From Bradyrhizobium quebecense (GTDB lineage Bacteria > Pseudomonadota > Alphaproteobacteria > Rhizobiales > Xanthobacteraceae), in assembly GCF_013373795.3 (NCBI RefSeq), contig NZ_CP088022.1, forward strand, positions 4,836,001-4,900,000: 64,000 nt of DNA, in the 5' to 3' direction. A program made the translations under genes and the position numbers. Each line of letters opens with the position of its first letter. Position 1 is the first letter of the stretch. Shown piece by piece: positions 1 to 64,000 of the stretch. Below the pieces are notes generated by a model. The model had not been told where the DNA came from. It did not search any database and saw nothing but the letters and a program-made list of their open reading frames with translations.

Positions 1-216
1 CTGTATCAGGCGCGCGAGCTGCATCAGCGCCTGGTCCCGCTCGCGACGCTGCTGGAGCGCGAGCATCCCGCCGCCCTGAAATTCGCACTGGCGCTGTTGG
101 GGTTCATGCAGCCGGTGACGCGGCTGCCGATCGTGCAACTGGGTACAACGGCAAAGGCCGAGCTCGCGCAGGCGATGGCTGAGCTTGCCGACGAGTACCT
201 CGCCGCTGCGAAGTGA
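1..216 (+). CDS. DapA-family aldolase/lyase, C-terminal fragment (cut by window edge)
   Basis: An open frame runs from base 1 to TGA at 214-216 and encodes the last 71 residues of a protein. The ending, a helical stretch followed by GFMQPVTRLPIV and an acidic-rich terminal helix, resembles the C-terminus of the dihydrodipicolinate synthase / N-acetylneuraminate lyase family, where the motif R-L-P-[IV]-V precedes the last helix. The catalytic Lys and Tyr lie outside the window, so the reaction cannot be told; many rhizobial members are not true DapA. It is on the same strand as the next gene but about 120 bases away. Family assignment from this tail alone is moderately secure. Confidence 0.6.
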   Translation: MYQARELHQRLVPLATLLEREHPAALKFALALLGFMQPVTRLPIVQLGTTAKAELAQAMAELADEYLAAAK

Positions 217-338
217 GCTTTACCGACCCGACGCCAGCCATCGCGATGCACAATGGATCAGCGAACGGCGACCGTGACACCGCGCCATATTGAGGTTCCG
301 GAACGGCATCCCATATCCCCGGCAAGGGAGTGCTTGCC

Positions 339-1736
339 GTGCAGACCTTCAAGGCGGCTCTCGTTGTGGCGATCGCCCTGGTCGCTCTGGTTGTTTCCAT
401 TGGTCCCGGTACGGCCGCGGACAACAACCGTCTTGCCCTGACCATTTCAATCGACGGAGCGATCGGGCCGGCATCGGCCAGCTACGTCAAGGACGGCCTG
501 GCAAAGGCCGCCGAGCGGCACGCCGAGATCGTCATTCTGCGCCTGAATACGCCGGGCGGTCTCAGCAGCAGCATGCGCGAGATCATCACCGACGTGCTGG
601 CCTCGCCCGTTCCCGTCATCGGCTATGTTGCTCCCTCCGGCGCCCATGCAGCGAGCGCCGGGACCTATATTCTCTATGCGACCCATCTCGCGGCCATGGC
701 GCCCGGCACCAATATCGGCGCGGCGACGCCGGTGCAGATCGGCGGCCCGATGCCAGGTTTGCCGGGCAGCACCCCGGACAAGGACGGCAAGGACCAGAAG
801 GACGGCGACAGCTCGTCCACGACCAAGGATACCATGACGGCGAAGGTGACGAACGATGCCGTCGCCTTCATCCGCAGCCTCGCCGAACTGCGCGGCCGCA
901 ACGCCGACTGGGCCGAGAAGGCGGTCCGCGATGCCGCCACCCTCTCCGCCAACGCCGCGTTGCAGGCCCGTGTCATCGAATTCACTGCGCATGATCCGGC
1001 CGACCTGCTCAGGCAGATCGACGGCCGGACGGTGGAGCTTGCCGGCGGCAAGACACAACGCCTGGCGACGAAGGATGCCGTGATCGAAGCCATCGATCCC
1101 AACTGGATCTCGCGCGTGCTTGCTGTAATCACCGACCCCAACATCGCATTCGTTCTCCTGATGGTCGGCATCTACGGCCTGATCTTCGAATTCATGTCCC
1201 CCGGTGCCGTGGCGCCCGGAGTGGTCGGCACGATCTGCCTGCTGCTCGGCCTTTACGCGCTCAACATGCTGCCGATCAACTATGCCGGCTTCGCCTTGAT
1301 GCTGGTCGGGATGGCGCTGCTCGCGATCGAAGCCTTCAACCCGACCGTTGTGATCGGCCTCGGAGGCGTCGTCGCCTTTGTCCTGGGAGCCGCCATGCTG
1401 TTCCGGATCGAGGCGCCCGGATACCACCTGTCATGGCCCCTCGTCGGCATCGTCGCGGCGATGTTCGCAGGCCTCATTCTCGTCGTGCTCGGGGCGCTGC
1501 GCCGCGCGCGCAACGGTCTGCTGCGGACAGGCGCGCAAGCCATGCGCGGGCTACCGGCCGAGGTGCTCGACTGGTCCGAGACCACGGGTCACGTCTTCAC
1601 CAATGGCGAACGCTGGCAGGCGCGGGGCACCGAGACGTTCAAGGCGGGAGAGACGGTCGAGGTGGCCAGCATCGTCGATTTGACGCTGGTGGTGCGGCGT
1701 GCGCCGGCTTCCGCCGGCGAAGGAGGTACAGCATGA
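339..1736 (+). CDS. NfeD-like membrane-bound ClpP-class serine protease
   Basis: About 465 residues. An N-terminal signal/anchor is followed by a ClpP-class protease domain (residues ~35-230). It carries LNTPGG and an A-S-A-G-T-Y-I segment (Ser near residue 106) matching the catalytic serine of archaeal PH1510-N, and a downstream Lys in [11 protein letters not shown] as likely dyad partner. Then come four or more membrane helices (~residues 250-390) and a soluble NfeD OB-fold-type tail. The family cleaves hydrophobic parts of membrane proteins and pairs with stomatins. GTG at 339 is preferred because AGGGAG at 325-330 sits 8 bases before it; a GTG at 330 in the same frame would overlap that ribosome site. 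The stop overlaps the next start by four bases (ATGA), as usual for the nfeD-slipin pair. Confidence 0.88.
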
Positions 1737-2494
1737 TGCTTGATTATTTCACCTATGCGGCGGTCGTCCTGCTTGTCATCATCTTCCTGACCCAGGCCGT
1801 GCGCGTGCTGCGCGAATACGAGCGCGGCGTCACCTTCACGCTCGGCCGCTTCACAGGGGTGAAGGGCCCCGGGCTCATCATCCTGATTCCGGTGGTGCAG
1901 CAGATCGTGAAGGTTGATCTCAGGGTGATGGTACAGGTGGTGCCGCCGCAGGACGTGATTTCCCGCGACAACGTCTCGGTCAAGGTCAACGCCGTGCTCT
2001 ACTTCCGCATCGTCGACCCCGAGCGCGCCATCATCAAGGTCGGCGACTACATGGCTGCGACCAGCCAGCTTGCCCAGACCACGCTGCGCTCGGTGCTCGG
2101 CAAGCACGAGCTCGACGAGATGCTGGCGGAACGCGACAAGTTGAATGCCGATATCCAGGAGACCCTCGACAAGCAGACCGACGTCTGGGGCATCAAGGTC
2201 ACCGCGGTCGAGATCAAGGATATCGATCTCAACGAAACCATGGTGCGGGCGATCGCCAAGCAGGCCGAGGCGGAACGGCTGCGGCGCGCCAAGGTGATCA
2301 ATGCGATGGGCGAGCAGCAGGCTGCCGAGAAGCTGGTCGAGGCCGGCCGGATCCTCGCCCAGGAGCCGCAGGCGATGCAGCTCCGCTATTTCGCGGCGCT
2401 GCATGATATCGCCGGCGAACGCTCATCGACCGTGGTCTTCCCGCTCCCGATGAACCTGCTCGATCACCTGACGCCACGAGGTGGAACGACGTAA
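1733..2494 (+). CDS. Slipin / stomatin-like SPFH (band 7) membrane protein
   Basis: 253 residues. One N-terminal transmembrane helix (residues ~5-22) is followed by a band-7 domain starting at [14 protein letters not shown]. The [24 protein letters not shown] segment is typical of slipins, and the tail is a charged, alanine-rich coiled coil ([12 protein letters not shown]). Slipins oligomerise on membranes and are substrates or regulators of the NfeD protease encoded immediately upstream; the ATGA overlap implies translational coupling. ATG at 1733 has AGGAGG at 1721-1726. Upstream in-frame codons exist but fall inside nfeD, so they are not used. Confidence 0.9.
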
Positions 2495-2503
2495 TCCGGT
2501 TTG

Positions 2504-2668
2504 CTAGTGCCCGTGATGCTTGGCCCGCCACGCCGGACCCGGGCCGCGCATGTAATGCGCCTCGGGCCGGTAGCCGCTGATCGGCTCCTCGCCGATCCAG
2601 GCGAGGAATTTCAGCATCCCTTCCGCGGCGCGGCGCAGCAGGGCAGCGATGAATGAAGCTGCGCGCAT
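2504..2668 (-). CDS. Small hypothetical protein, 54 aa
   Basis: A short minus-strand gene that starts one base after the stop of the 2670-2945 gene (TGA-G-ATG), which suggests a two-gene operon. The product starts MRAASFIAALLRRAAEG, an amphipathic helix, and ends in a basic His/Trp-containing tail. I do not recognise a domain. It converges with the slipin gene, leaving only nine bases between stops. Coding status is inferred from tight packing behind a gene with a good ribosome site. Function unknown. Confidence 0.5.
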   Translation of the reverse strand: MRAASFIAALLRRAAEGMLKFLAWIGEEPISGYRPEAHYMRGPGPAWRAKHHGH

Positions 2669-2669
2669 C

Positions 2670-2945
2670 TCAATAGTCCCACTTCTCGCCGAGCACGACC
2701 GGCGCCCGGGGATATTTCTCGGCATCGCCGCCGAGCATGCCGACATTGAGATTGGCGCGCGCCCAGTCCTCATGACCGCGGTGCAGCAACAGCTCGTTGC
2801 GCAACCGATGGATCTTGGCGGCGGCGATGGCGCGGTGGATGGTTCTGAAAGCAAGGCCAATCCGCCGGATGATCCGCCGCAGCGCCAGGGGCGCAGCGCC
2901 GGCCGAACCATGCAGCCGGACATCGTGGTAATGGAGCAAGGTCAT
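2670..2945 (-). CDS. Small hypothetical protein, 91 aa
   Basis: Starts at ATG 2945 on the minus strand behind a strong ribosome site (AGGAGGG, spacer about 6). The product is Arg/His-rich and mostly helical (RRIIRRIGLAFRTIHRAI and a LRNELLLHRGHEDWARANLNV segment), with no signal peptide or membrane helix. The same frame stays open far upstream, but that part is the antisense of the CorA gene and is not believed. No family recognised; the W-A-R-A-N-L-N-V segment is distinctive enough to search with. Forms an apparent operon with the 54-aa gene downstream. Confidence 0.6.
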   Translation of the reverse strand: MTLLHYHDVRLHGSAGAAPLALRRIIRRIGLAFRTIHRAIAAAKIHRLRNELLLHRGHEDWARANLNVGMLGGDAEKYPRAPVVLGEKWDY

Positions 2946-3209
2946 GTCCCACCCTCCTGTTGGCGGCGCGCGCGAGCGCACCGCGTCACGCCAAACATGC
3001 TGGGACGGCCGTAGGAATTCGAGAGGACCCGCAGCGATGCGGCATAGGCGCCGTATAAAGACCGGCCGCGCCGCCTGCTGTGACGGGGCGCCCCCGGACC
3101 GTCGGAACAGGACGGACCCGCGCGTGTTGACCAGCGCCCATTCGGTGCTAGCCTTTTGATCGTGAATTGTCGTCAAGCGGATTCGATAACCGCGTCGAGG
3201 GGAGAGATC

Positions 3210-4226
3210 ATGAACCTCGCATCGCCAACTGTCGCGACCGCCGGGCCCGTCCTCTCCGATGGCGTCATCGCGGCAGGCGTCTACGTCGAGGGACGGCGCG
3301 TTGCCAATATCGCGATCGATGAAGCGGCGGACTGGCGCAACAAGCCGGATCACGTCGTGTGGATCGGCCTGCACGAACCCGATATGGCAATACTCAGCAG
3401 CTTGCAGCGGCAATTCCAGCTGCACGACCTCGCCATCGAAGATGCGGATCACGCGCATCAGCGGCCGAAGATCGAGCAATACGGCGATGCGCTGTTCATC
3501 GTGGCCCGCACCGCGCAGCTCGACGGCGAAAGTATCGCATTCGGCGAGACGCATTTGTTCGTCGGCGAGGGATACATCGTCTCGGTCCGACACGGCGCCT
3601 CGACATCCTACACGCGGGTCAGGGAGCGCTGCGAGAGCTGCCCGCGCGCGCTTGCCCGCGGCGAGGACTACATCCTCTATGCCATCCTCGATTTCATCGT
3701 CGACAACTACTCGCCGGTGCTCGAGACGATCCAGGACGAGGTCGAGGCGATGGAGGCGGAAGTGCTGGCGAGCGCGATGACGCGGGCGCAGATCGAGCGG
3801 CTCTATCTGCTGCGGCGGGATCTGCTGCGTCTGCGCAACGCGATTGGACCGCTCGTGGAGGTCTGCCGCAGGCTGGAACGCGACGATCTGCCGATGGTGC
3901 GCGACACGATGCGGCCCCTGTTCCGCGACGTCACGGATCACGTCCGCACCATCCAGGAACGGATCGACTCGCTGCGCGAGGTGCTCGCCTTTGCGTTTGA
4001 AGCAAGCCTGCTCGTCGGTCAGGCGCAGGAAACGGCGATCTCCAAGAAGCTCGCCTCATGGCTTGCGATCGTTGCGGTGCCGACCGCCGTCGCCGGTATC
4101 TACGGCATGAATTTCAAGTACATACCGGAGCTGCAATGGGAGTACGGCTATTTCGTCGTGATGGGCCTGATGCTGGTCGTATGCGGCGGGCTGTTCTGGC
4201 GATTCCGGCGTTCCGGCTGGCTGTAG
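3210..4226 (+). CDS. CorA-family magnesium/divalent cation channel
   Basis: 338 residues. An N-terminal cytoplasmic alpha/beta domain leads into long helices (ETIQDEVEAMEAEVLAS, and a region rich in R and L). Two C-terminal membrane helices follow, the first ending in the diagnostic Y-G-M-N motif at about residue 300 (YGMNFKYIPE). CorA proteins form pentameric Mg2+/Co2+ channels in the inner membrane; the GMN loop is the selectivity filter. ATG at 3210 is preceded by GGGGAGAG. The next in-frame start upstream, at 3156, has no good ribosome site. It ends in RRSGWL, with the short basic tail normal for the family. Metal preference cannot be read from sequence. Confidence 0.9.
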   Translation: MNLASPTVATAGPVLSDGVIAAGVYVEGRRVANIAIDEAADWRNKPDHVVWIGLHEPDMAILSSLQRQFQLHDLAIEDADHAHQRPKIEQYGDALFIVARTAQLDGESIAFGETHLFVGEGYIVSVRHGASTSYTRVRERCESCPRALARGEDYILYAILDFIVDNYSPVLETIQDEVEAMEAEVLASAMTRAQIERLYLLRRDLLRLRNAIGPLVEVCRRLERDDLPMVRDTMRPLFRDVTDHVRTIQERIDSLREVLAFAFEASLLVGQAQETAISKKLASWLAIVAVPTAVAGIYGMNFKYIPELQWEYGYFVVMGLMLVVCGGLFWRFRRSGWL

Positions 4227-4393
4227 GCGGCGATCCGAACATCGAGCCATTCCGGTCCGGGCAGCGCGTCGCGCGCCGCCGCAAATCGCGGGATTTCGGA
4301 CAATTTTAGCCTCGAACGGCCTCGCCCGGGGGCGGTTTACGGTCGGCTGCAAGACCGGTAACGTCGCCTCCCAATGCGACGTGGAGAGTGCCC

Positions 4394-4801
4394 ATGCGGC
4401 CCAAGGATCAGACCAACTGGATGCTGACGGATGCGATCGAGGCGCTCGCCCGCGCCGAGCGATTGCACCAGAGCTTCCTCAATTTGCACCCGCGCGCGGG
4501 CGGCAGCGAGCCGAGCTGGGAACCGCCGATGGACGTGATCGAGACCGAGGAGGAAATCCTGATCCTGGTCGCGCTGCCGGGGGTCGATCCCGACGAGGTC
4601 GAGGCCGCACTCGACGGCGGTACGCTGGTGATCTCGGGCCGCCGCATCCTGCCCGCCGAGCTCCGCAACGCCCGCATCCTGCGCCTCGAGCTGCCGCAGG
4701 GCCGGTTCGAGCGCCGCATCGCGCTGCCGACCGGGCGCTACACCATCAGCCGCTTTGCCGCGCATGGCTGCGTCGGCCTGCGGCTCGGAAAATCGAGCTG
4801 A
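4394..4801 (+). CDS. Hsp20/alpha-crystallin-type small heat-shock protein
   Basis: 135 residues. The central region PPMDVIETEEEILILVALPGVDPDEVEA is the typical beginning of an alpha-crystallin domain, and GTLVISGRR and FERRIALPTGRY match later strands. The C-terminal I-x-I motif is not obvious. Small Hsp20s are ATP-independent holdases that keep unfolding proteins soluble. ATG at 4394 follows GTGGAGAG with a spacer of 5-6. The stop lies 11 bases before lon, so holdase and protease are very likely cotranscribed. I could not identify a convincing RpoH promoter or ROSE element upstream. Confidence 0.85.
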   Translation: MRPKDQTNWMLTDAIEALARAERLHQSFLNLHPRAGGSEPSWEPPMDVIETEEEILILVALPGVDPDEVEAALDGGTLVISGRRILPAELRNARILRLELPQGRFERRIALPTGRYTISRFAAHGCVGLRLGKSS

Positions 4802-4812
4802 GGGATTTCGAC

Positions 4813-7188
<2,376 letters not shown>

Positions 7189-7241
7189 CCGCTGGCTGGC
7201 GGTGGGATGAAGCTCCACGCCAATCATCTCGCCCTGGGCTT

Positions 7242-7279
7242 ACCCCTCTCCCCGACCCTCCCCCGCAAGGGGGGAGGGA
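7242..7279 (+). repeat. Dispersed palindromic repeat, copy 1
   Basis: The unit begins ACCCCTCTCCC, has a CCCTCCCCCGC centre and ends GGGGGGAGGGA. The centre can fold as CCCTCCCCC/GGGGGGAGGG. An almost identical unit lies at 7436-7474 on the other strand; they differ at a few positions (CGA versus TAA, AA versus CA). Confidence 0.75.
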
Positions 7280-7435
7280 GCCTGACGAGCGTGCTCACCT
7301 CACGCTGCGCCGGACGAGCACGAACGATGCTTGGAAGTACATTGCTCGGCAACGCAGACGAAGCGTTATGAGCACCAACCTTGTTTTCGACGGCCGCTGA
7401 TGTGCGCGCGTGTAAGGGAGTCACCGGCGGAAGGG

Positions 7436-7474
7436 TTCCCTCCCCCCTGGCGGGGGAGGGTTAGGGAGAGGGGT
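7436..7474 (-). repeat. Dispersed palindromic repeat, copy 2 (inverted)
   Basis: Reverse complement of the unit at 7242-7279 with three or four differences. Each unit is itself a stem-loop and the two together form an inverted pair about 160 bases apart. This type of C-run element is common between genes in Bradyrhizobium-like genomes (recollection, not searched). Confidence 0.75.
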
Positions 7475-7547
7475 GCCGCACGGCGGGCTCTCTCAACTCA
7501 ACGCTCAACACATTCAAATCGGAGCAGCCGGTTCTCAGGTCTTGTTC

Positions 7548-7826
7548 TCAGGTCTTGGCCATGCAGTCCGAGATATAGAACCAGCGATCATCGCCGGTCA
7601 GTCCCTTCTGCTTTACCTCTTTGCGGCAGGCCTTGAGCTTGGGCTTGTTGGCGCGCCACTGCTCCTTCATGGCCTTCAATTTCTCCATCGTCAGCTTGAG
7701 CTTCGACGGCTTGGCCGTAGTGGTGGCGGCTGGTGCCGGCGCGGTCGGCGCCGCGGTCTGGGCTGACACAGCATGAAGCCCTACGGCGAGCAGCGCGGCG
7801 GCAAGGCAAATCCGGGTGCGAAACAT
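7548..7826 (-). CDS. Exported PsiF-repeat-like small protein
   Basis: 92 residues. A signal peptide (FRTRICLAAALLAVGLHA, cleavage near VSA-QT) is followed by an Ala/Pro/Thr linker and a basic region. The end KACRKEVKQKGLTGDDR...ISDC resembles the PsiF motif (a pair of Cys flanking a K-x-K-G-L-x-G-D-x-R element). PsiF is a phosphate-starvation-inducible periplasmic protein of unknown role in enterobacteria; no Pho box is evident here. ATG 7826 has GGGGGA a few bases upstream. Two Cys could form a disulfide in the periplasm. Confidence 0.7.
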   Translation of the reverse strand: MFRTRICLAAALLAVGLHAVSAQTAAPTAPAPAATTTAKPSKLKLTMEKLKAMKEQWRANKPKLKACRKEVKQKGLTGDDRWFYISDCMAKT

Positions 7827-7915
7827 TGAAATCCCCCAATCCGATTTCTGTTCAAGGAATAGAGCGAATGCCGCGGGCGCCGGGAATCGGCGGCACGCGG
7901 CGATGATGGTCGCAA

Positions 7916-9568
7916 TCAGAGGATTTTGACCGCGCTAAGCAGCGTCATGTAAATGCCCCAAGCCAGCGGAATGCCGACGAACAGCCAGAACAGCGCCGCC
8001 CTGCCGTCCAGACCGCCCTTGCCGATGCCGAACGATCCGGTCGCGCCGTTGCCGCCGGTCGCCGTCGCCGCCTGCAGCTTGGCCACCTCGGCGTCGCTCA
8101 TGTGCCACTTCGGATCGACCGGCTTGATCAGATAGTTGCAGATGAAGCCGGCGATCAGCATGCCGCACAGGATGTACATCGTGGTGTTGTAGAGCTGGTC
8201 GCGCGGCACGCCGGCGGCGAGCTGGAATTCGCGAAGGTAGTTCACCACGACTGGACCGATGATGCCCGCGGTCGACCACGCCGTCAGCAGACGGCCATGG
8301 ATCGCGCCGACGAACTGGGTGCCGAACATGTCGGCGAGATAGGCCGGCACGGTGGCGAAGCCGCCGCCATACATCGACAGGATGATGCCGAAACCGAGCA
8401 CGAACAAAAGTTTCGAGCCCATCGCTGCGAAGGTCGGCGCCAGCGCGTAGAGCACGATGCCGAGCACGAAGAACGTGTAATAGGTGTTCTTGCGGCCGAT
8501 CTTGTCCGACAGCGAGGCCCAGAAGAAGCGGCCGCCGATGTTGAACAGCGACAGCAGGCCGGCGAAGCCGGCAGCGATCGCCGCGATCTGCGCCTTCTGC
8601 GACGCGTCGAGCGCGTTGAAGCCGACATTGGGCAGCCCGATCAGCTTGCCGGCGAAGATCTCCTGCAGCATCGGCGAGGCCATGCCGATCACGCCGATAC
8701 CCGCCGACACGTTCAAGCACAGCACCCACCAGATCAGCCAGAATTGCGGCGTCTTGTGCGCGTTGTCGAGATGGACGTTCTTGGTCGAGATCATCGCGTT
8801 GGTCTTGGAGGGCGGTGTCCAGCCGTCCGGCTGCCAGCCGCTCGGCGGCAGGCGATAGCGGAAGGCGCCGATCATCATGAAGACGAAGTAGATCGCACCC
8901 ATGACGAGGAAGGTTTCCCAGACACCGACCGAGGTCGGGGTCTTGAAATAATTCATCAGTCTGTCCGCGAGCGGCGCGCCGATCATGGCGCCGCCGCCGA
9001 AGCCCATGATGGCCATGCCGGTCGCCATACCGCGGCGGTCGGGGAACCACTTGACCAGCGTCGACACCGGCGAGATGTAGCCGAGGCCGAGACCGACGCC
9101 GCCGATCACGCCGGAGCCGAGCCACATCAGCCAGAGCTGGTGCGTGTAGACGCCCAGCGCGCCGATCACGAGACCGCCGGCCCAGCACAACGCCGCGACG
9201 AAGCCTGCCTTGCGCGGACCGACCTTCTCGAGCCAGCCGCCCCAGATCGCGGCGGAGACGCCGAGCAACACGAAGAACAGAGTGTACATCCACCCCAGGC
9301 TCGCGACCCTCCAGTCGCAAGTCGTCGTAAACAATTCCTGGACCAGCGAGATATCGGGGCACGCCTTCGGCGCGGTCAGCCCGATCGCCCGCGACAGCGG
9401 CAGCCAGAACACCGAGAAGCCATAGGCCATGCCGATGCACAGATGGATGCACAGCGCCGCCGGCGGCACCAGCCAGCGGTTGAAGCCGGCGGTCGCGATC
9501 GTGTGTTCCTTGTCGAGGAAACCCGCACCTGCCGCGGATACGCGTGCGGCGCTGCTCACTGTGGTCAT
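7916..9568 (-). CDS. MFS transporter, OFA (oxalate/formate antiporter) family
   Basis: 550 residues, about twelve transmembrane helices plus a ~50-residue central soluble loop after YRLPPSGWQPDGW. The opening NRWLVPPAALCIHLCIGMAYGFSVFWLPLSRAIG, the loop FPDRRGMATGMAIMGFGGGA and the second-half DKIGRKNTYY loop are features of the oxalate:formate antiporter subfamily. The C-terminus has an extra hydrophobic helix (LFWLFVGIPLAWGIYMTLLSAV), also common in the long rhizobial members. Substrate is probably a small mono- or dicarboxylate; oxalate/formate is by family only. ATG 9568 has GGAGGAG upstream. It is monocistronic. Confidence 0.85.
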   Translation of the reverse strand: MTTVSSAARVSAAGAGFLDKEHTIATAGFNRWLVPPAALCIHLCIGMAYGFSVFWLPLSRAIGLTAPKACPDISLVQELFTTTCDWRVASLGWMYTLFFVLLGVSAAIWGGWLEKVGPRKAGFVAALCWAGGLVIGALGVYTHQLWLMWLGSGVIGGVGLGLGYISPVSTLVKWFPDRRGMATGMAIMGFGGGAMIGAPLADRLMNYFKTPTSVGVWETFLVMGAIYFVFMMIGAFRYRLPPSGWQPDGWTPPSKTNAMISTKNVHLDNAHKTPQFWLIWWVLCLNVSAGIGVIGMASPMLQEIFAGKLIGLPNVGFNALDASQKAQIAAIAAGFAGLLSLFNIGGRFFWASLSDKIGRKNTYYTFFVLGIVLYALAPTFAAMGSKLLFVLGFGIILSMYGGGFATVPAYLADMFGTQFVGAIHGRLLTAWSTAGIIGPVVVNYLREFQLAAGVPRDQLYNTTMYILCGMLIAGFICNYLIKPVDPKWHMSDAEVAKLQAATATGGNGATGSFGIGKGGLDGRAALFWLFVGIPLAWGIYMTLLSAVKIL

Positions 9569-9895
9569 TGACTCCTCCCCTGCAGCCGCCGTTACGTCGG
9601 GCGCATCTGCGTCTTAGATCCCGTCTCAGCCCTTTGCGGCCACCGTCAGGCGGCTGCTCCGCTCATTTCCTCGATGCGCCGGGACCAACCATGCGCATTC
9701 CGCAAATGCTAACCCCCAATACGACCGGATATGCCCACCCGTGCCGTCGTCCCTGATCTGGACGCAGGCCCGCCGTCGCGCGTCGATGTGCCCACATCCG
9801 GGCACAGCTCAATCTCCGCAATCCGGCGGAGATTATCAATTCGCGCAGAATGGAAAATAGGTGTCGATAGGCAAAAGGTAGATATCAAGCCGGAT
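9569..9895. other. Intergenic region upstream of the OFA transporter
   Basis: 327 bases between tusA stop and the transporter start. It should contain the transporter promoter, but I cannot assign -35/-10 boxes with confidence. No supported gene and no strong hairpin seen. Confidence 0.4.
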
Positions 9896-10165
9896 CTAGC
9901 GCGTACGCGGCGCTGCAGCATTTGAATTCTCTATCATTCCATTCGCCTTCTCGATCAGGAAAACGATCCGGACGTCGCTTCGCTCGGTGATCTCGACCTT
10001 GTCGCCGGTCTCCTGGATAAGGGCCGGAATATCGATCACCGAAAGCGGATCGGTGCAGTGCACTTCGAGGAAATCTCCCGCCGTCACGCTCTTCAGGGCC
10101 TTGCGCGTCTTCAGCGCGGGCAGCGGGCATTTCAGGCCGGTGAGATCGAGCTTTGTCGTGGTCAT
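9896..10165 (-). CDS. tusA: TusA-family sulfurtransferase
   Basis: 89 residues with the signature L-x-G-L-K-C-P-L-P near the N-terminus; the Cys in CPxP carries persulfide sulfur. The rest of the fold (GDFLEVHCTDPLSVIDIPALIQETGDKVEI) matches the family, with a short extension at the end. TusA-like proteins relay sulfur to tRNA thiolation, molybdenum cofactor or sulfur oxidation enzymes. Here it sits next to mobB and 4.5 kb from two moeA-like genes, which fits a role with molybdoenzymes (as proposed for formate dehydrogenase sulfuration), but that is inference from context. Start ATG 10165. Confidence 0.85.
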   Translation of the reverse strand: MTTTKLDLTGLKCPLPALKTRKALKSVTAGDFLEVHCTDPLSVIDIPALIQETGDKVEITERSDVRIVFLIEKANGMIENSNAAAPRTR

Positions 10166-10221
10166 GGTTCGACCATGGCGAAGCCGTCAAGTATCGTCAA
10201 CGGCGGCTCCTTCTCGCCCTG

Positions 10222-10749
10222 TCAGCTTTCCGCCGCGGCCGAAGCGAGCACGTCGTCGACCGGAATGGCGGAGCGCAGCATCAATTCGGCGACGTCCTCG
10301 ATGTCGTCGAGATGCGCGACCGGCAGCCTGGTTTCGATCGCGACGTCACTGGCGATCCCGACCACGCGCGGGTCGTCGGGGAACAGCAGCGGCTTGCCGT
10401 TGGCGGCGCGATATACCTCGATCTTGTTGACCGGCTCGCGCTTGAATCCCTCGACCACCACCAGGTCGACCTGCGCCATCTTGGCGAGCAGTTCCGGCAG
10501 CCGCGGCTCGCTGGCGCCGCGCAGCTCATGCATCAGCGCCCAGCGCCGCGTCGAGGACACCAGCACCTCGGTCGCGCCGGCCTGCCGGTGCACCCAGGAG
10601 TCCTTGCCGGGAATGTCGACATCGAATTCGTGATGGGCGTGCTTGATCACGGAGACGCGCAAGGCCCGGCCCAGCAGATAGGGGATCACCCGCGACAGCA
10701 GCGTGGTCTTGCCGGCACCGCTCCACCCCGCGAGGCCTATCACTTTCAT
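10222..10749 (-). CDS. mobB: Molybdopterin-guanine dinucleotide biosynthesis adapter MobB
   Basis: 175 residues. It starts MKVIGLAGWSGAGKTTLL, a P-loop at residues ~8-16, followed by IKHAHHEFDVDIPGKDSWVHRQAGA and VVVEGFKREPVNKIEVYR, all typical of MobB. It is a GTP-binding partner of MobA in converting Mo-MPT to Mo-bis-MGD, the cofactor of DMSO-reductase-family enzymes such as formate dehydrogenase. ATG 10749 is chosen; a start ten codons upstream lacks support. Same strand as tusA, 56 bases upstream of it, so the pair may be cotranscribed. Confidence 0.9.
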   Translation of the reverse strand: MKVIGLAGWSGAGKTTLLSRVIPYLLGRALRVSVIKHAHHEFDVDIPGKDSWVHRQAGATEVLVSSTRRWALMHELRGASEPRLPELLAKMAQVDLVVVEGFKREPVNKIEVYRAANGKPLLFPDDPRVVGIASDVAIETRLPVAHLDDIEDVAELMLRSAIPVDDVLASAAAES

Positions 10750-10981
10750 GCGCAATCTCCGCAGACATATAACGTCCAATGCTGCTTATATCAGCCTTGA
10801 CGCAATGTCATGCCAGCCCCGCCGGCGGCTGGCGATCGTTCAGGCCCCCAAGAGGATCGCCTTCGGAAACCCCTGGAGCAGCTGCGCCCGCGGCAGCGCG
10901 GACGCGACCGGGCCGCCCCATAAGGGCAATATTAACGGCATTTGCCGTACCAGTTCTCCCGATCAATGGGAGGCCTGTCCA

Positions 10982-13543
10982 GTGCCCAATCGTGATGGTG
11001 TTCGAGACGCCATAAGCCTGAAGAACAGGGCTCTGGTCACGGCGATCTTCCTGGCATCGGGCGCGGCATCCCTGATCCTCCAGGTTCTCTGGTTCAAGCA
11101 ACTGCAATTCGTGCTGGGAAGCGCGACCGTCTCCGTAAGCGTAACGGTGGCGAGCTTCTTTTTCGGTCTCTCCCTGGGCAGCGCTTTCGGGGGCCGGATC
11201 GCCGACACTGTCAGCCGCCCCCTGAAAATCTACGGCTTTCTCGAACTTGCGCTCGCAGTCGTTTCCCTGGCAGTAACCGCGTTCCTGTCGCACTGGTCGA
11301 CATGGGTGGGCTGGCTGTCGCCCATGTTGGACCTGGAGTCCCCATTCCGGTTGCCTCTCATGGTCGCGCTGTCGCTCGCCATCCTGTCGCTGCCGACGAT
11401 GCTGATGGGCGCAACCCTGCCCTTCCTCGTGAAATTCCTGACCCGCTCGCAAACCGACCTGGCCAATCGCATCGGCCTGCTCTACGGGTTCAACACCCTG
11501 GGCGCCGCGATCGGCACCCTGGCTGTCGGCTTTGTCCTGATGGGCTTCTGGGGGATCACCGGATCGAGCCTGGTCGCAGCAGGCCTGTATGTCTGCGTCG
11601 GCGGCGTCGCCCTGCTCCTCGCGCGCGGCGCAAGCCCGCTGTCGCCGGTCACGGCGGAAGCGCCGGTGCAAACCGCCGGGCCGGGGCATCGCGGGACGTC
11701 CATCCTCATCGCGATCTTCGCGTGCTCCGGCTTCGTGTCCATCGCCTATGAAGTCGTCTGGTTCCGCTTCCTGACCAATGTCAGCACCTCGAGCGTTTAC
11801 GCCTTCTCCGGCATGCTCGGCGTTTACCTGCTGGGCTTGGTGATCGGCGCCCTGATCTGCGCGAGGGTGCTCGCACCCCGCAAGGATCAACTGCTGCGAT
11901 ACTTCGCCGTAACACAGCTGCTCATCGCGGTTGCGGCCACGCTGACCGTCGGAATCCTCGGCAAGGCGCGCAGCGTGGAAGCCGTGCTGTCCCCCATCGT
12001 ATCGGGCCTGGTTCCAGTCCCGGCGCAGGAGCTCTTGGGAGGTGATGTTTCATTCTTCCTGATCTGTGCCGTTGCCCTGTTGCTGCCGACCACGCTGATC
12101 GGCATCAGTTTTCCCCTGGCCAGCGAACTGACGGTGATGCAGATGAGCGCGCTGGGCCGTCGAATCGGCACGCTCTACGCCTTGAACACGATTGGCGGCG
12201 TGGTGGGCTCCCTGTCGGCAGGGTTTCTTCTGATCCCCTATCTAGGCAGCCAGGGGGCGCTCACCGCCCTGATCGTTCTGAACGTCCTGCTCTTTGTCGC
12301 GACGACCGTATCGCAACCGGGTCTTCTGAGGGAGAGGAGCCTGTGGCGGCAAGGGGCAGTCGCCGCAAGCATCATCGCTGCAGCGCTCCTGCTCTTCACC
12401 CCACACTATCTGGAACGGGTCCTGACCGCGATCGAAGGCGGCAATGTCCTCGAGCTGCGCGAGACCAAACAAGCAACATTTGCGGTGGTCGAGTATCGCG
12501 AGAAGGCGGCGGGCACTTATCAGCAATTGGTGGTGAATTCGAAGAGCTATGCCAACAACCGTCCGGAGGGCCGACGCTACATGGCCGCGATGGGGCACTA
12601 TCCCATTCTGCTGCACCCGGGCCCGGTTGAAACGGCGGTCGTGATTTGCATCGGGACCGGCACCACCGTGGGTGCGGTCAGCACCCATCAGGAATTACAA
12701 TCCATCGACGCGGTCGATCTGGCCTCGACGGTTTTCGAGTTTGCGCCCCGCTTCGTGCCGATCAACAAGCAGTTCTATCAAAATCCCAAGGTCCATCAGA
12801 TCGTCGCGGACGGGCGCCATTTCCTGCTGGGGACAAACGAGACATTCGACGTCATCACCCTCGAGCCCCCGCCGCCCCATGACGCCGGCGTCATCAACCT
12901 CTACACAGAGGAATTCTATGCGCTGGCAAAGCAGAAGATGCGCCCCGGCGCCGTTCTCGCGCAATGGGTGCCGCTGGATTTCAACCGCGGCATTCTTCCG
13001 AAGATGATCCTCAAGGCGATGATGGGCCAGTTCAAGCACGTCTCCCTGTGGTTGCCGTCCAGAATGGAAGGCGTGGCCATCGCCTCCGATGAACCGCTGA
13101 AAATCGATCCTCGCGTGCTCGCCACGCGCATGTCGAAGCCTGGGGTGGCTGAAGACCTGACAGCCAACGGCCTGCGCTCGCCCGAGGATTTCCTCGCGAC
13201 GTTCATCGCCGCTGATGAAAAGCTCGCGGCCTTTGTCAGGGATGTGCCGAGCCTCACGGATGATCGGCCGCGTCTCGAATATTACAACTGGTATCCGCTG
13301 AGTTCGGTCGGCGTGGACGAACTGAAGCGCCTCCGCGAGCCCGTGGAAACTTATCTTGCCGACAAATCCATCGACGAGGCCCGTCTCGACACCGCGCGCA
13401 CGGTGGCCAATGCGATTCTGGATGAGCACCAAGCCACGGCTGAGGGTGACAAGTCCGCCGCCCGTGCCGCGCTTCGCCTGGCCGTCAAGCTGGACCCGCA
13501 CAATTCCTATGTCGGCTTCCTGGACCGCAAGCTGCGCGAGTGA
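10982..13543 (+). CDS. Membrane-embedded spermidine/spermine synthase-like protein
   Basis: 853 residues. The first ~530 residues hold two blocks of hydrophobic helices with MFS-like repeats (GLLYGFNTLGAAIGTLAVGF and IGTLYALNTIGGVVGSLSAGF are internally similar). The rest is a spermidine-synthase-type methyltransferase fold: VVICIGTGTTVGAV as the nucleotide loop, VADGRHFL, FDVITLEPPPPHDAGVINLYTEEFY and AQWVPL. Polyamine activity is not implied; several membrane-fused homologs lack it. Here the usual acidic residue before the PP motif is LE, not the DxxD of SpeE. GTG 10982 has GGGAGG at 10968-10973. A further helical C-tail (~100 residues) resembles a TPR-like end. Substrate unknown. Confidence 0.8.
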   Translation: MPNRDGVRDAISLKNRALVTAIFLASGAASLILQVLWFKQLQFVLGSATVSVSVTVASFFFGLSLGSAFGGRIADTVSRPLKIYGFLELALAVVSLAVTAFLSHWSTWVGWLSPMLDLESPFRLPLMVALSLAILSLPTMLMGATLPFLVKFLTRSQTDLANRIGLLYGFNTLGAAIGTLAVGFVLMGFWGITGSSLVAAGLYVCVGGVALLLARGASPLSPVTAEAPVQTAGPGHRGTSILIAIFACSGFVSIAYEVVWFRFLTNVSTSSVYAFSGMLGVYLLGLVIGALICARVLAPRKDQLLRYFAVTQLLIAVAATLTVGILGKARSVEAVLSPIVSGLVPVPAQELLGGDVSFFLICAVALLLPTTLIGISFPLASELTVMQMSALGRRIGTLYALNTIGGVVGSLSAGFLLIPYLGSQGALTALIVLNVLLFVATTVSQPGLLRERSLWRQGAVAASIIAAALLLFTPHYLERVLTAIEGGNVLELRETKQATFAVVEYREKAAGTYQQLVVNSKSYANNRPEGRRYMAAMGHYPILLHPGPVETAVVICIGTGTTVGAVSTHQELQSIDAVDLASTVFEFAPRFVPINKQFYQNPKVHQIVADGRHFLLGTNETFDVITLEPPPPHDAGVINLYTEEFYALAKQKMRPGAVLAQWVPLDFNRGILPKMILKAMMGQFKHVSLWLPSRMEGVAIASDEPLKIDPRVLATRMSKPGVAEDLTANGLRSPEDFLATFIAADEKLAAFVRDVPSLTDDRPRLEYYNWYPLSSVGVDELKRLREPVETYLADKSIDEARLDTARTVANAILDEHQATAEGDKSAARAALRLAVKLDPHNSYVGFLDRKLRE

Positions 13544-13706
13544 TCGGGCAGCCTCCTAAGAGGGCCACTGGAAGCCGGTGCCGTCGCCGGGCGTCCCCAG
13601 GATCGATCACGCCACGCGCCATCCGACTATCCAGCGGATATACCTCGAAGTTTCCAATGCACGGGGCGACCGGAACACGATAATGTGCGGTGCCGGAGCA
13701 CCAGCC

Positions 13707-14018
13707 ATGCCTCGCTCACCTTCGATCGTGCCGCACCAAATCGACCACGACACCTATCTGGTGCTGAACGATTTTGGCCGGCTTGGCCGCGCCTGGTGCG
13801 AAACCGATGAAGAAGGCAGCGACCGGAAAACGTTGATCCGCCGCCTGCTGGATGACCATTACAGCCATCCGGTCCGCATCGTGGCCTTCAATACCAGCGA
13901 AGGATGGTCGCGCGACGTCACGACCGATATTGCCGACGAGCTTCGGCGCCGCTTCGTCGAATACGATGAGGTCCCGCGCTCCGTGCTGGAGTTCGTTGAG
14001 ACGGCCATGCGGCACTGA
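13707..14018 (+). CDS. Hypothetical protein, 103 aa
   Basis: Start at ATG 13707 is chosen because GGAG at 13695-13698 lies 8 bases before it; an ATG at 13683 is the alternative. The protein is soluble and compact: YLVLNDFGRLGRAWCETDEE, then a helix with DRKTLIRRLLDDHYSHPVRIVAFNTSEGWSRDV and a terminal helix. It resembles small conserved rhizobial proteins of unknown role (recollection). Separate from neighbours on both sides, with 160 bases upstream; no partner genes to suggest function. Confidence 0.7.
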   Translation: MPRSPSIVPHQIDHDTYLVLNDFGRLGRAWCETDEEGSDRKTLIRRLLDDHYSHPVRIVAFNTSEGWSRDVTTDIADELRRRFVEYDEVPRSVLEFVETAMRH

Positions 14019-14375
14019 GCCGGATCCGCAGTCGCACCGAGACCTGCGGCAAAACAACCCGACAGGCAACTCAGCAAAAACCTGTCAATCCTCGCACGCA
14101 AAAATATTTCGCTTTATCAGAAAACAAACTCCGTGTATGAATCCACCTGTCTCACCCGATCGAGGGGCGCTGCGCATCGTCACGGGTGTTGCGGTGAGAT
14201 GCGGTGGACGCTGATCATGCTGGAGACGAAAGCATGTGAAGCGGACGGTGAAGTCGTGTGGTCCTGACGCCCTAGTGGTAGGTGTCTTTTCGCATTGCGC
14301 GATGCGCGTTGTGAAGACGGTGACAAGCAAGCCCAGTCTCGCCGGGGAGAGCACGAAGTAAGCCGTAACCCATCG

Positions 14376-14481
14376 CGCAGGGAAAGCCGGGTTGTTTCCG
14401 GTTACACCTGTGGTCCTACCCCCGTGCTTTCTACCTTTGCACGGGGCCCATGGGTGCGATCGGCACCCGGCTTTCCCTGCG
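14376..14481. repeat. Inverted repeat element with internal hairpin
   Basis: Arm CGCAGGGAAAGCCGGG at 14376-14391 is the exact reverse complement of 14466-14481. Inside, CCCCGTGC (14420-14427) pairs exactly with GCACGGGG (14439-14446). The nested design suggests a structured RNA or a mobile palindromic unit. Confidence 0.75.
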
Positions 14482-14579
14482 CCCTCTGCCAAGCGAGAGG
14501 GCGAAGCAAGAAGCAAAACTCGGACAAATCATGTCGCGAGAATGCGAGTCCATGACTCCGCGGCCGCGCCACACATTCA

Positions 14580-14609
14580 CTGTCGTCCCGGCGCAGGCCG
14601 GGACGACAG
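14580..14609. repeat. REP-like palindrome, possible bidirectional terminator
   Basis: CTGTCGTCCCGG (14580-14591), a 6-base loop, and its exact reverse complement at 14598-14609. It lies between convergent genes, so it may end transcripts from both sides, but there is no T-run. Confidence 0.7.
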
Positions 14610-14662
14610 CGGTGGTGTCTGCAGCGTTCTTGAATCTACCAAGCAGACGCCAACAATCGCCG

Positions 14663-16612
14663 CTACGCCGGCCTGAACCCTGCCGCCGTCAACGCGGCGC
14701 GGCCCTCGTCCGATGCCAGCGCGTCGAGAAAGGCCTGTACCGCCGGCCGCTGCTTGCGCGCCGTCACCAACGCGAAGTCGTAGTGCTCTTCGGCAAGCGG
14801 AATAAAACCGAGCCCGGACGCGCGCGCGACCGGGGCGATGGTCATGCCCCAGTCGGCGCGATGCTGCGCCACCGCGGCCGCGACCGCATTATGCGAGCGC
14901 GGCTGATTCCAGTAGCCGTCGGGCCGGCTGCCTGCCAGCAGGCGATCGATCAGGATACGCGTGCCGGCGCCCTGGTTGCGGTTGACCATGATGCAGGCGG
15001 GATCGGCGAGCGCGGCGCGCACCGCCTCTTCCGCGCTCAAGCCCGCAAAGCGCGTGTCGTCCTTGCGGAACACGATGCCCTGCATGCGCCGCCAGCCCGG
15101 CACGAGCTCGAGGCCGTCGGACAGATACGGCGTGTTGTAGGTCTCGGTCTTGTCGTCGAACAGATGGATCGGAGCGAGATCGCATTCGCCACGCTTGGCT
15201 GCGGCGAGGCCGCCGAGGCTGCCGACCGCGATCGAACGCACCACAAGGCCGGCCTGCGCCAGCGGCGCGGTGACGAGATCGAGCCCGGTGCAGTGGCTGC
15301 CGACGATGACGAGATCGGGCACCCGCACATGCGGCGTGAACAGCGCCACCTCGGCGTCGCTGCCGGCCGGCAGCTGGTCGGCGAGCGCCTCGATCTTCAG
15401 GAAGCCGTCGGCCTGGGCGAACGAGGTGATCGCGCCCGAGCCCTTGCCGCTGGGATAGGCGATCAGGCCGTCGGCGCCTTCGACCAACGACACCATCACG
15501 AACTCGGTACGTCCGAGCTCGGAGGCGATCCGCACCGGCACTTTCGCCGCCACCCTGGCATCCGAGCGCGGCGGCAGGCCGGCCATCCGCCGCAGCACCG
15601 GCACGATCATGTCGTGGAAGGTGAACATCGCCGAGGTCGGAAAGCCCGGCAGGATGATCACCGGCTTGCCGTCGCAGACCGCAAGGCACAGCGGCTTGCC
15701 CGGCTTCAGCGCCACGCCATGCGCGATGATGCCGGGCTTGCCGAGCCTTGTGATGATCCGGTGCGAGACGTCGCCTGCACCCTTGGAGGTGCCGCCCGAC
15801 AGCACCAGCATGTCGCTGTCCGCCAGCGCCTTGCGCATCGCAGCTTCGAGCATCGCCTCATTGTCCGCGATCGCGCCAAGGAACGCCGCATCACCGCCAT
15901 TCTCGGCAATCGCCGCGGTGACGATCGCGCCATTGGTGTCGTAGATCGCGGCCGGCCGCAGCGTCTCACCCGGCTGCACCAGTTCATCGCCAGTGGAGAG
16001 GATCGCAACGCGCGGACGGCGCACCACCTGAACGTCGGCAATGCCACAGGCCGCGAGCATGCCGATCTCGCGCGACCGGATCATCGTTCCCGCGCGCAAA
16101 AGCGCCTCGCCGCGCGCGATGTCGGAGCCGGCATAGGACACGAACTGCCCGGGCGACGCCGCGCGGCGGACCTCGATGGCGCCATTGCCGGCGGGTTGGG
16201 TGTGCTCGACCATCACGATCGCATCGGTACCGCGCGGTACCGGACCGCCGGTCGCAATCGCGGTCGCGGTGCCCGGCAGCACCGGCCGGGTCGGCGCGGT
16301 GCCGCACGAAATGATCTCGTCGTTCAGCGCGAGTTGCACCGGCGTGGCTTCGCTGGCGGACGCAAGATCGGCGGAGCGCACCGCAAAGCCGTCGACATTG
16401 GAGCGATCGAACGGCGGCACGTCGATCGGCGCCACCACGTCCTCCGCCAGCGCACGCCCGAGCGCGTCAGCGAGCAGCCGCGTCTCGGACGGCAATTGCC
16501 GCGGGAACAGTGCCGCCTCGAAGCGCGCGATCGCCTCCTCGCGCGACAGGATGGTCAGGAACTGATCCTGCTCGACGGATGGGTTGGGTTTCGGCGTGAA
16601 CGTGTTGGTCAT
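14663..16612 (-). CDS. MoeA-type molybdenum insertase fused to a periplasmic-binding-like (substrate-sensing) domain
   Basis: 649 residues. Residues ~20-420 are a full MoeA: DVPPFDRSNVDGFAVR, GTDAIVMVEHT, the MoCF subdomain with GGTSKGAGDVSHR, and PGKPLCLAV...LPGFPTSAM. MoeA inserts molybdenum into molybdopterin. Residues ~430-649 (VPDLVIVGSHCTGLDLV to the end) look like the cytoplasmic PBP/LysR-effector fold: GGLAAAKRGECDLAPIHLFD, NRNQGAGTRILID, and WGMTIAPVARASGLGFIPLAEEHYDF. Such MoeA-PBP fusions are known in archaea and some bacteria; the tail resembles molybdate/tungstate sensors. It is cotranscribed with the 16622-17743 gene (9 bases apart). No helix-turn-helix, so it is not ModE-like. 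Confidence 0.85.
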   Translation of the reverse strand: MTNTFTPKPNPSVEQDQFLTILSREEAIARFEAALFPRQLPSETRLLADALGRALAEDVVAPIDVPPFDRSNVDGFAVRSADLASASEATPVQLALNDEIISCGTAPTRPVLPGTATAIATGGPVPRGTDAIVMVEHTQPAGNGAIEVRRAASPGQFVSYAGSDIARGEALLRAGTMIRSREIGMLAACGIADVQVVRRPRVAILSTGDELVQPGETLRPAAIYDTNGAIVTAAIAENGGDAAFLGAIADNEAMLEAAMRKALADSDMLVLSGGTSKGAGDVSHRIITRLGKPGIIAHGVALKPGKPLCLAVCDGKPVIILPGFPTSAMFTFHDMIVPVLRRMAGLPPRSDARVAAKVPVRIASELGRTEFVMVSLVEGADGLIAYPSGKGSGAITSFAQADGFLKIEALADQLPAGSDAEVALFTPHVRVPDLVIVGSHCTGLDLVTAPLAQAGLVVRSIAVGSLGGLAAAKRGECDLAPIHLFDDKTETYNTPYLSDGLELVPGWRRMQGIVFRKDDTRFAGLSAEEAVRAALADPACIMVNRNQGAGTRILIDRLLAGSRPDGYWNQPRSHNAVAAAVAQHRADWGMTIAPVARASGLGFIPLAEEHYDFALVTARKQRPAVQAFLDALASDEGRAALTAAGFRPA

Positions 16613-16621
16613 CTCGGGAAC

Positions 16622-17743
16622 TCACTCCCGCAACATATAGGCATCGACAACCGTGGCCGCAGCAAAACCCTCGGCGGCGCCAGGCACGATCAGAAGGGCT
16701 TCGGCGCGCGCGATGGCATCGAGCGACAGGTCCCCGATCGCAAGCACCGCCCAAAAACCCTGTTGAGAACTCTGCCGACGCGTCAGCAGCACGACCTCGG
16801 CGATGCCGACGCCGGAGGCGATCTTGCGTTCCAGCGGCAGGGCAAGTGATTTGCGCTGGCGCCGGCCCGACAGGCGATCGAGCACCGGAAGCGCAATCGC
16901 CCACCAGGCCGCGAAAGCCTGATCCGGCGCGCCCGGCAAGGCGACGACCGGCGTTGCATCGATCCGGCCGACCGCCGTGGTGCGCCCGGGCTGCAGGGCA
17001 ATGCCGTGCGCGACCAACGCTCCACGCGTCGCCAGCGCATTCACCGCCGCATCGTTGTGACCAACGCCGGTGCCGCCGATCGTGATGATGAGATCGCAAC
17101 CATCTGCCTCGAGCGCGTTTGCAATCGCCCCCACATCGGGCGCCGCCTCGGCATAGACGATCTCAGCGCCCGCGAGGCGCGCGGTGTCAGCGATCAGTTG
17201 CGCGGTCAGCTGGCCATTGCAGATGTTGACGATGCGAAGCCGAGGCCGCCGGACGCGCAACAGCTCCAGTCCGGCCGCGCGCGCGAGCAGCAGGTCGCGC
17301 GGCAGCAGCGGTTCTCCCGCCGGCATCACGGCACGCCCAGCCGCAATGTCGCTGCCGGCACGCCGGACGCCCTGCCCCGGGATGGCTTCGGCGAGCACCT
17401 GCGGAAGCGGACCGGAGGTGTCGACGGCATCGGCATCGACCACGCAGTCGGTGCCATCGGGCATCGCCGCGCCGGCCGCGACCCAGACCGGGAGTCCGGC
17501 CAGCGGCAGCGGCGCATAGGACGACGCGCCGACCAGGTCATTGGCGCGCATCGCCCAGCCGTCGCTGACGGCGACATCGTGCGGCGGATAGGCGCGCAAG
17601 GCCGGCATCTCGGCTGCAATGCAGCGCAGTGCATCGGCCGGCGGCAGCTCGATCGGCTGGACCGGCGCGAGGTCGCGCAGCACGGCGGCCAGCGCCGCAT
17701 CGAGCGGAGTGAGCGAAGCCGGAAGGCGCTGGGCGGTGATCAT
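16622..17743 (-). CDS. MoeA-like protein (short, divergent molybdopterin-binding paralog)
   Basis: 373 residues, versus about 400 for MoeA. Conserved parts: PPHDVAVSDGWAMRAND near residue 60 (the D-G-[YF]-A-[VM] site), DCVVDADAV, and a MoCF-like IIITIGGTGVGHNDAAV with GGTGVG replacing the usual GG[VT]S.G..D. Also visible are LVAHGIALQPGRTTAVG and VALPGAPDQAFAAW. Loss of some MoeA consensus suggests a changed role, for example handling adenylylated molybdopterin or a particular molybdoenzyme. First gene of a two-gene operon with the MoeA-PBP fusion. Divergent from the LivK-like gene at 17927. Confidence 0.75.
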   Translation of the reverse strand: MITAQRLPASLTPLDAALAAVLRDLAPVQPIELPPADALRCIAAEMPALRAYPPHDVAVSDGWAMRANDLVGASSYAPLPLAGLPVWVAAGAAMPDGTDCVVDADAVDTSGPLPQVLAEAIPGQGVRRAGSDIAAGRAVMPAGEPLLPRDLLLARAAGLELLRVRRPRLRIVNICNGQLTAQLIADTARLAGAEIVYAEAAPDVGAIANALEADGCDLIITIGGTGVGHNDAAVNALATRGALVAHGIALQPGRTTAVGRIDATPVVALPGAPDQAFAAWWAIALPVLDRLSGRRQRKSLALPLERKIASGVGIAEVVLLTRRQSSQQGFWAVLAIGDLSLDAIARAEALLIVPGAAEGFAAATVVDAYMLRE

Positions 17744-17926
17744 GGCCCGCTATGGACTGAATCGGCCCCGAAAGAAACCGGCTTGCGCCGTGCCGGGGCA
17801 CCGCCATTAGACCGATGGCGCGTTGACGCGGACCCCAAAGTAGTTGCAAAAGAAACCAATATGACCGGGTCCCGGAGGCCCGGCACAACCATAATGGCCA
17901 ATGCGCCAATTGAGGAGGGAGACAGA

Positions 17927-19138
17927 ATGATCGCCACCAGACTAGCCATGTTCGGGACGCTCGCAGCCGCGCTGCTGGCCTCCTCGGCCGTATCGGCGCA
18001 GGTATCCGACGACATCGTCAAGATCGGCGTGCTGACCGACATGAACGGCCCGGCCTCGACGCCGACCGGACAGGGCTCGGTCACCGCCGCGCAGATGGCG
18101 GTCGACGATTTCGGCGGCAAGGTGCTCGGCAAGCCAATCTCGGTGATCGTCGGCGATCACCAGCTCAAGCCGGACATCGGCGCGACCATCGCGCGGCGCT
18201 GGTATGACGTCGATCAGGTCGATCTGATCGTCGACGTGCCGGTCTCGGCGGTCGGGCTCGCGGTGCAGAACATCGCCAACGAGAAGAAGAAGCTGTTCAT
18301 CACGCATTCGACCGGCGCGACCGACTTCCATGGCAAGTTCTGCTCGCCTTATGCGATGCAATGGGTGTTCGACACCCGCGCGCTCGCGGTCGGCACCGCG
18401 CAGGAGGTAGTGAAGCGCGGCGGCGACAGCTGGTTCTTCATCACCGACGACTACGCGTTCGGCCACTCGCTGGAGAAGGATGCCTCCGCGATCGTGACCA
18501 AGAACGGCGGCAAGGTGCTCGGCGCGGTGCGGCCGCCGTTTGCGACGCCCGATCTGTCGTCATTCATCCTGCAGGCGCAGGCCTCGAAGGCCAAGATCAT
18601 CGGCATTGCCGGCGGACCGCCGAACAACACCAACGAGATCAAGACCGCCGCCGAGTTCGGTGTCTTCGCCGGCGGCCAGCAGATGGCGGCGCTGCTGGCC
18701 TTGATCACCGACGTCCACTCGATCGGGCTGTCGGCCGCGCAGGGCCTGTTGCTGACCACCTCATTCTACTGGGACATGGACGACAAGACCCGGGAATGGT
18801 CGAAGCGCTATTTCGCCAAGATGAACCGGATGCCGACGATGTGGCAGGCCGGCGTCTACTCCTCGGTGACCGCCTATCTGAACGCGATCAAGGACAGCGG
18901 CACCGACGATCCGCTCAAGGTTGCGGCCAAGATGCGCGAAAAGCCGGTCGAGGATTTCTTCGCCCGCAACGGCAGACTGCGCGAGGACAATCTGATGGTG
19001 CACGATCTCTGGCTGGTGCAGGTCAAGACCCCGGCCGAGTCGAAATATCCGTGGGACTACTACAAGATCCTGGCCAAGATCTCGGGCGAGGACGCGTTCG
19101 GCCCGCCGGACCCGGCCTGTCCGCTGATCAAGAAGTGA
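17927..19138 (+). CDS. ABC transporter substrate-binding protein (LivK/type I, branched-chain amino acid or amide class), orphan
   Basis: 403 residues. A signal peptide (residues 1-~24, ending VSA-QV) is followed by VKIGVLTDMNGPASTPTGQGSVTAAQMAVDDFGG, the standard opening of HAAT-family binding proteins. The end is PPDPACPLIKK. The two-lobed domain is complete. No permease or ATPase gene is adjacent, so it must work with a system encoded elsewhere. ATG 17927 has GAGGAGGGAGAC directly upstream. It closely resembles the gene at 24102-25307 (shared KPDIG..I.RRW, VEDF/VADSFAR, KTPA, WDYY). That subgroup (periplasmic binding domain resembling aromatic/aryl or urea-type sensors) is very expanded in bradyrhizobia; ligand unknown. 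Confidence 0.85.
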   Translation: MIATRLAMFGTLAAALLASSAVSAQVSDDIVKIGVLTDMNGPASTPTGQGSVTAAQMAVDDFGGKVLGKPISVIVGDHQLKPDIGATIARRWYDVDQVDLIVDVPVSAVGLAVQNIANEKKKLFITHSTGATDFHGKFCSPYAMQWVFDTRALAVGTAQEVVKRGGDSWFFITDDYAFGHSLEKDASAIVTKNGGKVLGAVRPPFATPDLSSFILQAQASKAKIIGIAGGPPNNTNEIKTAAEFGVFAGGQQMAALLALITDVHSIGLSAAQGLLLTTSFYWDMDDKTREWSKRYFAKMNRMPTMWQAGVYSSVTAYLNAIKDSGTDDPLKVAAKMREKPVEDFFARNGRLREDNLMVHDLWLVQVKTPAESKYPWDYYKILAKISGEDAFGPPDPACPLIKK

Positions 19139-19152
19139 CTGCGCAAGCAGTG

Positions 19153-19221
19153 ATTCCGGGTCTGGTCCTTCGGACCATCCCGGAATGACCTTTGCGGAGA
19201 CGCGATAACGTCTCCGCAAAG
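19153..19221. terminator. Pair of strong stem-loops between convergent genes
   Basis: Stem-loop 1: 19153-19168 pairs with 19072-type partner at 19172-19186 (ATTCCGGG..GGTCC / GGACC..CCCGGAAT, one-base bulge). Stem-loop 2: CTTTGCGGAGACG (19190-19202) with its exact complement at 19209-19221 and loop CGATAA. Both fill the gap between two converging genes. No U-run, so termination may need Rho or only stabilise 3' ends. Confidence 0.55.
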
Positions 19222-19222
19222 A

Positions 19223-20191
19223 TCACTTCGTCACCCCGATCTCGCGAAAATATCTGAGCACGCCGGGGTGGATCAGATTGATATCGGGCGCGGCGGCGAC
19301 GGTGTTCGCTGCCGTCGTTTCGCAAGCCTGGGCGAGCTTCTTGCAGAAATCAGCCTCGACACCATGCAACGTCTTCGCCAGCCGGTAGGCGACATCGTCG
19401 GGCAGGCTCTCACGCACCAGGATGTAGCTCCACGAGCCGACCGAAGAAATCGCCTCGCTCTGCTTCGGATAGCTGCCCGCCGGGATCGTCAGCGGCTTCA
19501 GAAACGTGTGCTTGGCCCGGATGCGGGCGATCTCGTCCGCGGTCGGCGCGATGAAGCGAGCGCCGCTCGCGCTCTCGGCCATCTTGCTGAAACCGGGCCA
19601 GCCGATGCCGGCACCCCACAGCGCCGCGGCGCGGCCGTCCTCGACCATCGCAGGGCCATCGCCGGCGCGATCGAGATAGATCGACTTGAAGTCCTCGTCC
19701 TGCTTCAGCCCGATGCCGTCGAGGATGTAGCGCGACAGGATCGGCAGGCCGGAGCCCTTGGCGCCGAACGCGACGGGCCGGCCGACCAGATCCTGGATCG
19801 TCTTGTAGGGGCTGTCGGCACGCACCACGAACATGCCCGGGCTCGAATACATCGCGGTAAGGATCTTCAGCTTGGTGGCCTTCGGCCGGCCGATGCCCAT
19901 GAAGGCCTCATAGGACGGCTCGCCCGCAACGGTTGCGATGTCGACGCTGCCGGTCTCGAGCAGCGGGATGTTCTCGTTGGAGCCCTTGGTGTTGCGCGGC
20001 TCTATCGACAGCGTCGCATCGGCCGCGTTCATCACCTCGGCGAAGGCATTGCCGTAGAGCGGAAAGCCGCCGCCCGGCGTCGCCGTGGCGAAACTGATCG
20101 TGGTTTTGGAAATGGTCTTGCTCCCCTCTTGCGCCGCCGCGCCGCCCGCGAGCAGCAGCGCGCCGGCGCAGATCATAACAGCGAATTTCAT
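19223..20191 (-). CDS. TAXI-family TRAP transporter solute receptor, orphan
   Basis: 322 residues. The signal peptide (MKFAVMICAGALLLAGGAAAQ) precedes TISFATATPGGGFPLYGNAFAEVMN, the TAXI-type opening, with SGLPILSRYILDGIG and a full C-terminal lobe ending in HPGVLRYFREIGV. TAXI proteins feed TRAP carriers with glutamate or dicarboxylates. Neither DctQ/DctM nor a fused TRAP membrane gene is nearby. Start ATG 20191 matches a normal signal peptide; longer versions upstream are not signal-like. A convergent hairpin pair lies just after the stop. Divergent from the TctC-like gene at 20311, with 119 bases between. Confidence 0.82.
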   Translation of the reverse strand: MKFAVMICAGALLLAGGAAAQEGSKTISKTTISFATATPGGGFPLYGNAFAEVMNAADATLSIEPRNTKGSNENIPLLETGSVDIATVAGEPSYEAFMGIGRPKATKLKILTAMYSSPGMFVVRADSPYKTIQDLVGRPVAFGAKGSGLPILSRYILDGIGLKQDEDFKSIYLDRAGDGPAMVEDGRAAALWGAGIGWPGFSKMAESASGARFIAPTADEIARIRAKHTFLKPLTIPAGSYPKQSEAISSVGSWSYILVRESLPDDVAYRLAKTLHGVEADFCKKLAQACETTAANTVAAAPDINLIHPGVLRYFREIGVTK

Positions 20192-20310
20192 CCCGAGCCT
20201 CAAGCATTGCACATGAGCGCGACTATCGTCGCACGGGCGGGGTCGTAGGCAAAGCCAGCGTTTTGTGAAACCATGATGGCAACAGTCACGAGAAAATGAC
20301 GGGAGAGACG

Positions 20311-21279
20311 ATGTTCCGGTTCGCACGTGCCGCGTTGCTTGGCTTGATCTGTTGCCTTGCCTCCGTTGCGCCTTCCTCCGCATCCGACTATCCGAACCGC
20401 CCGGTGCGCTGGCTGATCGGCTTTGCCGCCGGCGGCCCGGTCGACATCGTGGCGCGCATCATGAGCCAGTGGCTGTCGGATCATCTCGGCCAGCAATTCG
20501 TGGTCGAGAATCGCGCCGGCTCCGGCGGCAACATCGCAGCCGCCGCCGCGATCAATTCGCCGGCGGACGGCTATACGCTCTTGTTCGTCGCGCCGAACAA
20601 CGCGATCTCGACCTCGCTCTACAAGAAGCTGCCCTACGACTTCCTGCGCGACACCACCCCCGTCGCCAGCATCATGCAGCTCACCAACATGCTGGTGGTC
20701 TCGAACGCGATGCCCGTGAAGACGGTTCAGGAGTTCATCGACTACTGCAAGGCCAACCCGGGCAAGATCGCCTACGCCTCATCCGGCAACGGCACCTCGG
20801 TGCACATGTCGGCCGAGCTGTTCAAGGCGATGACCAAGTGCGACATGCAGCACGTGCCGTATCGGGGATCCGCGATCGCCTTCCCCGACATCATCTCCAA
20901 CAAGGTGCAGCTGATCTTCGACAATCTGCCGTCGGCACTGGAGCAGTCGCGCGGCGGCAGCGTCCGTGCGCTCGGCGTGACCTCGCCGCAGCGCTGGCCG
21001 GGCGTGCCTGACGTGCCGGCGATCGCCGAGACCGTGCCGGGCTTCGAGGCGGTCGGCTTCTACGGCATTTCAGCGCCGAAGGGCACGCCGCCGGAAGTCA
21101 TCGATACCCTCAACAAGGCGGTCGGCGAGGCCCTGAAGGACCCCAAGCTGGTGGCGCGTCTCGCCGAGGTCGGCGGCATCCCGAAGCCGATGACCCCGGC
21201 CGAATTCGGCAGACTGGTCGCCGACGAGACCGAGAAATGGCGCAAGGTGGTGGAGTTCGCCGGCGTCTCGGTGGACTGA
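20311..21279 (+). CDS. Bug/TctC-family tripartite tricarboxylate transporter substrate-binding protein, orphan
   Basis: 322 residues. A signal peptide (FRFARAALLGLICCLASVAPSSAS) is followed by the diagnostic DYPNRPVRWLIGFAAGGPVDIVAR and QFVVENRAGSGGNIAAAAA. VPYRGSAIAFPDIISNKVQ and the tail EFGRLVADETEKWRKVV also match the Bug family. ATG 20311 is chosen: GGGAGAG lies 5-6 bases before; an ATG at 20296 would place that site inside the gene. No tctAB genes are near. Bug proteins bind carboxylates, amino acids or aromatic acids; ligand unknown. Confidence 0.88.
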   Translation: MFRFARAALLGLICCLASVAPSSASDYPNRPVRWLIGFAAGGPVDIVARIMSQWLSDHLGQQFVVENRAGSGGNIAAAAAINSPADGYTLLFVAPNNAISTSLYKKLPYDFLRDTTPVASIMQLTNMLVVSNAMPVKTVQEFIDYCKANPGKIAYASSGNGTSVHMSAELFKAMTKCDMQHVPYRGSAIAFPDIISNKVQLIFDNLPSALEQSRGGSVRALGVTSPQRWPGVPDVPAIAETVPGFEAVGFYGISAPKGTPPEVIDTLNKAVGEALKDPKLVARLAEVGGIPKPMTPAEFGRLVADETEKWRKVVEFAGVSVD

Positions 21280-21474
21280 GGCGCCGATCGTGGAGCGCGC
21301 CGGATGGTCACGGTAGATGGCTGCCGGGCCGGTGTTCCAGCGATGCCGTCCGTGCGACGTGGCGGTACGACGGCGATGGCGCAGGGCCCGGGGGTGGCAT
21401 TGCCGAAACCCCACGCACCCTGTAAACGGAGCCCGCACCGTTGCCGGCCGCGCCCCGCGGCCCGCAAGGCGGCG

Positions 21475-21550
21475 GGGCCTGTAGCTCAATGGTTAGAGCC
21501 GGCCGCTCATAACGGTCTGGTTGCAGGTTCGAGTCCTGCCGGGCCCACCA
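21475..21550 (+). tRNA. tRNA with CAU anticodon, probably tRNA-Ile2 (lysidine-modified), possibly tRNA-Met
   Basis: A 76-base cloverleaf with encoded CCA. Acceptor GGGCCTG pairs with CGGGCCC, D-arm GCTC/GAGC, anticodon stem GGCCG/CGGTC with loop CTCATAA (anticodon CAT), and T-arm GCAGG/CCTGC with TTCGAGT. The body is unlike an initiator (normal first base pair G-C, no run of three G-C pairs at the stem's loop end). The A-A-T-G-G-T-T-A D-loop resembles tRNA-Ile(CAU), whose C34 TilS converts to lysidine. The choice between Ile2 and elongator Met rests on resemblance and is less certain than the tRNA itself. Confidence 0.9.
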
Positions 21551-21660
21551 TTCGAATCAAAGCCTTGATTAGATCAAAGCCCTGGCTCCGGGACCCATGC
21601 GCGCCGCGTCGATCGAGCCCTGCGGCATCGCCGCTCGCCACATCATCTCGCTACGGTCAA

Positions 21661-22788
21661 CTACTCCCAGGCCGCCTGGAAAATGGCGCGGTAGCCGTCG
21701 GCATCCACAGGACGCGGATTGGTGGCGGTGGAATGATCCCTCGCCGCCTTCTCCGCCATATCGTCCAGCACCGAGGCCGGCACACCCATGGCACGCAGGC
21801 CGCGCGGCAGATTGAGCTCGGCATTGAGAGCGTCGAAGAACGCGGCGATGTCGGCATCTTCGGGCAGACCGAGCGCCAGCCTCAGCCGCGGCAGCTTGCT
21901 CGCGATCGCCGGACCATTGTAGCGCATCGCTGCAGGTATCAGCACCGCATTGAGTGTGCCGTGATGCAGGCTCGGCGATGCGAGGCTGCCAAGCGCGTGC
22001 GACAGCCCGTGCACCGCGCCGAGGCCTTTCTGGAAGCACAGGCCGCCCTGCAGCGCGCCCATCATCACTTCGGCGCGGGCGTCGCGGTCATCGCCCGCCA
22101 TCACGGCCTGATTGAGATGGCCGACGATGCGCGCCGCGCCATCGAGGGCGATCGCATCCGCCGGTGGATTGAAGCGCGGCGACAGATAGGTCTCGACGCA
22201 ATGCGACAGTGCGTCCATGCCGGTCGCAGCCGTCAGTGCCGGCGGGAGGCGGAGCGTCAGCAGCGGATCGCAGATCGCCCGCGCCGGGATGAGATGCGGA
22301 CTGATCAGGCCAACCTTGCGGCCGTCCTCGAGCGTGATGAGGGCCGCGCGGCCAACCTCGCTACCGGTGCCGGCAGTGGTCGGAATCGCGATCACCGGCG
22401 CGACGGCGGCGGTGATCCGCGCGACGCCGCCATCGATCGCGGCATATTGCGCCAGCGGGCCGGCATGGGTGGCGAGCAGCGCCACCGCCTTGGCGAGATC
22501 GATCGGCGAGCCGCCGCCGAGCGCGACGAGGCCGTCGCATCCGGCCTCGCGATAGCGTGCGAGCGCCTGCAGCGTCGCACGTTCGGTCGGATTCGGTGGC
22601 GTCGCGTCGAACACGACAGGCGCAGTGCCGAGCGGAGAGGTCACGCGCTCCGCCAGGCCGGCCGCGACAATGCCGCGGTCGGTGACCACCATCGGCCGAC
22701 GGATACCGAGCGCTGCGATCTCGTCGCCGAGCGCGTCCGCCTCGCCGAAGCCGAAGCGAATGGTGGTGAGATAGGTGATCAGCGCCAT
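21661..22788 (-). CDS. Iron-containing alcohol dehydrogenase (maleylacetate reductase / 4-hydroxybutyrate dehydrogenase group)
   Basis: 375 residues. The N-terminal NAD-binding half has LVALGGGSPIDLAKAVAL and AIPTTAGTGSEVG. The metal half has the expected Asp and His ligands in DALSHCVETYLSP, GLSHALGS and HHGTLNAVLIP. The group-III alcohol dehydrogenase fold is complete. It is third in an apparent operon behind the XRE-cupin regulator and a cupin enzyme, so the substrate is probably linked to that pathway. Members of this family reduce aldehydes or maleylacetate with NAD(P)H; which, I cannot tell. Confidence 0.85.
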   Translation of the reverse strand: MALITYLTTIRFGFGEADALGDEIAALGIRRPMVVTDRGIVAAGLAERVTSPLGTAPVVFDATPPNPTERATLQALARYREAGCDGLVALGGGSPIDLAKAVALLATHAGPLAQYAAIDGGVARITAAVAPVIAIPTTAGTGSEVGRAALITLEDGRKVGLISPHLIPARAICDPLLTLRLPPALTAATGMDALSHCVETYLSPRFNPPADAIALDGAARIVGHLNQAVMAGDDRDARAEVMMGALQGGLCFQKGLGAVHGLSHALGSLASPSLHHGTLNAVLIPAAMRYNGPAIASKLPRLRLALGLPEDADIAAFFDALNAELNLPRGLRAMGVPASVLDDMAEKAARDHSTATNPRPVDADGYRAIFQAAWE

Positions 22789-22814
22789 GGCCTGTCGTCC
22801 GTTGCGCCGATTGA

Positions 22815-23252
22815 TCAGAGATCAGTGCGTTCTTCGGCGATGTCGCGACGCTGCTCCATGTTGAAGCGCCCCGCATAGATCGGCCGCCCGCCGGTGGTCG
22901 GACCGGGATATTGCACGATCAGGATATCGCCACCGGTCGCGGTCTCGAACTTGCCTTCGAAATGCGGGTCCGGATGAAAGATCATCGTGCCCGGCGTGTA
23001 GAGATTGTCGTCGATCCTGAATTCGCCGCTCAGGACGTACCAGACCTGCGCGAACTCGTGATTGTGGATCGGATGATGTGCGCCCGGCTCCAGCCGCAAG
23101 ATACCCGCGTTCGGCTCGGTCGGCCGCTCCGGCCGCGGGTGGAACAGCATCTTGCCGGTCTCGCCAGGCCAGCGGATCGTCTCCCACTCCACATCGTCGA
23201 TGTGCTTCGCCTCATACGGCAGGTGCCTGCCGGTCGCGGTTGCGGTCTGCAT
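22815..23252 (-). CDS. Single-domain cupin protein
   Basis: 145 residues. The cupin motif 1 is HHPIHNHEFAQVWYVLSGEF and motif 2 is PGTMIFHPDPHFEG, supplying three His and a Glu-like metal site. The first His pair is in HHPIHNH; Asp/Glu spacing is as in small cupins. It lies 3 bases after the XRE-cupin regulator and 26 before the Fe-dehydrogenase, so all three are likely one transcript. Such proteins may be isomerases, lyases, dioxygenases or ligand sensors. The tail PGPTTGGRPIYAGRFNMEQ resembles ChrR-like or quercetinase-like small cupins only weakly. Confidence 0.75.
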   Translation of the reverse strand: MQTATATGRHLPYEAKHIDDVEWETIRWPGETGKMLFHPRPERPTEPNAGILRLEPGAHHPIHNHEFAQVWYVLSGEFRIDDNLYTPGTMIFHPDPHFEGKFETATGGDILIVQYPGPTTGGRPIYAGRFNMEQRRDIAEERTDL

Positions 23253-23255
23253 GGA

Positions 23256-23915
23256 TCAGTCTCCTTGGGGCTTGCTCTTGGGTGATCGAGGCGGGGTGGC
23301 GGCGCTCGGCACGCGCCACCAGTCGAAATGCTCGGCCTTCTGCGGCGACTTCGCGACCACCATCAGGATGCGCGCTTCGTCCTCGCTGATGTTGTCGGCG
23401 CGGTGCGGCAGCTCGGAATTGAGGAAAATGCCTTCACCGGGCGCGAGATCGAACACCTCGGCGCCGACGTGGAAACGGATGCGCCCGCTGATCACGTAGC
23501 AGTATTCCTGTCCCGGATGCGACACCATCAGGTCCATCCGGTTCTTGCGCGGGAACGAGAGGTGAAACACCTCCAGATCGTCGTTCGGCATGCCGCCCGC
23601 GAACAATCGCCAGCGATAGCCGGTGCTCGGGATGCTCTGGTCTTCACCATCGTCGCCATGGCGATGCAGCGTGACGTGGCTGCGCGACTGGTCCTGCGGC
23701 GCGGCAAACAATTCGCTGACGCCAATGTCGAGCGCCTGCGCGATCTGGATCAGATTGGCAACGGAGCTCGACACCTGCCCGCGCTCGAGGCGAGACACGA
23801 AGGCGTCGGACAGCCCGGTGGTGTCGGCCAGATCCTTCAGCTTCATGCCACGCTCCTCCCGCAACGAGCGAATGCGTGCTCCAAGCCTCGCCAGCGTCTC
23901 GTCCTGCGTTTTCAT
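23256..23915 (-). CDS. XRE-family transcriptional regulator with C-terminal cupin sensor
   Basis: 219 residues. A helix-turn-helix (residues ~10-65, LGARIRSLREERGMKLKDLADTTGLSDAFVSRLERG) is followed by a cupin-2 domain (residues ~125-195) with HPGQEYCYVISGRIRF and LAPGEGIFLNSELPHRADN. Family members (PuuR-like, SutR-like) sense a metabolite in the cupin. ATG 23915 is used; a longer open frame lacks a ribosome site. Divergent from the LivK-like gene at 24102; a perfect palindrome at 23954-23976 between them is a good candidate operator. This supports control of both the binding protein and its own operon. Confidence 0.87.
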   Translation of the reverse strand: MKTQDETLARLGARIRSLREERGMKLKDLADTTGLSDAFVSRLERGQVSSSVANLIQIAQALDIGVSELFAAPQDQSRSHVTLHRHGDDGEDQSIPSTGYRWRLFAGGMPNDDLEVFHLSFPRKNRMDLMVSHPGQEYCYVISGRIRFHVGAEVFDLAPGEGIFLNSELPHRADNISEDEARILMVVAKSPQKAEHFDWWRVPSAATPPRSPKSKPQGD

Positions 23916-23953
23916 TGCTCCGACCCTCCCCCTAATTTGCTTCCTTGTCAACA

Positions 23954-23976
23954 AAAATTGCTCTACAAGCAATTTT
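23954..23976. promoter_or_regulatory. Palindromic operator candidate for the XRE-cupin regulator
   Basis: AAAATTGCT (23954-23962), spacer CTACA, exact complement AGCAATTTT (23968-23976). It is AT-rich against a GC-rich background and sits in the divergent promoter region 39 bases upstream of the regulator start and about 125 bases upstream of the binding-protein gene. Confidence 0.6.
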
Positions 23977-24101
23977 CATTGTGTCCGATGTTGAAATCGC
24001 GGGAGATGCCAGTGGTTCTCCGCATCGATGCACAAGCGAATTGCGTATCACGCAACAAAACCAAACAGCAAACAACACGACCTCCGGAGGAGCACCCGAC
24101 C

Positions 24102-25307
24102 ATGACAACCACTCTCAGGCACTTATGCGCGGCGATGACCGCGACGCTGCTGCACATTCACGTCGCGCACGCCGCCATGTCCGACAATGTGATCCGCATC
24201 GGGATCCTCAACGACCGCTCCGGCGCCTATGCCGACCTCGGCGGCGAAGGCTCGGTCGTCGCGGCGAAGATGGCGGCGGAGGAGTTCGGCAACAGCATCG
24301 GCGGCGCACCGGTCGAGATCGTCTCGGCCGATCACCAGAACAAGCCGGACATCGGACTTGGCATCGTGCGGCGCTGGTTCGACACGGAGAAGGTCGATGC
24401 CGTTGCCGACATTTCCAATTCGGGCGTGGGTTTCGCGGTGACCGCTCTCGCCAAGGAACGCAACAAGATCGTGCTGAACGCATCGGCCTCCTCGGACTTC
24501 ACCGGCAAGGCCTGCACCCGGACCTCGTTCCAGTGGATCTACACGAGCTATACCAACGGCTACGGCCTCGCGCGCGCGCTCACGGCGCAAAAGCTCGACA
24601 GCTGGTTCCTGATCACGGTGGACTATTCGTTCGGACACGCCTTCGCCGCCGACATGCGCCGCGCGGTCGAGAACGGCGGCGGCAAGGTGATCGGCGAGGT
24701 GCGCCACCCGCTCAACACCGCCGACTTCAGTTCGGTGCTGCTGCAGGCGCAGGCGTCCGGCGCCAAGGTGATCGCGCTGGCCAATGCCGGCGCCGACATG
24801 ACCAACTCGGTGAAGCAGGCAGCCGAGTTCGGCATCACCCGCGGGCAGGCATTGGTGGCGCCGACCGTGTTCCTCACCGACGTCGACGCGATGGGCCTTG
24901 CCGCCGCGCAGAACCTGCAGTTCGTCACCGCATACTATTGGGACCGCGATGCCGAGTCGCGGGCGTGGGCCAACAAGTTCTTTGAGAAGACTGGGCGGAT
25001 GCCGACCATGACCCAGGCCGGCGTCTATTCGGCCGTGCGGCACTACTTGCGTGCGGTGCAGGCCGCAAATTCCGATGATGGCCTTGCTGTCGCAGCCAAG
25101 ATACGCGAACTGCCGGTTGCCGATTCGTTTGCTCGCGGCACGGTCCGCACGGATGGCCAGTTCGTGCACGACATGTATCTGGCGCGCGTCAAGACACCGG
25201 CGGCCTCGAGCCGACGATGGGACTACTACGACATCGTCGCGACGATTCCCGCCGAGCAAGCCTTCCGCCCGCTCGGCGAGGGTGGCTGCGAGCTGGTCTC
25301 GCAGTGA
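24102..25307 (+). CDS. ABC transporter substrate-binding protein (LivK type I), orphan
   Basis: 401 residues with signal peptide (TTTLRHLCAAMTATLLHIHVAHA). The mature opening VIRIGILNDRSGAYADLGGEGSVVAAKMAAEEFG and the middle SWFLITVDYSFGHAFAADM are closely parallel to the gene at 17927, so the two are paralogs. ATG 24102 is preceded by GGAGGAG. It is divergent from an XRE-cupin regulator with a shared palindrome, so uptake of its ligand is probably linked to the cupin/Fe-dehydrogenase operon. No ABC permease or ATPase is next to it. Ends in a Cys-containing tail like its paralog. Confidence 0.85.
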   Translation: MTTTLRHLCAAMTATLLHIHVAHAAMSDNVIRIGILNDRSGAYADLGGEGSVVAAKMAAEEFGNSIGGAPVEIVSADHQNKPDIGLGIVRRWFDTEKVDAVADISNSGVGFAVTALAKERNKIVLNASASSDFTGKACTRTSFQWIYTSYTNGYGLARALTAQKLDSWFLITVDYSFGHAFAADMRRAVENGGGKVIGEVRHPLNTADFSSVLLQAQASGAKVIALANAGADMTNSVKQAAEFGITRGQALVAPTVFLTDVDAMGLAAAQNLQFVTAYYWDRDAESRAWANKFFEKTGRMPTMTQAGVYSAVRHYLRAVQAANSDDGLAVAAKIRELPVADSFARGTVRTDGQFVHDMYLARVKTPAASSRRWDYYDIVATIPAEQAFRPLGEGGCELVSQ

Positions 25308-25314
25308 CGACGCA

Positions 25315-25344
25315 GGCGGACGGTGGCAAACACCATCGTCCGCC
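25315..25344 (+). terminator. Stem-loop after the LivK-like gene
   Basis: GGCGGACGGTGG (25315-25326) pairs with CCATCGTCCGCC (25333-25344), all Watson-Crick but one G-U, loop of 6. It starts 7 bases after the stop at 25307. No T-run follows, so it may be a 3' stabiliser. Confidence 0.5.
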
Positions 25345-25463
25345 ATCGCCCATAACGGCCTGTATGCAGGTTGGCGAGCGACGTCTTTTGGGCTGCGTCA
25401 GGCGGGCTTTCGCCGTCGAAGTCTGAAATCGATAGACCGCTCGCCGGCGTTCAACTGCCGAAG

Positions 25464-26024
25464 TCAGTTGCGCGCTTCCCGCCGAAGAAATTGAGCAATC
25501 GGCATCAAGGCGTCGATCGAGGGCAAACCTGCGCGCGCTTCACCGTATGACGACCAAGGATAGGGGATAGCCGAAAGCCATTGCAGGACGGGCGTCTGAT
25601 AGACAGCCGGCAGCACACACATGAACTCAATCTTGATGAGCAGCCGCTTGACGCGACCGTCTCCGGCGGCATCAAAATCCCAAGTGTACTCGCCGCAACC
25701 GACGCGAACGTCGCCGTCGGACTTGTTTGACATCCCCACCAGCCAGTCGCATTGAAACTGTGGAAGGCGATTGGACTCAGGGCGCGAGAGGCAGACGGTG
25801 CGCACATTCTCATACTGCGATCCAAAGTTTCGTACGAGAACGTCGGTGACGCTCTCCAATCCATGAGCGGAGCTTGGAAAAGAGATTACGTCGGTCAGGA
25901 GCTGCATCTGGAGCTCACACTCCTGCACGAACGCACGCTTCATGAGCTGGGGCAGGTTTCGGTCCTTTGCCTCGATGTACGTGCTGATCGCCTCGGCTGC
26001 CGTGATCGATTGGGTCTGAATCAA
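25464..26024 (-). CDS. Hypothetical protein with uncertain N-terminus
   Basis: The frame ending at 25464 encodes a credible globular protein (AKDRNLPQLMKRAFVQECELQMQL, CGEYTWDFDAAGDGRVKRLLIKIEF, AVYQTPVLQWLSAIPYPWSSYGEAR). No ATG or GTG start exists in this frame between residue MKRAFV (25943) and the ABC ATPase end at 26179; TTG at 26024 is the best formal start. Farther upstream the same frame and another frame both encode membrane-like stretches, so a frameshift may have split a longer protein with an N-terminal membrane helix. It reads towards the LivK-like gene and follows the ABC operon. No family recognised. Confidence 0.45.
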   Translation of the reverse strand: MIQTQSITAAEAISTYIEAKDRNLPQLMKRAFVQECELQMQLLTDVISFPSSAHGLESVTDVLVRNFGSQYENVRTVCLSRPESNRLPQFQCDWLVGMSNKSDGDVRVGCGEYTWDFDAAGDGRVKRLLIKIEFMCVLPAVYQTPVLQWLSAIPYPWSSYGEARAGLPSIDALMPIAQFLRREARN

Positions 26025-26178
26025 GTATTCTCTCCAGAGTTGCGCGACCAGATGCCAAGTGACAGCGGCGCCAACGACACCGCAGGAAACAACAAGATGG
26101 GTGCCGCCAAACCAGGCCCCACAATATACCGCAAGCTTGATTCCTTCACCCGCACGCCGCTGCGAAAGACGACTGCGA

Positions 26179-27279
26179 TCAGGCTGCCGGAAATGCCGAG
26201 CACCGATCTGCCTGAATGGCAATGCCGACAGGCGCCCCCATTGGCCAGCGCAGAATGGCCTGCTCGCCCGGGGATCGCACCAGCAGCCGCTCCCCGGCGC
26301 ACTCGATCTGAAGATCGACGTGGCCACCCTGGTAGATCTGAGCAACAACGCTGCCCTTGATGGCGCACGGCTCCTCGGGCGCCACAATGCTAAACTGCTC
26401 GGGGCGGACGAAGAGGTCAACCGCCGCGGACTTCTCGAGCCCGGACAGGCTCTCGCCCGGCACCTTCACCAGGGCATCGCCGAGCGCGACGGTCGCTTGC
26501 TTGGCCTGCATACTCACAAGCTGGCCACGCAGCCTGTTATTGTCGCCGACAAAGCCGGCCACGAACGGGTCCGCCGGGCTGCGGTAGACGTCGACAGGGC
26601 TTCCGAGTTGCCTGATACGGCCCTCGGACATGACAGCCACACGATCGGACATGCTCAAGGCCTCGCCTTGGTCATGCGTCACAAAGATCGTGGTCAGACC
26701 CAGCTTGCGCTGAATTTCCCGCAGCTCCACCTGCATCGAGGTCCGCAGGCTCTTGTCCAGCGCCGAGAACGGCTCGTCGAGCAGCAGGACGGTCGGGTTG
26801 ATGACGAGAGCACGCGCGAGCGCAACGCGCTGCTGCTGACCGCCGGACAATTGCCGGGGCTTGCGGTTCTCCATGCCCTTCAGCTTGACCAGCGCCAGCG
26901 CATCGGCGACGCGCTTGTCCCGCTCAACCCTGGGGACCCGCCGCGTCTTCAGACCATAGGCGACGTTTTCCGCCACACTCATGTGCGGAAACAGCGCGTA
27001 GTTCTGAAACATCATGCCGATGCCGCGCTGGTAGGTCGGAATGTCATTCACGCGCTTGCCTTCGATCGAGATCGAACCGCCGTCCGGCCTCAGAAAGCCC
27101 GCGGCCAGCTTGAGCAGCGTGGTCTTGCCGCATCCTGATGGACCGAGCAGCGTCACGAACTCGCTGCGGCCAACGCCGAGCGTAACCGCGTTCAGGGCCA
27201 CGACATCGTCAAATCGCTTGGTCACGGCGTCGAAATGGACCGCCGTTTGTTCCCCTTCAACGTTCGCAGACGGCTTCAA
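26179..27279 (-). CDS. ABC transporter ATP-binding protein, polyamine/phosphonate-type (PotA-like)
   Basis: 366 residues. Walker A LLGPSGCGKTTLLKLAAG, Q-loop MMFQNYALFPHM, signature QLSGGQQQRVALARAL, Walker B VLLLDEPFSALD and H-loop FVTHDQGEA are all intact. A C-terminal TOBE_2 domain (residues ~280-366) is typical of PotA/FbpC/PhnT-type importers. It energises the two permeases encoded upstream (28113-28967, 27292-28113). It starts 12 bases after the second permease's stop. Substrate is defined by the binding protein at 28993 and is not known. Confidence 0.93.
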   Translation of the reverse strand: MKPSANVEGEQTAVHFDAVTKRFDDVVALNAVTLGVGRSEFVTLLGPSGCGKTTLLKLAAGFLRPDGGSISIEGKRVNDIPTYQRGIGMMFQNYALFPHMSVAENVAYGLKTRRVPRVERDKRVADALALVKLKGMENRKPRQLSGGQQQRVALARALVINPTVLLLDEPFSALDKSLRTSMQVELREIQRKLGLTTIFVTHDQGEALSMSDRVAVMSEGRIRQLGSPVDVYRSPADPFVAGFVGDNNRLRGQLVSMQAKQATVALGDALVKVPGESLSGLEKSAAVDLFVRPEQFSIVAPEEPCAIKGSVVAQIYQGGHVDLQIECAGERLLVRSPGEQAILRWPMGAPVGIAIQADRCSAFPAA

Positions 27280-27291
27280 GATCCGTGCTCC

Positions 27292-28113
27292 CTAGTGAGA
27301 CTGCTCGATATTGAGGACCTTGCCGAGGCCCAGGAACGCATTGGCAAAGGCGATCAAGGCGGCGGTGCCGACGATATACATGACCGACAATGCCGCCATC
27401 GACGGATCGGCGAACTCGCGCACGTAATTGTACATCGCGACAGGAAGCGTCTGGGTCCGCTGCGAAGTCACGAACAGCGAGGCCGTGAACTCGTTAAACG
27501 AGAGGATGGCTGCGAACAGCCAGCCGCTGACGAGCCCGGGCAGCAGCAGCGGCAGGGTGACGGTGGTCAGGACGCGAAGCGGTCCGGCGCCGAGGCTCGA
27601 TGCTGCGTGTTCGTAGCTCTGATCGAGATTCCTCAGCGAGACATACACGCTGCGCAGCACGAACGGCAGCACCAGGATAACGTGGCAGATCACGACGACC
27701 GCAAAACCGCGGCTCAGGCCGACTTGCGCCGCGAGGATGAGAAAACCGAGCCCTACCGTGAAGTGCGGAATCACCAACGGCGAAATCAGGATTCCTTCGA
27801 TGGCGGACTTGAGCGGAAACTTGTACCGGTCGATGACAAAAGCGAACATGCCGCCAACGCACAGCGCGATCGTCGAGCTCCAGGCCGTGACGATCAGGCC
27901 GTTGAGGAACCCTTGCCGGAAGTCTTCATAGGCGAGGGCCTGACCAAACCATCGCCACGACCAGGTCTGCGGCGGGAATGACAGGATAGGCTTGTCGTTG
28001 AACGCGGCGATTGTCACGACTACCGCCGGCAGCACAAGAAAAGCGATGATGACGAGCACCGTCAACAATCCGACCCAGCCGAGCACTCTCTGATAGGTCG
28101 AGCGCGGGATCAT
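27292..28113 (-). CDS. ABC transporter permease (PotC-like)
   Basis: 273 residues with about six membrane helices. The binding-protein-dependent permease EAA loop is EHAASSLGAGPLRVLTTVTLPLLLPG, facing the ATPase. The N-terminus (first helix residues ~10-33) and the periplasmic loop NDKPILSFPPQTWSWRWFGQAL are characteristic of the second permease of spermidine/putrescine and 2-aminoethylphosphonate importers. ATG 28113 overlaps the stop of the partner permease (ATGA), so the two are made together. Confidence 0.92.
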   Translation of the reverse strand: MIPRSTYQRVLGWVGLLTVLVIIAFLVLPAVVVTIAAFNDKPILSFPPQTWSWRWFGQALAYEDFRQGFLNGLIVTAWSSTIALCVGGMFAFVIDRYKFPLKSAIEGILISPLVIPHFTVGLGFLILAAQVGLSRGFAVVVICHVILVLPFVLRSVYVSLRNLDQSYEHAASSLGAGPLRVLTTVTLPLLLPGLVSGWLFAAILSFNEFTASLFVTSQRTQTLPVAMYNYVREFADPSMAALSVMYIVGTAALIAFANAFLGLGKVLNIEQSH

Positions 28114-28967
28114 CAATGCACCTCCATCTTCTGAAGCGGTCGGGAGGCAAGCTGAAGCAGTCCAAGCACCAGGGCGGTCAAAGCCAGCCCGGCCACGCAC
28201 AATGTCGCGGCGAAGGGAAAGTTGAAGCTTGAAAATCCAAGCTGGTAGACCAAATTGGAGATCATATTGACGCGGCCGCCGCCGATCAGCTGCGGCGTGG
28301 CGAATGCCGAGAACGTCCAGGCGAATGCCGTCGTGGTGCCCGCGACCACGCCGGGCAAGGACAGCGGCAATGTCACGGAGAGGAACACGCGAATCGGACC
28401 GGCTCCCAGGCTTTCAGCCGCGCGGGAATAGTCGCGGTCGATATGGGACAATCCGGCAGCCAGCATGATGACCATGACCGGCAGCGTGACATGCACGAGA
28501 GCAACCACAACGCCGAATGGCGTGAACATCAGCTGCAGCGGCTTGCCGATGAAGCCGAGCGACATCAGCAAGGAATTGATGAAGCCGTTGTTGCCCAGGA
28601 CGATGATCCACGCATAGGTGCGAACGACCTCGCCCAGAAACAGCGGCGTCACGACAATCACGAGGAGAATGGAGTGGAGGATCGGCTGTTCGACGCGCAC
28701 AAGCGCATAGGCCAGCGGATATCCGACGATCAGCGTCACGACTGCGGTCATCGCGCACACGACGACGGTATCGAGAAACACGCGCGCGTAGAGCGGTTTG
28801 AGAAGGTCGGCGAAATTCCCGAGCGTAAATCCGCCGGGGTCGAGCGATCCCGGCACGTAGGCCCTGAGGCTGTATTGCAGAACCGCAACCATCGCCGCGA
28901 GGAACCCGATCGCACAGAGCGTCGCCGGCGCCGTGAAGATGCGCAGAAATGGTTGCTGCTGATTCAT
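28113..28967 (-). CDS. ABC transporter permease (PotB-like)
   Basis: 284 residues, six membrane helices. The EAA loop is SRAAESLGAGPIRVFLSVTLPLSLPG and the periplasmic segment GGFTLGNFADLLKPLY sits after helix 1, as in PotB/PhnU permeases. ATG 28967 (MNQQQPFLR) is chosen; a TTG seven codons upstream is possible. The gene begins 25 bases after the binding protein's stop and ends in a four-base overlap with the second permease. Confidence 0.9.
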   Translation of the reverse strand: MNQQQPFLRIFTAPATLCAIGFLAAMVAVLQYSLRAYVPGSLDPGGFTLGNFADLLKPLYARVFLDTVVVCAMTAVVTLIVGYPLAYALVRVEQPILHSILLVIVVTPLFLGEVVRTYAWIIVLGNNGFINSLLMSLGFIGKPLQLMFTPFGVVVALVHVTLPVMVIMLAAGLSHIDRDYSRAAESLGAGPIRVFLSVTLPLSLPGVVAGTTTAFAWTFSAFATPQLIGGGRVNMISNLVYQLGFSSFNFPFAATLCVAGLALTALVLGLLQLASRPLQKMEVH

Positions 28968-28992
28968 GATGCGGGACCGATCTGGCAACGGA

Positions 28993-30006
28993 TCAGTTCA
29001 TGATGTTTTCGGCAAACCATTTGCGCCATTCCGCCGTCTTGTTGGCGCGCAGCCTGGCGTCGATGTTGATCTGCTGCTTCCATTGCTCCGCCGACGTGAA
29101 GACGCCCGGAAGCTTGGCGATTTCAGGATCGATCTTCGCGTTGAGGACTGCCGGGCTCCCCTTCTTCTGCTTCGAGATCTCAGCCTGAATTTCGGGGTCG
29201 TAGAGCGCGTTGATGAACTTGTATGCGAGGTCAACCTTCTTCGACCCCTTCATGACCGCGACGGTGTCGATTCCCAGCACCGCGCCCTCTTTCGGCATCG
29301 CGAGCGTGATCGGAATGCCCTGCCCGATCATGTAGTAGGCGTTCATCGAAAGCACGATCTGCACCGGCGTCTCGCCGCTCGCGAGCAGTTGCTGGCTGTT
29401 GGCATCGTTGGTGTAGAACGCCTTGAAGTTTGGCTTGAGCGCCTTGAGCTTCTCCTCGCCTTTTTCCCAATGGGCCGGGTCGGCGCCGGCAAGAATGGCG
29501 GCGACCGCAATGATGTGACCGGGATCGAAATCCGGAGCGGCAAGCTTGTCCTTCAGCTCCGGCTTCCAGAGATCATTCCAGCTCTCGAACTTGGTGTCCT
29601 TGATCAGATCGGGGCGGTAGCCGATCGTATAGACATAGGCCCAGGCGGCGAGATGGTAGGGACTGATCCGCGCCTCGTCCGCGAGGTTCTTCGCATTGGG
29701 GATCTTCGATGTATCGATCGTCTCGAACAACCCGTCATTGGCATAGAGCCACCCGACATGCGACGTCGTGAACGTCACGTCGCTTTCGGGATTTCCCTTG
29801 GCGAGCTTTTCCTTGTTCAGTCGATCGATGGTGCCGCCTGTGACGAATTCGACAGGGACGCCGGTTTCGGCGGTGAATTTCCTGGCCACCGTCGCGGCCA
29901 CCAGATCGCGCCAACTGCCGCCCCAGATACTGACAACGAGCTTGTCTTGTGCGTGAGCCGGCAATGCAATCAGAACAGCGATCAACACGGACCAAAGGCG
30001 AAGCAT
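28993..30006 (-). CDS. Periplasmic solute-binding protein of a polyamine/phosphonate-type ABC importer
   Basis: 337 residues. Signal peptide (MLRLWSVLIAVLIALPAHA-QD), then KLVVSIWGGSWRDLVAATVARKFTAETGVPVEFVTGG, a family-1 extracellular solute-binding (PotD/Fbp-like) opening. First gene of the four-gene operon, with GGAGGGAG before ATG 30006. The acidic and aromatic residues that bind polyamines in PotD are not clearly recognisable; WGGSW, an SxxxGW loop and NAYYMI may line the site. Because a phosphono/sulfopyruvate-decarboxylase-like pair is divergent from it, a phosphonate or sulfonate ligand is worth testing. Confidence 0.85.
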   Translation of the reverse strand: MLRLWSVLIAVLIALPAHAQDKLVVSIWGGSWRDLVAATVARKFTAETGVPVEFVTGGTIDRLNKEKLAKGNPESDVTFTTSHVGWLYANDGLFETIDTSKIPNAKNLADEARISPYHLAAWAYVYTIGYRPDLIKDTKFESWNDLWKPELKDKLAAPDFDPGHIIAVAAILAGADPAHWEKGEEKLKALKPNFKAFYTNDANSQQLLASGETPVQIVLSMNAYYMIGQGIPITLAMPKEGAVLGIDTVAVMKGSKKVDLAYKFINALYDPEIQAEISKQKKGSPAVLNAKIDPEIAKLPGVFTSAEQWKQQINIDARLRANKTAEWRKWFAENIMN

Positions 30007-30091
30007 AGCTGCAGTCTCCCTCCAGCGAGGGAATGCAGCGCCCGGCTCCAGCTGCAATCCTCGGTCATGAAATTAAACTTATCATCTGCTT

Positions 30092-30104
30092 AATAGTACC
30101 TTTT
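30092..30104. promoter_or_regulatory. Direct repeat AATAGTACCTTTT, copy 1
   Basis: Exact 13-base unit, repeated at 30147-30159 with a 55-base period, in the divergent region between the ABC operon and the decarboxylase genes. Spacing near five helical turns fits paired regulator sites. Confidence 0.55.
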
Positions 30105-30146
30105 ATCAGGCACCTCATCGACCCGCAATAGGTTTGTCTTATCGAC

Positions 30147-30159
30147 AATAGTACCTTTT
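30147..30159. promoter_or_regulatory. Direct repeat AATAGTACCTTTT, copy 2
   Basis: Second exact copy, 47 bases upstream of the decarboxylase start at 30206. It is preceded by CTTATCGAC, while copy 1 is followed by ATCAGG. Confidence 0.55.
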
Positions 30160-30205
30160 GCGATTAGCCTGCGCGCCAGGTTGGTTGAAATCACGGAGGC
30201 AGTCG

Positions 30206-30730
30206 ATGAAGACATCGACGGAAGCTTTAGAGGCCCATCGGCCGTCTGCCGTTCTCAATACGCTCAGGCGTCTTGGTTTCGGCACCGTCGTCTCTGTCCC
30301 CGACAGCTGGCTGGGCGAAATCCTCATTCGCATCGACCAGGAGCCGGGCATGACGCTGGTGCGCGCAACGCATGAAGAGGAGGCGCTTGCGATCGCTTGT
30401 GGAAGCCGGCTCGGTGGCGTGCGCACCGCCCTGCTCGTGCAGAACGCCGGCGTGCTCAGCATGGGTGCGGGCATGGTGTCGCTTGCGCAGCGCTATCAAT
30501 TTCCGCTTCTGATGCTGGTGTCCTACCGCGGCACGCCCGATGATCCGGTCTTCTATCATGTGCCGAAGGGCCGAGCGACGGAGCCGGTCTTCCGCGGCAT
30601 CGGCCTCGCGCATACCTGCACCGACCGATACCGCCCGATCGGTCCCCAGGTCGAACATGCCGCAACCTATGCGGAAGAGGCTTCGTGTCCGTTTGCCCTG
30701 CTCATGGGTCGGGAGGATATCCAGTGGTGA
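30206..30730 (+). CDS. Thiamine-diphosphate decarboxylase, alpha (PYR-domain) subunit; sulfopyruvate/phosphonopyruvate decarboxylase-like
   Basis: 174 residues, only the PYR half of a ThDP enzyme. GFGTVVSVPDSWLGEILIRI is followed by the cofactor-activating Glu in RATHEEEALAIACGSRLGG. LLVQNAGVLSMGAGMVSLAQRYQFPLLMLVSYRG closely follows ComD and phosphonopyruvate decarboxylase. With the next gene it should form an alpha/beta enzyme that decarboxylates a 3-substituted pyruvate to an acetaldehyde. ATG 30206 has CGGAGG 9 bases upstream. Its stop overlaps the beta start (GTGA). Substrate undecided between sulfopyruvate, phosphonopyruvate and a related keto acid. Confidence 0.82.
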   Translation: MKTSTEALEAHRPSAVLNTLRRLGFGTVVSVPDSWLGEILIRIDQEPGMTLVRATHEEEALAIACGSRLGGVRTALLVQNAGVLSMGAGMVSLAQRYQFPLLMLVSYRGTPDDPVFYHVPKGRATEPVFRGIGLAHTCTDRYRPIGPQVEHAATYAEEASCPFALLMGREDIQW

Positions 30731-31353
30731 CCAATGCACGACCGACCCGGTCGGATCACTACAGGGCGCTTGCCGACAGTCTGCCGTCCCGCGCGCTCGT
30801 CGTGACGTCGCTCGGCAATGCTTCGTATTTGTGGGCATCGCTGCATCACGCACCGGAGAACTTCTACTTCGAAGACGCCATGGGACTGACACTCCCCCTG
30901 GCGCTGGGCCTGGCGCTCGCTCAACCGGATCGTCCGGTCATTGCTGTCGAAGGCGATGGCGCCGTGCTCATGCATATGGGCGCGCTCGTCACGATTGGCG
31001 CGATGAACCCGTCAAATCTCACCATTCTCCTGATCCAGAACGGCGTTCACGCAGCTTCGGGTGGCCAAGCCTTGACCAACGCGACGCTCGATCTGGCACA
31101 GCTGGCGCGCGCCTCGGGAATCAAGCACGCCGAGAACCTGAATGCGTCGAGCGCACTCGCCGCCGGCATCGCCGCGGCCGAAAGGCGCGATGGCGTCGGA
31201 GTCCTGGTTCTGGCGACGGAGCCCGACATCGAAGTCGTGCGGCCGCCGATCTCACTCGATCCGGTCGCGACAAAACATCGCTTCATGGCTGCGATTGAGG
31301 CACCACGTTACATCCCGACGCTGTTCGGCGGCGGGATGCTCGAGCGGCCCTAG
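30727..31353 (+). CDS. Thiamine-diphosphate decarboxylase, beta (PP-domain) subunit; sulfopyruvate/phosphonopyruvate decarboxylase-like
   Basis: 208 residues, the diphosphate-binding half. The ThDP/Mg2+ motif is VEGDGAVLMHMGALVTIGAMNPSNLTILLIQNG, i.e. G-D-G...N with about 27 residues between. NASYLWASLHHAPENFYFEDAMGLTLPLALGLAL resembles ComE and the C-half of Ppd. GTG 30727 overlaps the alpha stop. A strong intrinsic terminator follows at 31386. No reductase or transaminase for the product aldehyde lies beside it. Confidence 0.82.
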   Translation: MTNARPTRSDHYRALADSLPSRALVVTSLGNASYLWASLHHAPENFYFEDAMGLTLPLALGLALAQPDRPVIAVEGDGAVLMHMGALVTIGAMNPSNLTILLIQNGVHAASGGQALTNATLDLAQLARASGIKHAENLNASSALAAGIAAAERRDGVGVLVLATEPDIEVVRPPISLDPVATKHRFMAAIEAPRYIPTLFGGGMLERP

Positions 31354-31926
31354 CCAGCCGGCATTTCCCTTGCACAACGCCCGTTGCGGTCCGCTTCGTT
31401 GCCGAAGCGGGCCGCTTTTTTTAGGCGCTCCGGCATACCGCCAGGCTGTCGGACGACGCTGCGATCTTAGGCACAGGACGTCGAAACTTTGAACTTGTCG
31501 GTCGTCCATCACATAGTACGATGCATGGGACCCATGGAGTATTCGCTGGTTTGCTCGCTCTTGATGAGGACGACGACAACGATGCATCGCAACCACGACG
31601 CCTTGCGGATTGATGTGGCCGCGTCGATTTCCGTCGGCATGCCCGTTATTCACTTCAATGACGGCCGCTCCCCGGTCCAGACGAAGTTTGGTGAGACAGC
31701 GGCTGCGGGTCAGCCGCAACGCAGCGAGCATCGAATGCCGGTGCCCCAGGCCTTGCTCATGTGGATTTGCTCGTCATCCGGTGAGGCATGGCCTTCCCTC
31801 GAGCTCATCCTGGGCCGCACTCTATCGCCGCGGGACCCGATCGGATCCGGCGCTTCATAGGCCATCTGCTTCCGGCTTAGCCAATCGCAAGGCCCTGGCA
31901 CAGGCGCGCGCCATTCGCCGCGTGCC
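31354..31926. other. Intergenic region with terminator and doubtful open frame
   Basis: 573 bases. The first 70 contain the terminator of the decarboxylase operon. An open frame at 31489-31860 (+, 123 codons) starts MNLSVVHHIVRCMGPM; it has no good ribosome site and no recognisable fold, so I do not call it a gene. Nothing else is seen. Confidence 0.5.
31386..31422 (+). terminator. Rho-independent terminator
   Basis: GCGGTCCGCTTCG (31386-31398) pairs with CGAAGCGGGCCGC (31403-31415), one G-U, loop TTGC, then seven T. It is oriented for the decarboxylase operon ending at 31353. Confidence 0.9.
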
Positions 31927-33324
31927 TTACATCGCCTTGACGATGTTCTCGGTGACCTTCTTGGCGTCGCCGAGCAGCATCATGGTGTTGTCGCGGTAGA
32001 ACAGCGGGTTGTCGATGCCGGCATAGCCTGAGGCCAGCGAGCGCTTGATGAACATCACGGTGCCGGCCTTCCAGACCTGCAGCACCGGCATGCCGTAGAT
32101 CGGCGAGGTCTTGTCCTCTTCGGCGGCCGGGTTGGTGACGTCGTTGGCGCCGATCACGAACGCGATGTCGGCCTGGGCGAACTCCGAGTTGATGTCCTCG
32201 AGCTCGAACACCTCGTCATAGGGCACGTTGGCCTCGGCCAGCAGCACGTTCATGTGGCCGGGCATGCGGCCCGCAACCGGGTGAATGGCGTACTTCACCT
32301 CGACGCCTTCCTTCTTCAGGAGGTCGGCCATCTCGCGCAGCGCGTGCTGGGCCTGCGCCACCGCCATGCCGTAGCCGGGCACGATGATGACCTTGGAGGC
32401 GTTCTTCATGATGAAGGCGGCATCGTCCGCCGAGCCAAGCTTGGCGGGCTTCTGCTCGCCCGAGCCGCCGCCGGCCGCCGCGGTCTCGCCGCCGAAGCCG
32501 CCGAGGATCACCGAGATGAACGAGCGGTTCATCGCATGGCACATGATGTAGGACAGGATCGCGCCCGACGAGCCGACCAGCGCGCCGGTGATGATCAGCG
32601 CCGAGTTGCCGAGCGTGAAGCCGATGCCGGCCGCGGCCCAGCCGGAGTACGAGTTCAGCATCGAGATCACGACCGGCATGTCGGCGCCGCCGATCGGGAT
32701 GATCATCAAGACGCCGAGCGCCAGCGCGATGATCGTGATCAGCCAGAAGTCGAGCGCGCTGCCCGACATCACCAGGCCGACGATGAAGAACACCAGCGCC
32801 AGTGCCAGCACGATATTGATGACGTGGCGGAACGGCAGGATGATCGGCGCGCCGCTCATCCGGGCCGACAGCTTCAGGAACGCGATCACCGAGCCGGTGA
32901 AGGTCAGGGCGCCGATCGCGACGCCGAGCGACATCTCGACCAGGCTCTGCGGATGGATGTTGCCGGGCGTGCCGATGTCGAACGCCTCGGGCGCGTAGAA
33001 CGCGCCGGCCGCGACCAGCACCGCGGCCATGCCGACCAGCGAATGGAACGCGGCGACCAGCTCCGGCATCGAGGTCATCGGCACCCGGCGCGCAATCACG
33101 GCACCGATGCTGCCGCCGATCGCGATCGCGACGATCACCAGGAGCCAGGCCACGCCATCGGCCGGCGGATGGCTCGCCAGCGTGGTGGCGACCGCGATCG
33201 CCATGCCGATCATGCCGAAGAAATTGCCCTGGCGCGACGATGCCGGGCTCGACAGGCCGCGCAGCGACAGGATGAACAGCCCCCCCGCCACGAGGTACAG
33301 AACAGCAGCCAGATTGGCGTTCAT
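31927..33324 (-). CDS. pntB: Proton-translocating NAD(P) transhydrogenase, beta subunit
   Basis: 465 residues. Eight or nine membrane helices (residues ~1-270) form half of the proton channel. The C-terminal NADP-binding domain III starts near VIIVPGYGMAVAQAQHAL and carries HPVAGRMPGHMNVLLAEANVPYD and FVIGANDVTNPAAE. With PntAa/PntAb it uses the proton gradient to make NADPH from NADH at the inner membrane. Last gene of the operon, 43 bases after pntAb. An NADPH source of this kind would also serve the F420 reductase encoded at 46.5 kb, but that link is only functional reasoning. Confidence 0.96.
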   Translation of the reverse strand: MNANLAAVLYLVAGGLFILSLRGLSSPASSRQGNFFGMIGMAIAVATTLASHPPADGVAWLLVIVAIAIGGSIGAVIARRVPMTSMPELVAAFHSLVGMAAVLVAAGAFYAPEAFDIGTPGNIHPQSLVEMSLGVAIGALTFTGSVIAFLKLSARMSGAPIILPFRHVINIVLALALVFFIVGLVMSGSALDFWLITIIALALGVLMIIPIGGADMPVVISMLNSYSGWAAAGIGFTLGNSALIITGALVGSSGAILSYIMCHAMNRSFISVILGGFGGETAAAGGGSGEQKPAKLGSADDAAFIMKNASKVIIVPGYGMAVAQAQHALREMADLLKKEGVEVKYAIHPVAGRMPGHMNVLLAEANVPYDEVFELEDINSEFAQADIAFVIGANDVTNPAAEEDKTSPIYGMPVLQVWKAGTVMFIKRSLASGYAGIDNPLFYRDNTMMLLGDAKKVTENIVKAM

Positions 33325-33367
33325 CTCAGGTCCCCCTTTGTCTTCGTCACCCCGAGGTGCACGCCGC

Positions 33368-33685
33368 TCACTTGGCTTTCTTCTTGTACATCGCCAGCAT
33401 GCGCTGGGTGACCAGGAAGCCGCCGAAGATGTTCACGCAGGCGAAGATCAGCGCCACGAAGCCGAAGCCGCGGGCCCAGCCCGAGCCGCTCGACACCATG
33501 CCGACGCCGACCGCGAGCAGCGCACCGACCACGATCACCGAGGAGATCGCGTTGGTCACGCTCATCAGCGGGGTATGCAGCGCGGGGGTCACCGACCACA
33601 CCACGAAGTAGCCGACGAACACGGCAAGAACGAAGATCGACAGCCGGAACACGAACGGATCGACGGCCTGCGCGAGATGCTCCAT
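33368..33685 (-). CDS. pntAb: NAD(P) transhydrogenase alpha subunit, membrane part (PntAb)
   Basis: 105 residues with three to four helices: [19 protein letters not shown], then [18 protein letters not shown], the conserved loop of this subunit, and two more helices ending in [10 protein letters not shown]. Split alpha subunits are the rule in alphaproteobacteria. ATG 33685 is 11 bases after the pntAa stop. Confidence 0.94.
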
Positions 33686-33696
33686 GGCTTCTCTCC

Positions 33697-34857
33697 TTAC
33701 TTCGGCTGGAAGTTGGGATGGATGACGGCGCCGTCCCTGGTCAGCGCGGTGGCCTTCACCAGCTCGTCGTCCCAATTGACCGCGAGCGCCTTGCTGGCCT
33801 TGTCGACCATCGTCTCGATGAACGAGAACAGATTGCGCGCATACAGGCTCGAGGCCGAGGCGGCGACCCGGCCGGCGACATTGGTGTAGCCGACGATCTT
33901 GATGCCGTCGGTCTCGACCACCTCGCCAGGCCTCGCGCCCTCGACATTGCCGCCACGCTCGACCGCGAGATCGACCAGCACCGAGCCCGGCTTCATCGAT
34001 TTGACCATCTCGCCGCTGACGAGCTTCGGCGCCGGACGGCCCGGGATCAGCGCGGTGGTGATCACGATGTCCTGCTTCTTGATGTGCTCGGCGGTCAGCG
34101 CGGCCTGCTTGGCCTGATACTCTTTCGACATCTCCTTGGCGTAGCCGCCGGCGGTCTGCGCGTTCTTGAACTCCTCGTCCTCGACGGCGAGGAATTTCGC
34201 ACCCAAGCTCTCCACCTGCTCCTTGGTGGCGGGCCGCACGTCGGTCGCGGTGACGACGGCCCCGAGCCGCCGCGCGGTCGCGATCGCCTGCAGGCCGGCG
34301 ACGCCGACGCCCATCACGAACACTTTGGCGGCCGGAATGGTGCCGGCCGCGGTCATCATCATCGGGAAGGCGCGGCCGAACGCCTCGGCGCCCTCGATCA
34401 CCGCGCGGTAGCCGGCGAGATTGGCCTGCGAGGACAGCACATCCATCACCTGGGCGCGGGTGATGCGCGGCATCAGCTCCATCGCAAACGCCGACACGCC
34501 GGCATCGGCCATCGCCTTCAGCGCGGTCTCGTTGCCGTAGGGATCCATGATCGCGATCACGAGCGCACCGCGCTTGTACTTCGCCAGTTCGGAGGCCTCC
34601 GGCCGCTTCACCTTGATGATGATGTCGGCATCCTTGAGCGCATCGGCGCTGACGGTGGCGCCGGCCGCGACAAGCTCCGAATCGGGCAGCCCCGACTTGA
34701 CGCCCGCGCCCGGCTCGACCGCGACCTCGGCGCCCAGCGCCTTGAACTTCTTGATGGTATCGGGCGAAACCGCAACCCGCGGCTCGGACGCATCGATTTC
34801 CTTGGCAACGGCGATCTTCACACTCACAGCACCACTCTTGAGAACCAACGAGGTCAT
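33697..34857 (-). CDS. pntA: NAD(P) transhydrogenase alpha subunit, NAD-binding part (PntAa)
   Basis: 386 residues, soluble domain [33 protein letters not shown] opens the AlaDH/PNT N-domain; [30 protein letters not shown] is the Rossmann NAD site. The mobile-loop and dimer regions are conserved to [22 protein letters not shown]. First gene of pntAa-pntAb-pntB. ATG 34857 is used; a GTG thirteen codons later is a plausible alternative that would give a more typical N-terminus. Confidence 0.94.
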
Positions 34858-34960
34858 TCACCAAATCCGCGACGCAAGCACGGCATATCCCAGAGGATCG
34901 TCATCGATCCCAGGGGGCCGCCCGCGTCGCAGGATTTTCCGGCTTGGCAACGCCGACGCA

Positions 34961-35167
34961 TCAATCGCGCGGCGTCTCGAGCCCAAAGGAGACAATTCCG
35001 CCGGGCTCGAAGTCGGCGCATCGTTGCGCAAACTTGACAATCTCAGCACGAGCCTTTCGATCCCGCACCCTCATGAACGACGCGAGAAGCACCAGGCATT
35101 CGTCGGAACCCACCTCGTCCCTCGCTCGCGCCGCACCGCCCATGAGAGTCTCGTCATTCCTGCTCAC
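34961..35167 (-). CDS. Short ORF, possible remnant of an XRE-type regulator tail
   Basis: 68 residues at most (GTG 35167; ATG 35143 alternative). The stretch SDECLVLLASFMRVRDRKARAEIVKFAQRCAD resembles the helical tail that follows the helix-turn-helix in many rhizobial XRE regulators (pattern F-x-R-[IV]-x-D-x-x-x-R-x-x-[IL]). No helix-turn-helix is encoded upstream, so this may be a decayed gene or a genuine mini-protein. It is 6 bases downstream of the livF stop on the same strand. Confidence 0.35.
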   Translation of the reverse strand: MSRNDETLMGGAARARDEVGSDECLVLLASFMRVRDRKARAEIVKFAQRCADFEPGGIVSFGLETPRD

Positions 35168-35173
35168 CTGCCG

Positions 35174-35878
35174 TCATCCGCCCAAGTAGGCAGATCGCAC
35201 ATGTTCATCGTCGATGAGATCCTTGCCACTCCCGGAAAGAACGATCGAACCGGTCTCCAGAAGGTAGGCATAGTCGCACATCTCGAGCGCCGAGTAGGCG
35301 TTCTGTTCGACCATCAAGACCGTCGTCCCGGATTTCCTGATGCTATCGATGATCGAGAACACCTGTTCGACGATGTTGGGCGCAAGGCCGAGCGATGGCT
35401 CGTCGAACATCATGAGCCTGGGCTTGGACATGATCGCGCGCCCGATCGCCAGCATCTGCTGCTCGCCGCCGGATAGTGTCCCGGCAACCTGATGCCGGCG
35501 TTCGGCCAATCGCGGAAACATCCCGAAGATCCGCTCCCGATCCGCCGCGATCTCCCGACGGTCGGAGCGCAGATACGCGCCCATGTCGAGATTTTCGTCG
35601 ACGGTCATGTCGGGGAATACACGCCGCCCTTCGGGGCAGTGGGCGATTCCCTTGCTCAGGATCTCCCGCGCCGAGCACTTCGTAATGTCGTGGCCGTCGA
35701 ACGTAATCCGTCCGGCCGCTGAAGGCAGGATTCCCGAGATCGCCCGCAACGTCGTGCTTTTGCCCGCACCGTTCGCTCCGATCAGAGCGACCAGCTGCCC
35801 CTGCCCGATCGACAAGGTGACGCCCTTGAGGGCCTCGACCTTGCCGTATCGGCAAACAAGACCATTAATGTGCAGCAT
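35174..35878 (-). CDS. livF: Branched-chain-type ABC importer ATP-binding protein LivF
   Basis: 234 residues. Walker A LIGANGAGKSTTLRAISG, signature TLSGGEQQMLAIGRAI, Walker B LMMFDEPSLGLAP and H-loop region VEQNAYSALEMCDYAYLLETG. Length and the start LHINGLVCRYGKVEALKGVTL fit LivF. Final gene of livKHMGF, overlapping livG by 14 bases. The system is of the HAAT class, which also moves urea, amides and aromatic acids, so 'branched-chain amino acid' is only a class name. Confidence 0.94.
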   Translation of the reverse strand: MLHINGLVCRYGKVEALKGVTLSIGQGQLVALIGANGAGKSTTLRAISGILPSAAGRITFDGHDITKCSAREILSKGIAHCPEGRRVFPDMTVDENLDMGAYLRSDRREIAADRERIFGMFPRLAERRHQVAGTLSGGEQQMLAIGRAIMSKPRLMMFDEPSLGLAPNIVEQVFSIIDSIRKSGTTVLMVEQNAYSALEMCDYAYLLETGSIVLSGSGKDLIDDEHVRSAYLGG

Positions 35879-36671
35879 GCCGGCTGGCTCCTTCACCGAG
35901 ATAGGCACGAATGACCTCGGGATTGCCGCGGATCGCCGCAGGCGGCCCTTCGGCGATGATGCGGCCGTAGTTGAGCACGACGATGCGATCGGAGACGCCC
36001 ATGACCATGGGCACATCGTGTTCCACCAGCAGGATCGACATGCCGCGGCCGTGCAACTTGTTGAGCAGCTCCATGAACCGCGCGGTTTCCGTCGCGTTCA
36101 TGCCCGATACCGGCTCATCCAGCAAAAGCATCGACGGGTCGGTCGCAAGTGCAAGGGCGACGCCGAGCAGACGCTGGTCGCCGTAAGACAGCGACCCGGC
36201 GAGTTCGTCGGCACGGCGCGCGATCCCGACGATCTCGAGCAGCTCGTGCGCAAGATTCCTCAACTCCGCCTCCGCGCGCCCTTCGCGCGGCAGCGCGAGC
36301 AGCGTATCCAGCAATGTCGACCGGCTCCGCCGGTGCAAGCCGATCATCACGTTCTCGAAGACAGTCACGCTCTGGAACACGCTGGTGCGCTGAAAGGTCC
36401 GCGCCAGGCCGAGCGAGGTGACTTCATGCGGCTTGAGGTTGCTGAGCGAGGTATTCTTATAGCGCACCTCGCCCTTGGTCGGCCGCAGAAAGCCGGTGAT
36501 GACGTTGAAGGCCGTCGTCTTGCCGGCGCCGTTCGGTCCAATCAGGCTGACAATCTCACCCTGGTTGACGACGAAGCTCATATCGGTGATCGCAATCAGT
36601 CCGCCGAAATGCACGGCGATATGTTCAACGGACAGAACTGGCTGCGGAACGCTGGAGGGCATGGTGCTCAT
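35865..36671 (-). CDS. livG: Branched-chain-type ABC importer ATP-binding protein LivG
   Basis: 268 residues. Walker A LIGPNGAGKTTAFNVITG and Walker B MLLLDEPVSGMN with downstream VEHDVPMVMGVSDRIVVLNYG are standard. The signature is SLSYGDQRLLGVALAL instead of LSGGQ..., a variant common in LivG (LSYGxQRRLEIARAL) though the last part is less basic. Pairs with LivF as a heterodimeric motor for LivHM. ATG 36671 overlaps the livM stop by four bases. Confidence 0.94.
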   Translation of the reverse strand: MSTMPSSVPQPVLSVEHIAVHFGGLIAITDMSFVVNQGEIVSLIGPNGAGKTTAFNVITGFLRPTKGEVRYKNTSLSNLKPHEVTSLGLARTFQRTSVFQSVTVFENVMIGLHRRSRSTLLDTLLALPREGRAEAELRNLAHELLEIVGIARRADELAGSLSYGDQRLLGVALALATDPSMLLLDEPVSGMNATETARFMELLNKLHGRGMSILLVEHDVPMVMGVSDRIVVLNYGRIIAEGPPAAIRGNPEVIRAYLGEGASRHAAH

Positions 36672-37702
36672 GGCGTGTCGTGCATCTTGGCTTGGAGAGG
36701 CTCCGGCCCCGCGCGAGTGCTAGGCGCTGCGAACCACTTCTCGACTGCGGGGACAATGCCCTTCGGCAACACGAAGACGATGATGATCATCAGCAGGCCA
36801 TAGAGGATCCACTGAATCTCGGGGGTAGCGAAAGACCGGGCGGCGACGGGAATGAAGCCGAAGATGAGGCCGCCAACGATGGGTCCCGCAAGGGTGCCCT
36901 TGCCGCCCGAGATCACCATGATCACCATCGTGACCGTGTAAAGAAACGCAAACACGTCGGGATCGATGATCTTGAGGTAATGGGCGTAGAGGCTGCCGGC
37001 GGCCCCCGCGATGCCGGCCGAAAACACCGCGGCCAGCACCAAATAGCGGGTGACGTCGATGCCGACCGAAACCGCGAGCGACTCGTTCTCCTTGAGCGCG
37101 ATCATCGCGCGCCCGACGCGGGAATAAACCAGACGCTGGATGACGATGTAGGACACCACGAGCACAGCAAGCACGAGATAGTAGTTGGATTGCTTGCTGT
37201 AGAAGTCGAGGTAGCCAACTCCGGGCACGCCCAGCGTCATCGGCGGGATCGAGGTCAAGGCCAGCGGCCCTTGGGTCAACTCTACCCAGTTCAGCGCGAC
37301 CAGCCGGACCACTTCCGCAAAGCTGATGGTCACGATGACGAAGTAAGCGCCCCGCACCTTGAAGGACAGCTTCCCGACGGCGTAGCCGCAGAGCGCTGCA
37401 ACCAGGGTGCCGATCACAAACCCGGTCCAGACCGGCCAGGGTTCGTGAACCACGCGGATACCGCCGATCAGTTCGACATCGAAGCCCAGCGACACCAGCG
37501 CGCTGGTGTAGGCTCCAATTCCAAAGAATGCGACGTGACCAAGGCTCAGCTGTCCGGTGTATCCGAGCAGGAGATTGAGGCTCATCGCCGCGACAATGAG
37601 GATACCCGTCGTGATGAAGGCGTTCAGCAAATAGGGATCGTGCAGCCAAAGCGGGACCGATGCGAATGCGGCGAGCGCGATATAGGGGATCAATCGCTTC
37701 AT
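36668..37702 (-). CDS. livM: Branched-chain-type ABC importer permease LivM
   Basis: 344 residues, about nine or ten membrane helices. LLGYTGQLSLGHVAFFGIGAYTSAL near residue 50 and the EAA-like loop NESLAVSVGIDVTRYLVLAAVFSAGIAGAAGSLYAHYL are LivM hallmarks. Four-base overlaps with livG downstream and livH upstream show tight coupling. Confidence 0.94.
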   Translation of the reverse strand: MKRLIPYIALAAFASVPLWLHDPYLLNAFITTGILIVAAMSLNLLLGYTGQLSLGHVAFFGIGAYTSALVSLGFDVELIGGIRVVHEPWPVWTGFVIGTLVAALCGYAVGKLSFKVRGAYFVIVTISFAEVVRLVALNWVELTQGPLALTSIPPMTLGVPGVGYLDFYSKQSNYYLVLAVLVVSYIVIQRLVYSRVGRAMIALKENESLAVSVGIDVTRYLVLAAVFSAGIAGAAGSLYAHYLKIIDPDVFAFLYTVTMVIMVISGGKGTLAGPIVGGLIFGFIPVAARSFATPEIQWILYGLLMIIIVFVLPKGIVPAVEKWFAAPSTRAGPEPLQAKMHDTP

Positions 37703-38571
37703 CCGATCCGCTCCGCGCGTGCAAAGAGGCCGGTCGGCTTGAAGAGGAGAACGACGATGATGATCAGAAAGCCCATGGCATCGCGGTAGCCCGACGAAAC
37801 GTATCCGGCACCAAGCTCCTCGGCCAACGCCAGCAAGAAGCCGCCGATCGTGGCCCCGCCGATGCTGCCGAGACCGCCCAGGATGACGATGGCGAAAGCC
37901 TTCAGCGAAGCGAGATTACCCATTTGCGGGGAGATGACGTAGACGGGTCCGAGCAATGCACCCGCCGCTGCCGCGAGGCTCGAGCCGATCGCGAACGTCG
38001 CCATGTAGATGAACTGGATGTTGACGCCCATGAGCGAAGCAGCATCACGATCCTGGAAGGTGGCGCGCATCGCCTTGCCGAGTTTTGTGCGGTTGATCAG
38101 GAGATAGGACACGCCGATCAGGGCAAGGGCAGCGCAGAAGACGAACAGGCGCAACCAGGACACCGAAATCGAACCAATGACGAGCGGAAGTTCCGGGAAC
38201 GGCGTCGAAACCGACTTCGCGACACCACCCCAGACGAACTGCTCGCCATTCTGCATCACGATCATGGCGCCGATCATGACCAGCATGGTCGTATCGATGT
38301 CCGCACCACGCATCGGGCGCAGCAAGACGACCTCGATCAGCGCACCGGCAAAGCAGCCCAGGACCACCGCCACGATCAGCGCAAGAAAGAAGTTGAGGCC
38401 GAGCATCACGCCGACGAAATACAGCGCATAGGCCCCGAAGGAGTAGAGCTCACCGTGCGCGAAATTGACGACGCGCATGATGCCGAAGATGAGCGTGAGC
38501 CCAATGCCCAGCAGGGCGTAGGTGCTGCCCAGAATGAGCGTGTTGACGATGTGTTGCAGAAGCTCGGTCAT
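37699..38571 (-). CDS. livH: Branched-chain-type ABC importer permease LivH
   Basis: 290 residues, eight helices. The start LLQHIVNTLILGSTYALLGIGLTLIFGIMRVVNFAHGELYSFGAY is the classic LivH opening; RDRDAASLMGVNIQFIYMATFAIGSSLAAAAGALLGPVY is the ATPase-facing loop plus next helix. It is 110 bases after livK, separated by a hairpin at 38639. Confidence 0.94.
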   Translation of the reverse strand: MTELLQHIVNTLILGSTYALLGIGLTLIFGIMRVVNFAHGELYSFGAYALYFVGVMLGLNFFLALIVAVVLGCFAGALIEVVLLRPMRGADIDTTMLVMIGAMIVMQNGEQFVWGGVAKSVSTPFPELPLVIGSISVSWLRLFVFCAALALIGVSYLLINRTKLGKAMRATFQDRDAASLMGVNIQFIYMATFAIGSSLAAAAGALLGPVYVISPQMGNLASLKAFAIVILGGLGSIGGATIGGFLLALAEELGAGYVSSGYRDAMGFLIIIVVLLFKPTGLFARAERIG

Positions 38572-38638
38572 GCTGATTTTTTCGGCCGGAAGACCGCTGA
38601 TCCTCTCTTCAGAGCATGTTTATGGGCGAGGCAATGCC

Positions 38639-38666
38639 AAGGCGCCACCAAATATGGTGGCGCCTT
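38639..38666. repeat. Perfect stem-loop between livK and livH
   Basis: AAGGCGCCACCA (38639-38650), loop AATA, exact complement to 38666. In the livK-to-livH direction it has no U-run, so it is more likely an mRNA 3' stabiliser giving more LivK than permease than a full terminator. Confidence 0.7.
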
Positions 38667-38681
38667 CCGCGATCGTCGAGC

Positions 38682-39845
38682 TCAGGAGCCCGACAGGATG
38701 ATCTTTTCGTTCTCGATCTTGATCAGATAGAGGTTGGGCATGCTCTGGCCGCTTTCCTTGCCGGTCGGCCCTTGCTTCTGGAACTTGATCTGACCATTCA
38801 GGCCGGGAAAGTCGGTCGTCCAAAGCGCATCGGTGATCGCCGCGGGCTCTGCCTTGCCGGCCCGCTGAATCGCATTGGCGATCGTGCGAATTCCGTCGTA
38901 GCCGCGGAAGCTCTCGGTCGCGCCAGCGATCGCATAGCCACGCTTTTTCCACTCGCCGAGGAAATACTTGGTTGCTGCCGGATCCGGGGTCTTGTCCGGA
39001 TACCAGGGCGCGAAGGTCGTCAGATGCATGGAGCCGTTCGCTGCGGCGCCGGCCTGCTCGATCAGCTGATCCGGATTCTGCGAACCACCGGTGGTGACGA
39101 TGCGCTTGGTGATGCCGAGCGCTGCGGCCTGCTTCAACACCAGGGTGAGCTGCTCGACCGCGGTCGTGACCATGATCGTGTCCGAGTCGGTTGCCTTGAT
39201 CTTGGCAAGCTGCGCGCTCATGTCCTGTGCGGCCTGATCCATGATCTCCACGAGACCGACCTGAATGTTCTGGGCCTTCATGATCTTGCCGAAGTCCTCG
39301 GCTGATCCACGGCCCCAGTCATTGTTGATGACGAGGAAGTCGGCCTTCTTGATGCCGAGCGACGGCATGATAGACTTGAACTCGGTCGCCTCGACCGACG
39401 ACGGCGGCGAGATGCGGAAGATGTAGGAATTGCCCGACGTCGTGATCTTGCTCGAGGAGGAAGTCTCCACCACCATCGGGACCTTGTATTCCATGAGCTT
39501 CGGCATCACCGCGAGCGTCAGGCTCGAGCCCCAGGCGCCCATGATCACGGGCACCTTGTCGCCGGTGATCAACTTCTCGGCGACGGCCGCGGCCTCCGTC
39601 GGATTGCTCTTGTTGTCCTCGATGACCAGCTCGATCTTGCGACCGAGCAAGCCGCCCTTGGCATTGATTTCGTCGGCGGCAATCTTTGCGCCGTTCACGA
39701 CATAGGTACCGGAAGCGGCGAACGGACCGGTGAGTGGCTCATTGACACCGATCTTGATGGTCTGCGCCGCTGCGCCCGTCGCCAGTGCGGTCGACATCGC
39801 CGCGGCGAGGGCCGCGCCCGTAATCAATCCGTGTGCTCGCTTCAT
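38682..39845 (-). CDS. livK: Periplasmic binding protein LivK of the livKHMGF importer
   Basis: 387 residues. Signal peptide (KRAHGLITGAALAAAMSTALATGAAA-QT), then IKIGVNEPLTGPFAASGTYVVNGAKIAADEINAKGGLLGRKIEL, a typical HAAT receptor. The ligand-cleft region WGSSLTLAVMP and VVETSSSSKITTSG is Ser/Thr rich, whereas leucine-binding LIVBP has different residues, so another ligand is likely. ATG 39845 has AGGAGGAAAG, the best ribosome site in this region. Two tandem palindromes at 39936-39977 sit in the promoter region and link it to the GntR-type regulon. Confidence 0.92.
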   Translation of the reverse strand: MKRAHGLITGAALAAAMSTALATGAAAQTIKIGVNEPLTGPFAASGTYVVNGAKIAADEINAKGGLLGRKIELVIEDNKSNPTEAAAVAEKLITGDKVPVIMGAWGSSLTLAVMPKLMEYKVPMVVETSSSSKITTSGNSYIFRISPPSSVEATEFKSIMPSLGIKKADFLVINNDWGRGSAEDFGKIMKAQNIQVGLVEIMDQAAQDMSAQLAKIKATDSDTIMVTTAVEQLTLVLKQAAALGITKRIVTTGGSQNPDQLIEQAGAAANGSMHLTTFAPWYPDKTPDPAATKYFLGEWKKRGYAIAGATESFRGYDGIRTIANAIQRAGKAEPAAITDALWTTDFPGLNGQIKFQKQGPTGKESGQSMPNLYLIKIENEKIILSGS

Positions 39846-39935
39846 CTTTCCTCCTGTGCTCGCATGAGCCGTGCCTAGGGAACGAAACACCAGTGCAGCG
39901 CGCCAGCTTATGGGTGCCGGCCATTCGTCACCGCC

Positions 39936-39954
39936 AGGATGATCCTATCATCCT
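39936..39954. promoter_or_regulatory. Palindromic operator candidate upstream of livK, distal copy
   Basis: AGGATGAT-CCT-ATCATCCT, perfect arms. It contains TCCTATCAT (39943-39951), the reverse of the ATGATAGGA core also found upstream of the pxpA-like gene. Confidence 0.65.
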
Positions 39955-39960
39955 ATTCTT

Positions 39961-39977
39961 AGTATCTTAAAGATACT
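39961..39977. promoter_or_regulatory. Palindromic operator candidate upstream of livK, proximal to the first
   Basis: AGTATCTT-A-AAGATACT, perfect 8-base arms, centre 24 bases from the centre of the neighbouring palindrome. AT-rich in a GC-rich context. Confidence 0.6.
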
Positions 39978-40122
39978 TCTAATCCGTCGTCAAGCAGGCG
40001 CCCTGCTCTATTTTTGTTTTCGCAGTGCCCTCATTTGACGCAGCCGCTCATCATTTGCGCGATTGCTTTCGCCTAGACCAATTTCGAAACTCCTTCGACG
40101 GACACGATGCCGCGCGTGCCGA

Positions 40123-41613
<1,491 letters not shown>

Positions 41614-41655
41614 TTCCAATCATCCCTGTTAATCTCACGGCCTCGCCCGGGTCCT

Positions 41656-44061
41656 TTAGCACCCCGCGGATCGCATGCCCGTGCTGGTCTGCCGCTCATG
41701 GACCGCGTCAAATGAACGCTGCCTCCGAACGTCATCCGCGACGCCATACGTCGTCGTGCGCTGACGCGGCACACGGCCTGCCGAAATGATGATCGATTCG
41801 AGCGCCTGCGGCGTCATTTCCTGGCCGTGCGAGGCGCCGGCCGACCGCGAGATGCTCTCATCCATCAGCGTACCGCCGAGGTCGTTGACACCGGCCGAAA
41901 GGCAGTGCCGCAGCCCCTCTGGTCCCATCTTGACCCAGGACGCCTGGATATTGGTGATGTGCGGGTTGAGGACGAGGCGCGACACCGCATGCATCAGGAC
42001 CGCCTCGCGGAATGTCGGGCCCGGTCGTGCCCGGCCCTTGAGATAGACCGGCGCTTCCATGTGAACGAACGGCAGCGGCACGAGTTCGGTAAATCCGCCG
42101 GTCTCCGCCTGCAAGCGCCGCAGCCGGAGCAGATGCCGCGCCCAATGGTCGTACCGCTCGATATGGCCGAACATGATGGTGGCCGTCGATCGGAGCCCGA
42201 TCGAGTGCGCCGTGCGCATGACGTCGAGCCACTGCTGGGTCCTGATCTTGTCGGCGCAGAGCGTCTCGCGCACCTCGTCGTCGAGGATCTCGGCGGCCGT
42301 TCCGGGCAGGGTGCCCAAGCCGGCCGCTTTCAGCTCCTGCAAGAATTCGGCAACCGAAATGCCAAGCGTGTGCGCGCCTTGATGGATCTCGAGCGGCGAG
42401 AACGCATGGAGGTGCATGGACGGGACGGCGCCCTTCACGGCCCGACAAACATCCAGGTACTTCTGCCCCGTATAGGAAGGATGGATGCCGCCCTGCATGC
42501 ACACTTCGGAGGCGCCACGGTCCCAGGCCTCGGTGACCCGCTGCGCGACTTCCGACATTTCGAGGTCGTAGGGCCGCCCGCGCAGATTCTCGCTCATCTT
42601 GCCCTTCGAGAAGGCGCAGAACTGGCATTTGAAGGAACAGATGTTGGTGTAGTTGATATTGCGGCATACGACGTAGGACACCACGTCGCCGTTGACGCTG
42701 CTCCGCAATTCGTCGGCCGACCGGCAAATGCTGGTAAAGTCGCGCTCGTGAGCGCGGAACAGCCTGACGATCTCGCCCTCCGAAAGCTCATCGCCGCGCT
42801 GGGCCTTGGCAATGACGGATGTGACCTCGCTGCCGTGTGCGGTGCGCGGAGCGGATTTCAACCATCCGAGTTCGCGCGATGGAAGCCCGCCGATGTGGCC
42901 GGGGTGCCAGTCGTCGGTGCGCGGAAATCCGTCCCCATCGATGCGATCGAGGACCGACTTCAGCAGCCTGTTGTCGAGCCAGCGCGAGGGATAGCGTGCG
43001 AAGCTCGGATAGATCGGCAGCCGCTTCTCGAGCCGCTTGCCGGTTGACCGCGTTGCAGCCTCCAGGAGCCGCAGATGCGGCCACGGTGCTTCGGGATTGA
43101 CGTGGTCCGGCGTGACAGGCGACACGCCGCCCCAATCGTTGATCCCTGCCGCAACGACGCGCCCCAGGGCGGCCGGACTGAGGTTCGGCGGCGCCTGAAT
43201 GTTCATCTCCGGCTCGAATATCAGGCGGGCGACAGCAATGGTCCAGAGATGATCGTCCACGGATGGCGCCGGCGCATTGGCCATGCGCGTCCCAACCTTC
43301 GGCCGGAAGTTCTGGACGATGATCTCCTGCAGATGCCCATGCGCATCGTTCAGGTCCCGCAGCGCGAGCAATGCATCGATCCGTTCGGCCCTGGTCTCCC
43401 CGATGCCGATCAGGATTCCGGATGTGAACGGAATGGCCTGCTCACCGGCAGTCTTGATCGTCTGAAGCCTGACGGCGGGCACCTTGTCCGGCGATCCGAA
43501 GTGGGGGCCGCCCTTCGCGCAAAGCCGATCGGACGCGGACTCCAGCATGATCCCCTGCGAGACCGATACCTTGCGCAGCATGGCCAGGTCGAGCTGGCTC
43601 ATGATCCCGGGATTGACGTGAGGGAGCAGGCCAGTTTGCTCGAACACAGCCCCGGCGACTTCGGCGAGATACGAGAGCGAGGATTCGTGGCCGAGCCTTG
43701 TCAGCTCCTCACGCGCGACGCGGTAGCGAAGCTCGGGCTTGTCGCCGAGCGTAAACAGCGCCTCATGACAGCCGGCCTCCCTGCCGGCCCTGGCGATGGA
43801 GACCGCTTCCTCGATCGAGAGATACGGCTTGACGTTCGAACGCGGCGCGTGGGCGAACGTGCAGTAGTGACAGACATCGCGGCAAAGCTGGGTAAGCGGG
43901 ATGAACACCTTCGGCGAATAGGTGATGACGTCGCCATGCGCGGCATCCCTTCGCCTGGCGGCTACCGTCAGGAGTTGGTCGATGTCAGCAAGATCTATCA
44001 GCTCGTAGGCTTCGCTTCGGCACAGGCGACGGTCGAACGGGAGATTTAAGACGGACGTCAT
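41656..44061 (-). CDS. cofGH: 7,8-didemethyl-8-hydroxy-5-deazariboflavin (FO) synthase, CofG-CofH fusion
   Basis: 801 residues, two radical-SAM domains in the actinobacterial FbiC order. CofG half: iron-sulfur Cys in QLCRDVCHYCTFA (Cys60, 64, 67), FTLGDKPELRY, and ILIGIGETRAERIDALLALRDL. CofH half (from ~400): VCRNINYTNICSFKCQFCAFSKG (Cys475, 479, 482), EVCMQGGIHPSYTG, GTLPGTAAEILDDEVR, GHIERYDHW, and NDLGGTLMDESISRSAGA. Together they join a tyrosine-derived hydroxybenzyl group to 5-amino-6-ribitylaminouracil to make FO, the deazaflavin of F420. The start overlaps the cofC stop by one base. A ~40-residue basic tail extends past the usual end. Confidence 0.96.
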   Translation of the reverse strand: MTSVLNLPFDRRLCRSEAYELIDLADIDQLLTVAARRRDAAHGDVITYSPKVFIPLTQLCRDVCHYCTFAHAPRSNVKPYLSIEEAVSIARAGREAGCHEALFTLGDKPELRYRVAREELTRLGHESSLSYLAEVAGAVFEQTGLLPHVNPGIMSQLDLAMLRKVSVSQGIMLESASDRLCAKGGPHFGSPDKVPAVRLQTIKTAGEQAIPFTSGILIGIGETRAERIDALLALRDLNDAHGHLQEIIVQNFRPKVGTRMANAPAPSVDDHLWTIAVARLIFEPEMNIQAPPNLSPAALGRVVAAGINDWGGVSPVTPDHVNPEAPWPHLRLLEAATRSTGKRLEKRLPIYPSFARYPSRWLDNRLLKSVLDRIDGDGFPRTDDWHPGHIGGLPSRELGWLKSAPRTAHGSEVTSVIAKAQRGDELSEGEIVRLFRAHERDFTSICRSADELRSSVNGDVVSYVVCRNINYTNICSFKCQFCAFSKGKMSENLRGRPYDLEMSEVAQRVTEAWDRGASEVCMQGGIHPSYTGQKYLDVCRAVKGAVPSMHLHAFSPLEIHQGAHTLGISVAEFLQELKAAGLGTLPGTAAEILDDEVRETLCADKIRTQQWLDVMRTAHSIGLRSTATIMFGHIERYDHWARHLLRLRRLQAETGGFTELVPLPFVHMEAPVYLKGRARPGPTFREAVLMHAVSRLVLNPHITNIQASWVKMGPEGLRHCLSAGVNDLGGTLMDESISRSAGASHGQEMTPQALESIIISAGRVPRQRTTTYGVADDVRRQRSFDAVHERQTSTGMRSAGC

Positions 44062-44753
44062 CAGAACAGCCTCACGGGAACGGGATGGTCGTCGATGCCG
44101 AAGCGCTCGGCAATTCTGAGCTCATCAAGAAACGAACCTGTCGTTCCGAGGTTTTGCGACGAGATCAGATATGGACCAAAATCGATTGGGCAGTCGATGT
44201 CCTTGCCGATGCCATGCGACTTGAACACGCTGCAGCTCAATTGCCGCTGCCGCGCCAGGGCGCGGTGCGCGCGAAAGCTGTCTTCGCCAAATCGAGGCTC
44301 CAGCATGTCGGGCGATCGCATCGCCAGAGCATTTGTGCCACCGTCGTAAAGCGCGGGTACGAGCACGATCGGCGTGTGGTCCAGTAACCGGATGACGTGT
44401 TCGAAGTCCTCCGGCCGGGCGAACGGAATATCGGCGGGCACGACAAGAACCCGCCGCCCGTACGGTTGCAACGCATCGAGGCCACGCTGTACCGCGGCAT
44501 TAACGCCGGTCTCGACCTCGTCGAAGATCATGGCCGCGCCGAAGCGCTTGGCGATCGCAAAGGCTTCCGGATCGGCGCTCACCACGGCGATGCCGGCCAG
44601 CGAGCGCGTATCCCGCAGGTTTCCGAGAACATCGCACAGCATGGCTTGCGCCAGTTTTGCGCGCTCGGTCGCCACCAGGATGTCGCCCAGCCTGCTCTTT
44701 GCTTGACTGAACCGTTTGACAGGCACCAGGGCCCAGGTTTCCGAATCGTCCAT
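44061..44753 (-). CDS. cofC: 2-phospho-L-lactate (or PEP/3-phosphoglycerate) guanylyltransferase CofC/FbiD
   Basis: 230 residues. A nucleotidyltransferase fold begins WALVPVKRFSQAKSRLGDIL (P-V-K-x-x-x-x-A-K-S-R-L is the family signature). VLVVPADIPFARPEDFEHVI carries the metal-binding D-x-P variant, and YDGGTNALAMRSP and GEDSFRAH follow as in CofC. It activates the three-carbon phospho-acid with GTP for transfer to FO by CofD. Which acid (phospholactate, PEP or 3-PG) cannot be read here. Eight bases after cofD. Confidence 0.93.
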   Translation of the reverse strand: MDDSETWALVPVKRFSQAKSRLGDILVATERAKLAQAMLCDVLGNLRDTRSLAGIAVVSADPEAFAIAKRFGAAMIFDEVETGVNAAVQRGLDALQPYGRRVLVVPADIPFARPEDFEHVIRLLDHTPIVLVPALYDGGTNALAMRSPDMLEPRFGEDSFRAHRALARQRQLSCSVFKSHGIGKDIDCPIDFGPYLISSQNLGTTGSFLDELRIAERFGIDDHPVPVRLF

Positions 44754-44761
44754 CGCTTCGC

Positions 44762-45700
44762 TCAGCCGTTTAGTCGATCAAGAAATCCGAGACACTGCCG
44801 TGCCAGCTCAACGCGCTCATCCTTCGAGTGCATGATCGTGTTCGTCACATGCACGGGAATGCCGATCGCATCGGCGGCGGCCTGGTCTTCGCGATCCATC
44901 ACCAGACCATCGAGAAAGCCATAGTGCCTGACAATCGAGGCGCAGTTGGTCGCGACGCCAAGCTCGTTCATGATCTTTGCGGTCGGCCCCTTGATGGCGC
45001 GGCCGCCGACCAGCGGCGAGATTGCAACGATGGGAGCCTTCGCCGCGTCCAAGGCTGCCCGGATACCGGGTACAGCCAGGATCGGATCGATGCTGAGATA
45101 CGGGTTCGACGGACAGACAATGACAGCATCGGCAACGCCGATGGCCCGCAATGCGGCGCTGGTCGCCGTTCCACCGCTGGGGCTCTGGAATTCGATCTTC
45201 CGCACTTCGGGCCGCGCCTGCAGATCGACGAAATAGCGTTGAAACGCGAGCTTCTGATCGGCCGTCACGACGATCGTCGCAAACGGATCGTCGGTCATCG
45301 GCAGGATGCTCGCCTCAATGCCGAGATGCGATGCAATCCTGCCCGTGAAATCGGTCAAGGTCACGCCGGCGCTCAGCGCGCGCGAGCGCAGGACGTGCAT
45401 GGCAAGATCGCGGTCTCCCAAACGAAACCATGTCTCGCCCTTCAGGCCGCCGAGCGCCTCCATGAAATTCCAGCTTTCGCCGGCTCGCCCCCAGCCACGC
45501 TCTTCGTCGGCAAGCTCGCCCAGCGTATAAACGACCGTGTCGATGTCCGGCGAGATCGTGAGACCGAGATGCTCGAAGTCGTCGCCCGTGTTGACGATGA
45601 CGGCGAGCTTGGCGCCCAGCAGGCGATTGAGGCCATAGGCAAGCTTGGCGCCTCCGACTCCGCCGCAAAGCGCAACAACGTTGAGGTCAGCGCCACTCAT
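44762..45700 (-). CDS. cofD: 2-phospho-L-lactate transferase CofD (FbiA)
   Basis: 312 residues. NVVALCGGVGGAKLAYGLNRLL and IVNTGDDFEHLGLTISPDIDTVVYTLGELAD are the canonical N-terminal motifs. GGLKGETWFRLGDRDLAMHVLRS, PMTDDPFATIV and IVCPSNPYLSIDPILAVPGI also match, as does the end SPLVGGRAIKGPTAKIMNELG. Transfers the phospho-acyl group to FO giving F420-0 or dehydro-F420-0. It overlaps the cofE stop by four bases. Confidence 0.95.
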   Translation of the reverse strand: MSGADLNVVALCGGVGGAKLAYGLNRLLGAKLAVIVNTGDDFEHLGLTISPDIDTVVYTLGELADEERGWGRAGESWNFMEALGGLKGETWFRLGDRDLAMHVLRSRALSAGVTLTDFTGRIASHLGIEASILPMTDDPFATIVVTADQKLAFQRYFVDLQARPEVRKIEFQSPSGGTATSAALRAIGVADAVIVCPSNPYLSIDPILAVPGIRAALDAAKAPIVAISPLVGGRAIKGPTAKIMNELGVATNCASIVRHYGFLDGLVMDREDQAAADAIGIPVHVTNTIMHSKDERVELARQCLGFLDRLNG

Positions 45701-46470
45701 CGGAACATGTCCTGGCTCTTGGGTCGCGCGAGCGCGGCCGCGGGTGAGACCGCTCCATCAAACGTGAGACCACGGACGAGGATGATCGGCATCCCCTCGC
45801 CCGCTTGCCCCATCAGGAGCGACGCCGCGCCGGCGATCTCGTCGGCGATGGCGATTTCAGTGACGCGCATGGCCCGGCCGAACATGTCGGGGACGCCGAT
45901 CTGGCTCAACAGCGAGGGAATGCCGGCGGCGCCGATCGCCACGCCGACGACACCATTGCGCCAGGGACGGCCAAAACTGTCGTTGATGATGATGCCAAGA
46001 TTGAGGTCGCCGGCGGCGTCCAGCGCGACCTTCAGCCTCTGCGCTGATCCGTCGGGATCTTCGGGCAGCAGCAGGACACGCTCTTCGCCTTCACAGTGCT
46101 CGATGTTCGATTGATCGATGCCGGCGTTGGCCATGACGAAGCCGAGCCGGTGCGCGGCGATGACGACGTTCGGCCGCGTCTTGACGACTTCGGTGGATTC
46201 GCGCAGCACGACCTCGAGGAAGCGCGGATCCTTGCCGACCGTCGCCGCGAGTTCGAGCGCCGCCGGGGAAGGCTCGGCGTCGCTCAGGCGAACGTACCGC
46301 CCTTCCGATTTCGAGACGATTTTCTGCGCAATGACGAGGATGTCGCCCCGCTGCAGCTCGAGAGACATCCCGGCCAGGCTCTGGCCGATGAGCGCGGCAA
46401 GATCCTCGCCCGGCTCAACGCGCCGAATGTCCTGCAGGGCGATGTATTCGACTCGCGTCCCCACAGGCAT
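45697..46470 (-). CDS. cofE: F420-0:gamma-glutamyl ligase CofE (FbiB N-domain type)
   Basis: 257 residues, i.e. CofE alone without the nitroreductase-like C-terminal domain that mycobacterial FbiB has. GEDLAALIGQSL and RGDILVIAQKIVSKSEGRYV near the start, and NLGIIINDSFGRPWRNGVVGVAIGAAGIP and ADEIAGAASLLMGQAGEGMPIILVRGL later, are diagnostic. Adds gamma-linked glutamates to F420-0 using GTP. If the pathway uses PEP, a dehydro-F420 reductase is needed; none is fused here. Three bases after the NPDR-like gene. Confidence 0.95.
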   Translation of the reverse strand: MPVGTRVEYIALQDIRRVEPGEDLAALIGQSLAGMSLELQRGDILVIAQKIVSKSEGRYVRLSDAEPSPAALELAATVGKDPRFLEVVLRESTEVVKTRPNVVIAAHRLGFVMANAGIDQSNIEHCEGEERVLLLPEDPDGSAQRLKVALDAAGDLNLGIIINDSFGRPWRNGVVGVAIGAAGIPSLLSQIGVPDMFGRAMRVTEIAIADEIAGAASLLMGQAGEGMPIILVRGLTFDGAVSPAAALARPKSQDMFR

Positions 46471-46473
46471 GGA

Positions 46474-47133
46474 TCAGGTACCCGGGCCAGCGGACAGGCC
46501 GGTGATGCGGATGCCGGCGCCCGGCACCTTGTAGCGCCGATTGATCCCGATCAGCACGGATGTCAGCGCCTCGGCCGCCGCCGAGTTCGCCAGCACGCCG
46601 CCGTCGATGCCTGCGGATGCAACTTCATTCGCGAGATCGATGACGACATCGCGCGACGCCTTGTCGTCGCCAAAGACCAGAACGTCGCAATCCGCCCGGC
46701 TGCCCTGGTGCAGCTTGGTCGCGCCCACATTGTGGAAGGCGGAGACGACCCGCACGCCGGGTCCGAGCAACTGCTGCGCGATCTGCGCGGCCGAACCGGC
46801 GGACGGAAGCTGCACGACAGACACTTTCGGCGGCACCAGCGGGACCGCGGCATCCACGACGATCTTGCCTTGAACCATGTCCTTGACTTCGTTCAGCGTC
46901 GCGTCATGGCTCGCGAACGGCACGGCAACGACCACGATGTCGGCAGCCCGGGCGGCGGCGGAATTGTCGTCGCCCGCGACGTCGCCGGTCATGGTCTGGG
47001 CCACGCTCTTGGCCTTCTCCGCGGAGCGTGAACCGAGAATGACTTTGTAACCGGCCGCAAGCCAGCATTTCGCGAGGCCGGATCCCAAGTCACCGGTTCC
47101 TCCAAGGATGGCAATCGTTGGTTTCGTGTTCAT
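46474..47133 (-). CDS. NADPH-dependent F420 reductase-like protein (Fno/NPDR)
   Basis: 219 residues. A Rossmann start IAILGGTGDLGSGLAKCWLAAGYKVILGSRSAEKAKS contains a GSRS loop that fits NADP phosphate binding. VVVAVPFASHDATL, VRVVSAFHNVGATKL and the end GAGIRITGLSAGPGT match F420:NADP+ oxidoreductases. It interconverts NADPH/F420 and NADP+/F420H2 in the cytoplasm, so it would supply F420H2 to the LLM enzyme at 56277. Its position between cofE and the pxpA-like gene strongly supports this. Alternative: dehydrogenase acting on another deazaflavin. Confidence 0.88.
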   Translation of the reverse strand: MNTKPTIAILGGTGDLGSGLAKCWLAAGYKVILGSRSAEKAKSVAQTMTGDVAGDDNSAAARAADIVVVAVPFASHDATLNEVKDMVQGKIVVDAAVPLVPPKVSVVQLPSAGSAAQIAQQLLGPGVRVVSAFHNVGATKLHQGSRADCDVLVFGDDKASRDVVIDLANEVASAGIDGGVLANSAAAEALTSVLIGINRRYKVPGAGIRITGLSAGPGT

Positions 47134-47154
47134 GTCTCGGTGGCCTTTCCGGGA

Positions 47155-47931
47155 TTAGTCGAGGGGCATTTCGGTGAGCGGCACGAGCTTGACGCCGGCC
47201 TTCTCGAGGCCCTCCCGCACCGCACGGGCCGTGGCGACGCCGGTGGGCTCGTCGCCATGGACGCACAGCGAGTGGACCTTGCATTTGATCTTCTTGCCGT
47301 TGCGGGAGGTGATGGTGTTGTTCAACACCATGTCGAGCACCTGCCGGGTGGCGACCGCCGCATCCTTGATGACCGAGCCCGCGATCTTGCGCGATGTCAG
47401 ATTGCCGTCGTCATCGTACTGGCGATCGCAGAAGCCTTCGATCGCGACGGGAAGTCCGAGCTTGCGGCCGGCCTTCTCCATCTCGGACCCCGCAAGAGCC
47501 ACATAGATGATGCGCGGATCGACGGCCTTGATGGCGCGGCCGATGGCGAGCGCGTATTCGGCGTCTTCGGCGGCCATGTTGTTGAGCGCGCCGTGCGGCT
47601 TGAGGTGGGTGACCCGCTCGCCTTCGTAGGCCGCCATCGCCTGCAGCGCGCCAATCTGGTAGGCGACCATGTACTCGAGGTCGTCGGGCCGCATATCGAT
47701 GCGCCTGCGCCCGAAGCCCCAGAGATCGTTGAAACCGGGATGGGCACCGATCGTGACGCCGAGGCGCTTGGCTTCGCGCACGACGTTGCGCATCACCCGC
47801 GGGTCACCGGCGTGAAAGCCGCAGGCGATATTGGCCGATCCGATGATCTTGAGGATTCCGGCATCGTCACCGACGTCGTAGGCGCCGAACCCTTCGGCCA
47901 TGTCGGCGTTCAAGTTGATCGATATGGTCAT
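47155..47931 (-). CDS. LamB/YcsF family protein (5-oxoprolinase subunit A-like)
   Basis: 258 residues. NLNADMAEGFGAYDVGDD, SANIACGFHAGDPRVM, TIGAHPGFND and THLKPHGALNN are the four classic motifs. PxpA acts with PxpB/PxpC in ATP-dependent opening of 5-oxoproline; neither partner is encoded in the window. It is first gene of the F420 operon, 21 bases before the F420 reductase, so it may open another lactam or cyclic imide made in this pathway. A related family member acts on the aspergillus lactam gene cluster. Divergent from the lyase gene at 48188, with operator-like elements between. Confidence 0.88.
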   Translation of the reverse strand: MTISINLNADMAEGFGAYDVGDDAGILKIIGSANIACGFHAGDPRVMRNVVREAKRLGVTIGAHPGFNDLWGFGRRRIDMRPDDLEYMVAYQIGALQAMAAYEGERVTHLKPHGALNNMAAEDAEYALAIGRAIKAVDPRIIYVALAGSEMEKAGRKLGLPVAIEGFCDRQYDDDGNLTSRKIAGSVIKDAAVATRQVLDMVLNNTITSRNGKKIKCKVHSLCVHGDEPTGVATARAVREGLEKAGVKLVPLTEMPLD

Positions 47932-47958
47932 CCGTCACCTCGTCTGCTTGAGCCATAA

Positions 47959-47979
47959 TGTCCTATCATTAGTACGACA
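47959..47979. promoter_or_regulatory. Operator candidate upstream of the pxpA/F420 operon
   Basis: Near-palindrome TGTC-nTA...TAn-GACA containing TCCTATCAT. On the minus strand bases 47977-47963 read TCGTACTAATGATAG, 14 of 15 identical to 59058-59072 upstream of the CoA-transferase operon. It lies about 30 bases before the start. Confidence 0.65.
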
Positions 47980-48071
47980 ATCCCTTTCGCAAGAAATTTT
48001 TCCCGGTTTTCCGAAATACCGTTTTGGAGCGACGACAGCAGGCGGCTGTCTCACGAGATCCGTATTGAACC

Positions 48072-48089
48072 ATCATCCCAATGATAGTA
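48072..48089. promoter_or_regulatory. Operator candidate upstream of the ammonia-lyase gene
   Basis: ATCAT-CCCA-ATGAT palindrome followed by AGTA, giving the core ATGATAGTA (48081-48089) also present at 50272-50280. Located 99 bases before ATG 48188. Confidence 0.6.
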
Positions 48090-48187
48090 TGTATCTCCAA
48101 TCCTGGCAAGCTACGCTGCCCGATGACAACGCGTTCGATCAGCGGCGGCGGCTCCCACCAAACAACTCATCGCGAAGGCCGGTTCGA

Positions 48188-49375
48188 ATGTTCCTGTCGA
48201 ATACAAGTTCATCTCACGACCAATCGCTCGACCCGGCGGATGCCGCCACGCTGGCGCGTGAAGAAGCGAGCGAAGTCGAGCGCTTTCTCGCCTTCCGACC
48301 GAACCACGCGGAAACGCCGCTGCGATCGCTGCCGGCGCTCGCCCGCGAATTCGAGGTGAAGTCCATCCATATCAAGGACGAATCGCATCGGCTCGGCCTC
48401 GGCAGCTTCAAGGCTCTGGGCGGATCCTACGCCGTCGTCAGGCTACTGCTGGAGCATGCCAGCAACAAGCTGGGCCGCGCGGTGGATATCAGCGAGGTCG
48501 GGACGCCTGCGATACGCGAGATCGCGCGCAGCCTGACGGTCGGATGCGCCACCGACGGAAATCATGGGCGATCGGTCGCGGCCGGCGCGCAGATGGTCGG
48601 AGCCAAGGCGGTTATCTTCGTGCATTCCGGGGTCACGGATGAGCGCGTGCAGGCGATTGCCCGCTTCGGCGCGGAAATCGTGCGGGTGCCCGGCACCTAC
48701 GACGACTCCGTCGCGGTCGCCGACAAGGTCTGCCAGGACAATGATTGGATCGTCGTCTCGGATACATCCTGGCCCGGCTATGAGCGCATCCCCGGACTGG
48801 TCATGCAGGGCTATACGGCGATGCTGAACGAGATCCTCCGGCAGCAGCCGGAGGCGCCCACCCACGTCTTCATCCAGGCCGGCGTCGGCGGCCTCGCGGC
48901 CGCGGTCGCCGGTTACTTTGATGTCGTCTTTGGCAAGAGCCGGCCGACATTCGTGGTCGTCGAACCCGAACGGGCTGCGTGCCTCTATCAAAGCGCCATT
49001 GCGGGCGCGCCGATCAAGATCGCCCATGGCGAGCCGACGATCATGGCGATGCTGGAATGCTACGAGCCTTCTCTGGTTGCCTGGCGCATCCTGTCGCGGA
49101 AGGCGGACGCATTCATGATGGTCGGCGAAGAAGGTGCTGCGGCAGCGATGCGCCGCCTCGCGCACCCGACAGGCGATGATCCAGCCATTGTGGCCGGCGA
49201 AAGTGGCGCAGCTGGATTGGCCGGCCTTTGGCGCGCCGCCAAGAGCAGCGCCGCGCGTGAATCGCTGGGCTTGAACCAGGCGTCGCGCGTCCTGCTGATC
49301 AACACTGAAGGTGCGACCGACCAGAAGCGCTACACGGAAATCGTGGGCGCTTCGCCGGCCAACATCCTCGCCTAG
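48188..49375 (+). CDS. Diaminopropionate ammonia-lyase-like PLP enzyme
   Basis: 395 residues, matching the family length. IHIKDESHRLGLGSFKALGGSYAV supplies the PLP Lys (Lys75), CATDGNHGRSVAAGAQMVG is the substrate loop, and IQAGVGGLAAAVAGYF is the phosphate loop. The end RVLLINTEGATDQKRYTEIVG is typical of DAL. The family splits 2,3-diaminopropionate into pyruvate and two ammonia, and some members act on other beta-substituted alanines. ATG 48188 has GAAGG 9 bases before. Divergent from the F420 operon with shared operator-like sites. A long palindrome overlaps its stop. Confidence 0.87.
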   Translation: MFLSNTSSSHDQSLDPADAATLAREEASEVERFLAFRPNHAETPLRSLPALAREFEVKSIHIKDESHRLGLGSFKALGGSYAVVRLLLEHASNKLGRAVDISEVGTPAIREIARSLTVGCATDGNHGRSVAAGAQMVGAKAVIFVHSGVTDERVQAIARFGAEIVRVPGTYDDSVAVADKVCQDNDWIVVSDTSWPGYERIPGLVMQGYTAMLNEILRQQPEAPTHVFIQAGVGGLAAAVAGYFDVVFGKSRPTFVVVEPERAACLYQSAIAGAPIKIAHGEPTIMAMLECYEPSLVAWRILSRKADAFMMVGEEGAAAAMRRLAHPTGDDPAIVAGESGAAGLAGLWRAAKSSAARESLGLNQASRVLLINTEGATDQKRYTEIVGASPANILA

Positions 49376-49415
49376 AGCATTTTCGGTTCTGATTACATCA
49401 GAACCGAAGCTCTAG
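49372..49415. repeat. Long palindromic repeat at the end of the lyase gene
   Basis: Outer arms CTAGAGC (49372-49378) and GCTCTAG (49409-49415); inner arms TTCGGTTCTGAT (49382-49393) and exact complement (49397-49408). A second pair, GCGTTTTC (49430-49437) and GAAAACGC (49466-49473), follows. The first pair starts within the stop codon region. Similar elements are dispersed in rhizobial genomes (recollection); here it may end both converging transcripts. Confidence 0.75.
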
Positions 49416-49514
49416 ATTCTTGTTTCGACGCGTTTTCTTCACGCGAACCGGTGGCCACTTCGCTCGAAAACGCTCCAGCGCGGCCGCGGAGCGGGCCTTG
49501 CGCCCGCTCCTTCG

Positions 49515-50273
49515 TCAGGCCTTCGTTCGCTTCTTCGATTTTTCAAGAAGATCGGAGCGGAGCGCGAAGCAACTGCGATGATAGTGGATGTTGGCGACAT
49601 AGACGGCGATGTCGTTGCTGTCGACCAGCACCAGGCGACAATCGGCGGTTGGTTCGCCGAGGCCGATCTTGAGCAGTTCGGCCGTTTCGGGATCGGCCAC
49701 GCCGATCGTCACAACCTGATGAGCATGGGCGAGCGTTATGTCGTCCATCTCCATGATTTTCGTCAGCGCGGCCGTGTGGGTGAAGCGCTTGCGGTCCTTG
49801 AGGTAGAGGTTGCGCGCCAGATGGAGGTTGACGACCGAAAACGGCTCATCCTCGTTGTATTGCACGCTTCTGAGAAACGCGTAGCTGGCGGCGGGCCGGC
49901 CTTCATGCGCGGCGAGCCGGGGCGGATCCGCATTTTCCTCGACATAGACGCGCTTGAGGACGTTGTTCCTGACGGAATCGACCATCGACTCGAAATCATT
50001 GGCCAGGTTCAGCCAGTGACGATTCCTGGGTCTTCCGGACACGAACGTCCCGCGTCCCTGCTGCGCGTCGAGGAGCCCCTCGTTCCGCAACATCTCGATC
50101 GCCTGCCGGATCGTAACACGCGCGACGCCGAATTCGGTTTCGAGCTCCTCGATGGTCGAGATCTTGTCGCCCTCTTGCCATCGCCCGGACTCGACCCGTT
50201 GACGCATGACCGACGCAACCTGCACGTAGAGGGGAACCCGGCTGCGCTCGTAATTTGGGACTACCTTATTCAT
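49515..50273 (-). CDS. GntR-family regulator with UTRA domain (HutC subfamily)
   Basis: 252 residues from ATG 50273 (ATG 50291 is possible). Winged helix (residues ~10-75): RVPLYVQVASVMRQRVESGRWQEGDKISTIEELETEFGVARVTIRQAIEMLRNEGLLDAQQGRGTFV in pattern. A UTRA effector domain (~95-240) follows with LRSVQYNEDEPFSVVNLHLARNLY. HutC-type regulators bind small metabolites and release palindromic sites. It is downstream of the Mo-hydroxylase operon on the same strand, and a 32-base palindrome overlaps its start, suggesting autorepression. I infer it controls the catabolic/F420 regulon. Confidence 0.9.
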   Translation of the reverse strand: MNKVVPNYERSRVPLYVQVASVMRQRVESGRWQEGDKISTIEELETEFGVARVTIRQAIEMLRNEGLLDAQQGRGTFVSGRPRNRHWLNLANDFESMVDSVRNNVLKRVYVEENADPPRLAAHEGRPAASYAFLRSVQYNEDEPFSVVNLHLARNLYLKDRKRFTHTAALTKIMEMDDITLAHAHQVVTIGVADPETAELLKIGLGEPTADCRLVLVDSNDIAVYVANIHYHRSCFALRSDLLEKSKKRTKA

Positions 50274-50289
50274 GATAGTAAGATAGTCC
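50258..50289. promoter_or_regulatory. Palindrome overlapping the gntR start, likely autoregulatory operator
   Basis: GGACTACCTTA (50258-50268) against TAAGATAGTCC (50279-50289), 10 of 11 positions complementary, 10-base spacer. The right side includes the core ATGATAGTA (50272-50280). It covers ATG 50273. Confidence 0.65.
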
Positions 50290-50326
50290 ATTTCATCGCC
50301 AAAGGCGAGTTTTTATCGCCGAACAA

Positions 50327-51547
50327 CTAGGATCGTCGCAAGAGCCATCGAAGCGCTCGCCTCACATAATCTAACGCCATCGATCGCATGAGCGCTCCGG
50401 CATCGAATTCCTTGACCATGGCCGGCTCGCCCTCGCCTCCACCCGATCGATGGGAGAGCCGCGTCTCGAGGTTCTGGACAAAGACAGCGATGATTCGTCC
50501 GGCCACATCCTGGATCAAGCCAGAGCGGCTGAACTGCGCCAAGGCCCCGGTCAAGGTGAAGCCAATGCTGAGATCGACCCTGGTTTGGTTCTCCACGTCA
50601 CCCGGCTTGACGGCATAGCCGATCAGACCGCGGGTTGACGAGTTGCTGCGCTTGTCCTTGCCTGCACCGACAATCGTGCCCGTGCGGCTCGCATCATCGC
50701 GCGTTACATCAGCGATGCCTTGAAATTCGGCAGAGATCGGACCGACCTTGATCTTGATCTGACCGTCGACGTGACCGTCGACCGGCTCTCCGGCCAGCGA
50801 TGCGCCTGGCAGACAGGCGGCGACCGCGCCGATGTCGGAGAAGAAATTCCAGACGTCATCGACTGGATGCCCGACGGTGAAGCTCTGCGTGAACGTTGTT
50901 TGCGGCTTCCAGCTCGTATCCCTGAGCGAGGCCGCCGCCGCTGCCGGAGCTTCCGCCTTTATCGCCGTTGGTGCGGCGGCTGTCTTGGGTCGAGCAGCAG
51001 CCGCGGTAAGCGCGGTCGCATTGCCCGAGCCCGAAGGCCCAAGACGCGTCCGGTTGCCGTTTGGAATCGCCGCGATCCCTCGCCCCCTGCGGTCCGCGAT
51101 CACACCCTGGATGGCGCGGACGATGCCGACATAGCCGGTGCAGCGACAAAGGTTTCCGCTCATCGCCACGCGAATATCGCGCTCACTGGGGTCCTGCATG
51201 CGCAGCACGACATCGCGCGCCGACACAACCATCCCCGGCGTGCAATAGCCGCATTGCAGGCCGTGCTCCCTCGTGAAGGCCGCGCGCAGCTCGCGCGTGA
51301 TCTCGTCGTCGTCGAGCCCCTCGATCGTCGTGACTTCGGCCTGCTGGCAAGCCAACGCGAAGGTGATGCAGGAGCGCGTGGGCACACCATCGACAAGCAG
51401 CGTGCATGCGCCGCAGACGCCGTGCTCGCAGCCCAGATGGGTGCCGGTCAGATTGAGCTTCTCGCGGAGAAAGTCCGCAAGATGCGTCCGCGGCTGGATC
51501 TCCGCGCTGACGGCGCTCCCGTTGACGTTGAGGTTGCAGGTGCTCAT
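50327..51547 (-). CDS. Mo-hydroxylase 2Fe-2S subunit (CoxS-like) fused to CoxG/SRPBCC domain
   Basis: 406 residues. Residues 1-160 are the two-cluster subunit: Cys40, 45, 48, 60 (GCEHGVCGACTL...C) and Cys99, 102, 134, 136 (QCGYCTPGM...CRCTGY). A ~50-residue Ala/Pro/Lys-rich linker leads to a CoxG/SRPBCC domain (~residues 215-395; FTVGHPVDDVWNFFSDIGAVAACLPGA, DGQIKIKVGPISAEFQGIADV). It ends in a hydrophobic, basic helix (YVRRALRWLLRRS) that may touch the membrane. CoxG tethers CO dehydrogenase to the membrane in Oligotropha. Normally CoxS and CoxG are separate proteins. Four-base overlap with the FAD-subunit gene. Confidence 0.9.
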   Translation of the reverse strand: MSTCNLNVNGSAVSAEIQPRTHLADFLREKLNLTGTHLGCEHGVCGACTLLVDGVPTRSCITFALACQQAEVTTIEGLDDDEITRELRAAFTREHGLQCGYCTPGMVVSARDVVLRMQDPSERDIRVAMSGNLCRCTGYVGIVRAIQGVIADRRGRGIAAIPNGNRTRLGPSGSGNATALTAAAARPKTAAAPTAIKAEAPAAAAASLRDTSWKPQTTFTQSFTVGHPVDDVWNFFSDIGAVAACLPGASLAGEPVDGHVDGQIKIKVGPISAEFQGIADVTRDDASRTGTIVGAGKDKRSNSSTRGLIGYAVKPGDVENQTRVDLSIGFTLTGALAQFSRSGLIQDVAGRIIAVFVQNLETRLSHRSGGGEGEPAMVKEFDAGALMRSMALDYVRRALRWLLRRS

Positions 51548-52383
51548 TGCGGCCGTGCCTGCTCGATCGCGCGGCGCAGCGCGGCGACATGGGTTTGCTT
51601 GTCCAGGGGATCGACCATCCCTGCCTTCTCCAGAATCTCGTCGACGGCCCCGCCGTCGAAACTGTCGCTCGGACGCGGCGCGCGGCCGTCGCCGATCACA
51701 TTGCTTGCCTTGGCAATGACGATCGGACGGCTCTCCGTCGCGCCGATCACCGCGCGGCTGATGCCGCGATCGGGGTCGGTCATGAAGGCGCCGATCGCGT
51801 GGGCAAATTCGCCCGTCTTGCGGCAGCTCTTGTAATAGCCCCAGCGCGCCGACTTGCTCAGTCGCGGCACCATGACGCGAACGAGAACTTCGCCGGGACG
51901 CAGGTCGGCTTCGAGGGCGCCGACCATGTAGTCCTCAACGGCCACGGTCCGCTCTCCGGCCGGGCCGCGCAGCACGACTTTTGCCCCAACCGCGGCGAGG
52001 ATCGAGTGCCAGTCGGCTGACGGATCGGCATGCGTCAAGCTTCCGCCAATCGTGCCGCGATTGCGCACCGCGCGATAAGCGATGCCGTTGGCCACGGTCG
52101 GCAACGCACCGCGGGTGACGTCGGTGACGCGGAGGTCCTCGATATCGGCATGCGTGACGCAAGCCCCGATCGAGATTTCGTCCGCGCCGTCACTGAAACA
52201 ACGGAGCTCTTCGATCCCGGTGAGGTCGACGATCAGATCGGGCTGCACGAGCCTGAGGTTCAACATCGGCCCGAGCGACTGGCTCCCGGCCATCATCTTG
52301 ACGGTTCTGCTATCGTCCGCGATGAGCCTGATCACCGCGTCGACCGCATCGGGGCGCGCATAGTCGAAATTGACAGGTTTCAC
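51544..52383 (-). CDS. Mo-hydroxylase FAD-binding subunit (CoxM-like)
   Basis: 279 residues. MKPVNFDYARPDAVDAVIRLIADDS is followed by MMAGSQSLGPMLNLRLVQPDLIVDLTGI, the first FAD motif (AG-x-QS-L). VRNRGTIGGSLTHADPSADW is the second (T-I-G-G-x-x-x-x-x-D-P). A CO_deh_flav_C domain completes it. It carries electrons from the iron-sulfur subunit to an acceptor. Overlaps by four bases on both sides with its partner genes. Confidence 0.93.
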   Translation of the reverse strand: MKPVNFDYARPDAVDAVIRLIADDSRTVKMMAGSQSLGPMLNLRLVQPDLIVDLTGIEELRCFSDGADEISIGACVTHADIEDLRVTDVTRGALPTVANGIAYRAVRNRGTIGGSLTHADPSADWHSILAAVGAKVVLRGPAGERTVAVEDYMVGALEADLRPGEVLVRVMVPRLSKSARWGYYKSCRKTGEFAHAIGAFMTDPDRGISRAVIGATESRPIVIAKASNVIGDGRAPRPSDSFDGGAVDEILEKAGMVDPLDKQTHVAALRRAIEQARPQ

Positions 52384-54755
52384 GCTGGCAACCCTTCCGC
52401 CTGTTCGGGCGCCTTCTCCTTGCGGCCCTCGGCTGCGGCCCGAATGGCCTCGAGAACACGCCGCGGCGTCATTGGCGTGTGCAAGACCTGCGCACCGAGA
52501 GGCCGCAATGCGTCATTGACCGCATTGCCGATTGCTCCGGGAGGCGCAATGGCGCCGCCCTCGCCGATGCCTTTGACACCGAACTCCGTATACGGCGCCA
52601 ACGTCTCCATGTGGCCAAGCTTGGGCGCGGGCACCTCGGTCGGGCCCGGCAGCAGATAGTCGGCAAAGGTCGACGCGAGGGGCTGCCCCGACGTGTCAAA
52701 GTTCATTTCTTCATACATTGCGGTGCCGATGCCTTGCGCCAGCCCGCCATAGATTTGCCCATCGACAACCATGGGGTTGATCAGCTGGCCGCCATCTTCG
52801 ACGACCACGTAGTCGATCAGTTCGATATCGCCCAACTCCGGATCGACGGCGACCACCGCGATATGGGTCGCGTAACTGAACGTGCCGGAATCACGCGCGG
52901 GCTTGTAGCCGATGGTGACCTCCAGGCCCCTCGGATCGACAGTTGCCGGCAGATCCTGTGGCCGGCGATACCAGGTGTGCGCGATTTCATCGATCTTCAC
53001 GCTGTTCGACGGACCAACCACCGCGCCGTTCTCGAGCTTGACGTTCTCGACTTCGGTCTGCAGCAGATGCGCGCCGATGCCCTTGATGAGCTTGGCGAGT
53101 TCACGCGATGCCGTCGCAACCGCGCCACCGGACATCACCGCGCAGCGTGACCCCCAGCTGCCCGTCGAGTACGGCGTGTACTCGGTGTCGCCGTGAACCA
53201 GCTTGATGCGCGCGATGTCGATGCCAAGGATCTCGTGCGCGACCTGCGGAAGCGTAGTCTCCATGCTCTGACCGTGCGAATGCGCGCCGATGCGCAGCTC
53301 GAGGCCGCCGTCCGGGGTCATGCGGGCGGTCGCCTGTTCGTGCCCCGGAACCATCGGGATGCCCCAGCCTGCGTAGACCGACGTGCCGTGGGCGCCCTGC
53401 TCGCAATAGACTGAAAGGCCGACCCCGATCAACCGACCGTCCGGCTCGCCCTTCTTTTGGCGAGCGCGGAGGCCGGCCAGATCGATCTTTGCCAGAGCCT
53501 GCCGCAGCGATTCCGGATAATTTCCGCTGTCGAAATGCTTCTTGGTGATGTTGTCGAACGGCATCTGTTCCGGCCGCACCAGGTTCTTGAGCCTCACCTC
53601 GTACGGCTCGAGACCGCATTCGTGCGCGATCGCGTCCATCATCAGTTCGATCGCGTAGCACACGCCGGTGCGGGCAACGCCGCGATAGGGCAGAATCGGG
53701 CACTTGTTGGTCGACACCGACCAGGTGCGGCAGCGATAGGATGGGAAATCGTACGGCCCGGGCAGAATGCTGGCGATCTGCGCGGCCTCCAGGCATGCCG
53801 AAAACGGATAGGACGAGTAGGCGCCGGAATCGACCGAGGCCTCGCACTCGACACCGCGCAACTTGCCATCGCGATCGGCATAGACGGTGATGTTATAATG
53901 ATGCTCGCGGCAGTTCGCGCCCGCCGTCAAATGCTCGCGACGATCCTCGATCCAACGCACGGGATAGCCGCAGCGCATGGCGAGCCAACCCAGACAAACA
54001 TCCTCCGTCAGCACGATACCCTTGTAGCCGAAGCCGCCGCCGACATCGGGCGAGACGATGCGGATCTTCAGCTGCTCGAGATTGAGGCATTCCGACAGGC
54101 CGTTGCGCACGATGTGCGGTTGCTGATTGCCGGTATAGAGGACGAGCTGGTCCATCCGCTTGTGCCAGACCGCAACCGTGCCGCGGCCTTCCATCGGCGC
54201 CATGCTCTGCCGCGCGGTCGATATCTCGCGCGTGATCTTGATCGGAGCGTCGTAGGCCGCGTCCATGTTGATGTCGACAAACGTCTCAAGGAAGACGTTG
54301 TCACCCCACTCTTCGTGCACCAGGGCCGAGCCCGGACGCCGCGCCAGCAGCATGTCGTGCACGGCCGGCAATTCCTCGAAATCAACTTCGACCGCAGCCG
54401 CAATGTCCTCGGCTTCCGCGCGGGTATCGGCGACGCACATCGCGATCAATTCGCCGACCTGACGGACCTTCTCGAACGCGAGGATCGGCTGATCGGAAGG
54501 CTTGAAGCCCGGCAGTCCGGACACAGCGCGAATGGGACGCGTATCGGCCGCGATATCCGACGCAATGAAGACGTTGCTGCGGAGGTGCGGCGGGATACGG
54601 ATATCCTTGATCCGCGCATGTGCAACCGGACTACGGACGAACGCAACGTCGCGCATGCCGGGCAAGCGAATATCGCCGACATATTCGCCTCGTCCACGCA
54701 GAAAGCGATCATCTTCCTTTCGGGGAACGGAAGCTCCAACGCCTTGCTTTGCCAC
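52380..54755 (-). CDS. Mo-hydroxylase large (molybdopterin) subunit, xanthine dehydrogenase/CoxL family, not CO dehydrogenase
   Basis: 791 residues from GTG 54755, which has GGGGAGACGGA just before; ATG 54815 (20 codons longer) lacks a ribosome site. GVGASVPRKEDDRFLRGRGEYVGDI opens the family; GGGFGYKG, HSHGQSMETTLPQVAHEIL and the active-site Glu in FGVKGIGEGGAIAPPGAIGNAV are present. The CO-specific loop VAYRCSFR is replaced by LPYRGVARTGVC, so it is not a form-I CO dehydrogenase. Likely hydroxylates a heteroaromatic or aldehyde carbon with water. First gene of the operon; a weak inverted repeat (CTAT..ATAG) lies at 54817-54834. Confidence 0.92.
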   Translation of the reverse strand: MAKQGVGASVPRKEDDRFLRGRGEYVGDIRLPGMRDVAFVRSPVAHARIKDIRIPPHLRSNVFIASDIAADTRPIRAVSGLPGFKPSDQPILAFEKVRQVGELIAMCVADTRAEAEDIAAAVEVDFEELPAVHDMLLARRPGSALVHEEWGDNVFLETFVDINMDAAYDAPIKITREISTARQSMAPMEGRGTVAVWHKRMDQLVLYTGNQQPHIVRNGLSECLNLEQLKIRIVSPDVGGGFGYKGIVLTEDVCLGWLAMRCGYPVRWIEDRREHLTAGANCREHHYNITVYADRDGKLRGVECEASVDSGAYSSYPFSACLEAAQIASILPGPYDFPSYRCRTWSVSTNKCPILPYRGVARTGVCYAIELMMDAIAHECGLEPYEVRLKNLVRPEQMPFDNITKKHFDSGNYPESLRQALAKIDLAGLRARQKKGEPDGRLIGVGLSVYCEQGAHGTSVYAGWGIPMVPGHEQATARMTPDGGLELRIGAHSHGQSMETTLPQVAHEILGIDIARIKLVHGDTEYTPYSTGSWGSRCAVMSGGAVATASRELAKLIKGIGAHLLQTEVENVKLENGAVVGPSNSVKIDEIAHTWYRRPQDLPATVDPRGLEVTIGYKPARDSGTFSYATHIAVVAVDPELGDIELIDYVVVEDGGQLINPMVVDGQIYGGLAQGIGTAMYEEMNFDTSGQPLASTFADYLLPGPTEVPAPKLGHMETLAPYTEFGVKGIGEGGAIAPPGAIGNAVNDALRPLGAQVLHTPMTPRRVLEAIRAAAEGRKEKAPEQAEGLPA

Positions 54756-54912
54756 TCCGTCTCCCCTCTTGTCGTCCGTGTCCGGAGCGATCGACGGCTC
54801 GAACACCAAATTCATTCTATTATCGCAAAGATAGCGTCACTAGGAATGAGCGTCGAGTCTCGAGAACCCTCCCGCGCGCGACAATAGCGAGTTCGCACCA
54901 CCGACGCCGCCC

Positions 54913-54941
54913 AAAAAAGGGGCCCAAACCATGGGCCCCTT
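54913..54941 (-). terminator. Intrinsic terminator of the CoA-transferase/LLM/M20 operon
   Basis: On the minus strand AAGGGGCCCA / TGGGCCCCTT, loop of 5, followed by six U. Located 22 bases after the M20 stop. Confidence 0.9.
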
Positions 54942-54962
54942 CCCGATCGATCCGGCCCTTGA

Positions 54963-56240
54963 TTACTTGGTTGGGGCGGAATTGCACCAGTCGTGGATGC
55001 TGAGCGCCATGACCTTGATGGCCGTCAGATAATCATCGATCGACACATACTCGTCGTTCGCATGCATGACCGCCGTCGAGCCGGGTCCGAAGATCACGGT
55101 TGGCGTATTCGCGTACTTGTTCAAGAACCGCGTATCCGCGGCACCCTGGCGCCCCGAGATCGTCGGCTTCTTGCCGGTCACTTCCGTATAGACGTCGCAG
55201 ACGGTCTGCACGATTGGATGCTGGACCGGAATCTCCGAAGCCTCGGCGTCGTAGCCGACGAACTTCACCACGGGAGGATGGTCCTTCATCCAGGGATCCT
55301 GAGCCGCAACTTCGGCGATCTTCTTGACGAGGCTCTGCTTGACGCCCTCATGGTCCTCGCTCGGCACCGTACCGATCGATCCCTTCAGAACGGCGCTCGC
55401 CGGGAAGGCGCTCGGATAGTTGCCGGCCTGGAAGCTGCCGATGATGCAGGGCAAGGAGTCGATGGCGCTCGGGTAGAGCGCGTGCTTGACGTTCGTCACG
55501 CGCTCGTCTTCCAGCTCCTGCACGGCCTTCACGATCTTGTTGCCGAGCTCAATTGCGCTGATGCCAAGGTAGCGCTGCTGGATACCGGCGGGCTTGCCTT
55601 CGATGTCGATCTGGAACCAGATACGCCCGATGCAAGCCGGCTGCACGAACAGGTCGCTGGTCTCGCCGGAAATACCGGCGTCCGCCTTGTATCCGCGGAT
55701 GACGGTGTCGAGCGTGCCGTGTCCGCTGACTTCCTCGTCGATGACGATGTTGATCATGACATCGCCCTTCGGATTGAGCCCAAGCTCTTTCAAGTACTGG
55801 ACCGCGAGCACGTGGCTGGCAACGCCGCTCTTCATGTCGCACGAACCGCGGCCATAGATGCGCCCGTTCTTGATCGAAGCGGACCACGGATTGTCGCTCC
55901 ATCCCTCGCCGTTGCCGACGGGGATCACGTCGGTGTGACCGTTGAGAAGCAGCGAGCGGCCGCCGCCGGTGCCCTTCAGGGTCGCAACGATGTTGGGGCG
56001 ATTCTCATAACCGCGGTCGACCGGGCGATAGCCGGGATGCTTCTTCAGCTCGTCCCAATTGGTCTCCCACATGTCGACCTCGAGACCGACCTCGGTCAGG
56101 TAGCCGTGCATGTGCTTCTGGATCGCGGCTTCGTCGCCGGTCACGCTCGGGATCGCGACCATATCCTGGAGGAACTTGATCGCGTGATCCTTCGAAGCGT
56201 CGACCTTGTCGAGGATCGTCTTGCGTACGGAGTCAGTCAT
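54963..56240 (-). CDS. M20-family amidohydrolase/deacylase (ArgE/DapE-type)
   Basis: 425 residues. Metal ligands are visible: His in LLLNGHTDVIPVG, the bridging Asp in GRGSCDMKSGVA, Glu-Glu in IVIDEEVSGHGT, and a C-terminal His in GSTAVMHANDEYVS. The lid domain is about residues 200-320. The enzyme hydrolyses an N-acyl or carbamoyl bond. In this operon it may open a ring product or release an amino acid from an N-acyl group. Last gene, 36 bases after the LLM gene, followed by a terminator. Not the housekeeping argE/dapE by context. Confidence 0.88.
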   Translation of the reverse strand: MTDSVRKTILDKVDASKDHAIKFLQDMVAIPSVTGDEAAIQKHMHGYLTEVGLEVDMWETNWDELKKHPGYRPVDRGYENRPNIVATLKGTGGGRSLLLNGHTDVIPVGNGEGWSDNPWSASIKNGRIYGRGSCDMKSGVASHVLAVQYLKELGLNPKGDVMINIVIDEEVSGHGTLDTVIRGYKADAGISGETSDLFVQPACIGRIWFQIDIEGKPAGIQQRYLGISAIELGNKIVKAVQELEDERVTNVKHALYPSAIDSLPCIIGSFQAGNYPSAFPASAVLKGSIGTVPSEDHEGVKQSLVKKIAEVAAQDPWMKDHPPVVKFVGYDAEASEIPVQHPIVQTVCDVYTEVTGKKPTISGRQGAADTRFLNKYANTPTVIFGPGSTAVMHANDEYVSIDDYLTAIKVMALSIHDWCNSAPTK

Positions 56241-56276
56241 CTGCTTGTCGCCTGTGTTGAGCGTTTTCCGGGTTCG

Positions 56277-57230
56277 TTACTTGGCGCGCAGGCGCGGGAT
56301 GATCTCACGCGCGATGGTCTCGACCTGGTCCGCCTGATACTTGTAGGGGACGAAGATGATCTTCTGGACGCCGAGCGCGATATGCTCGCGCAGCTGGGCG
56401 ACGCACTCATCAACCGAGCCCATGATGGCGCTCTCGCGGCTGCAATCGCTGTGAGCCGGGAAATCCCACTCCTTGTTGAGCCAGTCCATCATGTCGGCTT
56501 CGACCGCCTGCCGCGATTTGCCGATCATGATCGGCAATTGCGAGGCGTTCTTCAAAGTCGACGGATCCTTGCCGCCCTCCTTGGCGAAGTTGATGATCTT
56601 GTCCCAGGACTTCTTGAAGTCGGCGGGACGATAGAAGTAGGTGAGCCAGCCATCCCCGTTCAGAGCGGCGCGCTTCAGCACGGGATCGGCGTATCCGCCG
56701 ATCAGCAGCGGAATTTGCGGCTGCGCCGGCTTCGGATACATCACCGCCTTCGAAATGTTGTGGCGCATGTATTCGCCAGTAACCGACTCTTCGGTCCACA
56801 GCCGGCGCATGATCTCAAGATTCTCATCCATGATCTTGCCGCGCTTCTCGAAGGGAATGCCGAGCGCGTCGAACTCGCGCTTGTACCATCCGGACGCCAT
56901 GCCCATGATCAGGCGGCCGTCGGACAGCTGATCCATGCTCGAGAGCTGCTTGGCGAGCGCCACCGCGTTGCGGAGCGGCAGCACCAGGATGCCGGTGCCC
57001 ATCTTGATCCGCTTCGTGCGCGCGGCAATGCCCGTCAGTGTCGTCAGGGAGTCGATGATCGGGAAGTTCGGATCGACGCCGAGAAGCATGTGATCCCAGA
57101 CCCAGACCGAATCGTAGCCGAGCTCCTCGACCCGAACGCCGTACTCGACGAGCGCCCGGGCGTTGGGCATTTCGGGATAAGCGGTGAAGTTGCGCGCGGC
57201 AATACCAAACGTGTTGGCAAGCGTGGTCAT
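56277..57230 (-). CDS. LLM-class flavin/F420-dependent oxidoreductase
   Basis: 317 residues, luciferase-like TIM barrel. VRVEELGYDSVWVWDHMLLG, LTGIAARTKRIKMGTGILVLPLRNAVALAKQLSSMDQLSDGRLIMGMASGWYKREFDALGI and PKPAQPQIPLLIGGYADPVLKRAA are typical of F420-dependent members. Cofactor cannot be proved from sequence (FMN homologs exist), but a complete F420 pathway 10 kb away and a shared upstream element make F420 likely. It would reduce or oxidise a C=C, C=N or alcohol in the pathway. ATG 57230 is used. Lies between gctB-like and the M20 gene. Confidence 0.88.
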   Translation of the reverse strand: MTTLANTFGIAARNFTAYPEMPNARALVEYGVRVEELGYDSVWVWDHMLLGVDPNFPIIDSLTTLTGIAARTKRIKMGTGILVLPLRNAVALAKQLSSMDQLSDGRLIMGMASGWYKREFDALGIPFEKRGKIMDENLEIMRRLWTEESVTGEYMRHNISKAVMYPKPAQPQIPLLIGGYADPVLKRAALNGDGWLTYFYRPADFKKSWDKIINFAKEGGKDPSTLKNASQLPIMIGKSRQAVEADMMDWLNKEWDFPAHSDCSRESAIMGSVDECVAQLREHIALGVQKIIFVPYKYQADQVETIAREIIPRLRAK

Positions 57231-57257
57231 CAATAGATCTCCGGACTTGGTGTAGCT

Positions 57258-58028
57258 TTAAGCGGTGAAGAGACGGTCGGGATCGAGCATCCGCAGCGTC
57301 TCGAGTTCGTGGTCGGTCGGCGGCGACGTGACGTGGAGCTTCTCGTCGAAGTCGAGCCTGAAGCCGGTATTGTCCTGCACTTCCTCGCGGCTGACGCCGG
57401 GATTGAGCGCGAGCACCTTGATGCGCCGGGTCCTGTCGTCGAAGCCGAACACGGCGAGCTCGGTAATCACGCGCCACATGCGGCCGCTCGGCAAGCCGGA
57501 GTCGCGCCGGCTGGTGCCGCCGCGGATGAACCCGGGGCTGGTGATGAAGTCGACCTTTTCGACGAAGCGCCGCTTCTCGTGCTTCATCGCGACGATCATG
57601 TTGGTCAGGCTGGAGATGTCATTGCCGCCGCCGGTACCCGGCAGGCGCGTCTTCGGCTTCGCCGGATCGCCGATGAACGACGAGTTCAGATTGCCGAACT
57701 GATCGATCTGGGCGCCGCCCATGAAGCCGACATCGACGTAACCGCGCTGGAGCAGCAGCAAGACATCGGCGCTGCCGAGGACCATGTTGGCGCGCTTGGT
57801 GCAGCGCTGGTCATTGGTCGACGGCGGCAATTTGCCCGGCTCGACGAAGGCGCCGACAACGCCGCCTTCGAACAGAATGGTCAGGGCCGGACAGCGGGTG
57901 CGCTGGGCCAGGGTTGCGGCGAGCAGCGGCACGCCGATGCCTGCGAAGACCACCTGCCCGTCCTGCAGCTGGCGCGCGCTCAAGATCGCGAGAATTTCGC
58001 TTGCGGTGTAGCGCTGCGCCTCAGTCAT
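57258..58028 (-). CDS. CoA-transferase beta subunit (GctB/glutaconate type, family I)
   Basis: 256 residues. ILARQLQDGQVVFAGIGVPLLAATLAQ in pattern and TILFEGGVVGAF supplies the Glu that becomes the CoA thioester in family I. LQRGYVDVGFMGGAQIDQFGNLNSSFIGD and GGGNDISSLTNMIVAM match GctB. The C-terminal region is longer than in SCOT, as in glutaconate/ketosteroid-type IpdB. Start overlaps the alpha stop by eight bases. It would activate a carboxylic acid intermediate. Confidence 0.88.
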   Translation of the reverse strand: MTEAQRYTASEILAILSARQLQDGQVVFAGIGVPLLAATLAQRTRCPALTILFEGGVVGAFVEPGKLPPSTNDQRCTKRANMVLGSADVLLLLQRGYVDVGFMGGAQIDQFGNLNSSFIGDPAKPKTRLPGTGGGNDISSLTNMIVAMKHEKRRFVEKVDFITSPGFIRGGTSRRDSGLPSGRMWRVITELAVFGFDDRTRRIKVLALNPGVSREEVQDNTGFRLDFDEKLHVTSPPTDHELETLRMLDPDRLFTA

Positions 58029-58986
58029 TATAGATGCTCCTGCCCTTCTGCGTCGCCTCCAACACCTCATCCATGCCGATCAGCGAGAGATATTCGTTCC
58101 AGGACTTCGGGCTGTAAAAATAGCGATCGAGATATTCCTGCATGCCCTTCACGGGATCCGCGTTGACCTGCGCGACATAGGCTTCCATGTGCCGCATCAT
58201 CGGCTCATAGAGGCCGTAGCACTCGTGCGGCGCCGATCCGTAGGGAACCTCGACCACGGCATCGACGCAGAAGAAGGGAATTTTGGTCTGGTCCGGCGCG
58301 CGCCGGATCTGGTCGTTCGATACGATCCGCTCGGTCGTGAGGATCACGCTGTTGGCAGCGAGCGCGAGATCGATGTCCATGAATTGCAGGCCGTCGATCT
58401 GGGCGTTGCCGTAGGGGTCGCAGCGCTGGACGTGGATCAGCGCGACGTCGGGGTTGAGCGCGGGGACCAGCAGCAGCTTCTCACCGGTGAACGGACAATC
58501 GATCTGCTTGGCTTCGGGACGCTGACCAACGATATCCGACCCCAACATGGCGCGAGTCGGCAGGAACGGAACGCCCATGCCGCCGGCGCGAAAGCGCATG
58601 CCGACAGCCATGTGGCTCCATTCCTCATAGCGCTTGCCGCCATTTTCCACGTGATGCCGCATCACCTTGGACAGGCCCCAGAGAATACCCTGGGCGAACC
58701 AGCTGGTGACGACGTGGTTCGCGAGGCCGGATCCGAACACGAGGTCGCCGTCCGTCGAGACGATGCAGCGCGAAATCGAAAGGTCCTTGCGATGCTGGCG
58801 GATCAGCTCCCAGAGCATCGCCATCGGCGTGCGGGACATGGTCGACCCGCCAACACCCACTTTCATGCCATCTTGGACGAAGCCTGCCGCTTCCTCGAGC
58901 GACACCACCTTCTCGCGCAGGCTGCGGTCGCGCTGCGCCATCTTCTCTCTGAGCCGCGTGTACGGCTCCACCAGGGTATCCGGCAA
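58021..58986 (-). CDS. CoA-transferase alpha subunit (GctA/glutaconate type, family I)
   Basis: 321 residues. REKVVSLEEAAGFVQDGMKVGVGGSTMSRTPMAMLWELIRQ is the typical opening and DVALIHVQRCDPYGNAQIDGLQFMDIDLALAA the family motif. TTG 58986 is chosen: AAGGAGG ends five bases before it; no in-frame ATG has a comparable site. First gene of a four-gene operon (alpha, beta, LLM, M20). An operator-like sequence at 59051-59075 lies upstream. Confidence 0.88.
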   Translation of the reverse strand: MPDTLVEPYTRLREKMAQRDRSLREKVVSLEEAAGFVQDGMKVGVGGSTMSRTPMAMLWELIRQHRKDLSISRCIVSTDGDLVFGSGLANHVVTSWFAQGILWGLSKVMRHHVENGGKRYEEWSHMAVGMRFRAGGMGVPFLPTRAMLGSDIVGQRPEAKQIDCPFTGEKLLLVPALNPDVALIHVQRCDPYGNAQIDGLQFMDIDLALAANSVILTTERIVSNDQIRRAPDQTKIPFFCVDAVVEVPYGSAPHECYGLYEPMMRHMEAYVAQVNADPVKGMQEYLDRYFYSPKSWNEYLSLIGMDEVLEATQKGRSIYND

Positions 58987-59757
58987 AACATCCTCCTTGT
59001 CGGCAACCGGCAGCGGTTGAGGAGCGAACCGCAGGCCCTTCCTGCCAATTGGACCTATCGTACTAATGTTAGTCCCATACGTCTAGCAGAATCTTCGCAA
59101 CGGCCAATCGTGACGGATTCGGTCTCCGCGACATGACATGGCGAAGGAAGTGGCCATCGAAGGACCGCAGCAGTCCTTGCTGCGGGAGATGAGCTATTGC
59201 GTCGGGCGACAATAGCTCGGCGCGTCATCGCGCCCTTCGGCCGGATGGTTGAGAACATCCGAATCACCAGGCAGCTCGGCAAGGCTGACCATTCCTTGAC
59301 GCGAAACAGGGCGAAGCACTTGAAAAAGCGCTACGGCATCATTGTGCCGCTTGGCGATCGCAAATCATGAGTCGAACGCGCGAGCTCGCTCATGTCTCAG
59401 ATGATCCGCGACGGAAGACCACAGGTCGGCTGCACGTGAGACGAGCAGCGCGCACTATTCCAACTTGACGGTCCCGCCTATCACGGTTCCGGCTATCAGC
59501 TACGCGAGCGGACGGAACCTGCCGCACGGTTGACCGGACCAGCTCAAAATGTCGGCTCGAAGAGGGGAGTATTAGGACCATAAGGCGATAGATAGGACGT
59601 CCTACCCAGCATCACGGGTCTTGGCACAGATCGTGCTTATGAGCCAACGTCACTTTCGAAAGCATCGCCATGCAGCGCCCTCACCCCGTTGAAGTGGCCG
59701 CTTGGTGCCGCAGCGGACTCAGAGGCGCCAACAAGAACCAATGAGAAAGGATGGACC
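58987..59757. other. Long region without a supported gene
   Basis: 771 bases. The left end holds the operator candidate and promoter of the CoA-transferase operon. A small plus-strand frame from ATG 59245 (41 codons, MVENIRITRQLGKADHSLTRN) has no clear ribosome site and no known family. No hairpin or RNA gene recognised. It could contain decayed sequence. Confidence 0.5.
59051..59075. promoter_or_regulatory. Operator candidate upstream of the CoA-transferase operon
   Basis: Near-palindrome GGAC ... GTCC. Bases 59058-59072 (TCGTACTAATGTTAG) match 14 of 15 with the minus strand of 47963-47977 before the pxpA/F420 operon. Located about 65 bases upstream of TTG 58986. Confidence 0.65.
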
Positions 59758-60543
59758 GTGGAGCATTATCTTACCTCGACACCAGATCATCTTCATTGGG
59801 GACTGTGGGATGGTCGGCTCAGTCCCGTCATCAGAATTGCGTCTGGTGATCGGGTGACGATCGAAACGCTATCGGCCGAGCCGGATGAAGCGTTCGATCT
59901 TGTGAGCGACCTGGTCGAACCGCTTGGCTGCAGCGACATCCCCGCGTCCCACGGAGCCGCACCGCGGCTATTGACCGGACCGATCCACATCGAGGGCGCC
60001 GAACCGGGTGACGTGCTCGAGGTTCGTGTCCTCGATGTCCGCCTGCGATCGGACTGGGGTTGGAACATGAGGGCCCCGACGAGCGCTGCGCGGGAAACTT
60101 CATTGGACTTTTGCTGCCGGCATGTCCCGCTCGATCGCGCGCGCAATATCGCGCGTCTGCCTTGGGGACGGGAGCTGAGGTTGTCGCCGTGCTTTGGCAA
60201 CTTTGGTGTCGCGCCGCCGGCGAACTGGGACCCCCGCAAGCCGAACGAAGCGAATGGTTTCAGCGGGCGCATCGACGACAGGGATCTCGGCGTCGGATGC
60301 ATCGCCTATTTTCCAATTTTCGTCACGGGCGCACTGTTCTCGGCGGGTCATGGCCATGCGTTGCTCGACGATGGAGCTGCACACCTCTCCGCCATCGAAA
60401 CGGCGCTCGCCGGTACGTTCGAATTTCACATTCGCCGCAATCTGCATCTTGCGGCCCCTCGGCTCGAGACCACATCCGCGTCGGCTAGCTCATCGATCGT
60501 CAATGCGCATGCACCGCAAGGCCGCGGCCAACGCACGAACTAG
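59758..60543 (+). CDS. Acetamidase/formamidase-family protein, C-terminally short
   Basis: 261 residues from GTG 59758 (AAAGGA 8 bases before). HWGLWDGRLSPVIRIASGDRVTIETL, ASHGAAPRLLTGPIHIEGAEPGDVLEVRVLDV and CIAYFPIFVTGALFSAGHGHALLDDGAAHLSAIETALAG match FmdA. Compared with family members of about 300-400 residues, the part after RLETTSA is replaced by an unrelated Ser/Ala/Arg-rich end. The usual catalytic Glu region is partly altered (DDGA for GDGE). May be a truncated or decayed gene, or a frameshift near 60480. Alone on its strand. Confidence 0.7.
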   Translation: MEHYLTSTPDHLHWGLWDGRLSPVIRIASGDRVTIETLSAEPDEAFDLVSDLVEPLGCSDIPASHGAAPRLLTGPIHIEGAEPGDVLEVRVLDVRLRSDWGWNMRAPTSAARETSLDFCCRHVPLDRARNIARLPWGRELRLSPCFGNFGVAPPANWDPRKPNEANGFSGRIDDRDLGVGCIAYFPIFVTGALFSAGHGHALLDDGAAHLSAIETALAGTFEFHIRRNLHLAAPRLETTSASASSSIVNAHAPQGRGQRTN

Positions 60544-60601
60544 TGCTGCACGCCGCGCACAGCGCCTTGGCTCATCGCCGCCGGCGCGATGACACCACCG
60601 T

Positions 60602-61633
60602 CTATTGCTGCTGCAACGCCTGCTCGACGATAGCCACGGCTTCCGGAGGAGCCTTGGCCTTCCACATTGCGATTGGTGCCGACGCACCTTGCTTGAGCGC
60701 GGCGAGAACGGGAGCCGGCGCCGGCTCTGCGATCTCAACCCCGTTGGCGCGCATGCGCGCATAATTCTCGACCGTGCGATTGGCCAGAAGCTGGAACTGG
60801 CTTTGTTCCGTCTCGGCAGCTACCTGCATCACCTGGCGTTGAACCGATTCCGGGAGCGCTTCAAAGGCATCGGTCCTTACAAAGGCAAGCGAGATCGGAA
60901 TCGCGTAGTTGATCGCCGTGAAATGGGGCAGATCCTGCCAGAGCTTTCGGCCGGCCCCGCCGTCACCCGACGTCAGGATGGCATTCAGCTCATGGCTTCT
61001 TACCTTCGCGATTGCCTCGTTGAACGGAAGGTACTCGGCCGTTGCACCGACCGCGCGCATCACCTCAGCCGAATTGTAGTCATACGTCCGTGCGGCAATG
61101 GATCGCAGGTCCGCCGGCGTCGAGATTGGCTGGACACTCCAGAGGCCGGTGGACGGCCAAATGGTGATGTACAGGAGCTTGAGGCCCTGCGCGGCTAACG
61201 CCTTCTCATAGAGTGGCCGCGCTTGTGCGTTGATGGTCCGCGCCGCCTCGATGGACTGGACGACAAACGGCAGCGACGGCAGACCAAATACCGGATCGGA
61301 CGCTTCGAGCGGTCCCGCAAATGCGTCACCACCGGCAATCCGTCCCTCTTGGGCCGCGCGCAGCATTTCGCCGGAGCTGATCTTCAACTCGTTGTCGAAC
61401 GCATTGCGGACCGTAACGTATCCGCTCGTCTGCGCGGACACGAGCTCCGCGAATTTTGCCAAGCCAACTCCCGAGATATTGCTTCGAGGATATTCCGTCG
61501 CCATCGGCCACGCTACTTGAGCGGACGCAGGTAGGCTGAAGATGACCGTCGACGCGATGAGAAGCGCCGCCATGGCAGAGCGCAGACCCGCCCAACGGGT
61601 CGGCGAAGGCAAATCAGAATCCGAATTGAGCAC
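60602..61633 (-). CDS. TRAP transporter DctP-family solute-binding protein, orphan
   Basis: 343 residues from GTG 61633; ATG 61573 would still give a signal peptide (AALLIASTVIFSLPASAQ) of normal length. The mature part begins VAWPMATEYPRSNISGVGLAKFAELVSAQTSG and includes EMLRAAQEGRIAGGDAFAG and GLKLLYITIWPSTGLWSVQPISTPADLRSIAARTY, as in DctP. The usual conserved Arg that salt-bridges the carboxylate is in the AARTYD segment. No dctQ or dctM nearby. Ligand probably a carboxylate. Confidence 0.85.
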   Translation of the reverse strand: MLNSDSDLPSPTRWAGLRSAMAALLIASTVIFSLPASAQVAWPMATEYPRSNISGVGLAKFAELVSAQTSGYVTVRNAFDNELKISSGEMLRAAQEGRIAGGDAFAGPLEASDPVFGLPSLPFVVQSIEAARTINAQARPLYEKALAAQGLKLLYITIWPSTGLWSVQPISTPADLRSIAARTYDYNSAEVMRAVGATAEYLPFNEAIAKVRSHELNAILTSGDGGAGRKLWQDLPHFTAINYAIPISLAFVRTDAFEALPESVQRQVMQVAAETEQSQFQLLANRTVENYARMRANGVEIAEPAPAPVLAALKQGASAPIAMWKAKAPPEAVAIVEQALQQQ

Positions 61634-61795
61634 CGGAAATGTCCCGCAAGCACAGTTTGACTGCGATCAGTCTTGCCTATGCTGACTGGGCCGTCAAATG
61701 ACCCAGCTGTCTGCAACTTGTCTTGCGCTGGCTCCGTTCAATCAGCCAGGCTTCTCGCCTCCCTGCACATGCCGTCCTAGACCGGCGAGTGCCCA

Positions 61796-62524
61796 TCATC
61801 GCTTGCTGCTACGCCGTTTCTCGGCGCGGCGCGGTGCCGCCTTTGCCGTCACACGGGCCTTGTTCGGCTTTGGCGCCTGCAAGCCGTAGGTGGAGAACCC
61901 CTTCGCGGTGTCGGCGATCTCCTCGTCGCTCAGGATGATCCGCGAGTCGAGCGCAAGCGAGAGGTAGTATTGCCGCGCGAGGGTCTCAAGCTCGACCGCG
62001 AGCCACATCGCCTTGTCGAGATTGGCGCCGAGCGCGATCATGCCGTGATTGGCGAGCAGGCAACCATTGCGGCCTTCGAGCGCGGCGATCGCATGATCCG
62101 AAAGTTCCTTGGTGCCGTAGCGCGCGTAGCCGGCGCAGCGGATGTCGGTGCCGCCGAATGCCGCTATCATGTAGTGGCAGGCCGGGATAGGCTTGCGCGC
62201 GATCGCGAGCACGGTTGCATAGGTCGAGTGGGTGTGAACGATGGCGCCGACATCGGGCCGGGCGCGCGTGATGTCGAGATGGAAGCGCCATTCGGTGGAG
62301 GGCTGCAGCGGCCCCTCCCACGTGCCATCGTCGCCCTCGAGCGGCATCGACGCGATCATCTCCGGCTTCATCGAATCATACGGGGTCGCCGAGGGCGTGA
62401 TCAGCATCCTGTCCTTGTAGCGGGCGGAGATGTTGCCTGATGTCCCCTGATTGAGACCCGACGCGTTCATCCATCGGCACTTGGCAATGATCGCCTCGCG
62501 CAATTGTCGTTCCTCACGGGTCAT
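61796..62524 (-). CDS. Class II aldolase/adducin family protein (fuculose-phosphate aldolase-like)
   Basis: 242 residues from ATG 62524 (AAAGGCAG 5-8 bases before). LNQGTSGNISARYKDRMLITPSATPYDSMKPEMI, zinc ligands in AIVHTHSTYATVLA, the catalytic acidic residue region, and NGCLLANHGMIALG are all conserved. A basic, low-complexity tail (RVTAKAAPRRAEKRRSSKR) extends beyond the usual end. Cleaves or epimerises a sugar-phosphate or related hydroxy-acid; substrate not known. Upstream lies an 18-base tandem duplication that would add residues if GTG 62566 were used. Confidence 0.85.
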   Translation of the reverse strand: MTREERQLREAIIAKCRWMNASGLNQGTSGNISARYKDRMLITPSATPYDSMKPEMIASMPLEGDDGTWEGPLQPSTEWRFHLDITRARPDVGAIVHTHSTYATVLAIARKPIPACHYMIAAFGGTDIRCAGYARYGTKELSDHAIAALEGRNGCLLANHGMIALGANLDKAMWLAVELETLARQYYLSLALDSRIILSDEEIADTAKGFSTYGLQAPKPNKARVTAKAAPRRAEKRRSSKR

Positions 62525-62537
62525 ACGGACTGCCTTT

Positions 62538-62573
62538 CTCTTCAGCACGAATTGCCTCTTCAGCACGGATTGC
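62538..62573. repeat. 18-base tandem duplication near the aldolase start
   Basis: CTCTTCAGCACGAATTGC (62538-62555) followed directly by the same with one change (62556-62573). In the aldolase reading frame it would encode two copies of a hexapeptide with V-L-K-R. Confidence 0.85.
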
Positions 62574-62644
62574 GTGACGGCTCGCCGATGTCTTGCACCG
62601 CCAACCGTTCTCTTTACTCTGGACCAGCGTAGGACCTCGTCGCT

Positions 62645-64000
62645 TCATCCCTTCTCGGCGGAGAGGAACAGCCGATAAGCCGGATTCTCGCTCTCGTTCC
62701 AGTAGGGGTAGCCGAGCGCGTCGAGCGCCTGAACGAACCGCGCGCGCTCGGAAGGCTTGACCTCGATGCCTGCAAGGATGCGTCCGTAGTCGGCGCCGTG
62801 ATTTCGGTAATGGAACAGCGAAATGTTCCAGTCGGGCGCCAGGCTCTCGAGGAATTTCAGCAATGCGCCGGGACGCTCCGGAAACTCGAAGCGGTAGATC
62901 ACCTCGTCCTTGAGAAGCGGCGCGCGACCACCCACCATGTAGCGCACATGGTCCTTGGCCATCTCGTTCTCGCTCAGATCCAGGATCGGATAACCCTCGC
63001 GCCGGAGCAGCTCCATGACTTCCCGCTTCTCGGCCTCGCCACGGCTCAGCGCGATACCGACAAAGAGCTGCGCCGGCGCGGTGGTCTCGGCGAAGCGATA
63101 GTTGAATTCCGTGATGGCCCGCGAACCGAGGATGCGGATGAAGTGCCGATAGCTGCCCGGCTTCTCCGGCACGGTTACCGCAAGCAGCGCCTCCCGGTGT
63201 TCGCCGACCTCGGCGCGATCGGCAATGGTGCGCAGCCGGTCGAAATTCAGATTGGCGCCGCTGTTGACGGCAATCAGGCTTCCGTCGCTGAGCGCGCCGC
63301 GCTCGGCGTAGGCCTTGAGGCCGGCGAGCGCCAATGCGCCGGAGGGCTCGGCCACGGATCGGACGTCATCGAAGATATCCTTGATAGCCGCGCACATGGC
63401 GTCGGTATCCACGGTGACGACCTCGTCAAGCAGGTCGCGGCAGAGCCGGAACGTCTCGGCACCGACCTTGCGGACCGCAACACCGTCGGCGAACAGTCCG
63501 ACCTGATCCAGCGCGACAACGTTGCCCTTGGCGAGCGCGGCCGCCATCGACGCAGCGTCTGCCGGCTCCACGCCGACGACCTTGATCGACGGATTCAGGA
63601 ATTTCACGAAGGCGGCCACGCCGGCCGCCAGCCCACCCCCGCCGATCGGCACGAAGATCGCCTCGATCGGATCGGGATGCTGGCGCAGGATTTCCATCCC
63701 GACGGTCCCCTGGCCGGCAATCACATCAGGATCGTCGAACGGATGCACGAAGGTCAGGCCGCGCGCGACCTCGATTTCCCTGGCCTTGGTTTGCGCATCG
63801 TCGAACGTGTCGCCGTGCAGCACAACGTCGCCGCCCAAACGCCGGACGGCTTCGACCTTGATGGCGGGCGTCGTCCTCGGCATCACGATCGTCGCGGGAA
63901 TGGCGAGCTTGCGCGCCGCCAGCGCCACACCCTGCGCATGGTTGCCCGCCGACGCGCAGATGACGCCCTGTCTTCGCTGCGCGTCCGGCAGCCTGACGAT
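62645..64000 (-). CDS. ilvA: Threonine ammonia-lyase (threonine dehydratase), biosynthetic IlvA; N-terminus outside window
   Basis: 452 residues visible. ICASAGNHAQGVALAARKL is the substrate loop, so about 60 residues including the PLP Lys are missing at the right edge. FVPIGGGGLAAGVAAFVK is the phosphate loop; SGALALAGLKAYAE follows. Two ACT-like regulatory domains (residues ~300-450 of this part, KPGSYRHFIRILGSRAITEFNYRF and RYMVGGRAP...FEFPERPGALLKFLESL) indicate the isoleucine-regulated enzyme. It makes 2-oxobutanoate from threonine. No further feature at the right edge. Confidence 0.93.
   Translation of the reverse strand: MVRLPDAQRRQGVICASAGNHAQGVALAARKLAIPATIVMPRTTPAIKVEAVRRLGGDVVLHGDTFDDAQTKAREIEVARGLTFVHPFDDPDVIAGQGTVGMEILRQHPDPIEAIFVPIGGGGLAAGVAAFVKFLNPSIKVVGVEPADAASMAAALAKGNVVALDQVGLFADGVAVRKVGAETFRLCRDLLDEVVTVDTDAMCAAIKDIFDDVRSVAEPSGALALAGLKAYAERGALSDGSLIAVNSGANLNFDRLRTIADRAEVGEHREALLAVTVPEKPGSYRHFIRILGSRAITEFNYRFAETTAPAQLFVGIALSRGEAEKREVMELLRREGYPILDLSENEMAKDHVRYMVGGRAPLLKDEVIYRFEFPERPGALLKFLESLAPDWNISLFHYRNHGADYGRILAGIEVKPSERARFVQALDALGYPYWNESENPAYRLFLSAEKG

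Follow-up and report, generated by a model that had tools for sequence, protein, structure and literature searches.

The locus and its genes

The window, a 64,000-nucleotide stretch of DNA from Bradyrhizobium, a bacterium of soil and root nodules, carries a module of about 24 kb that runs from around 35174 (LIV-type importer) to 58986 (CoA-transferase subunit A). It comprises a cofGH-cofC-cofD-cofE-npdG operon (41656-47133, minus strand) and genes for the importer, PLP lyases, PxpA, a GntR regulator, a Mo-hydroxylase, an M20 deacylase, an LLM enzyme of an F420 family and a CoA-transferase. The adjoining pntAB genes (31927-34857) are possibly part of it. The features, in window coordinates, are as follows.

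31927-33324, minus: pntB, NAD(P) transhydrogenase (Pfam), adjoining the module
33697-34857, minus: pntA, NAD(P) transhydrogenase (Pfam), adjoining the module
35174-39890, minus: livF, livG, livM, livH and livK, LIV-type ABC importer (Pfam, NCBIfam)
39951-39964, no strand: palindrome site, 2 mismatches, 61 bp upstream of livK
40123-41619, minus: fold-type II PLP enzyme (PALP_cys), cysteine-synthase-like (Pfam PALP; cysteine synthases in the PDB)
41656-44061, minus: cofGH fusion (FO synthase, fbiC; NF006687, 1143 bits)
44061-44753, minus: cofC, guanylyltransferase (TIGR03552)
44762-45700, minus: cofD, transferase joining FO and a phospho-acid (TIGR01819; PF01933)
45697-46470, minus: cofE, F420-0:glutamate ligase (TIGR01916)
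46474-47133, minus: npdG, NADPH:F420 reductase (TIGR01915)
47155-47931, minus: pxpA-like LamB/YcsF lactam hydrolase subunit (NF003814, above cut-off)
47961-47974, no strand: palindrome site (2 mismatches) lying between the divergently transcribed pxpA and lyase genes, 30 bp upstream of pxpA
48188-49375, plus: 2,3-diaminopropionate ammonia-lyase-like PLP enzyme (NF006058, TIGR03528)
49515-50291, minus: GntR/UTRA (HutC-like) regulator (family matches)
50327-51547, minus: Mo-hydroxylase small subunit fused to CoxG (Pfam)
51544-52383, minus: Mo-hydroxylase FAD subunit (Pfam)
52380-54815, minus: Mo-hydroxylase Mo subunit (Pfam; PDB)
54963-56240, minus: M20 ArgE/DapE-family deacylase (family matches)
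56277-57233, minus: LLM-class enzyme, candidate F420H2-dependent reductase (TIGR03619; AlphaFold2 model)
57258-58070, minus: glutaconate-type CoA-transferase subunit B (alignment to glutaconate CoA-transferase)
58021-58986, minus: glutaconate-type CoA-transferase subunit A, coaA (the pair spans 57258-58986)
59061-59074, no strand: palindrome site, 1 mismatch, 75 bp upstream of coaA

Every gene of the cofactor operon scores above an NCBIfam cut-off: CofGH with 1143 bits (cut-off 1018), CofC with 155 (105), CofD with 288.5 (257.45), CofE with 262.9 (180.65, TIGR01916; it falls below a second model, NF009809, with 250.8 against 274) and NpdG with 185.3 (149.8). CofGH keeps both CxxxCxxC radical-SAM motifs (residues 60 and 475). 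Judged by these matches, the F420 biosynthesis gene set (CofGH, CofC, CofD, CofE) is complete; cofD is the sole PF01933 match in the genome, and a single copy of cofE was found there. A preliminary description had reported this operon, and an LLM enzyme some 10 kb away beside a CoA-transferase and an amidohydrolase, in the range 41656-57230. The genes are all present, the LLM gene lies 9.1 kb from npdG with the CoA-transferase subunits on one side and the M20 deacylase (the "amidohydrolase") on the other, and the range was too short. That observation is right but too narrow.

As to the other genes, gaps in the run from the PALP gene to pxpA do not exceed 36 bp. The start of the diaminopropionate lyase-like gene was set at 48188, in an ORF that opens at 47900, because homologues are about 397 residues long; the protein is above the cut-off of NF006058 (521 bits) and below that of TIGR03528 (349 bits, cut-off 532). 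The Mo subunit has quinoline 2-oxidoreductase as its best PDB match, no NCBIfam model recognizes the Mo-hydroxylase at its cut-off, and the M20 protein is below the cut-offs of the YgeY models. Glu68 of CoA-transferase subunit B aligns with the glutamate of VESG in glutaconate CoA-transferase (1poi_B), which we take to be catalytic, and the motif LFEGG occurs in all 21 module B sequences aligned. Among the window module proteins scanned only PxpA was found, not PxpB or PxpC; the genome's own PxpB sits elsewhere, outside the module. Lactam- or hydantoin-type hydrolases recur near F420-LLM genes in other clusters. PxpA, PxpB and PxpC stand beside npdG-cof genes in genome G747, an HyuA-HyuB oxoprolinase beside npdG-cof genes at locus L072, and PxpA-, PxpB- and PxpC-like genes with cof, LLM and GabT genes on an Agrobacterium rubi plasmid.

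Linkage of the LLM gene to the cofactor genes

Matches to cofE are scarce: a phylum-wide sample of 398 genomes has them in 5, this one counted (4 above cut-off), and the genus has them in 44 of 265 genomes (40 above cut-off), so that the occurrence of cof genes is not a matter of chance. With a threshold of E ≤ 1e-60, orthologues of the LLM enzyme were found in 12 of the 265 Bradyrhizobium genomes, all 12 of which have a cof cluster of the window type; the hypergeometric probability is 2.9e-11 against the 40 cofE-positive genomes, and 2e-4 when a clade of nine near-identical genomes is collapsed. Across the order the orthologue is present in 15 of 397 genomes, this one counted. The 14 others all have cofGH, cofD and npdG at the same locus, 13 with the full cof set (CofGH appears as two ORFs in G747). 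Twelve Sinorhizobium plasmids carry the LLM gene at no less than 77% identity, and cof genes accompany it in 12/12; the same twelve hold the best CofGH and CoaA, but they are not independent since the strains are closely related. In Sinorhizobium, and likewise in G975, G931, G996 and G826, the module encloses the pnt genes. Adjacency of LLM and cof genes is kept through many inversions and reorderings. This co-occurrence strongly supports tying the cofactor genes to a single pathway, as the preliminary description had proposed. Mirror-tree correlations are high (0.87 for LLM against CofGH, 19 loci) but confounded by species descent.

Does the LLM enzyme use F420? Its score of 192 bits exceeds the cut-off (166.9) of TIGR03619, a family named F420-dependent, and this assignment, together with the linkage, suggests that it does. 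An AlphaFold2 model (pLDDT 95) has the LLM fold and counts Fgd and Adf among its close structural kin; luciferases match it equally well as F420 enzymes. This last result, like the presence of 16 LLM-family loci in the genome, would suit an FMN-dependent, RutA-like ring-cleaving monooxygenase, with F420 serving another enzyme of the genome. Such an assignment is improbable given the TIGR03619 score, the presence of cof genes in every orthologue-bearing genome and plasmid examined, and the lack of any flavin reductase family among the module proteins scanned against Pfam. With 16 LLM-family loci in the genome, other pathways may use F420 as well.

On its face one observation contradicts the linkage, namely the occurrence of cof genes in relatives without the other genes, which, with constitutive expression, the preliminary description would have held against it: this LLM is missing from 28 of the 40 genus genomes with cofE above cut-off. 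I do not count this as a refutation, since the cof clusters of these genomes are of other types and mostly adjoin other catabolic genes. Sorted by hand, 9 combine a different Mo-hydroxylase with a Mer-like LLM and HyuA, 12 are of an LLM-rich type (two of these on contigs of about 5 kb) and 7 belong to other kinds. A CofGH tree built by a quick method (71 rows; 7 near-identical Bradyrhizobium rows omitted) argues in the same direction: its 23 module rows form two clades of 14 and 8, plus L060, and the module label can be explained with 3 changes, where shuffled labels take 19.7.

A palindrome before cofactor, catabolic and transport operons

The palindrome TACTAA-NN-TTAGTA stands before operons of all three kinds, those for the cofactor, for catabolism and for transport. 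The 29 module loci (835 kb) contain 26 sites that deviate at no more than one position, spread over 18 loci, and 52 that deviate at no more than two, in 25 loci; the 49 control loci (1011 kb) contain 0 and 6, respectively, and Markov simulations gave 0-1 and 1-2. None of the 52 sites falls within a module gene, and 49 lie at most 260 bp upstream of one. Sites precede both the cofactor operon and a catabolic or transport gene in 16 of the 29 loci, and by hand count the two have separate sites in 14 of these 16. The whole 9.17-Mb genome has 14 sites with up to two mismatches, 3 of them in this module, while the pattern read backwards gives 128 sites per strand. Of the 11 palindrome sites outside the module, three were viewed: one, with 1 mismatch, lies 43 kb past the window end, just 3' of an ORF that looks porin-like by eye, and two have no module-like genes nearby. 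A scan of 47100-59700 for sigma-70 promoters and terminators gave results at chance level (2 sites against 2.6 and 7 against 8.9).

The shared palindrome suggests common control of the three groups of operons, with the GntR protein as its probable reader. It also supplies sequence-level support for the earlier proposal that F420 is made on demand for a specific substrate. A patchy, accessory distribution and the location of the Sinorhizobium copies on megaplasmids might instead mean that cof and catabolic genes are mere co-travellers on one island and that F420 is a general cofactor. This is very improbable, as the linkage outlasts rearrangement, the palindrome precedes both kinds of genes in more than half of the loci, and one genome has three separate cof gene sets.

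Proposed pathway and comparison with known systems

The reading that I favor, with a probability of roughly 0.6, is that the module is a self-contained, jointly regulated (inducible) F420 catabolic cassette. The LIV-type importer would take up an N-heteroaromatic acid or amino acid, and the Mo-hydroxylase would oxidize a ring carbon next to nitrogen to yield a lactam. CofGH, CofC, CofD and CofE would make F420 on site; Pnt and NpdG would charge it, electrons passing from NADH to NADPH to F420H2, with which the LLM enzyme would reduce and dearomatize the ring. PxpA (in relatives PxpABC, the HyuA/HyuB oxoprolinase or a dihydroorotase-like enzyme) would then open the lactam, the M20 enzyme cleave the remaining amide and the PLP lyases turn the diamino-acid fragment into ammonia and a keto acid. 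The carboxylate would be activated by the glutaconate-type CoA-transferase, and the GntR protein would act through the palindrome to switch the operons for cofactor, catabolism and transport. While the genes, their linkage and the shared palindrome are read directly from the DNA, the use of F420 by the LLM enzyme, the reductive direction of that step, the order of the steps and the GntR protein as reader of the palindrome are inferred.

The opposite direction deserves consideration. If the LLM enzyme were an F420-dependent dehydrogenase, like its structural kin Adf and Fgd, then NpdG and Pnt, which are reversible in principle, could pass the electrons on to form NADPH and NADH. Yet oxidation is already provided by the Mo-hydroxylase, the recurrent lactam- or hydantoin-type hydrolases speak for reduction, and the usual role of Pnt is to supply NADPH, so that an oxidative F420 step seems unlikely.

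As for the substrate of the reductive pathway, a ring yielding a 5-oxoproline-like lactam fits the hydrolases, and an imidazole-4-carboxylate-like compound would also account for the diaminopropionate lyase. 2-Imidazolidone-4-carboxylate resembles 5-oxoproline; the term occurs in none of the literature matches listed (10 of 370). Pyrrole-2-carboxylate, picolinate and nicotinate are other candidates, but none of them accounts for the hydrolases of oxoprolinase type as well as for the diaminopropionate lyase. Urate was rejected: the families of SsnA, HyuA (PF01979) and YgeW (PF00185) have no match among the module proteins scanned.

If real, the cassette would explain why some rhizobia make F420. 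A broader proposal, which I consider somewhat less likely than its negation, is that in aerobic rhizobia and related bacteria F420 synthesis depends on the presence of a particular N-heteroaromatic acid, F420H2 being the low-potential donor that dearomatizes it in an oxygen-tolerant counterpart of anaerobic ring reduction. The cassette would be transferable, with its own cofactor factory, and one of several unrelated cassettes of the same logic, some genomes having two or three cofactor gene sets, one per pathway. The principle suggested is that the genes for a cofactor can come packaged with the sole pathway that needs it and stand under that pathway's control. Among the matches listed from the open-licence literature, no study assigning a function to the module was found.

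The picrate degradation cluster of actinobacteria, with npdG and F420-dependent hydride transferases, likewise reduces an aromatic ring, but its substrate is nitroaromatic and it is not known to include cof genes. The reductive uric acid pathway (XdhD, YgfK, SsnA, HyuA, YgeW, YgeY, YgeX), as outlined in PMC12507026, shares with the module a Mo-hydroxylase family enzyme, reduction of an N-heterocycle, ring-opening hydrolysis, and the M20 and diaminopropionate ammonia-lyase families; in a Chloroflexota variant proposed there, a putative F420-dependent LLM replaces YgfK. The module differs in having PxpA, a glutaconate-type CoA-transferase and a LIV importer, and in its alphaproteobacterial host. 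A 2021 association study linked a 26-kb pSymA region of Sinorhizobium meliloti GR4, KH35c and KH46 to nodulation competitiveness (PMC8407117). Its hits, a list that itself assigns no pathway, include the families of the module: fbi genes, Liv transporter, PyrC, PntAB, Mo-hydroxylase, GctAB, M20, diaminopropionate lyase, GntR and LLM. As the GR4 record carries the module LLM, CofGH, CoaA and Mo subunit, this region is very probably the module, to which the present analysis adds its conservation, the shared palindrome and a wider distribution; GR4 thereby offers a model host. The preliminary description names archaea and actinobacteria as the best-known sources of F420, which is dated: trace production has been shown for two Alphaproteobacteria, according to a 2021 review (PMC8498797). 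The FbiC fusion, CofC, CofD, CofE and NpdG families that it describes for bacteria are those found here. It presents the purpose of F420 in Proteobacteria as an open question. The present analysis ties the genes to a single catabolic module and makes that question testable by naming a likely F420 enzyme, a likely regulator and an operator-like sequence.

The cof operon and its neighbours

The preliminary description had noted F420 pathway genes amid a catabolic cluster, and this observation is confirmed in the 9.17-Mb Bradyrhizobium genome that contains the window: the genes are intact and score above curated cut-offs. The operon and the genes flanking it are:

41656-47133, minus strand: cofGH, cofC, cofD, cofE and npdG
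flanking: LIV-type ABC importer
flanking: diaminopropionate ammonia-lyase-like gene, divergent
flanking: GntR/UTRA regulator
flanking: Mo-hydroxylase of three subunits, the small one a CoxG fusion
flanking: M20 deacylase
flanking, 56277-57233: LLM-class enzyme, a candidate F420H2-dependent reductase
flanking: CoA-transferase of two subunits

Intergenic spacing from cofGH to npdG is -4 to +8 bp. With gaps of at most 36 bp, the operon appears to extend upstream to pxpA and downstream to a cysteine-synthase-like PLP gene (PALP). The nearest PDB proteins are quinoline 2-oxidoreductase for the Mo subunit and glutaconate CoA-transferase for the CoA-transferase. The glutamate aligned to the E of VESG, the catalytic residue of the PDB enzyme, is kept in 21 of 21 aligned module sequences. 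The CoA-transferase adjoins the LLM gene in the loci spanning both. The LLM gene belongs to one of 16 LLM-family loci in the genome, and the AlphaFold2 model of its product (pLDDT 95) matches luciferases and F420 enzymes equally. Elsewhere in the window, long ORFs at 14450-16849, 21304-22878 and 26059-27138 have no Pfam match and are possibly not genes.

Linkage of the cof genes to the LLM gene

cofE is scarce: in a phylum sample of 398 genomes, that of the window counted, five had a match, and in the genus 44 of 265 did, 40 of them above the cut-off. Copies 94-95% identical to the window's cofE in five Bradyrhizobium records place the window in that genus. At E <= 1e-60, the LLM orthologue was found in 12 of the 265 genus genomes, every one of which carries a window-type cof cluster. 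At order level it occurred in 15 of 397 genomes, again counting that of the window; cofGH, cofD and npdG lie on the same stretch in all 14 others and the full set in 13, the lone exception (G857) having its cofE 1.5 Mb off. Gene order and strand differ widely among relatives, so the cof-LLM association outlasts rearrangement. Among 72,556 plasmid records, an LLM of at least 77% identity was present on 12, all Sinorhizobium, which also held the best CofGH, the best CoaA and, by identity, the best Mo subunit; these strains are closely related, so they cannot be treated as independent.

Among named organisms, module and cof genes are found together in Pseudaminobacter, Pseudohoeflea and Sinorhizobium, and in a Rhodospirillales bacterium (locus L072), whose 20.8-kb stretch shows cofD, cofE and npdG and no cofGH or cofC. 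Matches to the LLM itself, whatever the gene context, among the best 120 of 2,492, came from Mesorhizobium, Nitratireductor, Chelatococcus and others. The 17.5-kb stretch at locus L060 shows pxpA together with cof and Mo genes, and no LLM. On pSymA of S. meliloti R28 (L166), cofE and the diaminopropionate lyase gene are each in two pieces, through sequencing error or decay.

The cof genes were absent from all 12 Mo loci inspected at class level (23 other genomes matched) and from three annotated plasmid stretches with Mo-hydroxylase and importer. The Mo step alone therefore needs no F420. Five loci (L269, L270, L271, L252, L253) have a Mo-hydroxylase and LIV importer near those of the window (livK up to 77%) on a stretch without cof genes, adjoining an amidohydrolase or HpxZ and an amidase; uptake and the initial reaction may be shared with the window's module there and lead into a non-reductive route.

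A palindrome upstream of cofactor and catabolic genes

An 11-base word common to the intergenic regions upstream of pxpA and of coaA (CoA-transferase subunit A) becomes, on comparison across relatives, the palindrome TACTAA-NN-TTAGTA. It was scanned for in 29 module loci (835 kb; near-identical Bradyrhizobium L145, L149 and L150 omitted) and in 49 control loci (1011 kb: cof clusters of other types, clusters with Mo genes only, and regions from plasmids). Allowing one mismatch gave 26 sites in 18 module loci versus none in controls; two mismatches, 52 sites in 25 loci versus six in six; and three, 113 versus 73. When the module loci were simulated five times with a Markov model, 0-1 sites arose with up to one mismatch and 1-2 with up to two. 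Since the palindrome was discovered in the same loci later counted, the controls weigh more than the count itself. Of the 52 sites with up to two mismatches, none falls inside a module gene, and for 49 a module gene begins no more than 260 bp downstream. Scoring a site between divergent genes for both, sites precede pxpA (11), PALP (10), the diaminopropionate lyase gene (10), npdG (8), livK (8), M20 (5), coaA (4), moL (2), cofGH (1) and livH (1). The palindrome stands upstream of both the cofactor operon and a catabolic or transport gene in 16 of the 29 loci, six of them close Bradyrhizobium kin, as separate sites in 14 and in a single shared divergent region in two (L123, G704). The whole genome has 14 sites with up to two mismatches, three of them within the 24-kb module. 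The GntR protein may be the reader of the palindrome; five loci have an Lrp/AsnC-like gene nearby (assigned by eye).

The earlier interpretation, that the cof genes are kept with one pathway and F420 is made on demand for a specific substrate, is partly supported: linkage and shared palindrome favour a tie between cof genes and pathway, which now extends to a wider module. The cof genes are likely to be dedicated to, and jointly regulated with, this catabolic module.

A candidate route and comparable systems

The module is best read as a putative route for reductive catabolism of an N-heterocycle, in which gene content would order the steps as oxidise, reduce, open and split. Because Pnt, NpdG and the LLM stand together, reduction would be F420-linked through these three; in Sinorhizobium, Pnt sits between the M20 and Mo genes. 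Ring opening would fall to PxpA, present in the window, or to its replacements in relatives: G747 has PxpA with PxpB and PxpC, L072 a HyuA/HyuB oxoprolinase immediately ahead of npdG, and L045, L166 and L167 a dihydroorotase-like gene. Ring-opening hydrolases of these kinds occur in 18 of the 29 loci and not in the other 11, three of which are incomplete. Since 5-oxoprolinase-type hydrolases occur with a diaminopropionate lyase, a five-membered ring with two nitrogens would fit as substrate, for example imidazole-4-carboxylate, converted via 2-oxoimidazolidine-4-carboxylate to diaminopropionate.

Other F420 clusters follow the same scheme. L120-type loci, present in nine Bradyrhizobium genomes, combine a cof operon with HyuA, a Mer-like LLM and a Mo-hydroxylase unlike that of the window; L120 additionally has an S-Me-THD-like protein (PF06032) and DUF1028. 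Another F420 and 5-oxoprolinase-type cluster is L273, on Agrobacterium rubi plasmid pW2_73_1, which has cofD-cofC-cofGH-gabT-cofE-npdG (gabT for GABA transaminase), an LLM gene, a class III aminotransferase and genes resembling PxpA, PxpB and PxpC, and adjoins biotin-carboxylase-type genes. Six loci (L102, L112, L115, L117, L119, L163) from Colwellia, Marinomonas, Hyphomicrobiales and Bradyrhizobium have separate cofG and cofH matches, cofD, cofC, cofE and npdG, with Mer-like LLM, hydantoinase-like and M20 carbamoylase-like genes; they possibly serve reductive pyrimidine degradation, F420 replacing dihydropyrimidine dehydrogenase. A further type of cof cluster is rich in LLM genes; it has up to eight LLM matches in 20 kb and occurs in 12 Bradyrhizobium genomes, two on short contigs (L124, L128, L131, L134, L135, L137, L142-L144, L148, L164, L165). 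Bradyrhizobium G415 has three separate cof sets (L132, L140, L158) next to different catabolic genes, with cofC detected in L140 only; the CofGH tree places L132 on its own and L140 and L158 within two sister pairs. G646 has two sets (L133, L151), and Bradyrhizobium draft contigs L159 (G200) and L160 (G483) have stop-interrupted cofE matches.

No published pathway assignment for the module was found among the literature matches listed, and an F420 review treats what the cofactor does in Proteobacteria as an open question (PMC8498797). In a S. meliloti k-mer association study, a 26-kb pSymA region, present among study strains in GR4, KH35c and KH46 only, is tied to single-nodule occupancy; the hit list contains the module's gene families, and an F420 role in competition is called worthy of attention (PMC8407117). 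I infer that this region is the present module; the GR4 record carries module genes in the plasmid record search. For Chloroflexota, an F420-dependent LLM has been proposed to act in the pathway that degrades urate reductively (PMC12507026). The module proteins scanned in the window gave no match to the SsnA, HyuA and YgeW of that pathway, but the two have the M20 and diaminopropionate-lyase families in common.
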